Origin: Acholoe squamosa
Taxonomy: Eukaryota; Annelida; Polychaeta; Phyllodocida; Polynoidae
Assembly (NCBI GenBank): GCA_949317995.1
Contig: OX439044.1
Location: 18,004,641 to 18,068,640 of the forward strand
DNA length: 64,000 bases
Direction of reading: 5' to 3'
The notes under the pieces are model-generated. The model was not told the origin of the DNA. It saw only the letters and a program-made list of their open reading frames with translations, and did not search any database. The translations under genes and the position numbers were made by a program. Below, in pieces: positions 1 through 64,000 of the stretch. Position 1 is the stretch's first letter; the number at the start of each line of letters is the position of its first letter.

Positions 1-584
1 AGGATCCCGTAAAATGCCTACATAAAATCCATTCCCCTAACCTAACAAAGCACCCCCATATGTTATCCTCAATGGATTACACTTGATCAAAGACCATACC
101 TTATCACCATGTTCCCCTCTTACTTCATTGAAGTATCACACTTCTAGTTAAATTCTTACCTGTTTATCTTAAAGGTAACATTTGCATTAAATCTGCATTC
201 CCAGCCCAAATCAGGATGAGGAACTACCTTTTACAATATGATAGGTGCCAATGGGAGAAAACTGGGCTCTGCACTCTCTACTGCAGCAGGTACCACCTCC
301 GGGAGTCCACTTCCACAAGGTTGTAGAGACTACCATGACTGATCTTATTGGTACCATGGATCAACAGATGATAAACAATTTGCTAACATTTCACCAATGA
401 TATTTCCACATCCTCTATGCCCATTTGTGAAAATGTGCATGTTCAAATAAGGATTGATTTGAATACTGTCTAAAATTCTTTCATATGCATGTAGGATTTG
501 ACAAAAATTAATAACAAAGCAGAGGTATAGATATGTTTTCAAAACAGATCAATAACAGCCAATGTTTGTTTTCTTTTACTTTAC

Positions 585-1250
585 TGGCATCACAAATAGC
601 TGCCTGGGCTCTTAAATCCCTTCATTTTGAGGTACAACATATTATGTAGTGATGAAAATTGCATAATTTACAGATTTTCACATTTCTTTTCTTTTAATTT
701 GTTTTTGGAGGGGGGTGGGGTGGGGTGGGGTGGAGGGTTTTTAACACTTAAAAAGTCACTTCAAATCTTGGTTAGTGCTTGAGATGGACTAGTTTGTCTT
801 TCCCCTTAATTTTGAAGTATAACAAGGCTAGGAAAGATTAAAGTTGTGAGTTTTATAGATTGCCTCACAGCTGACTGTTCACCATTTTTTTTTTTTTTTG
901 ACATTTTAATTTTGGATTTCAACTCACCAAAAGTCTTCTCACTTAGATGATGGCCGGAACTGGCCCAGGCTCTTGAATCCCATCATTTTGAGATGCAACA
1001 TGATGAGTAGGGCTGAGCATTGTGTGGTTTCTGGATTATCTCAAAAAATCAAGGCGGCCATCTTGTTTTGGGGGATTTTGTGCATTTGAAATTAATTATA
1101 CACCTTGGACAGCCCCTGGAATGGTATTGGCTATCCATTCCCTTTATTTTGAGGTAAAACATAGCCAGGAATAAAAGTGATTATTCATTTTCTGGTATTT
1201 CTCTAAATCGAATGTCAGCCATTTTGTTTTTGGCATTTTGACACAGAAGC
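585..1250. repeat. Diverged tandem repeat, four units of roughly 130-180 bp
   Basis: Four degenerate units begin near 595, 775, 945 and 1105. Each carries a phrase like TTTTGAGGTACAACAT, then a stretch ending in a GCCATTTTGTTTTTGG-like block followed by ATTTTGA. Units differ by many substitutions and indels, so this is an old array. No protein reading is conserved across units. A G-rich run (about 709-735) lies inside the first unit and a T-run (about 888-899) inside the second. Confidence 0.5.
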
Positions 1251-1857
1251 GGCAATTTTCATGCTTGGCAACAGTGATTTTCATGTTCAGCACACCCAAA
1301 TAATGCTGTTGCCAACTTGTACTAAAAAATGCCCCTTGGTGATTGAATTTGTAAATTGTTCCCTGGTCTAGTAGGGGAAGATCGGGATAGAGACCATTGC
1401 TGCTGAAAAGGGCATTAGTTGATGGCGCTGTTGGCTTTCAGACCCTTGGCGGATCCAGACATCCAGAAGTAGCAGTTTGGTGGTCCATGTTGGGTGTTTG
1501 GTGGTAGGCGTTCAGTGCCAAGTGTCCAATGGCTAGTGGCAGAACCCTGTTTGATGGTATCTGGCGTCTGGTGTCTAGTGGCATTGGTTGCTGACCAAGG
1601 TTTGGTGGGCAGTGTCGGGTGGTCTTACGGTGGCTAGTGTGCGGTGCTTGGTGTCAGGTGGCAGGTGTCTGGTGTCCGGTGTCAGGTTTCTGGTGGTAAC
1701 ACCCAGCTGGCGGAATGCATGTGATGAAGATGTATATATGAAGGATTGTATATATGTTTACATGTTTATTATGTTCCCCCTCACATGCACATCACTACGC
1801 ACAGTTTTGTACTCTGTTTGTAGGGGAGACTGACTTGTAGAATAACCCCCCCCCCCC
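1251..1857. other. Non-coding; imperfect GT-rich repeats
   Basis: No gene is recognisable. Between about 1480 and 1695 the sequence is an irregular run of phrases such as GGTGTCTGGTGTC and GTGTCAGGTGGC, with no fixed period. A C-run at 1847-1859 leads into the next array. Bases 1-584 likewise hold nothing I can identify. Confidence 0.5.
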
Positions 1858-3030
1858 CCACAGTCAGTGAACGAGGAACAGTCAATGAAGGAGATCCCAC
1901 CAGTGAACGATGCCCAGTCAGTGAATGAGGTCAAGTTAATGAAGATGATCCAGTCTGAGTCAGTGAGGGAGGCCAAGTCAGTGAACTAGGCCAAGTCAGT
2001 AAACGAGGCCATGTCAGTAAATGAGGTCAAGTCGCTGAACTAGGCCAAGTCACTGAACGAGGCCCAGTCAGTGAATGAGGCCAAGTTAATTAAGATGATC
2101 CAGTCAGTGAGGGAGGCCAAGTCAGTGAATGAGGCCAAGTCAGTTAACGCGACCCAGTCAGTCAACGAGGAACAGTCAATGAAGGAGATCCAGTCAGTGA
2201 ACGAGGCTCAGTCAGTGAATGAGGTCAAGTTAATGAAGATGATCCAGTCTGAGTAAGTGAGGGAGGCCAAGTCAGTGAACGAGGCCAAGTCAGTAAACAA
2301 GGCCCAGTCAGTGAATGAGGCCAAATTAATGAAGATGATCCAGTCAGTGAGGGAGGCCAAGTCAGTAAATGAGGCCAAGTCAGTTAACGCGACCCAGTCA
2401 GTCAACGAGGAACAGTCAATGAAGGAGGTCCAGTCAGTGAAGGAGGCCTAGTCAGGGAAGGAGGTCCAGTCAATGAAGGAGGTCAAGTTAATGAAGATGA
2501 TCCAGTCTGAGGCAGTGAGGGAGGCCAAATCAGTGAAGGAGGTCCAGTCAGTGAAGGAGACCTAGTCAGGGAAGGAGGCCCAGTCAGTGGTGGTGGTCAT
2601 CAGACCGATAAAGGTGATCCCGGAGGACCAGATTGTGGTAATACTGCACCAGGTGGACCAGTTTCCGATAGTACAGTCAGTGAACGAGGAACAGTCAATG
2701 AAGGAGATCCAGTGAGTGAAAGAGGCCCAGTCAGTGAACTCGGTCAAGTTAATGAAGTTGATCCAGTCTGAGTCAGTGGGGGAGGCCAAGTCAGTGAATG
2801 AGGTCCAGTCAGTGAACGAGGCCTAGTCAAAGAAGGAGGTCCAGTCAATGAAAGAGGTCTAGTCAGGGAAGGAGGTCAATTCAGTGATGGAAGTCCAGTC
2901 AGTGAAGGAGGCCAAGTCAGTGAGGCAGGCCAAGTCAATGAAAATGATCCAATCAGTGAGGGAGGCAAAGTCAGTGAAGGAGGCACAGTCAGTGAAGGAG
3001 GCTTAGTCAGGGAAGGAGACCCAGTCAGTG
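1858..3030. repeat. 18-bp minisatellite array (QSVNEA-like on plus strand)
   Basis: The unit is about 18 bp (for example CAGTCAGTGAATGAGGCC). Because 18 is a multiple of three, the plus strand reads as a six-residue repeat (QSVNEA/KSVNEA), with an interspersed longer variant containing AAGATGATCCAGTC. Scattered TAG codons break the plus frame. On the minus strand the same array reads as repeats around DWASFTDLASFT. A larger unit is duplicated: blocks near 2590-2680 and 3027-3115 both encode a segment with PEDQIVV/LEDQILVVLHQV, so the array has higher-order structure. It could be a decayed coding minisatellite. Confidence 0.8.
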
Positions 3031-3355
3031 GTGGGAGTCATCAAACCGAAAAGGGTGAACTTGGAGGACCAGATTCTGGTAGTACTGCACCAGGTGGAAC
3101 CAGTTTCCCGTGGTACTACACCCAGACCCCCAGATCAACCAGGAGCAACTCAGCTATCACAAAAGAATGTGCTTGATTCGTCCCTTTGTCGGGGGAAGTC
3201 CTCAGCCATTCCCATGGGGGTGGAAAGCAGGGGGAACAGGGGGGACATGCCCCCCCCCACTTTTGGCCAACTCCTCAAAAAGTCAAAACTAAAAGGTCAA
3301 GCAAAGGGAGGTCAAAAATTGCAGAAAACCCCCCTGGTCCCACCCACTCTGAAAC

Positions 3356-3770
3356 TGCTTCCCACGCCCCTGATTCCTATGGTGGAGGGTGGTGCTCCAC
3401 TCATCCCTATGGTAGAAGGAGGTGCTCCACTTGTCAAGTCGGGAGAAGGTGCTCCACTAATTACTGTGGTTGAAGGAGGTGCTCCACTTGTCCCTGTGAT
3501 GCAAGGAGATGCCCCACTCATCTGTGTGGTAGCGGGAGATGCTCTAGTCATTCCTGTGGTAGATGGAGGTGCTCCGCTCATCACTATGGCAGGAGGATGT
3601 ACTCCACTCGTCCCTGTGGTAGAGGAAGTTGCTAAAATTGTTTCTGTTATGGAGAGAGGTGCACAAGTAAATCCTGTGGTGGAATAAGGTGCTCCAATTG
3701 TCTCAGTTGTGGGGGAGGTTCTCCGGATGTCCCAGTTGTGGAGGGAAGTGCTCCAGTGGAAGTAAGACTT
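3356..3770. repeat. 30-bp minisatellite, open in both strands (left part)
   Basis: The unit is about 30 bp (GGTGCTCCACTTGTCCCTGT plus about 10 more). On the plus strand it reads GAPLVPVVEG-like inside an open frame of 219 codons (3028-3687) that also covers the end of the 18-bp array. On the minus strand a frame of 160 codons (3312-3794) reads as Ser/Thr/Pro-rich repeats of the type TGTSGAPPST, which resembles a mucin PTS domain. A period that is a multiple of three keeps several frames open, so openness alone does not prove coding. Confidence 0.75.
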
Positions 3771-4020
3771 GAAGAGTTTGGTTCCAAAAAGCAATAAACG
3801 CCATTTTGAAAAAAGGCAAATGTTTCAAATGCTTACATGTTAGAGATGGTTTATTGTTATAAAGAAACCATTTTTGAAACATATTTCTCAGCTGTCTAGA
3901 GTCTATTCATTAAAGATTTTATCATGATAGCACTATAATTCACGTCAGGGGAGCACTACAAACATGGGAATATGCTGAAAATCTGGAATGGATTTGTTGC
4001 TTGTTGGAACCAAACTCTTC
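3771..4020. mobile_element. MITE, 250 bp, inserted in the 30-bp minisatellite
   Basis: The terminal inverted repeats are long: GAAGAGTTTGGTTCCAAAAA at the left, and the right end reads TTGGAACCAAACTCTTC. A second copy lies at 43252-43508 with the same ends and a clearly alignable interior. The copy interrupts the minisatellite, which resumes at 4021. I could not settle a target-site duplication, so the superfamily is unassigned. Confidence 0.8.
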
Positions 4021-4222
4021 AGGTGCTCCAATCGTTCCTGTGGTGGGGGGGGGGAGTTCTCCAGTCATTCCCCTGGTGGAAGGGGTGTTCCAAATGTCCC
4101 AGTTGTGGAGGTAGGTGCTCCAGTTGTCTCTGTGGTGCATGGAGGAGTTCCAGTCGTTCCTGTGGTGCATGGAGGTGCTCCAGTCATTCCACCTGTGGAA
4201 GGAAGTGTTCCAGTTGTCCATG
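4021..4222. repeat. 30-bp minisatellite (right part, beyond the MITE)
   Basis: This continues the array at 3356-3770, with units such as GGTGCTCCAGTCATTCC and GGAGTTCCAGTCGTTCC. The plus strand reads GAPVVSVVHGG-like. The minus strand again gives Thr/Pro-rich units. A G-run at 4044-4053 shifts the local frame. Confidence 0.7.
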
Positions 4223-5233
4223 TCTGTATAATGAAGTGCTTTTAGAATTGGCTGTTGTATCTAACAACCATCTATCTGGGTATCCTATCAATGAGGTCAT
4301 GTAATGCCATAGGATATTCATGCCCTCATATATATATAGAGCTGTCCAACATAATCCCCTGCCATCAATCTGCGACGTATATAATTCTCTAGAGTTGCTA
4401 TTGTTACCCATAATTGATTTGTCGGGAGGATATTTCCAGAGATTGGGTGTGTCAGAATTGGACACCGTGTGCTGATGTAAATGTATGTATGAATGAAAGG
4501 TTTGCCTTTCAGGCTTGGTTGGATGTAGTGTGTAGATGACACTAAACAGGCCCTCGCTGTGTGCGATCGATATAGCGGTGCAAATTAAGCTTTTTGACTC
4601 AAATACGTGATGTCCCGCAAATGCGTATTTCCATATTGCATGGCCATGGTACATTGCGAGTCGATGAACCAAGAAACCGTTAATTGGTTAAACATCTTTT
4701 ACCCATGTACCATAAACTTAAATACACAATTAGGAAGGAATTTCCCCCCTAAAAAACAATGATTTTGCAGATGGCAAATGCGATTTTTTTTTCGGTTTGT
4801 TACAAAGAATGCCTGTAATCTTAAGCACTTTTATCATCCTCTATTGACGGTAAAAGGAGTATATGATTATTATAATGCTATGATTCAGAAGTACTAATAG
4901 AAATGTAGCAGGTTAATAAAGCCTCCGCTATTGTGGACCATCCAGTTATTCCGATGCATCAATAGTTTATTGATAAAATACTCAGTTGTGACTATTTGGC
5001 GCAAAATTTGCGCAGAGACAGAGATCTTAGATATTTAATATTTAAGATATTTGTAATAATGCTTTAATGCATTGACCCGAAATTATTGCTTTTTCTTTTA
5101 TAGTTTTTCATCTGTGCTTTTAAAAAAAAATGTCCCCGAAAATACGCTATAATCAAGGTTTTGATTGATTTGAATTTGAATTTATCTGCCTGTCTCTGTT
5201 TGTATCTGCATCTCTCTCCCTCAGCCTCTCTTT

Positions 5234-5235
<2 letters not shown>
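4223..5235. other. Non-coding, nothing recognised
   Basis: Short open frames on the minus strand (4184-4672) overlap the minisatellite edge and show no family features. The rest is AT-rich unique-looking DNA. Confidence 0.4.

Positions 5236-5286
<51 letters not shown>
5236..5286. repeat. (CT)n microsatellite
   Basis: An almost pure CT dinucleotide run interrupted by one TTT. The Glu/Arg-rich frame read from its other strand is an artefact of the repeat. Confidence 0.95.
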
Positions 5287-7679
5287 GCGATTTCTGCCAC
5301 GCAGTGATGATATTCTACTATACTTATCCGGGATGATTATCTCATTTATGTTGTTAAGAAACGGAAGTATTGATCAGTATCGATTAACTTTAGAAGGATC
5401 ATGGTCCTTGCGATGACAGAGTCAATTTGGGCGGAAAGTTCAACTTTTACATAATCACTGTCGATCTATAAGTAAGTGTTGACCTTTACATAGTTTGCTC
5501 TGCTAGTCAAACGTGACAGCTAATGGATTTAGACATCGAGTAGACAGATCAATTCTGCATAATTGTTTGAGTCTCGATTAGAATCATTGTTTGATACATT
5601 TATATCTTTGTTTTGGTTATGTTAGAACATTTTATATATTATCACAGTGGTTGATCGAACAGTAGGGCAATGAGCTCGTGATTGATGATTTACACTTTTC
5701 GCCGTTGTTTATTCATTATTGAACTCAATAAAGAAATCAAGACAGTAGCTCTGGAAGCCTCGTGCCTCTCATTTGCCTTGTGAGCTAGTTAACCCTCCAT
5801 TGAGTAGAATAAAAACGATTTAACAACCTGGGTAGGAAGGGGAATAAACCTAATTCTGGCTTTTAACGGTATGGCAACTTCTATGCCATAGAAGGGCTAG
5901 ATCAATCGGTGTGGAAAGGCCAAGAGCTAGCGTGATACTTGAGTTTTAGAAATATCTTGTTATCTATTTTACAAAGCTTAGTTAGAACGTACAAGTTAAC
6001 ATTACTGATACACATATTGTGCATCCATCTGCATAACCTTTTCTGGTTTCATTAAAGATCTCCCTAACATATTGTGAGAGCACACTTGGTACATTTTAGC
6101 TGTGATTTTGCCTTCTTACTTTAGGGAAAGTACTTGATATGATCTGAAAATTGATGGAGATTTTATTCTAAAATAGTGATCCAAGCCAATAAATAACACA
6201 ATCCCGTTCACCCAAACAGCTATTAACGTCAGTGATGAGAATTGAAAATTTCATAATTGCATGGTGCAAAATTAGAAATCAGAAATCGTGCTCCATGTGC
6301 AATACAATATATCCTTCCCAATCGTAAACCTTTGCCTATATAAGTAAAAGATGATGTGACACAGAATAAGGCATTTGAGTAAAATTGCCTCATCTATACA
6401 CCGAGAATTGCAGCTTTTTCCCACATTGGGGACTGATCAGCACACATTGTTGAAGGGCACGATTGATGAATAACATTAAACCCCTTGTATAGAAGGAATA
6501 AACCGAGCAGAGAGGACATGTTATATGTACTCAAAAGTTTAAACCAGGTTTTGAAGGTATTATGTCGCATTTCCAGGTGTTTCTGTTGCTCCTGGGTGTC
6601 GAAAGGACGTAATTTCCTTCATATTCCCTATGTTTACGGTTGTTGTGAAATCACGAATATTTCAAGCCCAGTTTCATCCTTAGGACACGAATTTCAGTAC
6701 CGATCGTATTGCAAAAACTTATCTTACGTTTAAATCAGTTAGATTAATCAAAATCATTTTCTCAATTGAATTACACGATCAAACCGCAAACACAGTTTGA
6801 CTCTTTAAATTGCTCCTAACTTCCGTGATTAAATACAACCCTTGGCCTGGGAACTCCCGGGTCATTTCTGAAAGACATTTAATTGCTTGAGAAATGAAGC
6901 TAATTCCCCGAGAATCGTGGCATTGTTTCCAGAATCCCCAAAACCACCTAGAAATAGTAAACGCGTGTCTCAGACAACTACGTGCGTACTGCTCACGTAG
7001 AGGAAGATGTTACCTGGTGATTACTGTAGGAGGCGGTTACGAAAAATATTGGGAATTGAATTATCACTGTAGCTAACTCACCTTCCAGTTCCCTGCGATT
7101 CTCCCTGAGAAGCCACTTCCACCCTGGGAAGCTACTTCCCACCTTATACTGTAATGGAATTGACTTACTCGGAATCATACTGTGTTGCGAAAAGTTGGGG
7201 GAACTGGTTCCATGATTGGTTCCACCTGAACACATCCCATAGTAGGTAGGCCAGGGAATTGGAAAAAGGAACTAACCAGGAATTGGTTCTTACTTGGAGA
7301 GTAATCACCTATCCAGGACCACTCCTGAACCACTTCTATGGCCAATAACCTTTTGGCAGCACAACAGAGAATTGATTGCCTGAGGTCAGTCAGTTCCGTT
7401 TTGGGAATAGCAGCTCTGACAGAATTCAATTTCTATCCCTTTGCAACACCCTCCAAGACACAAGCTTGCTGTTACTCGTCATTAAAAACACGAGTATATA
7501 AAGTAAAAGGAGAGAGTGTGGTCTTCTGGCCATACTCACCTGGAGGGTAATTCTCAGCAATGGTAAGGAAAATAAAGATTATGGAAATAGTGATATATGA
7601 ATCAGAATGCCTTAGGGTGTGGACATGGATATAGAAAGGATTTTCTTCACTTAAAGTCTCAACTTTCTTCATTATTGAG
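5287..7679. other. Non-coding, nothing recognised
   Basis: No open frame here has a recognisable domain, and I see no terminal-repeat element. A local doubling of GAAGCCACTTCCACC / GAAGCTACTTCCCACC occurs at about 7110-7142. Confidence 0.4.
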
Positions 7680-8480
7680 TACCTCGATCTTTGACACCGT
7701 TTACATTTTCTGAGGGGGTTATTTCTCCTAGTATTGTGAACCCACATAGTCGCTGCAAATGTTGAATCCTCTGGTACAACTTGAATATGTGCGATCCTAG
7801 CATCTTGCGAAATAACTTCATTGAGAAGATGTGGACTTTTAATGCGGTAAAAGTAGCATTATGGCAGAAAAGATTACCTTTTTGAGAGATAATGCCATCC
7901 CTACAACCTTTATGGTACAAATATGGCATAAAAAGATAACGTCTTTTAGCAACAAAATGGTTCTTACACAGCAAATGAATGTTTCTTATACAGCAAATTT
8001 ATGGTTCATATAGTACAAATAGTTCTATGGCACAAGTTGTTAAATAAAACAAAATGTAATTCAAGGTTTCCAAAGAAAGATGAATCTTGGCTGTGGTTTA
8101 TCCTATGGACTCAATAAGTGATATAATTGATGAATAACATCTATATATCTCTTGCTCCTAATGCTTATTGACCTGCTACTCTGAAACCCTCCTTCAATGT
8201 GATCTCCTTTGCTCCCAAGATAAGAATTTTCTGCATTCAAGCCATTTGTTGTATAAGATCTATTTTCTGTATAAAATCCATTTGCTGCATAAGAACCATT
8301 TGCAGCATAGAACCTTCTGCTGTGATGGATCCATAAATTTTCTGATTAGAACAATTTTTTGTTTGTCTAATAATGTCAATTCTATATTTCATAAAGGCCC
8401 CAGGGGTGGTTTTATATCTCAAAAGGGTACCCTTTTGTCACATAACACGCCTTTTGCTACATAAAGGCCCCATGGCCCCT
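7680..8480. repeat. Imperfect inverted and tandem repeat cluster (~22-bp units)
   Basis: Units of about 20-23 bp such as CATTTGCTGCATAAGAAC recur in the right half (8230-8320). Related units in opposite orientation (AGCAAATTTATGGTTC) sit in the left half near 7965-8035. An outer pair also matches inversely: the TTTTGAGAGATAATGCCATC block near 7880-7915 against the complement of the block near 8390-8435. This looks like an old fold-back element; the ends are not clear. Confidence 0.45.
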
Positions 8481-9330
8481 CCATACAAACAGTGTTCAAA
8501 GAATAACAACTCAGTAGGCATAATGAAGTTATTATTATGTTTATAAATAGAAGGAGGTATATAATTCAGTACAATTTGAGTTGTGCAGTTTATATCCAGT
8601 ATCTGCAAAAATTATCACATTTTGTTTCTAACTACATGCATGTTGTATGTTACAGGACAAAATGCTGAATGTAGTGAAAATAGTCACTTGGTTTCAGGGG
8701 TTATTCTTAGTATCAATTTCCAAAGTCTAGGACAAGTATATGGTATCACCTATTGCAAAATTATGTCAAACCTCACACCAGATTTTTGGATGTCATCCAA
8801 CTTTAACCTGAGTAAAAGTCCAGACAGTTTTTTAACCACCTGACTTTGACATAAGATGGAAATATTTGAAAACCGTGCACGTTGGTCTTTACAGTGTCAT
8901 GATTGAATTATAGTTCATTTTTATCTTAATGCACGAATGATTTTTTAAGCAAAACATTGTTTTATACAGCCAGCGTTCAGGGAAAGTGCAAATTGCCAAT
9001 GATAAATGTAAAATCTTCTATTACCCATTAATTTACCAACGCGGAAGGGGAATCAAGCTAGAATTCATGCACGAAATATACATGAGCTAGGGTCATGTTT
9101 ACAAACGTTATGAGGGTATGAACAGTAAAATAAATTTTAAATACACACAATAACCCACCCACCCAATTGCATTGCAAGGTATCATATTCCATACAAATGA
9201 CCCCTATATACTCAATTTGAGATAATGGCACTCTACATGAACATATAAAACATGCCATGCAACATTTCCATGATGAACAAACAGAATACTGCAACGCAAA
9301 AACTGTACTTGTCTGTACACAATGCCTCTA
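8481..9330. other. Non-coding, nothing recognised
   Basis: Small open frames only, with no family features and no clear repeat. Confidence 0.4.
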
Positions 9331-9561
9331 CACTGTAAAAAGAATAACTGTTGAATCTACCAGGAATCCTTGTAAAACAGTGAACCAGCTTAATTATACA
9401 ACGGGGGGCCACTGTAGTTTTTACAAGAAGCTCCAGGTGGCAGTGTGGTGGTACAAGGAATCTCTGTGAAAATAACAACATCTCTGTGAAAATAATGGTG
9501 GATCTAGCAACTTTTGGGATGAGGAATCCTTCATTTTTTCAACGACTTTTTTTTTACAGTG
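9331..9561. mobile_element. MITE, 231 bp, Tc1/mariner-like by TA duplication
   Basis: The left end reads CACTGTAAAAAGAATAACTG and the right end TTTTTTTTTACAGTG, an inverted pair. TA dinucleotides flank both ends (9329-9330, 9562-9563). The segment with AGCAACTTTTGGGATGAGG and TTTCAACGAC recurs as a fragment at about 24630-24695. A TA duplication is typical of Tc1/mariner, but the assignment is inferred. Confidence 0.6.
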
Positions 9562-10219
9562 TAGTTTATAGAGTAACAATAATTTCATACTTAGTTTCCA
9601 GTGAGAAAGTGGAATCTTTAGACCGTAATATATAAAGTGTTCTAAAGCAGGCATTCTAGCAGATCAGACTGTTTCCAAATTTCACATCAGGGACAACATG
9701 AAGCTCTATCATGCAATTCAACAGTATCGAATAAATTACTTTTGTAACAGCATTCGGGCTATCCGAAATAATAAAAATATTCGTCCTCATTAAAAGACAG
9801 AGAAACACGGGTTCCGATCGTCCCCGCCTGTCCAAAATAATTTCATCAAATCTGATGGATCAATCCTTTACAAGTAACTTCAACATAGGCCAGTAAGATA
9901 ATTGAGGATAAGAGACTGTAATTAACATGCAGCTTTTTGTAATGATTTTTGTAATATAACCAATACATGCTATACAGAATCAATCACCTTATTATGTAGA
10001 GTACGAACTGTTGTATCCACTTTGAGAGGTTTTTCATGAAGGTGAATTTACTTTAAGCAGTAATTATAACTTTGCACTCATAAACACTTATTTAAATTTT
10101 GTTTTCAATAGACACTCCTATCACCATAATCATGTCTAGTGTGTCATAAAGAAATAGCGATATCAAATCTAATTTACAATATCACAAAGAAAGCTTATAG
10201 GATTTTGGTTTGCCTAATG
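9562..10219. other. Non-coding, nothing recognised
   Basis: AT-rich. No supported gene or repeat. Confidence 0.4.
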
Positions 10220-10378
10220 AATGGCGGATTTAGACGGGGGAGGGGCGCTCCCTCCTTTTTGTCAGTACTTAATTACACATTTTGGATCGCAAAATTTGCT
10301 CAAAATAGTGGGTGTACCCCCTCCTTTCGGGCTGCGCCCCTCTGCGCTCCTCCTTTTCGAGATCCTGGATCCGCCACT
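10220..10378. mobile_element. Probable MITE with TGGCGGAT termini
   Basis: The left end has TGGCGGATTTAGACGGGGG. The right end, complemented, begins TGGCGGATCCAGGATCTCG. Inner arms also match imperfectly (GAGGGGCGC against its complement). Length is about 160 bp. No target duplication is evident; a hAT relation is possible but unproven. Confidence 0.5.
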
Positions 10379-12358
10379 GTCGGGCCTACTTGCGTTTCGT
10401 AGTATCTCCTTTTACTTTCTTTACTTTGACCCCTTCAGGTACATGTTCTTCATATTATGTGGGAAAGATACCACTAAAAGAATAACTAGGGTAGTTTCTC
10501 AAAATGCAGTTTAGATCTCAATTTTATACGCTGTTAAATCTGTCGACGTGAATAAACAATACCTTCCCAGAAACTGTAAATCGAGTTTCATTATTTATCA
10601 TTTTAAGCGTTTTCGTAAAATACATATTAGATCACTATACAATTACAAATATAAATGTTCATTTTCGGAAGTCTAAGCGAATCATCAACCACATACAGAC
10701 TTGCAACAATGCATGGAACACCTTGCAAAATTAAGACTATAAAAATTGTAAAACAACGCTTTCCTGGTCTATCCATGCTATGTCATTGTAAATCGAAAGA
10801 GAAATAGAAAACAACTTGTGAAAAACACATTTTCTTTAGACATTTAAATTTGTACTGCGTGTTATTCAACGTTATGAAAACCTTTCTGGACCAACCAGAA
10901 TGTTATCTCCCCTCCTATAGGCAGTAGACGCATCTCTCATTCCATTGACAGAGCACTTTCAAGTGGTCATGCAAGGGGTCACGCAAAATGATAATTTAAT
11001 TCTAAGTAACATAATGTAGGCCGCATATCGAAAGTAGGAAATGTCATAATATTAAACATTTTTGTGAGATGCGTACATGTATATTGAAAGCCCAGGCCTG
11101 ACGATGCATACGTAGATAGACCTATGCGGGTCTCCAATCAATGTTTGAAGATCTTGTTACGTCATCTAGGTCATGCATCTTAATGGGATAGACATTATGG
11201 GCACCTACAGTGTCAGTAATATCTGGACATAATGAGATAGATATTATGGGCACCTACAGTGTCAGTAATATCTGGACATCCAGTGTCCTTCATCACAGGG
11301 AAACAAGGGCAAATACCCGTTACACATATTGACATGAGAACAAGTGTACTTAATCATACACAAGGCCGGCCATCGCATTTAGGGATAGCCAATGTCCATA
11401 CCTAGCAATACCATTGGTTTAAGGCAACAGTCATCGCCTTTCTCGACTAAATTTGTATTTCAGGTTGTAATATTAATGCATTCATTCACATTTTCAGTGT
11501 CTCTCTGTCCCACCATATTGTAAACATATCATGCCCAATAACGTCAAATGTTACGTATTGTTGATTTTCGTTGTTATTATACATACCACATGGTAGTGTA
11601 CTCACGTTCATGAAAATCATTTGGTCTTAATCCTCCAAGCATTGACTTCAAGTATAATGTCGTGCATTTAATCACAAAGATATCACCGCTTGCTCCAAAT
11701 CGGGCTAGAACAGTATATCCATAAACCTGATAACATGCAAAACTTTCTCAAAATAATGAACATTACTAATACATTATTGTCAGACATGTTATAATTTATT
11801 TATATGTCATAATGTAAAGCAGGGATGCTCTCAAACCATGCCAGTAGGCATATCCATGGGGGTGTACCAAGGCTAACACAATGTCCATCTGATTGATCGT
11901 TTTGATGTGCGTTGGGCACATCCCCAACTGTCTGATTGTCCACATACAACTGTATAGCTCACACCCTGCAGTGTTTGAAATGACAGGTAGTTAATATTTA
12001 CCGAGGGCCATGTGCCTTTACTTCTCTTTTTCATCTTTGCTTTTCTCTCTCTCTCTGGTGCCAGTGAATCTGTTGACAACATATTTAGGCACTGTGACTG
12101 TAATGCAGAATAGAATTGAAATACTGCATTTCCAATGTCAGGACAGATGGCATTATATATGCCAAAATAGGTATCAAACACCAGGAAATGTGCACTGGGG
12201 TTACTGGTTTATCATTTTGGCCCCTCTACATAATGCATAGATAAGGGAATGGCTCACATTATATGAGGATTATGTGAACAGCGTCCCTGCAAATAGTCAA
12301 GGCACTATACCCTAGTTGATATGTAGCTGGGCTGGGTATAGTTTAGGTTAGGCCCTAG
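10379..12358. other. Non-coding downstream region of channel gene 1
   Basis: This region contains the tandem duplication listed separately at 11180-11278. A possible poly(A) signal for the minus-strand channel gene (AATAAA on the minus strand) lies at 11795-11800, about 560 bp past its stop. No other gene is supported. Confidence 0.4.
11180..11278. repeat. Two-copy tandem duplication, 49-bp unit
   Basis: The unit containing TATGGGCACCTACAGTGTCA is present twice head to tail, with only a few differences, so the duplication is fairly young. Confidence 0.9.
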
Positions 12359-14251
12359 TCAGGTGCCATTTGCAGTCATGCTATGGATAGTTACCCTGTT
12401 GATGAAGAACCTGTCCTCCTCCCGGCTGAAGTATCTCCTGGTGGCAATGTTCTTTAGCCTTGGGAACATTCTGGTGAGAAAGTCCTCCAGCATGAAGGTG
12501 ACAGACAGCCTCTGGACGGTCTCAATGACCTTCCTGTTGTTATATACATAGGAGACAGAGTTGGAGAACAAGGCAATGAGGAAATTGGTGAGCATGATGG
12601 CCACCATGAAGGTATACACCACATGGAGTGTACGCTTACTTAAGTCATCCTCTACTTTGAACTTTCTATAGTCAACCATATTAAGCATGGTAATGATTGT
12701 AGTGTAGACAGCCACTGGGTAGGACCGGTATTCTTCAGGGCAATTGCCATCAGGATCAGGAGAAATCAGCCTAGCGAAAGCAATAGCAAAGGCAGCCAAG
12801 AAGACTGAGTAGACGAGGGTGAATTTGAGGACATCAGTCACCATTCTCTGTACAGCTATCACAAAGTGTCCAATCCAAGGCAGCATCTGGGCGAAGAACA
12901 TGATGGACCACACCAGGCCAACCCATGTCTCCATATAGATGAAAAGCAGCAGGGTTTGGGGGAAATCAAAGTTAGCCACTCTCCTCACCTGGAGCAGGGT
13001 TAAGCTGAAGAGGAGCCCAGAGTAGAGGAGAAACTGACACATAATGTAGAAGTCCCTGGAGATGAGGAGTCTTTTGTAACCAGTCGGTGTGTTGTACATT
13101 GCAGCATTTGTCCGCTGCCATATGTAAGCCACAATCCAAACTGTATAGAATATCACAGCCAGGAAGGAGTGAATGAGGAGATATATAGAAATCATGTCCT
13201 TTATCCAACCAGGAATAGAAATAAAAAGATCAGGGCAGGTAACTGTGCCATTGATAGAGGTAGGCTGATCGCGAGTCGCATACAGAGCACCCATAGTCTC
13301 GGTCGAGCCAGCCAAGTCAAACGTGATGAAAATGGTGAGAAAAATCATACGAGTTATGAACCAGAGCCAGATGAAAATTCTGTTGGCGGCAATCTTTGTC
13401 TTGACCCATGCCTGAATGATGCTTGAACGGAATAATTTCTGAGTAGTTGGGCGGGTCACCTTATGCTGGCTGAGGAGCATGAGAGACAGCAATGGTGACC
13501 TGTCTCTTCTTGAGTTGGCCCCAACTGACTCATAAGGAGTAATGTCAAACCACTCGATGGTGTAAACTCCATGGGACTCTTTTCGAGTTATGTACACTCC
13601 CTCAGTCTCAAAGATAGCAGTGAAGAGTGCAAAGGTCCCAAGCTGGGCAGCTAACTCCAGAGGCCTAAAACCAAATGAGTTTTCAAACATGAGCAGGTCA
13701 TGCCGCTTCTCCATGGTGATGACCTTTTTGAGATATACATAGGTGTTTGTGAGCTGCTCCTCCAGGGCGGGGTTAAGAAAAGCAATGTAGATGAGGGAAT
13801 GCACAATATTGTTTCTATTCTCATCATACTGTTTGACATCGACTCCATTTCTTAGCAAAAGGTCCATCACCTTATGTGCACCCACTACACCAGCGATGCA
13901 CCAGGGCCGGGTTAGAGGGCATACGCCAAAGGGCTTAAGGTCAATGCCCTGAACGAGATAACTCTGGATATCCTCCTGGAACCGGAACATACCATTAATG
14001 AGTCTATTCCGGTCGCCTTCATTGCTATTGTTTATAATGGTCTCGATGGTTTCTATCTCATTGTTCATTAGGGCCTTCAGCCAGCGTTGGGAGGTGACCA
14101 GGAAGGAAGTACTTCCATTGCTAACTGCCACCCCAGGACCAGTGCCCACCCCCACACCACCTCCTCCTCCATCCACACCATTCTCTGTGATGAGGTAGTT
14201 TTCATAAGTCTGAGTCCTATGTAGGTTCTCTATGGGGATAACCGCCGGCAT
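12359..14251 (-). CDS. TRPV-like ankyrin/TRP cation channel, paralogue 1 (single exon)
   Basis: The predicted 630-residue protein is an integral membrane, probably cation-conducting, channel subunit. The N-terminus (1-50) is low complexity with a Gly-rich stretch at 28-40. Residues about 53-215 contain degenerate ankyrin-like helix pairs (SQRWLKALM, VMDLLLRNGVDV, RPLELAAQLG). Six hydrophobic segments follow: S1 ~292-314, S2 ~350-378, S3 ~400-421, S4 ~433-456, S5 ~472-496 and S6 ~543-570. A short pore helix lies before the filter-like TMLNMVD at 521-527. An NGT glycosylation sequon (334-336) sits in the S1-S2 loop. The S4-S5 block LPWIGHFVIAVQRMV and the post-S6 block VQRLSV are shared with the paralogue at 56028. 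The start has G at -3 and is the most upstream ATG in frame. There is no intron in the coding region. The TRP fold is well supported by topology; placement in TRPV, TRPVL or a lineage-specific branch is not settled, and ligand or gating stimulus is unknown. Confidence 0.9.
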   Translation of the reverse strand: MPAVIPIENLHRTQTYENYLITENGVDGGGGGVGVGTGPGVAVSNGSTSFLVTSQRWLKALMNNEIETIETIINNSNEGDRNRLINGMFRFQEDIQSYLVQGIDLKPFGVCPLTRPWCIAGVVGAHKVMDLLLRNGVDVKQYDENRNNIVHSLIYIAFLNPALEEQLTNTYVYLKKVITMEKRHDLLMFENSFGFRPLELAAQLGTFALFTAIFETEGVYITRKESHGVYTIEWFDITPYESVGANSRRDRSPLLSLMLLSQHKVTRPTTQKLFRSSIIQAWVKTKIAANRIFIWLWFITRMIFLTIFITFDLAGSTETMGALYATRDQPTSINGTVTCPDLFISIPGWIKDMISIYLLIHSFLAVIFYTVWIVAYIWQRTNAAMYNTPTGYKRLLISRDFYIMCQFLLYSGLLFSLTLLQVRRVANFDFPQTLLLFIYMETWVGLVWSIMFFAQMLPWIGHFVIAVQRMVTDVLKFTLVYSVFLAAFAIAFARLISPDPDGNCPEEYRSYPVAVYTTIITMLNMVDYRKFKVEDDLSKRTLHVVYTFMVAIMLTNFLIALFSNSVSYVYNNRKVIETVQRLSVTFMLEDFLTRMFPRLKNIATRRYFSREEDRFFINRVTIHSMTANGT

Positions 14252-17071
<2,820 letters not shown>

Positions 17072-17639
17072 CATACAGACAGATACAGAGACAGAGAGAC
17101 GCAGAGATGCAGAGAGACAAAGACAGAGATACATAGAGAGGTTAAGAATGGAAAAGTAATACACCCCCCCCCCACACACACACACACACAAACATACACA
17201 AAATCTGGATACCGCAACACCAAGAACACGAAGGACGATATTATGTAGAGGGAGCGCGAAGAAGTACAAAATTTACTTAGTTGCGTGCAAATATAATCTG
17301 CTTAATACTGCTCAACCGCGGCCCAAACCAAATTTACAACTGCTCAGAACCACCTGTTATGGAGCATTGCAAATGGTTGAGTAAATGCATTAACCCAGGG
17401 GTCCCATCGGTTAAAGCAGACAGGGTGTCTGATTATATAAAAAAATAGAAGTATGCATCCATCCCACTCTCAAAACAGGGAAGAAAGAAGAAAAGTAAAA
17501 TAAAAACACAGCAAAAGGGGTGGTAGACACTATGGTAGAAACTACCCCGATGTCCTTGTGCATCGAGAATGCATTTTGGGCGTGGTCGCCTTAGTCAAGT
17601 GATACGTCCCAGCAAATTGTCGTTATCTGTCGCCATGAT
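17072..17639. other. Non-coding, nothing recognised
   Basis: AG-rich margin of the microsatellite, then unique-looking sequence without a supported gene. Confidence 0.4.
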
Positions 17640-18110
17640 TGGTCATCAATGGTGACTCCTTTCTGAGTGATAACTCACTGCGTCATCTTTTGCTACTGTG
17701 TGTCAGTCTCACATGGCATGGCGATTTATCACAACAGTTGCCAACATGATCTCACTCACTGCGTGAGTATGTGCCACCCCTTGTCATCCCTCACAAAGCA
17801 TGGTAACTTATCACCACCATCGCCAAAATGGATCTAACTCACTGCGTGAGTATGTGCCACTGCCTGTCAACTCTCAGTCAGAATGGCAACTTTTCACCTG
17901 CATTGCCACATGGCTCTCACTCACTGTGTGAGTGTGTATCACTCCTTGTTAATCTTCTCTGAAAATGGCGACTTATCACCACCATTGCCAACATTGGTCT
18001 CACTCAATACATGAATTTGTGTCACTCCAAGTCAATGCTCTCTGAGGATTGCATCATCTGTCACTCTCACTCACAGTGGCAACTTATCACCACCATTGCC
18101 AAAGTTGTTG
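17640..18110. repeat. Minisatellite, ~95-bp unit, about five diverged copies
   Basis: Each unit contains TTATCACCACCATTGCCAA-like and ACTCACTGCGTGAGTATGTG-like blocks in the same order. The ACTCACTGCGTGAGT core is itself nearly palindromic. Copies differ by 15-25 percent by eye. Confidence 0.75.
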
Positions 18111-18296
18111 AGACAGCACCACTGTTCAACATGTAGCCTATCTAGGAAGTGTGGGCATGAAGTATAAGTCCCATACGTATCAAATGTGCTTTGTTTCACA
18201 CTGATTTCCATGTAATACTTCAGAGTTGAATCAAACAAGATTATATAGAGAGAATATCAATTGAATTTAGATAGAGTTATCTCTAAAATGAAAGCA

Positions 18297-18410
18297 ACTA
18301 TCCATAAACACCTTTTCTCTGGTTACAGGAAAAATACATAGGGGAATATCAACATGAACACCTTGTCTGTGGTTAGAGGGAAGATACATATGGCAATACC
18401 TTCTCTGGCA
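18297..18410. repeat. Two-copy tandem duplication, ~58-bp unit
   Basis: The phrase AACACCTTTTCTCTGGTTA, then AGATACATA and GGCAATA, occurs twice in direct orientation with differences. Confidence 0.6.
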
Positions 18411-18479
18411 AAACATACTTTGATCTGGCAGATGTGAGGCTGCATGATTACCAATGTCGATGATCATGAGCTTTTCATC

Positions 18480-19060
18480 TAACAAGGTGAGTGATCACCA
18501 GCGTCGCCATCCCTGGTGAGTCTGAGTGATCACCATTCTCGCCATCCATGGTGAACCTGCGCTATGACGTGGTGCGCGTTTCATCTAGCGAGGTGAGTGA
18601 TCACTCGTGTCGCCATCCCTGGTGAGTGTGGGTGATCAAGATCCTCACCCTCTGTGGTGAACCTGTGCTATCACGAGGTACGCGTTTTATCTAGCAAAGT
18701 GACTGATCACAATCCTTGCTATCCGTGGTGAATGTGTATTATGACGTGGTGTGCGTCTCATCTAGCGAAGTGAGTGATCACTCATGTCGCCATCCCTGGT
18801 GAGGATGAGTGATCACTCATGTCGCCATCCCTGGTGAGGATGAGTGATCACGATCCTCGCCATCCCTGGTGAACATGTGCTATGACGAGGTGCGTGTTTC
18901 ATCTAGCGAGGTGAGTGATCACCCGCGTCGCCATCCCTGGTGAGTCTGAGTGATCACCATCCTCGTCATCTGAGGTGAGGCCATGTGATCACCACCATTG
19001 CTATTCCTGGTGATCTTGTGCTATAGCGACGTCGTGTTCCATCTAGCGACATGTGTAAGC
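18480..19060. repeat. Higher-order minisatellite, ~35-bp basic unit
   Basis: The basic unit resembles GAGTGATCACCATTCTCGCC followed by ATCCCTGGTGA. Units are grouped into larger blocks that each end in TTTCATCTAGCGAG. Those block ends fall near 18476, 18583, 18689, 18760, 18901 and 19041, so spacings are 106-107, 71, 141 and 140 bp, all near multiples of 35. The palindrome GTGATCAC or TGATCA occurs in nearly every unit. Confidence 0.8.
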
Positions 19061-19285
19061 CACTTCACACAGGTTGACGAGGAGTCACGACAATTTGCTG
19101 GGGTAGAAGTGAGGGGTGTGTATGTGGGAGAGATGTATGGCGGCGGCACAGAAAATAAAAGGGTGCTTATAGAATTAGATATCTGTATACCTATGTAGGA
19201 GGATTTGACGTGCGTCAGTGCGTCTAAGTATAGCTGATACATCTAGGCAAATCTGTATGAGAATATCACTCAGATGTTTCTGCTG

Positions 19286-19287
<2 letters not shown>

Positions 19288-19350
<63 letters not shown>

Positions 19351-19383
19351 CAGAGACAGAGACAGAGACAGAGACAGACAGAC

Positions 19384-19420
<37 letters not shown>

Positions 19421-19640
19421 GACAGAGACACAGTCAGACAGAGAAAGAAAAAGACAGAGACAGAGTCGCATACAGTAATCCTTGAGAGAAATACAGAACT
19501 GAATTGACAGGACAGACATGTGTAGGAATAGAGAGACAGAGACAGACAGAGAAACAGAGAATTGCATACAGTAATCCTTGAGAGAAATACAGACCTGAAT
19601 TGACAGGACAGACATGTGTAGGAATGGAGACAGAGAGACA
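19288..19640. repeat. (GA)n/(GACA)n microsatellite plus 96-bp tandem duplication
   Basis: Pure GA repeats are followed by GACAGA and GACA blocks to about 19440. A 96-bp unit starting GCATACAGTAATCCTTGAGA is then present twice (19468 and 19564). Serine/leucine or arginine/glutamate-rich frames here are artefacts. Confidence 0.9.
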
Positions 19641-20233
19641 TATACATAGACTGCTAGACACAGACAGAAGTAGAAAAATACAGACAACCGTGATGAGCAT
19701 TAAGGAAGAGGAGAAGGGGGGGGGGGGTCATGGTCAATAAACCAGGAATGGAGTACTTTACAAATATTTGTTATCCAAGACCATGTATTTTAAGACAAGG
19801 CGATCGTCCCTCTGAACTGCAGGCAAAGCCTTCGGGGAACCACGGTGTGGCTTCTGGGTCAAGTCAAGTCTACAGGAAGTTTATGATCGTGTATTATATG
19901 GTTTCTTTGAAATGAATCCTAATATGAGGGTGGGAGATAATGGTAAGAAAAGGTATTTAATTTAGGCAAGGGCAATTGCTATACCATGAGCTCCTCTACT
20001 GGGATCAAGGTTGTATTAATAGATCATGAGGGTTTACAACTACTCATTGATAACGTTTTAACGAGAATATATTATATGAATGGTCACATGAAGAGCTCAG
20101 GGGGAATTTCTCAAAAGTGCTATCTAACAATGTTGAGAAATACACTGCATGAAAGCCAGACAGATTTTAAGACAAAGCGAGGCTGTTTAAGGGAGATTGT
20201 TATTTCTAATCTCTGCCAAACCACAACAACATA

Positions 20234-21198
20234 CAGTCAACTCTCTAGTTATGGTCACCTCTCTAATGTGGTCACCTAGCCATTGTGGTCACTTTTGGAA
20301 AGAACCCAATTATTTTCCTCTTTATTCTAATGCAATGAACTCTTTGCAATGTGGTCACCTCTCTAATGTGGTCACCTCTCCTTGTGGTCACTAATTTCCA
20401 GTTAAAAAGTCACTTTTACTCTCTCTATTGTGGTCATTCCAAATAGCAAATGGTCAAATTATATAGGCAATTTACTAGAAAAAGTAACCTTTTTGCCTCT
20501 TTCTTTTCTAACATGGGGATTAGAAAATTACCAATTAAGAATATGATGCAATTTTTTTCTAGTGCATTTCCTATCCTGCTGGAGCACTCTTGTCAATGGG
20601 GAGATAAGGCTGATAAGGGCCCAGCTGGTAACTGTGACACCACTCTTTCTCCATAGAATCTAGGGGAAGTCTTACTACCCACCTACCAGCTCCTTTGAAG
20701 AGCTCTAGGTGGTGTTAGGCAGCCTGTGGAGTAGCAGGACTTCTCTGTGCACCTCCCAGTCCCTTTGAAGTCTTGTAGGGGGTGGGAGGTGGCCTTTGGG
20801 GTAGCAGGACTTCTCTGTGCACCTTCCAGCCCCTTTGAAGTCTTGTAGGGGGTGGGAGGTGGCCTGTGGGGTAGCAGGACTTCTCTGTGCACCTCCCAGT
20901 CCCTTTGAAGTCTTGTAGGGGGTGGGAGGCGGCCTGTTGGGTAGCAGGACTTCTCTGTGCACCTCCCAGTCCCTTTGAAGTCTTGTAGGGGGTGGGAGTT
21001 GGCCTGTGGGGTAGCAGGACTTCTCTGTGCACCTTCCAGCCCCTTTGAAGTCTTGTAGAGGGTGTTTTGGGTAGATCAAGACCACCTTAACTCAATCATA
21101 TATACCATTAACATGAGACTCTTTCTAATGTGGTCACCTCGCCAATGTGGTCACTTTTGGAAAGAAGGAATGGTGACCACATTACAGAGAGTTGACTG
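20234..21198. mobile_element. pogo/Tigger-like non-autonomous element, 965 bp, TA-flanked
   Basis: The left end reads CAGTCAACTCTCTAGTTATG and the complemented right end CAGTCAACTCTCTGTAATGT; both continue with GGTCACC. TA flanks both ends (20232-20233, 21199-21200). Internal phrases of the type TCTAATGTGGTCACCTC recur near both ends. There is no transposase frame. The centre is a 70-bp minisatellite, listed separately. Terminal CAGT plus TA duplication fits Tc1/mariner-pogo elements. Confidence 0.8.
20663..21062. repeat. 70-bp minisatellite inside the pogo-like element
   Basis: GTAGCAGGACTTCTCTGTGC recurs at 20731, 20801, 20871, 20941 and 21011, exactly 70 bp apart. Units are nearly identical, so the array is homogenised. 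Because 70 is not a multiple of three, each minus-strand open frame cycles through all three readings of the unit; these frames are not evidence of a gene. Confidence 0.95.
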
Positions 21199-21200
21199 TA

Positions 21201-23156
21201 CTCCCTGGGCATATGAATCCCCCTCTGCGGAACATTTAACATCGCCTAATGAGGGAAATCTCCTTGTAATCAGCGATTTCTTATTTTACCCATTGAACTC
21301 CATCTGGGACTTATTATCAACAACACAGGTATCTTAAAATCTAGGCTTCCATTCAAGTGCAAGGATACAAATAAAAAGCCTGCAGCAGCAGCGTCTATGC
21401 TGGCGGTTAGCACACTCCACCCACCACGCCAGGTTAAACAGTGTACCCTGAGCAGGACCATCTCTCACTAACTTTGATTGGCGTTATTGGAAAATACCCT
21501 CCTCGGCTTATTTAGCTGTGTAGCAGATGACATTGCAGAGGACATCATTGAGCCATGATTCCCCCTTACCTGCCAGAAGCACACCGATGGCGCCATTGTC
21601 TATTGATGCTGGTCCATTAGGGGTTTAACAATGGCCTTTGGTAATACCAGTACACAGCAGTCCCGCATGTAAAATCTCTCTATGCTACCTTTCACCAGAG
21701 GCAGCTGTCACATATCTGCATAGTCATCACTCTGTGAAAGGGGAGAGAAAAATGAGGTCCTGGAATGTTTTGTCTATTGACTTTTGATTTCCCTTTCAAT
21801 TCATACGACCACTTCCTTTTGCAGAGCACAAAAAAAAAAGATTAAATGCATTCACTTTCATCTGTCTTTTTCAAATGGTGTATAGAATCTGTAAGGAATA
21901 TACATGTGTGAATTCACTACAACATTATAATGGTCGCAGTGTGAAATAATGTGGAAATCTTTGAGAATAACTAGAAACATTATAACAAAGATAAAAGAAT
22001 ATGCATTGCCAAGAACTGTGAATACCTTATTCAGCAAGTTTCCTTTGTAAAGTGGCAATAGAGATATATCCAAGCTTCGAATAACTGTACGATGAATGTT
22101 GATGATATTCCAATAGACATATTGACCAGAGTGTTTCAATTGATCCCAGATGAATTATTATAGGGATACAAAGGATCACTCTAGATAAGTAGGCTACTCC
22201 TGTTTGACCTCATATGCTTCTATGCTACCTTGTGCACAATCTCAGTGGGCAAATCACAGATGACTTGAGCTATAGATCTGTGTGCAGCGCAAAGGCAACC
22301 ATTGAGGTTCCCCCTGATACACCTTCAGTCCTAATTACATAGTCCCTTCACGATGTGCAATGTGCCGTGTGAGCCAAGTCCAGGTTATGAGATCTATTGT
22401 AACACTACGTCATTACCGAGCCATATGGGATGCACACCCAATATGGCAGCATAGATGTGCTTAGTTCAGATATAGTCGTGGATACCTACAATGATTTGAG
22501 TCTCTATTTCCTTTCTATCTGACAAAATTCTCTCAAATTTTCCAATCCGGAGCTACTCCCAAAGGATGTTCTTGTTGCATTCTCCATGCTCCGGTCAGCT
22601 TACCTGTATCTATACACATAATAGGGAAAAGTCATTGCAATTCTAGAGTTCATTTCACAGTATCTGTAAAGTGCATTGCAAGGTGTCAACAAATATGACT
22701 GATAGGTATAGCTAGTCCCCATCTTAAGACTAATAACCAGTCATTAGGATTAGTCGTGGCGTTCAATTTTGTCATGTGTATTTGCACTTATCCTGGGTGA
22801 CGGGATGTCATATCTTTTTGAAGGAACAACATGTTAACACAGACCTTTTCAGCACTACCAACGGATAATTATACTTAGTAAGTCTTTTCTTTATGATATT
22901 ATGATAAATGTATATCTAATTATGTCTTGCGTGATCTGAATATCGATAAAGTTTCCTTCTCTCATTCTTGTATAATCAAAAGCCTAATAATGATGGGTGT
23001 GGTCCATGGGTGTGTATAATTACAGATCAGAGGGGGTTAATCACATCTGATGGCCATATCTCTGTATTACTCAGTCTCAGCCAACTACCAATTAACATAA
23101 TTAGATGGCAATCATCCCTATTACTTATGGAGTAATCCTATGGTGAAATACTAGCG
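21201..23156. other. Non-coding, nothing recognised
   Basis: No supported gene, microsatellite or terminal-repeat element over about 2 kb. Confidence 0.4.
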
Positions 23157-23159
23157 TTA

Positions 23160-23689
23160 AGGTCAAATCCCACAACGTGAAAATGGGTAGCAAATCCTTG
23201 TGATATAGGATATGTGGTTGCTTAGCCGATATTGGGGTGGTGATATCGTCTAAGGAAGGCCTATAACGGGATAATAACCCTTGCCAAAGTGCTGGTATTT
23301 GGGGAGTGAAATACATCAAAAGTTTTTGATATTTTTCTCACAAGAGGCCAGAAATCTCTGTGATATAGGGAAATTCCCTGTGATTTAGAGGAAAAAAAGA
23401 ACCTTTAGTAAATCACAAGACATCTGTATATTTTTCATAAATCAGGACCCAAGTTCCACACACTATAGCCATAAGAATGTTGTACTTGTGAATCAAAGTA
23501 GCAACTAGTCAGTACAGAGATGAATATCACAGACATTTCCCTTCCCATAGTGGCTAGTAGTGGGGTTTGAGAAAGGTAGGAGTGGTATGGGAACCCTTGT
23601 GAATTTTGTTTTTGACAAGACTCCAAGGCTTCCGATATCCAGAATCACAGGCGTTTTAGACCCATTTTTCACGTAGTGGGAGTTGGCCT
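23160..23689. mobile_element. PIF/Harbinger-like MITE, 530 bp, TTA duplication
   Basis: The left end reads AGGTCAAATCCCACAACGTG and the complemented right end AGGCCAACTCCCACTACGTG, continuing as AAAA(A)TGGGT on both sides. TTA lies directly outside both ends (23157-23159 and 23690-23692), the 3-bp duplication typical of PIF/Harbinger. A related terminus (GGTCAAATCCCACA) is found at 60827-61078. No transposase. Confidence 0.7.
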
Positions 23690-23692
23690 TTA

Positions 23693-25962
23693 CAAAGGTT
23701 TCAGACCCTCTTCCATCAATTCTTGTCACGTTTATGGGTTAACTTCATGATTCACCTGGTGACTAAGATGTATTTAACGAGGTTAAACAATTAATTGGTA
23801 TTGAAGACAAAAATAACATGTGGTGCATCTCGTTCTGATCCGATTCATCTGATTCATGATAATTTGAATATTTTCGTAGTAGAAAATTCAATTCCCTATA
23901 TATGCTGTAAAGGAGGCTTATATTCAATATATCGTGTTTTTCTGTTGATTTTGGATTAGGAGAAATGCCAATCTAATCATTAAGACTCCATTCTGAAAGT
24001 TCTAATTATTAAAAACAGGCCTACTCTCTCGGTTAGCATTAGGTGCACTGTTTTGCCAAGGTTATTTTCAGGTAGACGTGTTTATTTTCTGTCTGCATAA
24101 GCCTTTGTGCTGGACGGGGAATTGATGTTTTATCTTCTAAGGCTTCTGGCTGGGGATTCCATGCTATGTTTGCTAATGAATCTAGCTCAGTGTCAGGAAA
24201 AAGGGATTATATTTCCAATGCTCCAACACATGACGCTAAATAGGCTTATGGGTAGACAAGTTCCTGTTCAAAAGGGGTTTATCCATGTAGAAGCAATGGT
24301 CAATATTATAATAGTGACCAGAGTGCACGGTAACTATGGGCTGGGGGATAAGGAAATGTCTGTATATGTTTAAGCCTTTTATATAGGAGGTTTATTGCAG
24401 AGAGCAATATATATGTATACACAAGTAATAGGGATGCTGGAAGAGGAACAACATATATTGAACTGGTGTTTGAACAACTGCTTTACAATCAATAAAAATC
24501 CAAACTGATGGGATCGACTAGATGGTAGGTTGAACTAGACCCTTATAAATTGAGGATTCAGACTTAATGATATACAAACGATATTGTTCCTTATGCCAAC
24601 CATACTGACTTTTTATTGACTTTATCAGACGGCGGGTATCCAGCAACTTTTGGAAGAGGATCACGCCATTATTTCAACGATATCTTTTTACAGAGCAGTG
24701 ATGTGAGATACCTAACTGCCACTACATGAACGCTCCACTATAGAAACCCTGGCCGAAGACGCTGAGAAATAACTCTTAATGAAAGGAGTGGATCCGTCAG
24801 TATAAATAATTGAAAAAATTTAAGAGGAAAATTAGCTACTTTAAATAGCCATATTCCCCTGGCGAACACATATATGAAAAATGGGTCTTGTTGACAGAAT
24901 ATCAAAAACTTTATTTTCACCTTCTTTTAAATGGTTATGCCACCTGCTGGTCAAAAACTTGTGGTTGACTATAAGGAAAAGGATTGTAGCCACTTAACTC
25001 TTCCTTTACCAACTACGCATTAATGCGTAGTTTTGGCCGATTTTGGACTGATTTTGAGAACACTATAACTTCCACAAAATCCATTGAAACTCTTCGATTT
25101 TTTTGTTAGACTTAACTTGAGTTGGGTTCTCCACAGAGACCAAAGAGTTAGTCTCTATCTCTTATCCTTTTAGCATGGCAGTTTTACAAACTTGAGACAA
25201 AATATTAAATTACCCTAAAAGTTTTCCATAGATTTAATCAATATTTAGACTAAAAATCATGAAAAATGTCAAATAATATTGCTTTTTTTGGTGAAAATTG
25301 ATTTTGTACATTTTTTCATGCTCAACAAAATGGCATGGGAATTTTTAGTGTATTTTGATGCATTATTGGCCGTTTTGGCTGGTAACCATGGCAACAGATA
25401 TGAAAAAATGCCGATTTTGCATGGTTTTTGTTGCCATGGTAACCGAAAAAAGAATGTCTTCCAAAATGCATTATCTGCCATAATTCCAACAAAAGTAGAT
25501 ATTTACTACAATATGCACTTTATATCAGTGCATATTATAGTTAATGTGTTGATCGAGTGTACCGGTAATAATTAATAATGAAACATTATAATGATATAAC
25601 AATAAATATGGAATAAATAAGAAGACATTGGGTTTGGTGAGAATTGACTTTGTCAATATCAATCCTATACATGCCTTTATTAAATAAGACAATAATTAAC
25701 AATATACAATATAAATAACAATATAAAATACATATAATCACAATATACTACAGTAACAATTAAAGTTTAAAATTTCCAGCACCACCCAGCGTGGTGTAAG
25801 CTGCCCGAATATATTAAGCCAATTGGCCGTTAGTTCAACTGCTGGAGCTTATATACTGGAGGAAATGTTATGTGTGACGTCATAGAAAACCATGCGTGCA
25901 GGGTAAAGTAGTACCAACGTATCACTCATTAATTATATATATATACCTGGGAGTATATAGTC

Positions 25963-25967
<5 letters not shown>
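23693..25967. other. Non-coding; palindrome and element fragment
   Basis: Contains a fragment related to the 9331 MITE (about 24630-24695), a perfect 22-bp palindrome AACTACGCATTAATGCGTAG-TT centred at 25021 (25011-25032), and the paired X-box motifs listed separately. No supported gene. Confidence 0.45.
25382..25443. promoter_or_regulatory. Two RFX X-box-like sites in inverted orientation
   Basis: GTAACCATGGCAAC (25382-25395) and GTTGCCATGGTAAC (25430-25443) both fit the RFX X-box consensus GTNRCC-N2-RGYAAC and are inverted copies 34 bp apart. RFX factors control ciliary genes in animals. No gene start is visible nearby, so the sites may be carried by a repeat rather than be functional. Confidence 0.35.

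Positions 25968-26022
<55 letters not shown>
25968..26022. repeat. (AT)n microsatellite
   Basis: A pure alternating AT run of about 55 bp. Confidence 0.95.
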
Positions 26023-26025
<3 letters not shown>

Positions 26026-27431
26026 TATTTCACGCCATGTACTTCCTTAAAAAAGACACAGCCTTTATGGCTAGAGCCAGGAATATGGTAGTATAACGTC
26101 ACCTACTGGCCACATGTACCATTGAACCTATAATGGACGCTGGTAGATAAACGTTGATTAACGGTATTCAACATCGATTCAACGTTCAGCTCCCATATGT
26201 ATAGGGGCATTATTAGACTGGTGACAGTCCCTGAGCTCTCCTCCCAACGCCACTATATCCCACATCCATTTCCTTCTCTGCTGGGCTCATAGATTCATTA
26301 GAGATTTATTCACTAGAAATGTTTTTAATTTTCATTTCCCAACTTATTTCAATTCTATCATATTAACATCTATGGCATTTTAATAAAGGAAATCACAGGG
26401 ACACCTGTGTTAGTATGGCAAACAAATAGATGGATCATTTTTTTCAACCTTCACAATGTAATAAGGGGATCCGACTCTCTCTCTTCCTTAAAGATAACGT
26501 GCACCGCTCACATGTTATATATCGTTATTCTATTTGCCTGTTTCTGTGTGGAATACTTATTCTCAATGCGTGTAAATACGAGAAAGATCATATTCTCGTT
26601 TTGCAACTCAATTTTATCATAATTCAGGTTTCAGAAAGAAGGTCAATTCTGGTGTCATGCTGATATCATATGTGAGAAAACAAGCAGAAGGGATCACCCA
26701 TGTGCCCCCAGGTGGATGTCCTTTCCTACTTGCCTGCACACGATAATGAATTACATAAGGGCTCTTTCACACCTGCAGTAGTGAGCCCTGAACATGGTTA
26801 ATTGACGTCGCTAACGCAAACAGAGGCGAGCCCCCAAATTGTCCAGATTAGCATGTAATATGTGCCCTTGGCAAAATACGTTTCTATATTGGCCAATCGA
26901 AACGATATCATAATTACAGACGGGAGGCAATTGAAACATTACATGCTAATCATCTGGGTGTGGCCTAAGATGAGAATCCAGGTCGACATCAAGACAATAA
27001 GTGTTATTATCTTATGCATCTATCCGGCAGATGGGTAATTTCAGTTTAAAGGGTCTCAACTTTCACTGCTAATGTCACACTGGTCTAGAAAATTTCTTGT
27101 GTTGAATCAAGTAAATCTCATGTTAGAGATGACACCGAGACCTAAAAGTGCATTTTAAAAATTAACAGACTTGGTTAATTTTAAGTCGACTTTTGGTCTT
27201 AGCTACGCCAACTCCAACCTCAGCAAACGAGGTTTAACGTTTTGCTTCATACATCAGCATATAACAAACCCATTCTCAAGGCTTTAAAGTTCAATATCTC
27301 AGCAACCGCTCTCACGATCAACTTGATCTAAGATGCATCTTGAAGGACATAAAAAACAGACTTATAATTAATGCATTACAACAACAACCAATAGAGTTCT
27401 TTCATTAATACACCTCCACTTGACCCCCCCC

Positions 27432-27463
<32 letters not shown>

Positions 27464-28581
27464 CAATTCAATAGGTTAGAATCGTTTTCACAGGAAACAA
27501 AATCATTTGCCCTATGTTCAAAAATAGTTTCATACTGGAGCAAATAATTCTCTAATTCCCATGATAAAGGCTGTTTTAGGGAGTCAAGACAGTCTGCTTT
27601 CAGACTGAACTACTATCCCCAAATTGGTACTTAGACTCCTGAGACCGAAAATCGCTGGGTCGGTCACACATGACTCATAAATGTAATGCGATATTCAAGC
27701 TCCGTATAGCTGCCTCGTATGATGGACTCCATATAAAAAAAAAGTTCCAAAGAGCACAACGTGTGCCTGATGATAGTAAGCAAGTTATGTACTACCTAAT
27801 TCATAGCCTATGGCCCTTGTAGGAACACCTATTATAATATGATCCGCCATATAGCTAGGTGTGTGAATAATGTGTGTAATCCACACATACCTAATGCCTG
27901 TACATGTCATCTTTAAAGCCAGTCTTCTTTCAATCCTTCAAATATCATGTCCAAGGATTTCGACACCAGAAATACCAGATTCAGGTATATCTAATTAAAA
28001 ATTCCTGTGTTGATGTTTCCATGCTCAACACCTCCAACAGAATTTCCCACCTAAGGTACATGTTAAGTATCTACTAAAATGGTAGATGTACACGTATGTT
28101 GGTGTTCTTTTGATAAGGTATATCAACATATTGACCAGGTGTTTGGAGGCGTTATTGGAGTAGGGGGCCACTGGCTGGACAGACCAAGTGCAGACCACTT
28201 ATCAGTAATGAGCTACTTAGATTGGGCATTATCATGGTCTTGCCAATGCATCAGGACCCTGGAGCATTCCTTTGTCCTCCAGTAATGTCTGAGTAGGATT
28301 GCAAAACAAAAAGGATGCTCCACATGCAGACACACAAACCATCCTATCTCTTTGGTTTACCACTGAAAAGGATATCTAGGGTCTTCTACAATAGACCAGC
28401 ATGATAAACGTTGTAAATCTTTTCAACTCTACCCCTCTATCAACCAAACAACAACAACAACAACAAAAGAAAAAAAAAGAAAGGGCTTCAGATCTCTCTT
28501 TACCCGAGGCAACGCGCCGATTTGTGTAATTTAATAAACAATGATTATCCAGACTAGATACATTGTAAACGAGACAATTGA
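26023..28581. other. Non-coding; small fold-back and A-run
   Basis: A short fold-back lies at about 26842-26966: GATTAGCATGTAAT is matched inversely by ATTACATGCTAATC. A C-run/A-run occupies 27424-27462. The open frame 28376-28639 on the minus strand includes a (CAA)n/A-rich artefact. No supported gene. Confidence 0.4.
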
Positions 28582-28693
28582 ATTGGAATGTAAAGTTCAT
28601 TATAACTTTTTTATTGAAACTGCTAAACAACTGATCCATTGGAATGTAAAGTTCATTATAACTTTTTTATTGAAACTGCTAAACAACTGATCC
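28582..28693. repeat. Perfect two-copy tandem duplication, 56-bp unit
   Basis: The unit starting ATTGGAATGTAAAGTTCATT is repeated head to tail with no visible difference, so it is very recent. Confidence 0.95.
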
Positions 28694-28822
28694 TAGAAGT
28701 GGAGCAGACGCTTATTTTCATTTGAACATGAGATGTTGCTACTTGTTAAACTGACTGATGCAATGGAGCGTAGTTATGGGAATAAATGATAATAAAATAG
28801 AATGTGTTGTAATGAGACTTAA

Positions 28823-29336
28823 GGTGGCTGGCGGGGATCGTTAGTTGATCGTTAGTTCATTGACACATGTTACATTGACATCATCGATAAACGACATATG
28901 CAAAACACAGCAAGGTTCCGCTCCCGAGAGTAATGCAAAGACCTTACACATGAGCCATGGGGGCTGCTGCATATGAGCACCTAGAAGAAGCTACATAATC
29001 TGCATTTTTCTCACTTTTCTCACTTTTCTAGCCATATCCTTGTATTTGAATCATCTAAAACATTAGAAATATGCCCAGGACCATATTTCAATATTGCATA
29101 GATCTACTGCAAAGATATATATGCTTAAAATCTAAGTGCTGAAGAAGTTATAGAAAAAAATCTAATTACTTTTGGATATGAATTTGGGGATTTATGTGAC
29201 AAGTCACTATACGATCTTATATAGGGTTGAATCTTCTGTATTTCCTCAATAAGCATTGGGCCCCCTATTATTTTTGTAACTCTGGTGAGAATATGGCGAA
29301 CGTCTAATTACGTTTAATCTATCCCCGCCAGCCACC
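28823..29336. mobile_element. TTAA-flanked MITE, 514 bp (piggyBac-like target)
   Basis: The left terminus is GGTGGCTGGCGGGGAT and the right ATCCCCGCCAGCCACC, a perfect 16-bp inverted pair. TTAA flanks both ends (28819-28822, 29337-29340), as for piggyBac-type insertion. Outside the TTAA, a diverged ~19-bp direct match remains (ATAGAATGTGTTGTAATGA left, ATAGAACGTGTTGAAATGA right). Confidence 0.8.
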
Positions 29337-29592
29337 TTAAATAGAACGTGTTGAAATGATGTGCTATCCAATATGACGAGCGTCTATAGATACATAGAGC
29401 TCCTCCTTGAGATATGGATATTCCTTGAAGATAGAATTTAATTATCTACTCCTGCCCTTTTATCGGAGAACGAAATATATGCTTTGAATGCAGCAGGTTA
29501 TGCAGTCATAATCATTTACTGAAATGATGCTGTTTTTAGATCAAGTGGTCAGAATATTGTACTTGCAGGTCACGTATAGATAAGTCCTATCT

Positions 29593-29624
29593 TCACACAC
29601 ACACACCCACACACCTACACACCT

Positions 29625-29697
<73 letters not shown>
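29593..29697. repeat. (AC)n-(AT)n compound microsatellite
   Basis: CA-rich repeats with ACACCT interruptions pass directly into a pure AT run. Confidence 0.95.
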
Positions 29698-29698
<1 letters not shown>

Positions 29699-30138
29699 CA
29701 TGATGGTATCAGCTGACATGGGCAGTAATCAGTAAGATAACCAGCTATCTACTACTTAAGCAGCTGCCCCATAGGTGCTGCAAACACTGCAGGAATAGCA
29801 ATACAAATATAGGTCAAGGGCCATCACTATATAATGGTGCCATATTGAGGATTCTATAGGCAATATGGCTGTTGGCAGCTTGCCCTGATTGCCTCCCTCA
29901 CTCACCTGAGCTACTCACCACGTGAGAAACTGATGACGGGGTGGGGTGCATATGGCTTGTGTGCACTAGCAGAGCAGGTGAGCAGAGATAATAAGGGCGT
30001 ATACTGCTTGATAAAGTGCATTTTAACCATCTGTGCTTTCTATCATACCCCTTGCTAGCATCCACTGGACCTGATTGGCCAACCTCTTCAACCAAACAAT
30101 TCCTACAAAAATGTGGACTGTTGCTATAAATACAACAG

Positions 30139-30532
30139 TAGTATATAGGGGTAAACTCAGTGCATAGCTACAGCTACTGAAATCCGTTTGACCTACTTAC
30201 GTACTGGAAGTGACCTCTTGACCTCACCTTTGCGCATGTGCAAGATTAAAAATGGTGGACAGCAGACAACGTTTGGCATACATTGTTATCGACTTTGCAC
30301 ATGCGCAGAGGCTAAATTCAAAATGGCAGATGTTGGGGAGCATTCATTATTAACAACAGGGGGCTGGGTAGGTAGGTAGGTAGGTAGGAGTAGGGTAGGG
30401 TAGGTAGGTTTATAAAGGGTGTGTGTGCATGTTATACATGTGGCCTTTCCCCCAAAAATATTTAAGGGTGCCCCCCACCCCATAGTTTACCCTACCCTAC
30501 CCTACTTTACCCTATCTACCTACCTATCTTAA
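30139..30532. repeat. Left terminal inverted repeat of the 7.5-kb element
   Basis: It pairs with 37240-37644. It contains two NRF-1-like cores, TGCGCATGTGCA (about 30232) and TGCACATGCGCA (about 30295), each followed by an AAAATGG motif that resembles a YY1 core. A (TAGG)n zone at 30367-30411 follows, then GGCCTTTCCCCCAAAAATA. The order suggests promoter-like content. Confidence 0.85.
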
Positions 30533-30954
30533 CCTAGTTTAGGTTATTTATTTCACGTTGTGGTGAAAAAAATGTTATGGTGTAGGTGCTAAAAGTTAAC
30601 ACTTTTTTCTAATCCATTTTGCAAATGGCGATGTGTAAACTTTAGTTTGTACTTAAGCATCTTTAGAGCCACCATTTGACCTAATTTCATGATTTATAAG
30701 GGTTCCATTGTTTAAGCTGTTTTGTCCACTGGCGACTTGTTTATGTAACCCAGAGGGTTGTCTGTAACCCTGTGCTCCACTTGTTTTGCTGGCAGTAAAT
30801 TCAAGTGATGTGTCCTTAGGTGGATATGTCCTTGACACCACTGTCCAGCTGCTTACCTAGCACTGCAGAGTTAGTAAGATCCTTTATAAGATGGTTTAGA
30901 ACCAGACCTGCTTCCAATAATGCCTTGTTTGTCTGGCTGCTTGATCTTTGGTCA

Positions 30955-31152
30955 AAAAATTATGTCCTGACTATTTTCAGGCACAGTGGGTTCCTGGCTG
31001 GTTGTTAACCCACTAGTATCTTTAGTAAAGCGGGTGTTACCCAGTTGTCGCAGTGCACACTTGAGGAGCATTGACTGTCCTAAAGTTATGTCCATGTCTG
31101 CCACATCAGCAGGCAGGAGTGTAGTCAAATCCTGCTCAGAATCCAGGTCTTT
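30955..31152 (-). pseudogene. Decayed reading frame, unidentified
   Basis: A minus-strand frame of 66 codons reads as ordinary-looking protein, with motifs such as LLPADVADMDITLG and LLKCALRQLGNTRF. It is stopped at both ends but the same reading continues beyond the stops on both sides (30860-31250). I do not recognise the family. The location inside the inverted-repeat element suggests a former element-encoded protein. Confidence 0.35.
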
Positions 31153-32071
31153 TTAAAACTAACTTCCTCCAGTCAGTAACTTTGAAGGGGGCTTGCTCTC
31201 CTTCTCGGTTATCATCCCTAGCTGACTCATGGTGAGGTGAGCTTCTTAAAGTTGCTGCTGCTGCAGACACGCACTGGTGAGTGAGTGGACAGTGTGAAAA
31301 TGCACCCTCTGCACCCAGGTTTTACTCCTTTCCCCATACCCTTCAACCTAGAGAGGGGAGGGGCTGTAGTTAGGTTGTGTCACTTATTTAAACTTCATTT
31401 ACAACTTGATGTCGCTGACTTTCTGCTTCCTCATTAGTTCAAAAGGGTGAAATTTCAGTTTTTTATTGATCCCACTTTGGTAGAATCGATGATAAAAACA
31501 ACACTTGATATTTTCCATATTACTGTAAAGCACTTTTCCACAGGTTAAATTTACATTTTTTTTCGCTCACATTTTTTGTAAAAGAAAATGTCCTTGTCAC
31601 TGAAAATATCCCGAGGATATCACTATGACAGGTTTGTCAACATTTTCTCTCTGTGTATCTAGTTTTTTCTCAGAGATCAGAGCATATCTTCTCTGACAAA
31701 ATGACATGATTGTGAGAGGTGTCTTTTCTCCTATAGTAAGCCTATGGGAGCCCGGGGATGGAGTCCAGGCTTGCCCCTGTAGACACACTGCGCCCCTAGT
31801 AAATAAAAAGTATACCAGCTTAGTAAAATAAGTGTGCCTTCCCAACTGTGCTTTGTCCCTATTTTTAGACATATCAAAAGCTGTCCATCATACTTGTAAT
31901 CTTCAAGCTTACATGACAGCCACCATCCCCAATATAATCAAACCCGTCTTACACAATTCTTATTTATTATTATTCCACAATTTCTGGGTTACTGGGTGCT
32001 TTTGGTGGCTATTCCCATCCACATATCTGTCGATATTGCACACCCTATAGGCTGTAACATCAATTTTGTAA

Positions 32072-32860
32072 AGCGTGCGGTTATCCATGGATAACCTGTG
32101 CCCGGTGCGGGTTATCCATGGATAACCACATGCCTCTCATGTCCTTTCATGTCATATGTTACATGTTAAAACCCACGAAATATTCCAGGCCAGGGTAGGG
32201 ATCGAACCTGCAGTCTCACATCCCAAATCCAACTCCCTATGCACTGCGCCACAGGGACTGACGAGAAACGCTCGGTTTCAACCATGTCTGGATATGATAC
32301 AAAGCCATGTGCGCTGTAGCTGTCCGCTGCCGGGCGATGAGGTGTATCATACACAAACATAACTGCGAGACTCATTGAAAGTAGGAGACGCGGTGGCCTA
32401 GCGGTTAGCGCCTTGCGCTCAGCCGCGTGAGGTACGCGGTTCGAGCCCCAGTCCGGGCGTATCTCTTTTGTCGCCGCGTGCGCTGTCGCTGTCCGCTGCC
32501 GGGCGAGGAGGTGTATTTAGTACACAAACATAACAGCGAGACGCATTGAAATCTTTAGCCGTGTGCCGCTGCCAATCCGAGCCGAGACAGCCGCTGTTGC
32601 TGTCCGCTGCCGGGCGAGGAGGTGTATTATACACAAACATAACCGCGAGACGCATTGAAATCTTTAGCCGTGTGCCGCTGCCTGTCCGAGCCGAGACGGC
32701 CGCTGTTGCTGTCTGCTGCCGGGCGAGGAGGTGTATGTACCTGTACACACACCATGGCTGGCTTCGAGTCCCATGGAGGGGGAAAAATTTTTGTTTTCAA
32801 ATTGAATTTATTGGTATTCTATTGATTATTTATTGGTTTTGTGAAATAAAATAAGTAGTC
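32072..32860 (+). mobile_element. Composite SINE-like element, copy A
   Basis: The order is: two copies of the palindrome GGTTATCCATGGATAACC (32079-32096, 32110-32127); a minus-strand tRNA-like unit with a B box GGTTCGATCCC (32198-32208); a plus-strand tRNA-like unit with A box TGGCCTAGCGG (32394-32404) and B box GGTTCGAGCCC (32438-32448); then about three units around CTGTCCGCTGCCGGGCGAGG; and an AT-rich tail with TTTTGTTTTCAA and ATTGATTATT. Copies B (52488) and C (54533) share this layout. Boxes A and B are the internal Pol III promoter of tRNA-derived SINEs. Confidence 0.75.
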
Positions 32861-32865
32861 AATAT

Positions 32866-32924
32866 ATAATTCATGACTCGTGTGTGTTAGCAAAGGCTAA
32901 TAACACACACTCATCATGAATTAT
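32866..32924. repeat. Hairpin next to composite copy A
   Basis: The arms are ATAATTCATGA ... TCATGAATTAT and inside them TGTGTGTTA ... TAACACACA, around a short loop. Not seen beside the other two copies, so it may be the insertion site rather than part of the element. Confidence 0.7.
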
Positions 32925-33093
32925 CCATTGGTAACTTGTTCAATAACTAACGGGTCACTATCCAACGTACAAGTAGAAGTGGAAAAAATGCAGCCTATTC
33001 TATAGTATTTGTACCGTGTTTGTGCTCACTCAAAAAATGGCAGTATGATAATGATCAATTCCATCCTATCTTGTAATCAAAACATCACATTAA

Positions 33094-34020
33094 AACCCAA
33101 TAGCCCAAGTAGCTTTCAACTTACCACTATGGCGACATTTTGGAAACCTGCCCACCGTTTTAGGAGTAACGATAGCAACCACACCTTCCACCCTAAACCT
33201 ACCAAATTTTCAACGTCTTAAAGAACTACACAACCAGAAAGTTTTACCCCTAATTAAAGACCTACTCACCCTTAGAGATGGTGCAGTAAACATCTATGAT
33301 AAATCCACATTATTGTCCACCGATGTAATAACACACCTTGGATATCTATCGCCTTGGGTTTTCCCTGGTTACACCTGTTGTCACCAATCATCGCCATTTT
33401 CTGCTGCATTTTCACGTGGCGTGTGCACATGTGTGTGACACATCTGGCACAGCTCATTACTGTTCAAAGTACTCCCACCATGGCTAACCCCACATCTTGG
33501 ATTAAGCTCAAGAAAATGATAGGTAGCACCTACAGCTTTCCAGTGGGTGATATGATTTATGACAGCAACCTCTGCCCTACATCAATCCTGGCCGCCATCC
33601 TGTCAAAACCACAGCTAACAAAATCATTCGGGCATTACCTGGATGCGCACTGGGAAATGAGCCATCTGACAATGACTCAATACTATCCACCTGAAGAGAT
33701 ACCCAACGTGACCTGGTAATCAAGCAGAAAGGTTTTCAACTGACCCCATCGGACGGGGAAACATCGGCCAGTTCTGCGCAGTTTTACCACTAAGGGCCCG
33801 AGCCACTCCTAAAGTATCTCAGTATCCAACACCTTCATCAAGCACGGTGAAATCTGCTGAGCTGCCCTTATTACATCCTAAAGAAGCTCAGCCTCCAAAG
33901 GATAAATACCTCTTTTATCCTTCGCTGGCTGAGAGGGCCACAGAAACACTGGGTGGTAGGTTTCTTCGACTCAAAATGCTAAATCACAACAGTTTCAGTT
34001 CATGTGTGGATCGTCGCTGA
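33094..34020 (+). pseudogene. Frameshifted coding relic, unidentified
   Basis: Successive plus-strand open segments lie end to end in different frames: 33094-33438, the later part of 33354-33719, 33704-33793 and 33797-34020. Their readings look like protein rather than simple sequence (for example KVLPLIKDLLTLRDGAV, GSTYSFPVGDMIYDSN, DKYLFYPSLAERATETLGG). The pattern fits a gene broken by frameshifts, though an intron-containing gene cannot be excluded. I do not recognise the family. It sits inside the 7.5-kb inverted-repeat element and is probably element-derived. Confidence 0.4.
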
Positions 34021-34160
34021 TCCAACATCGCCATTTTTTCCAATACTACCAACCACCCCTCCCCATTTGCAACATGGACCAGTCCAAAGGTTAAAACAAA
34101 TGTTAGTAAAGCGCACCCATTACACTTATGTGAGGATGCCAGGTACTGTAGCGCGTCCCG

Positions 34161-34220
34161 CCGGATAAAGCACCGGATAAAGCACTGAATAAAGCACCGG
34201 ATAAAGCACCGGATAAAACA
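34161..34220. repeat. 12-bp tandem repeat, five copies
   Basis: CCGGATAAAGCA is repeated five times with one or two changes per copy. The minus strand reads as a CFIR-type four-residue repeat, an artefact. Confidence 0.9.
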
Positions 34221-36096
34221 CACGCTTGTGTGGGGATCCCCCTCCCCACAATGGCATCTTACTCCCCAACCCCAAACTATCTCTAGACCCATCAATTAGG
34301 GTTACCTACCTAACTAATTAACTCTAACATCAGATTAGACCATCAGCTAACCAAAACTAACATAGACAGTTAGATTAAATCAGTGTTGACTTAGCATGCG
34401 CCCGCCGTGGCGTCTAAAAGTTTTCCCGCCAGACGCCACATGCTAAACGCCATCTTGAAATTACACGCAACATAAAAAAGACGTCCATCACACGGTGTCA
34501 CCATGACAACAGCCTGTCACAGGCGCCCACACTTGGTGTGCGCGTCAAAACAACAACAATGACACGTGCTATCACAAGTAAACTTGCTTTCGGTCCATAA
34601 AACCCATCAGTAAACTTTGACCTACCTGATCACCACGCCTTCATCATGGCCGACCTAGCCAGCGGCGCTTGCACATTAAAATGTATCTCAATGATGCTAA
34701 AATGAAACAATTTCCTTTTAGCAACTCAACCAACCCAAAATTTCCTCAAAACTTTTCACCTACCTGTCACCTTTCATATATATATCCAGGTGCAGGATAA
34801 CACCGTTCGGAAATATCAGATCGAAGTAATAGACCTCCATGCTGACGATAACATAACGTTTGACATCCAAAAACGCCGGCAAGTCCTTTTTATACCCCAT
34901 TAAGCCGCGGGAAACAAGCTCCCTAAGGCATTACAACCAAAAACCTATTTTTGGCACAAATGATCAAAATTCGAAATTCCACCCAAAACACAAAATTTTC
35001 AAATTACTTACCTTGATTCATCCAGGAAAAATTCCAGCATCCAACAGCAACTCTAGCTCAATATCAAGCATAATCACGACCACCCTCTTTAACCTTAGCG
35101 ACGCGGCGTTGACTCAGCGTCACCACCTGGTGTGTTGAAGATAAACTAAAAGAAGCATCCTTATTTTATCTATTGACTAAGCTCTATAACTTTGTGATTA
35201 ACTGTCAAAACACTGTTATTCCGCCTTGTAACTGCTAGTCTGCCTTGTATGTCAATATGGTATTAATGTGGACCTCTTGTCAATCATACTGGATGGCTTA
35301 TAATAATATGTGAGCCAGCAAGCAGAAATGGGGGTTTCTGTGGGATTTAGTACCTGTTTTACCCACTAGGGGGCATCACTATGGGCTAGAATAGGAAAAA
35401 TATGCCTAAAACTGTTTTAGGGTACTTTTTCATGGAGAATTCAATGATTTTTGATAAAACGTTCTATTTTGGGGGGAAAGGTTCCAAACAAGGCATGTAA
35501 AAAGAACGTTTTTGGGCCTAAATAGGCATTTTTGTTGATTTCTGTTGCCATGGAAACATGATTGTCATTCCAAATAGGAAAATCAATTATCTCATTTGAA
35601 GGTATGTTTCACCAGGTTTACTATGGTGAAAACAGAATGAAAATACCATTTCTAGTTCAAAAGTTATGGGCAAAAGAATTAAAAAAGTATGCTAATTTAG
35701 CTAATTAGCATAAATTATGCTAATTTTAGATGTATCTCATGACCAATTAGATGTAGAGCCTATTGCCATTCAGGAAATGGTCATAACTATCCATATTTAG
35801 CAAGCCATTCCTCTAAGACTAACAGGAGTATCTTCTCTTGTAATATATCACTGGAAAGCTAGGGATCTGAATTTTAAAGTTGACTTTTAGCACGGAGCAC
35901 CCTTTCTCCTTGCCTCTACACTATTGTCTGAAGGATGTGTCCCTATTTTTGTTCCTCACTCACAAACCAACAGCCAGACGTGGTCCCAGCCCCAGTTGAG
36001 CCTGTAAAGCAATTGTCCTAGCAGGAAGAAAGACACTGAGCCATCCACACTCCCAGTTGCAAACTACCATCAAGACCATCGCACCTCAACCTCTAA
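34221..36096. other. Interior of the 7.5-kb element, no intact gene
   Basis: Contains a hairpin at about 34409-34440 (GGCGTC ... GACGCC), an open frame 34860-35138 without family features, a near X-box GTTGCCATGGAAAC (about 35553), and otherwise AT-rich sequence. Confidence 0.35.
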
Positions 36097-36408
36097 TTAG
36101 AAACCAACAGAAGACCAGGAACACCTATACCACCGAATTACAGAAATTATAACAACAACTTCAGTACTCCAATTCGAGGCCAGACTTCAGCGGCAGCACT
36201 GTGCCAACCATGCTACCACAAGCCAGAGGGTTTTGCTCGCCCTTGTGCCTACAGCAAGACTCTTTTCCCTTGGCTGTCTGGCCTCCAACACTTTTCTATC
36301 CCTTCCAACCATTCATGTGTCAAACCATGCCACCAAGCAATTAGTGCATGGATGATGAAAGTGGCACTGACAGCGTTGACTCCAACACTTCTGAAACTGG
36401 AGACCTGA
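36097..36408 (+). pseudogene. Retroelement gag-tail-like relic
   Basis: A 103-codon open segment without a usable start contains LCQPCYHKPEGFARPCAYSK. The spacing C-x2-C-Y-H-x3-G-x-A-R-x-C resembles the Cys/His tail seen at the end of gag in many animal Ty3/Gypsy-type elements (typically C-x-Y-H-x3-G-x-x-A-x-x-C-x3-C). A short acidic reading in another frame follows (36341-36454), with a frameshift between. The family assignment is tentative. Confidence 0.35.
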
Positions 36409-36719
36409 CCTCTGTGGATCAAAATTTCAGCAACCTGTCTGTGTCCAGCTGTTAACCAGTGAGAAAATGATCAAAAGCCAGGAGAAAGACTGGTGGCCAC
36501 TCGGAAATGATTAATTCAATTTGCATCTATGGCATATAGGTTTACTACCTATGTACAAACCTACTTACACCTGGCTTTGTGGTCACAAAGCTAGGGGCTA
36601 AAAGCACAAGTCAAATTTGTCATAAGAGTGACTCACTACAAAAATAATCACTCTGCTCACACTGACCAGTCACATGGGTTTTGTTTACCAAGTGACCAAA
36701 CCTGCATTTAATCAAAGCG

Positions 36720-36825
36720 CGTTGTTTCCTGGAAGCTCTTCTCACAAAGAACTCTCCACTCTACACACCGAGCTCTTCTCATTACTGACTCTCCACTCTA
36801 CACAGCAAGCTCTTTGACTTTAGGT
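36720..36825. repeat. Short direct repeat, ~50-bp unit
   Basis: GAACTCTCCACTCTACACA(C/G) and AGCTCTTCTCA-like phrases occur twice. Confidence 0.6.
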
Positions 36826-37239
36826 AAATTTGTAAAATTTTAGTAACATTTTTGCTAAAATAAGGTAAATCTTGTGTGTAAAAAGTGGAAACTTTTGTAA
36901 TATTTAGGTAAATTTGTATAATTTAAAAGGTTAAAGGTGTGTTTTAACAAGTACCCTTTGTGAAAAAAAATCAAAAAAGATTGTTAGAACGATGTCTGCA
37001 TTTGACATGTAACTTTTCATGCTTGAGTGTATTAACACCTATATTAACCTTTTTTCTTCTCCATGTTGTCCCTATCAATAGGAAAAATGTTATGATAAGG
37101 GTAGGCGTGCTATGGTAGGATGCAGCATGTAAAAGGTTAATTGAAACATGTTGATAGGGTCATTTATTTTTACAACGTTATGGTGGGAAAATGTTATAAT
37201 TTAGGGGGACAAAAAAACATACTGGTTACTAGATAAAAT

Positions 37240-37644
37240 AGATTAGGTAGGTAGGGTAAGGTAGGGTAGGGTAGGGTAGGCTATGGGGTGGGGGGCACCC
37301 CTTAAGTATTTTGGGGGGAAAGGCCACACACACACACACCCTATATAAACCTACCTACCCTACCCTATTCCAACCTACCCCTACCTACCTACCTACCTAC
37401 CCACCCCCCCCCTGTTGTTAATAATGAACACTCCCTAACATCTGCCATTTTGAATTTAGCCTATCTCTGCGCATGCGCAAAGTCGATGACAACGTATGTT
37501 AAACATCAAACGTTGTCTGCTGTCTGCCATTTTGAATCTTGCGCATGTGCAAAGGCGAGGTCAAAAGGTCACTTCCAGTTTGTAAGTAGGTAAAACGGAT
37601 TTCAGTAGCTGTAGCTATGCGCTGAGTTTACCCCTATATATTAC
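37240..37644. repeat. Right terminal inverted repeat of the 7.5-kb element
   Basis: Inverted copy of 30139-30532. It contains a perfect NRF-1 consensus TGCGCATGCGCA (about 37468) and a second TGCGCATGTGCA (about 37541), each next to a GCCATTTTGAAT block. Confidence 0.85.
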
Positions 37645-40027
37645 TTACAACCTCATCGGCAAACCTCATCAGCAATTCAATTCCTACAAAAATAGTGGAC
37701 TATTGCCATTAGCAAATCTGCGGCCAACGGTCCACTAGTGTGCCCAATGGGTTATATTGATCATATAAGATACTCGGCCTCACAGGCCTTTGATATATCA
37801 TGTTACAAACAGACAAATAGCGGCTAATCATATGCAAATATACTCCTATTTACTTATTTTATAAGTCCTATAGAGTAGGTCTACTATTTAGGCTGTCTGG
37901 AAAATGACCCCAAAACCATGTCTATTGAAGCAAAGGTATGGTTTGAGTAATGAAGTAATGGTATATCATTTTGTGTTCCCTTATTTCATTAAGGATATTA
38001 TTATGCTTGACAGCAATGTTATAGTAATAGTAGACCAAAGTCCGAGCCTTTCCAGACCAGACTATATTGTCCATTGGGGTGTGCACTTTGCCATGCTCAC
38101 GCTGAATACCAAATTGTATAGGCAATGTAATTTACGTAACATGTTGGACATTCAGATCATAATGACTGAAATATTCAAGACGGAAATACGGGTATTATTT
38201 CATAGTGCATAATGTGCATTATATGACGTGTATGTGTGTGTGTTCAAGCATACCTATGTTACCACTAGTAATATAGATCTAAGTGGTCGATGGATTCCAA
38301 AGCCTGCTGAGGAGGAGTGGTGTATGATAGGGTGTGGCATGGTTGGAGTGATACCCGGGCCTATCACCCTTTATTCAGAGTTCACTACTATGAAAAGAGG
38401 CAGGCTTCATTATTTCCGCCCATTAACACAATTACTGTTATTAGAGAAACAAAGAGAAATTCAATGTCTGTGTCTGAATCATCCTTTTGGGATGGCCGAT
38501 AATAGGGTGTATATCATATAGGGCGTTAGTTTTCAAAAGGGAGAGAACATGATGGGCTTCTGATTGCCTCTTCCCAGCAGGCAAGAATTTTAGTTCCACC
38601 TTAGATTAACAACATTGACAAGCCGATTATGAATGTTGTCTTTTTGCTCACTTTATTTTTGTGTGAAAGACAACTACTTTCAGCCTTTTTAAAGATGATA
38701 TAATAGTTGCCCTGGAATATCCTGCCTCGATTGAAATTGCAATATTCGTTTCCATAATATATCCTGAATTGTTTATCCCTTCTCTTTGGCTTTACTTTTC
38801 ATTTGGCATAGATTCATGCTGAGGTGTTCTCATGTCCTTAATATCTAAAGATAGGTGTGTCTAGTACACGCAAATTGTTGCATTCCGTGACACAATCTAA
38901 TGTCTGGGCGCCTCTGGAAACAAGAAGTATACTCTATCGATAAAATATACATATATCCAGATCTGTTCGCACATGCTTCCATATAAATCAAATGATTTCT
39001 TATTCTATCTTTTTTAGCAACAACGTGGTGTCATTACTGATATTTACCATGTCTACTTCCGATGCTAGGAGGGAACTGCTTGAACTTTTGCTCGATAAAG
39101 CTGGTTATAACCAGCTTTATCGAGCAAAAGTTAAATATGCGATAGATCATAATCTGGACGAAAGTTCTTCTATGTTCTTTGTACTGTTCAGGCCAAATGA
39201 TTATAACAAAATAAGACGCTAAAAGAAAAGCATAGTTAAGGCTAGCCGACCTTACCTGGAAAAATAACTGCTTTGGTTGGTTATGACATAATGTCGAAGG
39301 GTCAGCATGATACTTTCATGAAGCTACTTTCAAGATAATGACAGCAAGGCTAGACTTGCTGGGGCTGCTTTTAGTTATCATGGCGACCGATAGGTATGAT
39401 ATTTTAGAGCACCGTGCAGCCCTTAACTGGTTAAAGGTAATTAAGATACCAGCAAATGAAACTGACACGCTAGCGTGGAATCAAGACATGGTATGCAATC
39501 TAAGAGATAACAGGTTAGTTTGTGAGTAGTGGTAGTAGGCGCAATTGAAACAGTTAAGGTCATATCTATACTGATCTATGGTGGGTGATCTTCAAAATAA
39601 ATCTAAATAAATCCATGTCCCCATACCCGAACACTCTCAGCCGCTTTTGTAAATGGGCTATAAAGACCACTGTACTGGGTACAGGGCAATCTACATCGGG
39701 ACATAAGATTTGTACTAACAGTAACTCTTACTGTTTTCCAAAAGTAGAAGCAATCTACTGCAAAACCCTTGCCCCAGTCTAACATTACGGATCCAAACTG
39801 TAAGAGGGGTATAAAAGATTATAATTTTTTATTAAACCTTTTAAAATGTGAATGGAGAAGTAGCTCCTTCAGTCAGTAATGCTATCACAATGCACACAAG
39901 TGATGGTAGCATTCTTCGCATGTACTAGTGTCATGCCTGGTTGTAATTTCTCATCTCCTTTATACAAGACCGTGCCAAATTGCACAAGCAATGCAATTTT
40001 ACAAGTGGTGTATGTGCATATGTTATA
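37645..40027. other. Non-coding or unrecognised short frames; palindrome
   Basis: Several plus-strand frames of 60-102 codons (37904-38212, 38992-39222, 39338-39529) show no domain I can name. A perfect 50-bp palindrome lies inside one of them (listed separately). Phrases at about 39297-39335 and 39375-39410 recur at about 47210-47300 (GGGTC-GCATGAT and ATCATGG-GAC-AT-GGTATGAT), so part of the region is a dispersed repeat. Confidence 0.4.
39083..39132. repeat. Perfect 50-bp palindrome
   Basis: The left arm AACTTTTGCTCGATAAAGCT-GGTTA (25 bp) is followed with no spacer by its exact reverse complement; the centre lies between 39107 and 39108. It would form a cruciform or hairpin without loop mismatches. 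Confidence 0.97.
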
Positions 40028-40213
40028 CAGTCATGTCTCACTTTACCGGCCACCTCTGTTTCAGTTTAAAATTGACTGGTTCCTGAATCGGCTGGTTCTT
40101 TGAATCAGAATTAAATAAAATTCAATGGTTATATTTCAATCTGTTCAGAGAGATTAGTGGTTGGTTAGTGAATCGGCCGACTTTTTGAAGACCAATATAT
40201 TGAGACATGACTG
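40028..40213. mobile_element. pogo/Tigger-like MITE, 186 bp, TA-flanked
   Basis: The termini are CAGTCATGTCTCA and TGAGACATGACTG, a perfect 13-bp inverted pair. TA lies outside both ends (40026-40027, 40214-40215). Inner phrases CGGCTGGTTCTTTGAA / CGGCCGACTTTTTGAA repeat in direct orientation. Confidence 0.85.
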
Positions 40214-41044
40214 TACATCCCCTTATTTCCTATTGTTTGTGGTGAACAGTATGACCCCCACCCACAATCCAAAGGAGAATGATAGAAACTTATATTGTGA
40301 TACACTGAATTATGTGATCACCAGATGCGATGACCTGTCTGACCAGATTAGAGAGGAACTTGTAGAAAATCATTCTGATATTACTCATTGTTGTTTTTTT
40401 ATCATCATTTTCAAACGATTGCATAAATACCCCCTTTCCTAATAAGCAATAGATGATTTATGTAAAACAAATGTCCCTATAGTTGTAACTATAGTCTCAG
40501 TGACAAAATAGGTGTCTATGTTTAAACATGTGTATGCCTTTGCTAATTTTGACCTAATCTTTTTAATCAATTGAGATTCCAGTGTAATAATATTCTTTAC
40601 ATCGGTTATCTTAAAAACACACCTCATTTAGATTATTGATGATGAGAATCAATATGATATCCCACATTGAGATATTGCATATTCTATTGTTGTATACTGG
40701 GGACCCCTGTTGGCAGAAATGTCACCAAAGTGATGACCTAACAAACTCATCATAATTACCTTGGGTCATCAACATGGAAGAAGGACAATACTGAACACCT
40801 TCATAGAGATCTATATTTTCAGTGTAACTAATGGCCCCATCTGGAGACCTTGTTGCTATAGATTCTATGACAGGTTCAGGCAGCTATGACTGGAGATGGG
40901 CCAAATCTTACCAGCTGATCTTAGGATTTTGGCCATAGTGAACAAATAGCTGGCTACATTACTGGGTCCTTAACTGGGTGTTTGATCTAACCTATGCATT
41001 GATTTTGCAAGATTATTTCAATTAATTGTATTGTACATTATATA

Positions 41045-41220
41045 CAGTGAGACCTTGATAGTCCGGTCACCCTTGTTGCAGGCAATTCATGGTTGGATCT
41101 CAAAACAGACGGATTATTGAGGCATATTACAATCGAATTGTTTAAGATTGTTCCAGCCACAGCCTAGCCGGATCCCATGTATGACGGACTATCAGGGGAA
41201 GGATTATCAAGGTCTCACTG
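41045..41220. mobile_element. pogo/Tigger-like MITE, 176 bp, TA-flanked
   Basis: The left terminus CAGTGAGACCTTGATA matches the complemented right terminus perfectly over 16 bp, and the inner GTCC-GG / GGAC-like bases continue the match. TA flanks both ends (41043-41044, 41221-41222). Similar starts of Tigger elements are known in many animals. Confidence 0.88.
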
Positions 41221-41356
41221 TATATATGGACTCCTAGAAAAAGTAAGCAGTATGCAGAATCATGACCATTAACCTTATTGAAAACTATGATCCATTTTCA
41301 TGAGAATTGACCATGCGTATGACCGTGTAACTAGGTGGGATCACCTTTATATAGTT

Positions 41357-41671
41357 AGGGACAAGTCATTTATTGCCAGGTGTGTGGGTACATGATGGAT
41401 TTTGGTAGAGGGGCAGATTTTTTTCTAACAAAATGATTGCGACCCCCCTAATAACTGATTTTGCAAAATGACCTCCCCCCAAAATCAGATACACACATGG
41501 AATGATGCTTTGCGATGGGTATTTGAATTGCCCATATATATAGTTTTGACTCCCCCCCCCCATGTGAAGGTTTATTGGGTTTTTGCCCCCCCTCAAGGGA
41601 GTCTTTTTCAAAATGACCCCCCTATATTTAACTAGCCCCCCCCCCCAACTGGCAATAAATAACTCATCCCT
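41357..41671. mobile_element. MITE, ~315 bp, with TTTATTGCCAG termini
   Basis: The left end is GGGACAAGTCATTTATTGCC and the complemented right end AGGGATGAGTTATTTATTGC-CAG. The interior has several C-runs and pairs imperfectly. Flanking TA dinucleotides are present, but the exact end is uncertain by one base. Confidence 0.7.
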
Positions 41672-41950
41672 TACTGCAGCCCTATGCTCATTTGAACACA
41701 GGAGTGCAAACTAGACCAGGAAGGAGGTATGACTGGTCACTATGCAGCCAATAGTGGCTCCTATGATTGGGTGCTATGACTTCATAGTGGTATTGAGTCA
41801 GTAGTTGAATAAATAACAGCTCCTATTTTGAGGTCTGTACTGTAACTCACTATGTAGTCACTGGTATGCAGTCATTTCTTATACCTCCCACTACGATTTG
41901 AGGCCATCCTGTCGTGGAAACTATTGAAACATGATCCTGATGTTAGTTAA

Positions 41951-42450
41951 CCCAGTGGGCACAGAACATTGCATCAACATTAACAAGTGGTTGATATTGT
42001 GTTGATGGTGTTGATCAACCTGTCTTTAACACATTTATAATGATTCTATTTCAATGTTGTCAACCATCACCATTTCAACATCCAATCAACAGTTGATAAA
42101 TCAACATTGAAATATTGTTCCCAATTCAATGTTGATTCAACATTGATTTGTCAATGTTGACTCAACAATATGTATTTCAATGTTGATTCAAGATTGACAT
42201 GTCAACAAAGAATTCCCTAACAACCGTCAACGTTGTTTCAAGATTGACACAATGTTGAAACAACATTGAACCAACATAGATATACAAATGTTGAATCAGC
42301 ACTGATGTTTAGATGTTGAATCACTGTTGATTTTGATTATGTTGCGTCAACTTTCAAATTCAACTATATTTCAACCCTGAATCAAGCATTGATATCCAAA
42401 CATGGGAAACGTTGTTTCAACACTGAATCAATGTTGATGTGCCCAGTGGG
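41951..42450. mobile_element. MITE, 500 bp, with CCCA(G/C)TGGGCACA termini
   Basis: The left end is CCCAGTGGGCACAGAACATTG-like and the complemented right end CCCACTGGGCACATCAACATT. The whole interior is an irregular chain of AACATTGA / TCAATGTT motifs in both orientations, so it can fold on itself in many ways. Elements with a CCCAGTGGGCAC-type end and AACGTTG-type interior are widespread in aquatic animals. No clear target duplication. Confidence 0.75.
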
Positions 42451-43251
42451 AATTATGTCCTTTTATGTTGCAATAACCTCCTGCAGTGATGGTTTCATAA
42501 TAACTGGTTCCCGAGAATTATGCAACTTTCGCCACTAGATAACATGGTAAATGAGAATGTCACCCTGGGTGCAACGTGTCTTAGCTTTCGTAAGCACAAG
42601 GCAGACAGGTGTGCAAATAACTAGAAGGAAAATTAGAATGTGGTGATTACTTATAAATTAACACATAGTTATTCACAGAAGGCAATCACAAATAACAAAT
42701 GATATCAGAGTAGGTCAGCCAAAACAGTCATGTTGGGAAATGCTATGACGTACAGATGCTTAAGTGCGTCAGCAGTAATTGCATATAGTTAAGGGGTCTT
42801 AAGAAGATATCTGGGGTCAAATCCACAATAGTATGAATTTACCATGCGCTTTGTCCCTGGAGAACTTACTGATTCATCTGCCTGTCATGACCCGCCACCT
42901 TAATTGCACTGACTAAAACAACTGATCTTCAATTGGTATACTGTACATGTTAGTACTTTCTGTTATACCTCTGAAACTGATAACTTAGTTCATACTCATC
43001 AATCAACCAGTGGATCATACGACGCGTTAGGGATTACCAAGGGGTTACACCAATAGCAAAGAAACAAACGGGATATGGATGGGAGGTTCTGTATTCATGT
43101 AGGTGGAACTAGATACTTCAGGACCACGCCTAAAGACAGCTTTGTGGCATACATCTATAGGTTGTGTACCAATGAGGAGACCTGTGCAAATCATCTTGAA
43201 ATATCCACTACTGAAACTAACTTGTGGCTCTTAGAAGCACCTATTATAATT
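42451..43251. other. Non-coding, nothing recognised
   Basis: No gene or element supported. Confidence 0.4.
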
Positions 43252-43508
43252 GAAGAGTTTGGTTCCAAAACGCAATAAATGCCATTTAAAAAAAGAGGCA
43301 AATATTTCAAAAGCTTACAGATTAGATGTACTTGAATGTAAAATAAAAGCTATTTTCTTTGAGAAATATATTTTTCGGCTGTCCCTGAGTCCATTTAGTA
43401 AAGATTTCATTAAGATAGCACTAAAATTAACTTCAGAGGAGCACTACAAAAATGGGTGTATGCTGAAATTCTGGAATGGATTTATTGCATTTTGGAACCA
43501 AACTCTTC
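43252..43508. mobile_element. MITE, 257 bp, second copy of the 3771 family
   Basis: The ends are GAAGAGTTTGGTTCCAAAAC and GTTTTGGAACCAAACTCTTC-like, and the interior is alignable with 3771-4020 throughout, in the same orientation. The pair allows a family consensus to be started. Confidence 0.85.
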
Positions 43509-46154
43509 TATTGTAAGTCCATAAACACTCTCAAAACAGTAAACACATTTCGATATGACTGGGGTCTGTTACTCCAATATGTCATTTCAGGAGAACTTAT
43601 TCATTACAAAGTGAATATAATGTGTTACTCCAGACATAATAGTAAGTCGAAGGGTGGTGCTGATATAAATTATGTCTTTTTGTACTTGTATTAACACAAG
43701 TGCACAAACTTGCATTAAAGCAACTATGTGACTAGAGATAGAGTATAATGAAATACAGGTAACTGTCAAAAATTTGCAAAGATGTCAGTGTATTATGTAG
43801 TTGCAATAACCGAAGTCTAGAATTAATTTAAGTAGTAGTAGAATAATTTGGTAGTTTGAGTCAGGCAACAATTGTTACGATACTTGAAAATGGCAAGTGA
43901 GGTAAAGGTCTTTTAATGTGCCATTATATAAAGTGTTACAATTCAATATAAATGTATTGCTATTCGAATCAACACAATAAAAACGTGCAGGTCATTTCAC
44001 ACAGATATCGGTACCTGAACACATGTAATGGCCAGGGTATGTCCTTGCATATAAATCCTGTTATCACCCTTATTAGTTTTGATATAGTGGAGAGTCTCAA
44101 TACTCATAGCACAATATTCCTAGAAATACCTTAACTATCCAAATAGATCTTACCTCAATACCTCTTTACCACAATGACTTGTGTTTAATAGTAGGTAGAT
44201 TGTGACAAATGTATCCAACAAAATAGAAGACATGACTAGGTGAGGCGTTCGAAAAATCGTGCAAGTATGTCTCATTTTTTGGGCACTTGCAGGCATGCAA
44301 GTCACATTTTTCTGCAATTATGCAGTAAAGTTACTTGTATGGAAACACGAGTTACTAGTATGCAAAGTGGGAAGGAACCATCATACAACTCATTTTTCAT
44401 ACTCACCAAGACTCAATCAGCCTACTTGCCACTAGCATATATATTGAAGAAACAGACCCCTCGTTCTAAATAATTATTGCCAACTTGTGAAACATCCCAC
44501 CTTTTGCTGTTTCATAATAGGCAATTACCAATAGTCATAAAAAAACAATCTCTACAACTTGTGATTATAGTGAACTTCCATCTGTTCTCATCTCAGGTGA
44601 CTCTTACAGATGAATACAATACATATACTGGTCCATTTCTTCTTGAAACATAGAAAATCATTCTTGGTAAGACAAATCTAAAACAACAAATGTTGTCGAC
44701 TCGTGAAACACCCTACTGGAGTAATACAGTGTGGGCGATGGCATTTAGACGTGTAGGTTGCTTTGGTTTTTGATGATTTTCTTTGAAGAGAACAGTTGGC
44801 CATTGTAAGGAACGGTGATAAAGTATATCTTACTCAAAGAGCAGGCATGTATAGGAATCTGCACGCAACACGACTGTTGTTGTGATACATCTTCTACAGG
44901 ACAAAAGAGATGGAGAGGCATGGTGCAAACCACAAGGATTGAGACTTCAAATAGAAATGGAATGGCAATTAGAACCTTGCCTGCATGTGGTATATGTATG
45001 GAAACGATGACAGTTGATAGAAATTTGAAGGACTGTGGCTTCGGGGTGGAGTCACTGAAATTGCGATACTCAATTAATGACAGATTATAGCACCAAAATA
45101 GACATTATAAGGGCAAAATATAATATAGGATCCAATTCCATAACCAGTTTTTGGAATAGATTGATATGTTTCACGACATCATAGCAAACCTTCCCCAATA
45201 GACTGTCTGGTTAAATTGCTGTAATGAGGAACAATTCATTTTTATACCCATTTTCCACTAATACGACATGTTATAACCTAAGAGACAAGACACATTTAAT
45301 TCTGCTTTTGTGACCAAAGGGTCTGGAGGTGAATTCCTATATCGAAGCTTTCTGAAATTTTCATTGAATAGTTTCCAGCTGAAACGTGATAAATTCAACG
45401 GATTTTGGTGGTCATCTTGGAAATTTTGAGAAAACCTTTTGGTCTCAGAAACAGAATTAAAAGTGTCTGGGCTATCAGTGTTGGCGTTACTTGCGAAACT
45501 GCCTTTTGTTCTTATGTAAAATTTATGACAAATGCCTGTTTTGTTTACTTTTCGTTGTCATTTTTTACATTTTATTCATGCAGAACAAATTCTTGCCCAG
45601 TGTCCAAGGAAATGATGACAACAGAGTTGCATTAGTGGAGCCCCAGCTTTAACCTGGGCCTTAAGTGCGTCAAGCTTTATAAATGATTATATGGGTCCTG
45701 ATTTGAACTGTAGAAAATTGTAAATTTCGACCGAGAATTGTTTTGGGTGCTGTATTTCTGACTCTAATTCTATTCAGAAGGACCCTCAAGAGAATGATGT
45801 CCTGCAAGATTCTGCATGTGGGTGTGGCCAAAAAAAATCGTTCAACCCCTAAAGTACTGCTAATGCAATAATACATCATGTTCATTGGCCGTCATGATGC
45901 ATGAATGAAATCCTGGCAAGTAACTTATTCACGGCTACATTCGAACACCATGCCAACAAATTAGTCAATCACATCTATGAAAAAAAAGAGTTATCAGGCT
46001 TACACATGTTTTTTTTTCAAACAATTCTAAAATCATCACTTTTTCCAAATGTTTGCGAAAAATGAAACTTTGGTTTTCATGTGTTCAATAATCTTATATA
46101 ATGTATGCCTATATCTTTTAAAACAATTCAAATTATTTCAAGTATAAATAATGG
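43509..46154. other. Non-coding, nothing recognised
   Basis: Open frames up to 91 codons (for example 44815-45090) have no family features. No strong repeats. Confidence 0.35.
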
Positions 46155-46590
46155 AAACACTTCTTGATCCACAAAGTCGTTGAAAAAAGAGACAAAGGTC
46201 CCTGGATCGTTTGCAGAGACTGCAGAACAGGGCTCTTAGGACCTTCTTCAATACACCGTCAATCCAGTACAGTGTTCATGATTTGCATGAAATGGCAAAC
46301 ACTCCACCTCTTACACGTAGGTGGCATGAGCAAATGTCTCTGATGTACAAAGAGTTCCGTATAAAGCATGGTGTAGCAAAACCAACTGATGAGGCTCCGC
46401 TGAATGATTCAGCAATCAAGCTACGTGTTCCAACTACGGCGACAAAAGAGCGAGAGTTACTGCAAATCACCAGAACACAGAGCTAGTGTGATGTGGAATG
46501 CCCAGCAAAACTGATTAAGAGAAAGTGAGACCAAGTCTCAATTTGAGAAACAGGTGAAAGGTATAGAAAACTTGCGAAAAAAAAAAACAA
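46155..46590 (+). pseudogene. Non-LTR retrotransposon reverse transcriptase, C-terminal remnant
   Basis: The segment reads SLDRLQRLQNRALRTFFNTP at its start, the hallmark region after the fingers/thumb of LINE reverse transcriptases. It continues with a Leu/Arg-rich stretch including MSLMYKEFRIKHG. After a stop at 46484, the usual WNA(LP) and RESETKSQFEKQVKGI tail appears in shifted frames. Upstream (before about 46166) the frame is closed. It is therefore a truncated, frameshifted 3' end, as 5'-truncated LINE copies usually are; the clade cannot be decided from this piece. Confidence 0.75.
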
Positions 46591-47429
46591 CTTAGTACAT
46601 TAAGTGGAACAGAGATGTACAGTTAATCTGTCCTATTGAAACTTTATTTGGAATATTTATTCTTCTGCACTGCATTCCATGTTGTATTTAATGTATTGTA
46701 TTAATTCCCATTAGTGTCTATCATCACCGCGAACTGATATTAACAATGTATAATGTGACTATGTGTTAGTACTAAGACATGGTGTAAGCACTGCGCTGTA
46801 TTGTCACCAGTAAAAACAATTCTGTATTTAGTTTCTTGACATGTTAAGGTTATACACCTGAGAACTTCAATGATATGTGCATATGACTGACTTTACTCAT
46901 CTATCTCATCATTCATTCCTACTTGCATTTCATATGTTTTCACATTGAGTCAGCACAGTTTATTGTTACATCTATATGTCAAATGCCGCAATGGTACATT
47001 ATATGAGTTATCTATAATTATAGTATTATTGTGACTGTTGGTATAATATATGATGTGCTCTACTACTTTGGAGTTAATTACTCTTTTTGGTGAATCGTAA
47101 AAGCACCGGGTATGTTCCATTCTTTGAATGTGTTTATTTCCGAAATAAATGAGTGTTTTGTACACTCACTGAACAAAAAAAATCAAACCTACGGGGTCGA
47201 TACACTCCTGGAGGGTCGGCATGATGCTCCAATGAAGTGCTGGTGAGCAGACTCACCTGCACTTAATAGGTGCATCATGGTGACTAATGGGTATGATGCA
47301 CTCTTGCATCATCGGCTCTTCAATGTTTTAACTATACACACGATTCCTACACCATGCACATCATCACTCTAGTAACCAGAATAATAATCGATTGTGTTCC
47401 CAGAACTATGAAAAAAGTAAAGAAATCTA
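46591..47429. other. Probable LINE 3' tail and unrecognised sequence
   Basis: AT-rich sequence follows the reverse transcriptase remnant. The stretch 47200-47310 is related to 39290-39420. Confidence 0.35.
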
Positions 47430-47532
47430 AAGGGCCACATCCATGTCCCTTAATCCATTTTCCCATAGAAATGAATGATAAATAGAAGATGAAGTCTGGA
47501 TGGTCCATCCATTGGCAGTGGATGCGGCCCTT
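47430..47532. mobile_element. MITE, 103 bp, TA-flanked
   Basis: AAGGGCCACATCCA at the left is matched inversely by TGGATGCGGCCCTT at the right (one mismatch), with TA outside both ends (47428-47429, 47533-47534). Confidence 0.65.
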
Positions 47533-48045
47533 TAGACCTAATGAATTTCACAAGAATTTAATTTCCCCTTTCTCACTTTGAAGCTTGATGAATCCAGCTG
47601 TCACCATTCATCATTCTGGTGATGTTGGCCTAAGTAAACAGTCAATAAATGATCCCTCCACCTCCCCATCCCCTCGTATCAATTCCATTAATGTCTTCCA
47701 TTACTGCCCTCCCATATCAGTGAGCCTACATGTATGGGACATGTACAGGCTTCATGATTGGATCCCAGTCTACTGGTATTGATCATGAGCTATTCATAGT
47801 ATTTATAGGCAGATAGACACGGCATTCCAGAATCCAATACTAGTTGGGTTAGATGTTATCTCAGGAAAAGGGTGAGCCTTAGTGAATGGATTAAGTGACA
47901 ACTTTGTATTTGTGAGTCGTGTATTAGATGGTAGGCCTACACAATTTATTTGGTAGAAAAATACCACCAGTATGCATCCAAAGACAAACCATGTGTAGGG
48001 GAACAGATTTTTATGGAAGGTGTGGATGGAAGGTGGTAATCATAG

Positions 48046-48125
48046 GGCATAGGGCTGTGGTCTAGTGGTATGACACCTATCTATAGGCGTGGAGACCGGG
48101 GTTCGATTCTCCGGAAGTCCAAAAG
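48046..48125 (+). mobile_element. tRNA-derived SINE head, copy 1
   Basis: An A-box-like TGGTCTAGTGGTATGA and a B-box-like GGTTCGATTCT lie at tRNA spacing (48057 and 48100). The acceptor stem cannot pair with a 3' strand, so this is a SINE head and not a tRNA gene. Confidence 0.6.
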
Positions 48126-48495
48126 AAGTTTGTACCTACTGACCTCTACAGTGGAGGAGTTTCGGACTCGCCCTTGGGTTTGGAGAACCTTGGGACACCC
48201 TATCATGTATGGGGTGTCCTAGGTCAGGATAACACAAAGACACTTTGACTGCCCAGTAATTGTACCGGCAGATGATCAGGGAATCGGGAATGCCTCACAC
48301 TGTTTGGTACTGCCCAATCGTCTGGTTGGGAGGAGAGCTGGGTTACTGGTAAACGGTGGTTAAAGCTGGTTGGGAAATGTCTAGGGCGTCGGATTTCCCC
48401 ACACCCGGTAGGCTGACCTGCAGAGGCTGGTTACCGAATGGTCCATCCCTAGCATGTGTTCTACCGATCCAGCTGTGGATAGAAGGTGGTGGGTG

Positions 48496-48578
48496 TCAGG
48501 CACGGGGTTGTGGTCTAGTGGTTGATGCCTGTCTACAGACATGAAGACCAGGGTTCAATTCCCTTAAACTCCAAGCAC
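48496..48578 (+). mobile_element. tRNA-derived SINE head, copy 2
   Basis: A second head about 450 bp downstream in the same orientation, with TGGTCTAGTGGTTGATG and GGTTCAATTCC. Both copies are preceded by GGAT(G/A)GAAGGTGGT, so the repeating unit extends upstream of the tRNA-like part. Confidence 0.6.
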
Positions 48579-49593
48579 CTATAGATATGGGTCACTGGCA
48601 AGAACCCAATCAATATAATTATGACCCATGTCCTCAGATCTACAATCGATAGCTAATTGGTGAACTGTGAGTACTCAGCATGAGAGTGGTCATTATTGTG
48701 AGCCCCAAGATGATGACAATCAGCTATAAATCATGGAATATGATTCTATAGACTTTGCTACTATTGTCCATAGTTGACCCTTGGTCCATGCATTGCTGAG
48801 CATGCGCCTTTCGGAGATTCCTTACATTTGAGATGAATGAATTTGAAATGAATGAATGAACGAATATGTGGATCTTTATCAAATCTATTAGATATTGAAT
48901 AGTGTATTCAGAGGACCTCGTTTTGAAGTAAGGATCCTTGAGAACTCGTAATTGATATAAAGACAGGAGTCTACGAAGCTAAGTTCCAATGTAACTTAAA
49001 GATGGGGGTTCACACTAAATATGCTGAGATCATTGGCGCCACCTCGCAACTAGTATACTGTAGACAAGGAGGAGTGTCTATACTGTAGTAGTAGATATCG
49101 GTCCCTAAATGAGTCTTTTTGGTAAGCCGTTTCTCTATCAGGATTTGTACCGAAAATATGAGAATCAAGGTCCCAGAGGCTAAACATGATATTATAAACC
49201 ATTAGGGCTCATCCCATTATAAATAACCATGTACATGTAATAGCAATATCTAATGTATCTTTTGTTTTACGTGCTAGTATTCCCTAGGTGTAGCGTGCCC
49301 CTGTTAGGAAGCTATCTAATACAGATAATCACAATACAGATAATTATAATTATCAATCTCTGAAGCAGGACTTAGAGGGCAGCACAGGCACCGTCGCACG
49401 CCACATCGCCCCTGATCCTCCCCATAATATCCTAACTAATAATTGCATCAGAGAGTATTATGCATCCATCAGGGACATAGGTCACATCTTGATCACGAAT
49501 CAGTTCCAGGGCGTGACTCTTCAGCAGTTAATGCATGCTCATCAGCATGTAGGTCCTATTACACCAATTTCCAAATTGGTGATTTAGTCTAGC
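48579..49593. other. Non-coding, nothing recognised
   Basis: No gene supported. A small palindrome CCAATTTCCAAATTGG lies just before the next element (49564). Confidence 0.4.
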
Positions 49594-50013
49594 AGATATA
49601 GCATGATTTTGGGCCGACCTTGGCACTTTTGGCAGAAAGCATGAAAGTTTGCACATAGGTTTTTTTTAATATGCTGAATCCATTTCTAAGTGGAAACAAC
49701 ATTTTTGAGAAACGTTTCCCCTTCCAAATTGACTATTATATTGAGTATGATATCATACTCAATATAATATATTCCAATGGGTAACACATGGCTTTTATTG
49801 CCCTTTTGTTTATTTCTCACCCCATTAAATCTTCAATGAATTTAAATGTAATTTAATATGAATTATTTACTTTTTCTTTTCAAAGTCAATTTTGAAAGGG
49901 AAACGTTTCTTGAAAATGATGTTTCCACTTAGAAATGGATTCAGCACGTTCAAAAACCCCTACACGGAAACTTTCATCCTTTCTGCCAAGAGTGCCAAGG
50001 TCGATGCTATATC
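49594..50013. mobile_element. Fold-back element, 420 bp, with ~130-bp inverted arms
   Basis: The left arm AGATATAGCAT ... ACCTTGGCACTTTTGGCAG ... GCTGAATCCATTTCTAAGTG ... AAACGTTTCCC matches the complement of the right arm with few differences. Inside lies a perfect 34-bp palindrome (49735-49768) centred on GATATC. No open frame. Confidence 0.85.
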
Positions 50014-50405
50014 TCCAAACTAATTATAATCAGGGTGATTGTGCATGCCTCTGACCTGCCTCAGAGAAGGACCGTACGTGGTGTTGAAGCATCGTGTCAA
50101 GGTGTTTTTCATTTCTTTTAGATCAACTTAATGTAAACAGGAATTGAATAGAAATAAAACAGGCAACAGACCCGCTGATGTACTCAGTTATACGTATACT
50201 GAATCCATCATCGGAAAAGATTCCTCTAAATTTAGCAAGTCTTTGTAAAGTGAAAGAAAGAAATGAGAAACGGAAAGATAACACTTAGCATTTATATGGA
50301 TATCCAGGCTCCATATTGTATAAAGCCAAGATTCTGTGACTGGCACAGCACGTGGTCATGGGAGGCCGATGATATTGGCATGTCGATCTCGTGAATAAAG
50401 TGGAT
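50014..50405. other. Non-coding, nothing recognised
   Basis: Unique-looking sequence between the fold-back element and the minisatellite block. Confidence 0.35.
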
Positions 50406-50610
50406 CTTATATACACGTCTAAGACGTATATATAAGACACCTTATATTATATATATACGACCGAAGGTCGGTCACAGGACAGGAAGTATATATTATGTAC
50501 ACGTCCAAGGTTGGTCACAGGACTGAGTGTTCAGGGTTGGTCAGAAGACATGTGTTTATGGTTGGTCAGAGGACATGTGTGTACGGTTGGTCAGAGGTCA
50601 TATCGTCGCC
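50406..50610. repeat. Palindrome plus ~30-bp minisatellite (GGTTGGTCAGAGGACATGTG)
   Basis: A near-perfect 31-bp palindrome (50406-50436, core CACGTCTAAGACGT) and a CGACCGAAGGTCG hairpin are followed by four or five units of about 30 bp containing GGTTGGTCAGAGGACATGTG. These units are the reverse complement of those at 53590-53950. Confidence 0.8.
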
Positions 50611-51315
50611 TTAGTGCAAGAAGGTTGTAACTGCATTTTTCAAGTTTTACAGGAGAGGCAAAAGAAGGGTTCCACTTACTATAGCACAAAGCGGAGACAG
50701 CACGATTGCAGTGGTGCCTGTAGGCACAAATATCAGGGACAGAGCTTCAGTACTTTCATAGTAGGTATAGATAAGGGTCAATACAGTCTTTTTTTATTAT
50801 TATACCTAGCATGCGATACACACACAGATTGAGAATAGGAACTCTGTATGCCTTGCAGCGTGGCGTATTCCGTCAACACGCCCATGTGTGGCGTATGGAA
50901 AAGTCTGGGGAAATGTAGTTCCCCTGCACAGCGGAGAGTAGAACTCGCTGCAGTACAACACCGTTCGGTCCACGTACCAAGCGTGTGCTGGTACCCAACC
51001 TACCAGACCTACATGCTGGAAACCAGCGTCGATCAATCCGTCGAGGCATTTGGAGTATGGCCGAGGGATCAATGCTTGTTTGTAAGGCCATCCCCCATTG
51101 GTCCTCCCCATGTAGGTCAATGTTGATCCTGTAGTGAACTTACTACACTACCAAGCCTAGTTAGGGATTGGTACCTAGCCAGACCTGGCTAGGGTGGAAG
51201 GGGGTGGAGGGAACAAGCTAAGGTTGTGTAGTTCGAGGTCACCCCCACCCACAATGCACTGCATATGGTTAGAAAACCGCTGCCCGAACGCCTCGAATGT
51301 ACCAGGCGCGTCCTG
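50611..51315. other. Non-coding, nothing recognised
   Basis: Open frames on both strands up to 104 codons overlap one another and have no family features. Confidence 0.35.
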
Positions 51316-51447
51316 AGGGGTATTCATTAGCCGCACGCCAGCCACGCGGTGCGCGCCACAGGCGCACCTCCTCTCTAGCTGGAGTGCGAGCACGTTCAGG
51401 TCCGGGCGCGCGCCGATGGCTAGGCGTGCCGCCTATTGAATACCCCT
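51316..51447. mobile_element. PIF/Harbinger-like MITE, 132 bp, CTG duplication, GC-rich
   Basis: The left end AGGGGTATTCATTAGCCGCA and complemented right end AGGGGTATTCAATAGGCGGC form ~30-bp inverted repeats. CTG lies directly outside both ends (51313-51315, 51448-51450), a 3-bp duplication as in PIF/Harbinger. The interior is unusually CpG-rich. Confidence 0.8.
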
Positions 51448-52034
51448 CTGGGGCATTTTCACGTGCCCCGATCCGGTTAACCCGGTCGACCGGCTGTACC
51501 CATCTGGCATACACCACGGCTACACCCCGGATGTTCCAGATCAAGTCACCCGGTTGATCGAAGTGCCTCATGCGAAAATTCCCCTGATACCCGCAAAAGA
51601 AGCAGCAGAAATGTTAACTGTCAAACGATAAATGCAGACGCAAGTCGTGATTCTTAAGGAGTCGGCATATTGCAAGCTCGCGAGCATCATTGTCAGAGCA
51701 AATAGCCTCAATGCAATTTTAATAAAATATCATTTTCGGCAAAAGTAGTTCTATGGTGTAGGGACAGTACGAGACAGTATTATTAGGGTTGTTGTTTTTT
51801 TTTTCAAATTCTATAAGAGCTCGGAGTATGTTATCATGGTTTATAACACTGCTGGGCAAAGCCAGAGTGCATTATCCTGAATGCTGCGTTCTGATTGGCT
51901 GATTGACCATGCATTATCTAGATGAATAATGCACTCCCAGCATAGGAGGTCAACTTCATCTCATATTTAAACTTCACAATTGATATTCATATGTTGTCTG
52001 GTGGCTGATGGGTTATTTTTCTGTGTTATAACGA
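51448..52034. other. Non-coding; short ATAATGCAC repeats
   Basis: GTGCATTATCC and ATAATGCACTCCCAGC near 51867 and 51925 resemble the outer arms of the hairpin at 52035-52162, so a related element may be present. Confidence 0.35.
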
Positions 52035-52162
52035 GAATAATGCACTTGGTCATGGCTGCCGTCGTGCTCTAGACTGTATTGAGACATCTTGGGGCCTATA
52101 AGGCCCCTCAATGTCTCAATACAGTCTAGAGCACTCCCACAGCCATGCCTCGTGCATTATTC
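52035..52162. repeat. Long hairpin, 24-bp perfect arms within a 128-bp fold-back
   Basis: GTGCTCTAGACTGTATTGAG-ACAT (52064-52087) is exactly inverted at 52111-52134. Inside, GGGGCC-TATAA-GGCCCC extends the stem. Outside, GAATAATGCAC / GTGCATTATTC and CATGGCTG / CAGCCATG extend it further with small bulges. Confidence 0.92.
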
Positions 52163-52487
52163 CCTAATTGTACGGCCTTATGTATCTGGTTCGAGATTAA
52201 TCCTAGATCACATGACCACGATGGGTGGCACCATGTGACTACGCTGACTCCTTGATGTCACATGCCAACCAAATCCCAAGGGCGGACTGGAATATACCAG
52301 TACCATATATAGATCTATACCCAGAGATATTACACGACCTTTGTGATTTTGGGTGCTTTTTCTGGATATCCCAGTTCTGATATTCCTGCATATTGTGCGA
52401 CCCCTTATGAGCAGATCCTTAGTGGATATCAGAACTCTTTGAGGTGGATATCAGCATGGTATGGGGTGGATATCAGCACTCCTTGTC

Positions 52488-53251
52488 CATGTCACATGTC
52501 ACATGTCACATGTTAAAACCCACGAAATTTTCATGGCCAGGGTAGGGGTCGAACCTGCAGTCTCAGATCCCTAATCCAACTCCCTATGCATTGCGCCACA
52601 GGGACTGACGAGAAACGCTTGGTTCGAACCACGTCTGGATATGATACAAAGCCGTGTGCGCTGTCGCTGTCCGCTGCCGGGCGACGAGGTGTATTCTACA
52701 CAAACATAACCGCGAGATGCAGTGAATGGAGGAGACGCGGTGGTCTAGCGGTTAGCACGTTGCACTCAGCCGTGAGAGGTCCGCGGATTGAATCCCGGCC
52801 TGGACGCGTCTTTTTTCGCCGTGTGCGCTGTCGCTGTCCGCTGCCGGGTGAGGAGGTGTATTCTACACAAACATAATCACGCGAAGCATCTTTTTTCGCC
52901 GTGTGCGCTGTCGCTGTCCGCTGCCGGGCGATGAGGTGTATTCTACACAAACATAACTGCGAGAAGCATCTTTTATCGCCGTGTGCGCTGTCGCTGTCCG
53001 CTGCCGGGCAAGGAGTTGTATGTATCGATTGTACACAAACATAACAGCGAGACGCATTCAAAGCAAGCCAAGCCGAGACCGGGGCTATCGCTGTCCGCTG
53101 CCGGGCGCCGAGCTGTGTGTACCGATCATGTAGAAACACTATGGCAGGCTTCGCGTCCCGGGGAAGGATTTTTGTTTTCAACTTTTTTTATTGATATTCC
53201 ATTGATTATTTATTGATTTTTTTATTGATTAATCGTGTAATAAACTAAGTA
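52488..53251 (+). mobile_element. Composite SINE-like element, copy B
   Basis: Same order as copy A: minus-strand tRNA-like unit (B box complement GGGGTCGAACC near 52546), plus-strand tRNA-like unit (TGGTCTAGCGG near 52741, GGATTGAATCCC near 52784), four to five units around CTGTCGCTGTCCGCTGCCGG, and the AT-rich TTTTGTTTTCAA ... ATTGATTATT tail. The paired GGTTATCC palindromes are missing; CACATGTCACATGTCACATG repeats stand in their place. It has more internal units than copy A, so the array length varies between copies. Confidence 0.75.
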
Positions 53252-53439
53252 AGGTGGCCTACGGCCACTCGTTACGATATCCTACGATACATGCCATTCG
53301 GTGCCTGTTAGCCCATACATTACTTAGTTAATATCTTTTGTCCCGGTTTCCAAAAGTTAGAGTTCCAAGAAAACACATGATTCTTGAATGTGTGTGTGTA
53401 TCGTATGCTAGGTATGATAAATCCAAATCCACACTCAAG

Positions 53440-53495
53440 AGTACTACAAGTACGGGACTCTCGACCTTCCGTCTCGAGCCCGTACTTGTAGTACT
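53440..53495. repeat. Hairpin with 17-bp perfect arms
   Basis: AGTACTACAAGTACGGG (53440-53456) is exactly inverted at 53479-53495 around a 22-base loop. Confidence 0.92.
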
Positions 53496-53589
53496 ACGCT
53501 CATGGACGTACTGGGGTCTGTATGCTCTCTGGTGTAGATTTTGGACAGGGCTAGTCTCAGGACATATATGTTTTAGGGCACGGTACTGT

Positions 53590-53950
53590 GACCCACCCTA
53601 ATTAGATCTGTTACCTACCCTAATGTGTTTTCCTGTGACCTACCCTAAGCACACACTGAGATATGTCCTGTGACCAACCCTAAACACATATCCTGTTACT
53701 TACCCTAAACACATACTGGGATATGTCCTGTTACCAACCCTAAACACATATCCTGTTACTTACCCTAAACACATACTGGGATATGTCCTGTTACCAACCC
53801 TAAACACATATCCTGTTACTTACCCTAAACACATACTGGGATATGTCCTGTGACCAACCCTAAACACATATCCTGTTACTTACCCTAAACACATACTGGG
53901 ATATGTCCTGTTACCAACCCTAAACACATGTCCTGTAACCAACCCTTAGT
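53590..53950. repeat. 60-bp (2 x 30) minisatellite, about five copies
   Basis: ACACATACTGGGATATGTCC recurs at exactly 60-bp intervals near 53709, 53769, 53829 and 53889. Each 60-bp unit has two related halves (CCAACCCTAAACACATATCC and TTACCCTAAACACATACTGG). The half-unit is the reverse complement of the unit at 50480-50610. Confidence 0.92.
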
Positions 53951-54532
53951 ATGTGTACATAAGAACCACTATATACACGTCGAATACATGTATATATCGC
54001 CGGCGGTCATGGCCGCATTATATTGTAATTCACCTGTATATTTTAGACTAGTGAAAACACGCTTTTAACATGTGATTGACGCCCTATGTGATCTAGTATT
54101 GCCTAAGAGGTGGCCCAAGAGGTTTTGAAATTATAGTATCGGGTATTATTGTGTATTTTGTCATACCTAGGGTTATGAATACCACATAATGGCTGTCTTC
54201 ATCCTAACAAAACCCCTCATATTTGCATGGGTTAGCCAGTACTCTTAGTCCTAGTAACACCTTTTTAGAACGTACTTTCGCGAGAATCTATATGCAAGGG
54301 AAGCCATTTCCAATGACCTGACATAGTTATGGAGATATATAACTTTCCATCTGCTGACAAATGTCTATTATTAAGCGATAACAAGTGCACACAGCCAACA
54401 GCTGTATGTATAGTACGGTCCATAACACCTATACCGTCCCTGGTTATTGAACTTCGCCTCCGAGTTGCTTGTTTTTGTTGGCTAACAGTCACAAGTCATG
54501 ATATATCCATTAACTACTTATTTTATTACACG
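53951..54532. other. Non-coding, nothing recognised
   Basis: Begins with TATATACACGTCGAATACAT, related to the palindrome beside the 50.4-kb array. No gene. Confidence 0.35.
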
Positions 54533-55065
54533 ATAATCAATAGATAATCAATAAAAAAATCAATAAATGCAAGTTGAAAACAAAAATTATACAAGATTGG
54601 TACACACACCTCGGCAGCCGTTGGTTTGGTCTGAACCCATCCCGCAGTCGTTGCGGACAGCTAGAGTGAAAAAAAAATATATGCCCGGACCGGGACTCGT
54701 CCCGCCTACCTCTAGTGGCTGAGAGCAATGCGCTAACCACTAGACCACAGGGCGACACACCTCCAGGCCCGGCTTGGCTTGGGTTGGTTTGAATGCATCT
54801 CCGTTATGCGAAAAAAATATACGCCCGGACCGGGACTCGTCCCGCCTCCCTCTACAATCTAACCAAGCAAACACACCGTTTCTCGTCAGTCCCTGTGGCG
54901 CAATGCATAGGGAGTTGGATTTGGGATCTGAGACTGTAGGTTCGACCCCTACCCTGGCAATGAAAAATTTCGTAGGTTTTAACATGTAACATATGACATG
55001 TAAGGTGTGAATGTTATCCATGGATAACCACACTGGGTGCCTGTTATCCTTGGATAACCACACAC
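54533..55065 (-). mobile_element. Composite SINE-like element, copy C (inverted)
   Basis: Read on the minus strand it has the layout of copy A: paired palindromes GTTATCCATGGATAAC (55013-55028) and a one-base variant (55043-55058); the first tRNA-like unit (plus-strand orientation, 54885-54965, B box GGTTCGACCCC); the second tRNA-like unit (minus strand, 54680-54760, A box TGGTCTAGTGG) plus a partial extra copy (54818-54865); and the AT-rich tail (54533-54600). The internal GC-rich units are reduced. Confidence 0.7.
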
Positions 55066-56027
55066 CTTACAAAAGTCATGATGCATGCATCATGCCATGC
55101 AAAAATCGACAGGTATGTGCATGGGAATATCCAGGAAAAGCACTCAGAATCACAGAAATCGTGAAGTTATTCATGCAAGCAGACTGCTATGTTGGAAGTG
55201 CCGAGTAAGAGTGAGTAATAGTTGTTTAACGCCATTTCGACAGCTACGGTCATATTCTTGGCGAGAAGTACATTACACAATTTCACAAGGGAATGTGTCA
55301 GTGCCCGCACATATGTGCACCACACACATCCTGAGGGGATAGAAAAGATGAGATAACGACCCTTTTAAGTGGGCTAGGGAAGCCGAAGCCATATACAAAT
55401 ACTATAATGTATAAATGTATGTACCACACAAACATCGCTTCTTTCGTCTTATTTTATTAACCATTCACAAATGTAGAAAGTTTGTAACGACAAATTGTAT
55501 TAACCATTCATAATTGTAGCAAGTATGACAAAATTCATTAAGATTGGGTTGCTTTCAACGTTAATCTAGAAGCAATTAAACAGTTATCACCAGGAGGTTA
55601 CTTAATATAGATCACACAAGTACCCCTCCAAATCGTGAGGAAATCTTCTATACATGATAATCATCTGCTCGAATAAGTGGTTGCAGTGCTATGGCTGCTC
55701 AGCTGCCAAACCCTATGTGCATGATAGCATACGAACTAGCTTGAGGCAATGATCTCCGATAAGAGCATGCCCTTTTGTAGGATTGTCCAATAGTCAGCTG
55801 TGAATATCTATTTTCCTTTTTAATAATTAGGTATATTCTCGCTAGTTGAGGCATATGGAGCTTGAGTAGCCAATAATAATGTATGCATGAAACAAAGTCA
55901 GATATGTGAAGTAAATGTAGATATTTACCTAAACTCGTTGGGGGTAGGTAAATAGCAGCAGAATTGAACCATCACCATAGTATACAGTATGATTGGAGAT
56001 GAACTTGCTTATCAACAGTTAATGGAA
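55066..56027. other. Non-coding, 3' side of channel gene 2
   Basis: No gene supported. Likely contains the 3' untranslated region of the minus-strand channel gene; no single poly(A) signal stands out. Confidence 0.35.
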
Positions 56028-57929
56028 TCATGAAGAAGTGTCCACACCAATGCCTATCCTGCAAATGTATACCCTGCCCTCTTTAATGGTAAAGTGTCTG
56101 TGCATGGTCGCAACCTTCAGCTTAGGACAGGTGGCTAGTAAGAACCTTTCAAGCAGCAACACCACTGACAGCCGCTGTAATGTCTGAACCACCAATTTGT
56201 TATCATAAACCTTAGCCATGGAGTTAGCAAAGAGGGCAATGAGGAAATTCACTAGTAGAATAGCTCCAACGAAAATAAAACAAGTGTGAGCTACAAAGAT
56301 ACCTACAGGGTCACTGACTTTGAACCATGAGAAATCCAAACCATGGGTAGCAGCTAGCATGGTGCCGTACATCGCATATGGAAAGGTAGAGAAGAGCTTA
56401 GGTCCACATTCCTCACCAATCCCAGGGTAGAGGATCCTTTCAAATAGAGATGCAAATGACAGGATAAAAATGATAAAGACAAAGAGAAACTTAAGAAGCT
56501 CTTGTACCATGCGTTGTATAACAATGACAAAATGACCAATCCAAGGTAGGACCTGCATGAAGAAGAGGAACGCCTGGTTCATCCCCATGTACGTCACAAG
56601 ATACACACATGTGATGATACCAGCTGACACCTTATAATCTTGGTAAATTCTACTTTGAATCTCAATGAATGATCCAACCAGTACACCAAAACACAGCACT
56701 AATAAGCCGCATATATAGCTCGTCTCACGCACTGCACGGCGGCGCTTGTCTAACCAATGCTTTGAAATGGCCTTTCTTTTGCGACAGTGACGCACTATTT
56801 GATTCACTAAGAATGGCACATAGATGATGATTGTTATACATGCGTATACCAAAATGAAACAGGATAGTGCCTGTCTCACATAGTCAGGAACAAAATATTC
56901 ATGTACAGGACAGTCTAATCTGTCGGCAAACACCCAGGTACCATTCAGTAAAACCTGGCCATGTAAAAGACGTGTCCATGGTTCTGTCACATCGTGAAAT
57001 AAGAAGGCACATATGAAGGAACACCTGCAGAGGAACCACAAGACCATCAGTAGAAGGTACGAGTTCATCTTAGCCTTGGTCCAGGCTTGGATTATCCCAT
57101 GAGAGAACATCTCAGTGGTGTCTTCCTCTCCGATGTGACTCTCGTCAAGTGAAAGGAAAATCGTCAAAGGTGATTTTGAGATACGATCATGCAGACTAGG
57201 CATTTCATACTCAGTTATATCGTACCATCGCACCTGACATACACCATACTGTTCCTCACGTGTAAGGTATACTCCTTTAGTCTCTAGAAAAGCTGTGCAC
57301 AAGGGGAAGGCCCCAAGAAATGCTGCAAGCTCCAGGGGCCTGCAACCTTCCATGTTCTCAGCAAGGAGCATTGTTTTTAGTGATTCTGTATCCAGCAATG
57401 TCTTAATGAACTCATATGTTTTCAGCAACGTTGGTTTCAACGTTTTGTCAAACTTGGCAGCATAGACCAATGTGTGCAGGACGTTATTCTTGTGGTGATC
57501 GACGCCAGTTACGTCAGCGCCATGACGTAGCAAGACTCTCATCACGTCATGAGAACCACTGACGCTGGCAATGGCAAATGGAGACAGTTTAAAGCAGTTC
57601 TGATACCATTGCATATAGTCGCTGTTAACCATGGCGAATTCATCGTTGTGAGATGACCAGAGGGGATCATTTAGTACGTGATTCTTAACCTTTGGAAGAA
57701 GAATCTCGGTTAGAATTATTTCAACTTTAGATGCATCGTTTTTCATCAGAGCCTTGAGCCATTGTTGAGTATTAACTCCTTCCTGTACTGGCATAGTGAA
57801 ACCGTCATTCCTGTACCCTCCTCGAGACATCGAGATAAGTACGGGCGGGGGAGACATGGTTGGAACTGGAAGTGAAAAGTGAGCAAAATGCTTTAACAGT
57901 TTAGTGAATAATCCATTGGTAATCGCCAT
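56028..57929 (-). CDS. TRPV-like ankyrin/TRP cation channel, paralogue 2 (single exon)
   Basis: The predicted 633-residue membrane channel subunit is homologous along its whole length to the protein at 12359-14251. Ankyrin-like helix pairs are visible at about 55-75, 116-140 (SPFAIASVSGSHDVMRVLLR) and 196-215 (RPLELAAFLG). Hydrophobic segments are S1 ~290-313, S2 ~354-377, S3 ~404-424, S4 ~436-462, S5 ~476-498 and S6 ~545-570. The pore helix precedes AATHGLDF at 526-533. An NGT sequon (329-331) lies in the S1-S2 loop, as in the paralogue. LPWIGHFVIVIQRMV and LQRLSV match the paralogue blocks. The S2-S3 loop is very basic (RHCRKRK, DKRRR). The ATG at 57929 has G at -3 and +4; the frame stays open a little upstream without another ATG. 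The coding region has no intron, but an upstream non-coding exon is likely. TRP-type fold is confident; subfamily and stimulus unknown. Confidence 0.9.
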   Translation of the reverse strand: MAITNGLFTKLLKHFAHFSLPVPTMSPPPVLISMSRGGYRNDGFTMPVQEGVNTQQWLKALMKNDASKVEIILTEILLPKVKNHVLNDPLWSSHNDEFAMVNSDYMQWYQNCFKLSPFAIASVSGSHDVMRVLLRHGADVTGVDHHKNNVLHTLVYAAKFDKTLKPTLLKTYEFIKTLLDTESLKTMLLAENMEGCRPLELAAFLGAFPLCTAFLETKGVYLTREEQYGVCQVRWYDITEYEMPSLHDRISKSPLTIFLSLDESHIGEEDTTEMFSHGIIQAWTKAKMNSYLLLMVLWFLCRCSFICAFLFHDVTEPWTRLLHGQVLLNGTWVFADRLDCPVHEYFVPDYVRQALSCFILVYACITIIIYVPFLVNQIVRHCRKRKAISKHWLDKRRRAVRETSYICGLLVLCFGVLVGSFIEIQSRIYQDYKVSAGIITCVYLVTYMGMNQAFLFFMQVLPWIGHFVIVIQRMVQELLKFLFVFIIFILSFASLFERILYPGIGEECGPKLFSTFPYAMYGTMLAATHGLDFSWFKVSDPVGIFVAHTCFIFVGAILLVNFLIALFANSMAKVYDNKLVVQTLQRLSVVLLLERFLLATCPKLKVATMHRHFTIKEGRVYICRIGIGVDTSS

Positions 57930-58129
57930 GACAGAATAAAGGAAACAATCATTCCGATAACGGTAACCATGATTTAGTACGAACTTAGATATCAGGAGAC
58001 AAATTTTAGAGCTATAATACTTTTTATTGATAAAAAAAACCTGGGAGGGAAAAGACTGCTTAATATGAAGTCATCCCTAAATATAAATATAATTAAGACA
58101 TACTGATATAGAATAGGGTCTTGAGACTC

Positions 58130-58230
58130 ACCTTGTAGATTTGTGGTGCTTTCACATGTCTCCTCTGTGTACAACATGTAAATGTTCAGTCCACAACATG
58201 GTTGTAGCCTTATAAACTACAGTTTATAAC
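58130..58230 (-). promoter_or_regulatory. Candidate promoter and 5' exon of channel gene 2
   Basis: On the minus strand a strong splice donor CAAG/GTGAGT has its exon edge at 58132, and an acceptor-like TTTTCCCTCCCAG lies about 115 bases before the channel ATG. Upstream of the donor, two TATA-like motifs (TTATAAAC, TTTATAAG) lie in an inverted repeat at 58209-58230. Together they suggest a short first exon starting near 58180-58200. An ATG at 58177 in that exon would not read into the channel frame through this acceptor. Confidence 0.35.
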
Positions 58231-60417
58231 ATGCGGAATAACTAAACTATGGGCATTCATTATTCATTTTAAGGGGGTGGGTGACAAGCCCTGCTGATAT
58301 TGCATAATTACCGTAATGCTTCACGTGAAATGCGTGGCAAATACATGAGGATGGATCCCTGCAGCGACTTATAGGGCCAGCAAAGGTTGGGGGTGCGCCT
58401 TACAGGCGAGGGTTTTAAGGTATAGAGCAGTGCTAAAATGATCAGAAGTTGACTCCAAATGCGCCATATAAAATGGTATCGAGTTGAAAATGTGCCTTAT
58501 ACGGTAAATTGTGTGGTGTCATGTGTTCTGTGTGCGGTGTTTTAATACAATTATTCAGCCTCAGTGATATAAGCCCATAGTATGTAACACCTGTCACTTT
58601 GCCATCTCCCTCAGTTAATATTCATCAGCTCAACATGTATAAAACAATTACATACTGCATCACATTGTATTGCTGAAATCCTGTAGTCTCAGTTTTTCTT
58701 GTGACAGGCAGTTGATGGGAAGACACATATAACAATGAATTAGGAGCAAGAGTCCTAGAGTGACCATGGATGCATGGTTATAGTCGGGGGGCCTCTAACC
58801 TGGCGCCCCCTAACTGTTTGAAAAGATACTAGTTTTGTATGCGCTGATTCTAGTCAGAGACATCTGTAGGGATTTACATGAGGATTTTCGGATGCTCCTG
58901 GACAAACTTAAGTCTTATGTCAATGAAGTGAATGTGCACACAGTCAATATAAAAACTTGTGGGACAGCGGCTTTTGCCGGCAAGATCACTGCTGAGCCCG
59001 CAGACATTGCCTGACTGTAGGACCAAATGTCTTGCTGTGATCCTGGTACCTTGGGCTACATGTTTTATTTATGGCATGGAAATCAGACCATTATCAAGGT
59101 TTTTACAGCCTAAATTTAAAGGCATTACTGTTTGTTTAAATCTAAAGTTCTGGTTTTCTTTATTGACAATGATAATAATCTTGAGGTGTTCAGTCCTGCC
59201 AAGATCAGTTCGGGCCTGCAGAATAATGAAATCTGCGGTATCAAATGACCTGCAAATGGAATATGTTTTCCTATAGACTGTCACTGTGTCACTTCAATAA
59301 TAAGTACAAGTAAGCTGCAAATGTCTCAACTTTAAAAGATAAACCCAAAGTTGACATATCACCAGAAGTAACCCCTTGACTACATTATACATGATATAAT
59401 GAAATACAATGTCCCACTTGAGGTATAATGGAATGGCGATATAAAGTTGATATCAGCAAAATAAATTGATTGATCTATTCAATAGTCCAGCTATCTCAAA
59501 AAGATGTTCGTTTTGTCAAGGTAAAGCATTTATACATAAATGAAACCGATTTTATCTGTCACGACTTACGATTTTTGATCGTTTGTCTAATTGATATGAC
59601 CGGTTAAATGACTAGGATGACTATGTTATTCAATCTCAAGGGTTACCATTTTGTAGGATTCTGATATCAACTGAAGCACTAAAAACAATGAAAAGGAAAC
59701 CATTTGATTTGCTGTGTAAATATATTTGACATATTTCTAAGTCAAAAAGGAATTGAAGTAAGGGTAAGCCAATGAAAAAGCAAATGTCATATTAGAAAAA
59801 TAATTTATTCCATGAAATATACAGGTTCACAAGTGATATTTACACCGTTAGAAGGCTTGAAATGTACAGACACTGTTGTTATGATATTTACACAAGTCAG
59901 GTAGTCATCATCAATATAGATCATAATATCTATGTCTATTGCTATTTACATTTAAACAAAGATTCAACCTGTAGCCAAAGAAACTGTCTATAACAATTCC
60001 CATTGTTTGTATCCTTAATATTTGTGCTTATACATCATCTCACATTGGTCGTAGGTGCTACGGTATCCTATATCTGCTAAAATATCAACCACCAAAATCT
60101 TAAATTTCAGATGGTAATCATATAATCTTAAAACATAAATGATGCTCTAAGTTCCTTGACTAGAGTTCCATATTTAAAAATAGATAACATTACAACAGTA
60201 TAACCACAAGAATAAATCTGTCATCTTAGTGTGATGTTTATAAAGACACTCTTTGCATAATCTAGTCCTAAGACGTGGCAGTGAACGCAATACACCAGGT
60301 ATGATAGCATTTGCTTCCTCTTTAATATCACAATAACGACAAAGCAGAGGTCTATAAAAGTCTAGGGCAAGAAGCAAGTAGAGGATAATGCTCATTACCT
60401 ATTCCTTCTCTTTTGGC
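58231..60417. other. Non-coding, nothing firm
   Basis: Phrases such as TGCGCCTTACAGGCGAGG and TGTGCCTTATACGG (58394-58505) resemble ends of Tigger-type elements, but no matched terminus was found. Open frames up to 105 codons show no family. Confidence 0.3.
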
Positions 60418-60771
60418 CAGAGGTGTAGGAAGTAAATCATCATTGGGGGGGGGGGGAGGGACTGGGGCCCCACCACAACCTCATTAAATTGTTGGCTCAA
60501 CCGTGATGATGCCTATTCATAAAAATATAGAATTTGAATAGAAAGTAAATTTTGTTCAATTTTACATCAGATTTGAGGCTCAGACCCCCATTTTCCCTGT
60601 CCCATTAATTACTATATTAATGTCATATGAGATACCAAGTTTTAGCTTCTTGTCCAATTTATTATGAATTCTTGGCAAACTTTGGGGGGCCCAGACATAC
60701 TCAGGCCCCACCTGCTTTGTGATTGTGGGGGTCCAGGCCCCCTGCCCCCCCCCTTTTTTCCTACGCCCCTG
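60418..60771. mobile_element. MITE, ~354 bp, with CAG(A/G)GG-GTAGGAA termini
   Basis: The left end is CAGAGGTGTAGGAAG and the complemented right end CAGGGGCGTAGGAAAAAAGG. G-runs follow the left end and mirror C-runs before the right end. The CAGGGGCGTAGG start is hAT-like; no 8-bp duplication was seen. Confidence 0.65.
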
Positions 60772-60826
60772 ATTCTGTAGCCTGGTGCAATGTAGGTGGA
60801 ATAACACAAACCATGCTAACACTTTA

Positions 60827-61078
60827 GGTCAAATCCCACATAGCAATTCAGGGTAAATATATCTCTGAGATTTTGTCCTTTGCTTCCTAGGGCGTCCCTG
60901 AGCCCCTAGATCGCAAGCATTGTTCAGCTTATACCGAATCCCACTGTGCCTGAATACCTAGTAGGGAACTATCCTTGTGATCTAGAGGCGATTTCAATAT
61001 GCTCAGGAACGCCCCTATAATGCAAAGGACAACATTGCAGAGATAGCGGAGCCCTAAATCGCCATGTGGGATTCGACC
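60827..61078. mobile_element. Fold-back MITE, 252 bp, GGTC(A/G)AATCCCACAT termini
   Basis: The left arm GGTCAAATCCCACATAGCAA ... TTTTGTCCTTTGC matches the complemented right arm GGTCGAATCCCACATGGCGA ... GTTGTCCTTTGC over ~57 bp, and weaker pairing continues to the centre. The terminus is shared with the Harbinger-like element at 23160. Confidence 0.75.
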
Positions 61079-62741
61079 TCCAATATGCATGCTCATTGAT
61101 TTCAATCTAAATAGTCATATTGGTAAATAGTCTATGCATTTTCAAAATTAGTCGCAATTCATAAGTTTACAGTTAAGTAAAAATCATAGTTCGAGAGTAT
61201 TCTAGTTCTCACACTGCATGACGAATTTCCTTTGTCACCCTCCCCTTAAGTCTAACACATCTTCACCAAATTTATTTTTCCACACAGTGGATACACCATA
61301 ACAATAATGTTGCAACTCCAAAAGGTGAACATACACGCCCATAATGAATGAAAAGCGTGTGCCTTTCTTCCACTCTATTCTAAAGGGTGAAACATGACAT
61401 GCAAGCATAATTTTGATATGATAGCCTCTGTAAAGGCGTGTGTACCAGCTGCTTACATTTGTCACTGGTCAAAAGCAAATTCCCACCTTTATGTCCATCA
61501 TTATCTAGTCGCACAATGATAAACTAGCTGATAATTCCACTGCTCTAACAATTTCACTGCTATACATATTTACATGTTTTCCATCTCAGAATGACATTAA
61601 CTGATTGTGCTCTGACACGCCTGTACCTATTTACACATAAGCATAGTCTCAGGCTTCTCTGGCTTCTACCTGATTCATAACATCACCCCCTTGTAGTACA
61701 CAATTCTCCTAATAGACAGTAAAATGTTTAGACAAGTTCCAAAATTCTTAAGTAAAATATTATCAATATTGAGCTGCAGATTATTCGTAGCTAACCATTA
61801 GCAAGATACAGTGCCTAAAAAAAGCAATATTTCTTCAAGGAATTCCCCACCGACAGTTATCTTGTCTTTCATCCTGATACAGCAAATACACTCTCATTTT
61901 TATCGAAGTTAATTGCTGAAATTATGTGCATAATATGGTTGTTTAGTTCATATTCTTAATACGAAAGTCGTTGCTGGTTATAAGTTGTGCATTTCAATGA
62001 CATATATCTCACCGACCGAGTGTATATCACAAAGAGTCGTCTTTACTCAATGACTCAAGTGAATGTAATGTATCGGGACTTCCTTCCAATAGTACACAAA
62101 TCCTTGCTTTGCAGTGACTTGTTGAATTGAGAAGGTTAGATCTATCCATATAGAGCTAGTATAAACCTAGGTAAATGGGGGTTTTTATGTCTATAAATCG
62201 ATCACTCCCTTGTTTCATATGCTGCAGCAGGATGACAACTAGCCTCAAGAATAACAAGGATCGAACTGCATGCCTCCTCTGTAGTATATTGGCAACGCTT
62301 TCCACCAGGTGGCGTGAAAGTAGCAGCAACTACGTCACTCTACTTCATCAGTAAATGACAACGTCCACACGGTGCAGCAGATATCAGACTGGCTCTTTTT
62401 TTTTTTTTTTTTAGGAAGAGCCCAAACGCCCAGGCCCATACGTCATCCTATTATCAAGGCATATGGCCGAACATATGTTTTTAAATGCAATATGACCATC
62501 CTGTGGCATTGGTCCCTTCAACGATCAGGTCGCCTTTTCATACTTGCACATTTGGTCCATCGATACCTGTTGATAATCTACCAATTAGATACCGAGGCAA
62601 CATTCTGTAAAGCCAGACATTCCTGTCCCTTACTTCTCTTGTTTTCTGTGATTAACACAGTCTCTTTTAACAAAGCCATCTGCCACGAGGAGGAAATTTT
62701 CCTCTTTTATGTATACACGAAAAGACATCAGTGCTTTAATC
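61079..62741. other. Non-coding, 3' side of the secreted-protein gene
   Basis: AT-rich, with a T-run at 62396-62412. It may include the 3' untranslated region of the minus-strand gene to the right. No other gene supported. Confidence 0.35.
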
Positions 62742-64000
62742 TCACCTCCATGATCTTACTACTACACTGACAGCCATTGTGAAAGCCACAATAGACAATG
62801 ACGTTAATGACGTACACGTCAGTGACGTAGCGTGTGACCGTGACGTACTTTTCTCTGGCTTCTGTGGTTGTGGCTTATTATTAGTCTGTTGTGGGTATTT
62901 AGTATTTTTAGGTGTGCTTGGAGGAGCCCGGGTAGGGGGTGCTCCAGTGGCGTAAGGTGGGCCTGCATGGAGTTCACAATCAGGCTGAAACCTGTAGCGG
63001 AGATAGACTGGATCCTCAAAGGCTCTCTCCATCATTTCAGCCACTACATTACCTCCACCTTCACACGAGTCGGCAAAAAAACCTTCATAGCACTTCCGCA
63101 GTTTGGTCAGGGCACTGTTTAAAAAAAGAAACAGGGGAAGATGTTATCAGCTATATGTCTTTGAAGATTGGTTTTGTATTAATTATATATGCATAAAGGT
63201 ATTGGAAATGCCGGATTGTTATGGCAAAAGGTGCGGATGAATAGCTTGATATTTACACTTTCTTCCCTACTTGAGTACTTCCCCATGCTATTTCAAGAAG
63301 GGATTTAGTCAGATAGGTACCCTACAATGTGTTTATAATAGCAAGAATCTTCCTTGATAATAGAATGATATCAATATACCATATTGAGTGAATTACTTTG
63401 AGTTAACCTACTTTGAGTTAACATTCAGTGAATGGACTGATTTTGAACATACTTACTTTCTCAGTTGTACAGTGATGTTAGAGGTTTTCAGACAGTAGAA
63501 ACTGTGTGCGTTCACACTTCTCAAGGTGGGCTCCAGTTCACGCCATATACCATTACATTGTACTAAGGTATTATTCTCCAACATACTCTTGTAACAACGG
63601 AGGTGCTGGTTAAAACCTGGGAAAAAGACATATGAGGGGGTTACCTTACTTTTCAGTATGGAAAGGCGATGGATGTGAAGGGTGTGTTCGAAGAGATGCA
63701 ATATGGGACTGTTTGTTGCCTTATGGCCATGTATAGTTTTATCTGCTCGTGGACAGTCTTTGCTGAATTGAATTTGAAAAGTCAACTATCAAGTAAAGAT
63801 CATAAGATGCTAATCACATTATGGGACGACTAGTATTGTGCACGTAAGATTACATTGAATAAAACAAGTCGTTTGACTTCATTGAACATTCTAGGATAAC
63901 CATGCTTACCTTTCTTTCCCTTGTTACATATATAATCCATCTTTAGGATATAGTTTCTGAGGGCTCCATCATAGGAGTAGACCTTGTTTATACCATGGCT
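62742..64000 (-). CDS. Cysteine-rich secreted or GPI-anchored protein, 3' part (three exons)
   Basis: Three exons join in phase on the minus strand: 63910 to beyond 64000, 63457-63616 and 62742-63114, with GT-AG introns of 293 and 342 bp (donors AAAG/GTAAG and AAA/GTAAGT; acceptors TTTTTCCCAG and TTTTTTTAAACAG). About 207 residues are visible. Cysteines recur in short contexts (DYICNKG, LRCYKSM, VQCNGI, FYCLKT, RKCYEGFFADSC, PDCEL), which fits an extracellular disulphide-bonded domain. NNT, SNIT-type sequons are present. A Pro/Thr-rich linker (PPTRAPPSTPK) follows, and the C-terminus is a small-residue/hydrophobic stretch (LTSLSIVAFTMAVSVVV) ending a few residues before the stop, as in a GPI-attachment signal. 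I do not recognise the family. The start and signal peptide lie outside the window. Confidence 0.75.

Follow-up and report, generated by a model that had tools for sequence, protein, structure and literature searches.

The window analysed here is a stretch of 64,000 nucleotides from contig OX439044.1 of the polychaete Acholoe squamosa (GCA_949317995.1). It contains three copies of a composite element, all of which show the order and orientation given by the earlier note: a head on the minus strand, then one on the plus strand, GC-rich units and an AT-rich tail, with paired palindromes in two of the three (copies 1 and 3). The GC-rich units of approximately 80-110 bp were recovered as TRF arrays at 32481-32736 and 52809-53021. 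The boundaries of the elements had to be redrawn, the 5' end starting approximately 100-160 bp farther out and the 3' end lying past the AT tail.

Copy 1 (31970..32942, plus strand, 973 bp), whose ends are alignment ends common to other copies, lies between a 5' flank with TTA at -10 to -8 and a 3' flank of ATAA. It opens with the 5' asymmetric terminal inverted repeat TTATTCCACAA (31970..31980, plus strand), followed by the paired palindromes (32073..32133, without strand), which make up one larger inverted repeat with 24-nt arms matching at 92%. The putative minus-strand cassette (32168..32262) was missed by the A/B-box scan; an A-box-like stretch at 32235-32251, a B box at 32199-32209 and a T4 at 32168-32171 were placed by reading. 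Its plus-strand counterpart (32384..32469), also picked up by the scan, has an A box at 32394-32404, a B box at 32438-32448 and a T4 at 32466-32469, likewise placed by reading. Tandem GC-rich units with a period of 109 were detected by TRF (32481..32736, plus strand), and since one such unit of approximately 65 bp also lies between the heads in copies 1 (32305..32369, plus strand) and 2, the plus head stands inside the repeat array. There follow, all on the plus strand, a third B-box-like stretch, marked by the A/B-box scan just ahead of the AT-rich tail (together 32746..32838), the 3' partner of the inverted repeat, TTGTGAAATAA, with one mismatch (32839..32849), and a 3'-terminal hairpin (32850..32942) with arms at 32850-32889 and 32901-32940 that are 78% complementary.

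For copies 2 and 3 the ends, placed by reading with copy 1 and the flank motif as guides, are less sure than for copy 1. Copy 2 (52327..53330, plus strand, 1,004 bp), which is without the paired palindromes, is flanked by ATA at -10 to -8 on the 5' side and ATAT on the 3' side. Its 5' inverted repeat ATATTACACGA (52327..52337, plus strand) and the partner TCGTGTAATA (53233-53242) are both changed relative to copy 1. Between them lie the minus-strand head (52522..52616), the plus-strand head (52728..52816), ending in a T6 at 52811-52816, and the GC-rich units (52809..53116, plus strand); 53136..53330 (plus strand) comprises the AT tail with the 3' inverted repeat and the terminus, where only the short outer arms AACTAAGTAA/TTACTTAGTT were read. 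Copy 3 (54448..55169, minus strand, 722 bp) is diverged, with a 3' flank of ATAA and an off-motif 5' flank. Its plus head lies on the minus strand (54672..54748; a second, partial one at 54812-54852) and, the copy being inverted, its minus head on the plus strand of the window (54878..54973), followed by the paired palindromes (55013..55067, without strand). Neither a TRF array nor a matching inverted-repeat pair was found in copy 3, and the same test that found the hairpin of copy 1 detected no inverted repeat of at least 18 nt at the 3' end of either copy 2 or copy 3.

A search of the 1.48-Gb genome with copy 1 returned matches elsewhere down to an E value of 1e-259 (best 40 of 5,233 candidates), so the architecture in the window is not due to chance. 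The genome-wide family envisaged by the earlier note, with the complete architecture of opposed heads and variable repeat body, was indeed recovered: among 29 loci picked by the 3' end alone from the best 40 of 2,076 candidates, both heads were present in 24, and in 22 the 5' end was followed by the minus head and then the plus head. Independent occurrence of the two tRNA-like parts, which would have pointed to chance nesting, did not show up for the plus head, all six fetched matches (6 of 43 listed, from 1,705 candidates) lying inside the composite. Within loci chosen for holding the element, a sample biased towards it, 0 of the 72 minus-head matches and 1 of the 75 plus-head matches stood without two or more further kinds of element part nearby. 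One head-to-tail pair of elements with abutting ends was seen (locus L038). The window copies belong to an abundant non-coding mobile family.

Both termini of this family are fixed, the 5' one being TTAT and the 3' one TTGTTCA. The element starts with TTAT[A/T]CCACGA, and the reverse complement of this 11-mer stands directly before the 3'-terminal hairpin, at position 839 of the consensus. The pairs are perfect in 28 of the 43 readable copies and carry at most one mismatch in 40. Position 5 reveals covariation, being A/A in 33 pairs, T/T in 10 and mixed in none; two further pairs are changed on both sides, namely those of window copy 2 and of a family nested at locus L034. None of 2,000 shuffles matched the observed agreement, a count that is not a probability because the copies are related. 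The 3' hairpin, approximately 130 bp long in the consensus and 93 bp in copy 1, folds stably, both as the consensus and in the individual copies tested (-44.5 kcal/mol, z -12.5 at locus L018; z -10.5 in the family nested at L034), and its tip, GGCCTACGGCC, is common to two families with different arms. No 5' hairpin arises from the 5' inverted repeat in DNA folds of two copies (z -0.21, 0.90), and a palindrome lies approximately 100 bp inward of it. An 836-bp TTATACC element nested at locus L039 showed no inverted repeat of at least 9 and no long terminal hairpin.

Target duplications, hoped for in the earlier note, did not materialise: none longer than two bases was present in 44 of 45 flank pairs. 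Five pairs agreed exactly over the two element-adjoining bases, and the remaining pair agreed over 4-12 bases, at even lengths only and in the manner of a simple repeat. Precise empty sites obtained by comparison (twice at L010, and at L034 and L039) fit the absence of a duplication. Flank counts instead disclosed a target preference, WTA-N7|NTAW, with T at -9 and A at -8 each in 52 of 57 5' flanks, and T at +2 in 63 and A at +3 in 59 of 66 3' flanks. At L034 and L039, elements occupy the same site in opposite orientations, and the 5' junction, the 3' junction and the target all carry TA-N8/9-TA.

What makes the heads tRNA-like is their promoter boxes, both A and B in the plus head and B in the minus head, and not any tRNA gene or covariance match. 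ARAGORN found no tRNA gene in the window, and cmscan gave no tRNA match in the three window copies (E up to 5), no match reaching the gathering score in 20 further loci and none in L024 1640-1960 (E up to 10). The A box of the plus head is canonical, and its B box is one position off consensus in 62%, where the usual alternative still fits GWTC; the A box of the minus head is non-canonical. The 48 matches of the A/B-box scan comprised 29 plus heads and no minus heads, and 8 of the 48 lay outside the element in the stretches read. T-runs stand approximately 20-30 bases after the B boxes of both heads: T5 or a longer run lies no more than 30 nt past the B box in 31 of the 33 plus heads (random 30-mers: 5.5%), and T4 lies within 70 nt in 42 of 43 minus heads. 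Judged from these motifs, the heads look like compact RNA polymerase III-like cassettes of A box, B box and a T-run 20-30 bases on, more surely so for the plus head than for the minus head, with the T-run after each head likely to be a stop signal. Given the position of the T-runs, neither head would be expected to drive a full-length transcript. As a separate observation, A/B-box units also occur in two stretches tied to the system, the element nested at L039 and locus L031 (two anecdotes).

Considered together, the ends, the target and the missing duplication speak for transposition at the DNA level, probably of a rolling-circle kind. The reading we favour, and consider reasonably likely, is a family of non-autonomous DNA transposons with Helitron2/Helentron (HUH)-like ends, bearing two divergent Pol III-type cassettes within a minisatellite. 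The SINE frame in which the element was first placed is opposed by the lack of duplication (44 of 45 flank pairs), the fixing of both ends and the asymmetric inverted repeat with its 3' hairpin. A composite SINE with two tRNA-derived heads and a VNTR body, copied by a LINE via RNA, would account for the A and B boxes and for the 8 of 48 scan matches outside the element, but it is very improbable, as the inverted repeat co-varies, the T-runs follow within approximately 20-30 nt of the B boxes and the element reaches approximately 400 bp upstream of the plus head, beyond any Pol III transcript from that head. Movement by a Crypton-type tyrosine recombinase, in which a circle recombines with a TA-N8-TA target, agrees with the missing duplication, with a target that has TA on both sides and is palindromic in outline, with the use of one site in either orientation (L034, L039) and with the TA-N8/9-TA kept at both junctions; it is nonetheless unlikely, the asymmetric inverted repeat beside a 3' hairpin being the described signature of Helitron2/Helentron (PMC3627910, PMC4067079).

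A view with appreciable, if lesser, probability takes the heads as inert SINE fragments captured by a HINE-like element, untranscribed and with motifs persisting only through the youth of the copies; its odds overlap those of the favoured reading because it disputes the cassettes and not the class of element. The missing tRNA fold, the failure of the scan at the minus head, the variable plus-head B box and the general closeness of the parts to consensus (medians 81-96%) all suit this view, whereas the retention of T-runs past nearly all heads counted, the fact that the minus head is one of the better conserved parts (median 95.7%; plus head, 87.5%) and the two anecdotal A/B-box units argue for cassettes. 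It is also conceivable, if quite doubtful, that 5'-TTAT with the asymmetric inverted repeat, the long 3' hairpin, the TA-N8-TA target and the opposed Pol III cassettes mark a separate lineage of transposons without duplication in which the cassettes are a working part; these might, for example, keep the donor DNA open, or their short RNAs might guide the mobilising protein to its own family.

Under the favoured Helitron2/Helentron-like reading, a Rep/helicase supplied by another element would nick before TTAT and again after TTGTTCA, with the 3' hairpin as terminator, and the strand would be joined into targets resembling its own nick sites, with TA on each side approximately 10 bp apart. The cassettes, if active, would yield two short RNAs of approximately 80-110 nt in opposite directions, and would either ride along passively or open chromatin or DNA locally, the copying route lying elsewhere. 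Rep proteins are present in the genome: of 98 candidates, 87 matched Helitron_like_N, and many of these have long open frames. The four Helitron stretches read (L078-L081) yielded no autonomous element sharing the ends of the family. Between two Rep copies at L078, a single TTATACC lies within an open frame and no inverted repeat of 14 exact bases was present; downstream of Rep at L079-L081, in stretches that may stop short of the true ends, there was no TTATACC, and the one GGTATAA at L081 had no inverted repeat in its stretch.

Because Pol III promoters are the hallmark of SINEs, retroposition is readily suspected wherever tRNA-like heads occur, and such heads on a DNA element could mislead automatic SINE annotation. 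The clean target motif, with two TAs one helical turn apart, offers a handle in the search for the nuclease. We know of no printed precedent for such an element in the open-access literature. If the rolling-circle reading is true, the lesson of TRIMp3 for LTR elements would be extended to DNA transposons.

Among known systems, tRNA-derived SINEs have A/B box heads like those seen here, most clearly at the plus head; unlike them, the present family has no duplication, a fixed 5' end located a long way upstream of its heads, and likely internal terminators. Canonical Helitrons (Helitron1: 5'-TC, CTRR-3', insertion at A|T) are excluded by the 5' TTAT, the 3' TTGTTCA and the target, which differs from the AT described for Helitrons. 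The terminal features are those of Helitron2/Helentron (HINE), except for the target, the absent 5' hairpin and the long 3' hairpin. HINEs (DINE-1; oyster Cg_HINE), as described, are non-coding, with a (sub)terminal inverted repeat of 11-15 bp, a 3' palindrome, central tandem repeats and no target duplication, features also found in the Acholoe squamosa family; they differ in their TT or T-rich sites, set against WTA-N7|NTAW, and the described 3' palindromes are short (5-10 bp), against a consensus hairpin of approximately 130 bp (PMC4067079, PMC7492417). The word "tRNA" is absent from the main text of the oyster HINE paper. Helitron2, according to its published descriptions, shares the asymmetric terminal inverted repeat with its 3' copy directly upstream of the 3' hairpin and the 5' T, but its inverted repeat folds into a 5' hairpin, which was absent here in the two copies folded, and its target is TTTT|T or C, or TNAT|T or A in Fusarium (PMC3627910, PMC5148889). 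The Arabidopsis tRNA-Cys cluster also holds tRNA sequence within Helitron-annotated units; those are described as tRNA genes at a single cluster, for which Helitron-finding programs made no reliable prediction, whereas the present family is dispersed, with defined ends and no intact tRNA (PMC10701932). TRIMp3 elements (Helenus, Ajax, Cassandra) resemble it in being non-autonomous, in carrying a small-RNA-gene promoter and in being mobilised by the machinery of another transposon class (PMC10886601). The 4-5 bp duplications described for Helenus and Ajax (PMC10886601), lacking here in 44 of 45 flank pairs, speak against membership of TRIMp3; those elements are LTR retrotransposons, whereas the Acholoe squamosa family combines rolling-circle-like ends with two opposed units.

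The three copies of the composite element in the window (G000:C10:18004641-18068640; genome of 1.48 Gb in 63 contigs), of which the third is inverted, were found on reading to have the parts and orientation described in the earlier note. Copy 1 (32072-32760), used as the query for a genome search, yielded 5,233 first-look candidates (candidate counts here and below are not copy numbers), and in the 40 best places that were scored, the near-full-query matches besides copy 1 showed 79-89% identity. Thirty-eight stretches were fetched around matched places, and the alignment of 25 copies, drawn from the window and the first 20 stretches, revealed two further common parts beyond the limits first drawn: some 100 bp of sequence preceding the palindromes, and a hairpin that follows the AT-rich tail. 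The whole element thus aligned spans 31970-32942 in copy 1; the ends of the diverged copies 2 and 3, read against copy 1, lie at 52327-53330 and, on the minus strand, at 54448-55169. Loci from this search and from the 3'-end and plus-head searches have the top scores among many candidates, and the samples accordingly lean towards copies resembling copy 1. Scripted copy analyses excluded L001-L008, which duplicate the places of copy 1 and L009-L015; L078 and the 2-kb stretch L077 do not enter the copy counts. A 60-bp unit containing CCCTAA stretches is repeated five times in tandem at 53631-53936, between copies 2 and 3.

The composite with divergent heads is one family, and chance nesting is disfavoured. 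The 3' end alone was used as a second query because selection by the element interior was to be avoided; of 2,076 candidates, 40 were scored and 30 loci cut out, one of which (L047, copy 1 itself) was dropped. Among the 29 best matches remaining, both heads were present in 24, the minus head in 25, the plus head in 26 and the 5' end in 25, and the order 5' end, minus head, plus head was kept in 22, a share that may fall among old copies given that these loci are the nearest matches to copy 1. No head was present at L055 and L070, the minus head only at L071, and the plus head only, without the 5' end, at L062 and L069, while L053 and L066 carried both heads with the 5' end missing. A query with the plus head only gave 1,705 candidates, 40 scored and 43 matches listed, and all six previously unseen matches fetched from these 43 lay inside the composite; the independent occurrence of the plus head, raised in the earlier note as the mark of nested SINEs, was therefore not seen. 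The genome-wide family that the note had envisaged is borne out, but the accompanying target duplications are missing from 44 of 45 flank pairs. Plus heads can be amplified along with the tandem units, four plus-head matches being spaced at 169-bp steps at C15:40308508-40309099 and two plus heads being present at L034.

The family is further defined by its ends. The element starts with TTATACCACGA or TTATTCCACGA, and the reverse complement of this 5' end recurs at consensus position 839, followed immediately by the hairpin, which reaches the last bases. In 43 copies matching two patterns with both ends readable, the inverted-repeat pair was perfect in 28 and had at most one mismatch in 40, with the fifth base A/A in 33, T/T in 10 and never mixed; random re-pairing did as well in 0 of 2,000 shuffles, although the copies are related. 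Copy 1 has a pair with one mismatch and copy 2 an altered yet self-matching pair (TATTACACGA with TCGTGTAATA), whilst no matching pair was found in copy 3, and no inverted repeat of at least 18 nt at the 3' ends of copies 2 and 3. Folding of the 3' hairpin far exceeds chance (z of -12.5 in L018), and no hairpin was obtained on folding the 5' terminus of two copies. The same layout recurs in L034 (966-1378 on the reverse complement), where a nested 413-bp element belonging to a different family has TTATACCATGG paired with CCATGGTATAA, followed by its own long hairpin (z of -10.5) with the tip GGCCTACGGCC identical to that of the present family. The element nested in L039 (1622-2457, 836 bp) starts with TTATACCACTA; it showed neither an inverted repeat of at least 9 nt from its first bases nor a long terminal hairpin. 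Another member of the class may end just upstream of copy 2, where 52051-52147 folds back strongly (47-nt arms, 85%, tip GGGGCCT...AGGCCCC) in the manner of its 3' hairpins. The 3' hairpin with an identical 3' flank was also seen in three repeats at L011 (221-1268) and in two at L012 (811-1572), as if end and flank had been recopied.

Flanks of strict-pattern ends favour the target motif WTA-N7|NTAW. Of 57 five-prime flanks, 52 have T at -9, 52 A at -8, 46 A or T at -10 and 34 T at -7; of 66 three-prime flanks, 63 have T at +2, 59 A at +3 and 61 A or T at +4, positions farther from the element being near background. The motif, first noticed at n=38, fits copies 1 and 2 on both sides and copy 3 at its 3' side only. 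The TA at -9/-8 suggested a 10-bp target duplication, which was rejected since, with one exception, none was found in the 45 flank pairs (flanks 300-1,600 bp apart within one stretch): five pairs agreed exactly over the two element-adjacent bases, and one over 4-12 bases, at even lengths only and with the appearance of a simple repeat. Four cases reveal the undisturbed target, two of them in the L010 tandem array and the others in L034 and L039, and in all four the flanks join with no gain and no loss. In L034 and L039, compared with the consensus, the occupied site lies within the 5' region of the family itself: other TTATACC elements had been inserted there, at the same self-target (ATATCTGTCG|ATAT, or its reverse) and in opposite orientations. 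As TA recurs about 10-11 bp apart on both target sides and at both junctions, the mobilising enzyme would appear to pick targets resembling its own nick sites. At L020 (1367-1433) and L044 (2062-2129), a full element inserted at the self-target has a bare 5' end of 67-68 bp immediately before it, while the remainder of the outer element was not found beyond the full one; the cause could be recombination of one element with the other.

The box regions are kept in the aligned heads, which may resemble tRNA-Arg (minus head) and tRNA-Glu (plus head). A consensus scan for A and B boxes over the 38 loci and the window returned 48 hits, 29 in plus heads, 11 in a third B-box-like stretch before the AT-rich tail, 8 outside the element and none in minus heads, which have a perfect B box and an A box not accepted by the scan; the window gave 4 hits against a mean of 0.4 in shuffled windows. 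T-runs were counted in 33 plus and 43 minus heads with strict box patterns (from 75 and 72 BLAST hits, decayed heads excluded). T4 or longer follows the B box within 70 nt in all 33 plus heads, and T5 or longer within 30 nt in 31, against 5.5% of random 30-mers; T4 within 70 nt follows 42 of the 43 minus heads, at 30-31 nt in 36, which in AT-rich sequence is weaker evidence than the plus-head result. The B box of the plus head varies between copies, so some copies may be dead. ARAGORN and cmscan gave no tRNA in the element, and a tRNA gene reading was rejected accordingly; the "tRNA-like" units of the earlier note, retained as regards the A and B boxes of the plus head and the B box of the minus head but not as regards a tRNA model match, are better read as "tRNA-promoter-like", having no tRNA fold by the models tried. 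The sole Rfam gathering-score match in the window is a tRNA-like sequence outside the copies, at 48504-48573 (29.5 bits, unrecognised by ARAGORN), with a second from 48057 onward. A/B-box units also occur in the L039 nested element and in L031, in a stretch ending with a 3' end of the family's type, two cases which hint at, and do not prove, a recurring cargo.

The SINE identity implied in the earlier note was rejected on the fixed ends, the missing target duplication and the T-runs after the heads. The best explanation, and a reasonably probable one, is a rolling-circle-type family carrying two divergent Pol III-type cassettes. That a recombinase of the tyrosine (Crypton) type moves the non-autonomous element is rather improbable, though the lack of a long terminal hairpin in window copies 2 and 3, and likewise in the element nested in L039, speaks slightly for it and weakens the rolling-circle reading a little, to which the inverted repeat and 3' hairpin of the family point. 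Rolling-circle machinery exists in this genome, as the Helitron Rep family has 87 matches, and a Rep-bearing element with the family's ends was not found in the four stretches read (L078-L081). Two Rep matches in the same direction, about 7 kb apart, delimit G000:C15:53781540-53789163, the open frame of the second having Herpes_teg_N and DUF6570 matches upstream of Rep; this Helitron was rejected as the partner, since the single TTATACC of L078, between the two, falls within an open frame and the stretch has no inverted repeat of 14 exact bases. Downstream of three other Helitrons (L079-L081) no family-type end was seen, a weak result as the ends may lie outside. The window has eight open frames of at least 150 codons, four of which were scanned: one of 680 codons (56031-58070, minus strand), about 0.9 kb from copy 3, gave weak ankyrin/ion-transport matches below Pfam cut-offs, in keeping with an animal genome, and three, including one of 631 codons (12359-14254, minus strand) for Pfam, gave no match at E 0.01.

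In descriptions of Helitron2 and Helentron/HINE elements (PMC3627910, PMC5148889, PMC4067079, PMC7492417), the signature combines central tandem repeats and an absence of target duplication with an asymmetric inverted repeat and a 3' hairpin, all shared by the present family; the target motif differs, however, and the family lacks a 5' hairpin and has a much longer 3' hairpin. Tandem whole Helitrons, also mentioned in these papers, find their parallel in the one abutting head-to-tail pair at L038. The family probably works like Helitron2/Helentron elements and belongs near them, and is not filed as a member, since target and 5' hairpin differ and no Rep with these ends was found. Replitrons, described in a review as having direct repeats and duplications, do not fit. 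Among the titles and abstract starts listed from a partial open-access literature, none dealt with Helentrons or HINEs that carry tRNA-like heads. Carriage of a Pol III promoter by an element moved with machinery of another class is already known for LTR elements, in the form of TRIMp3 (PMC10886601).
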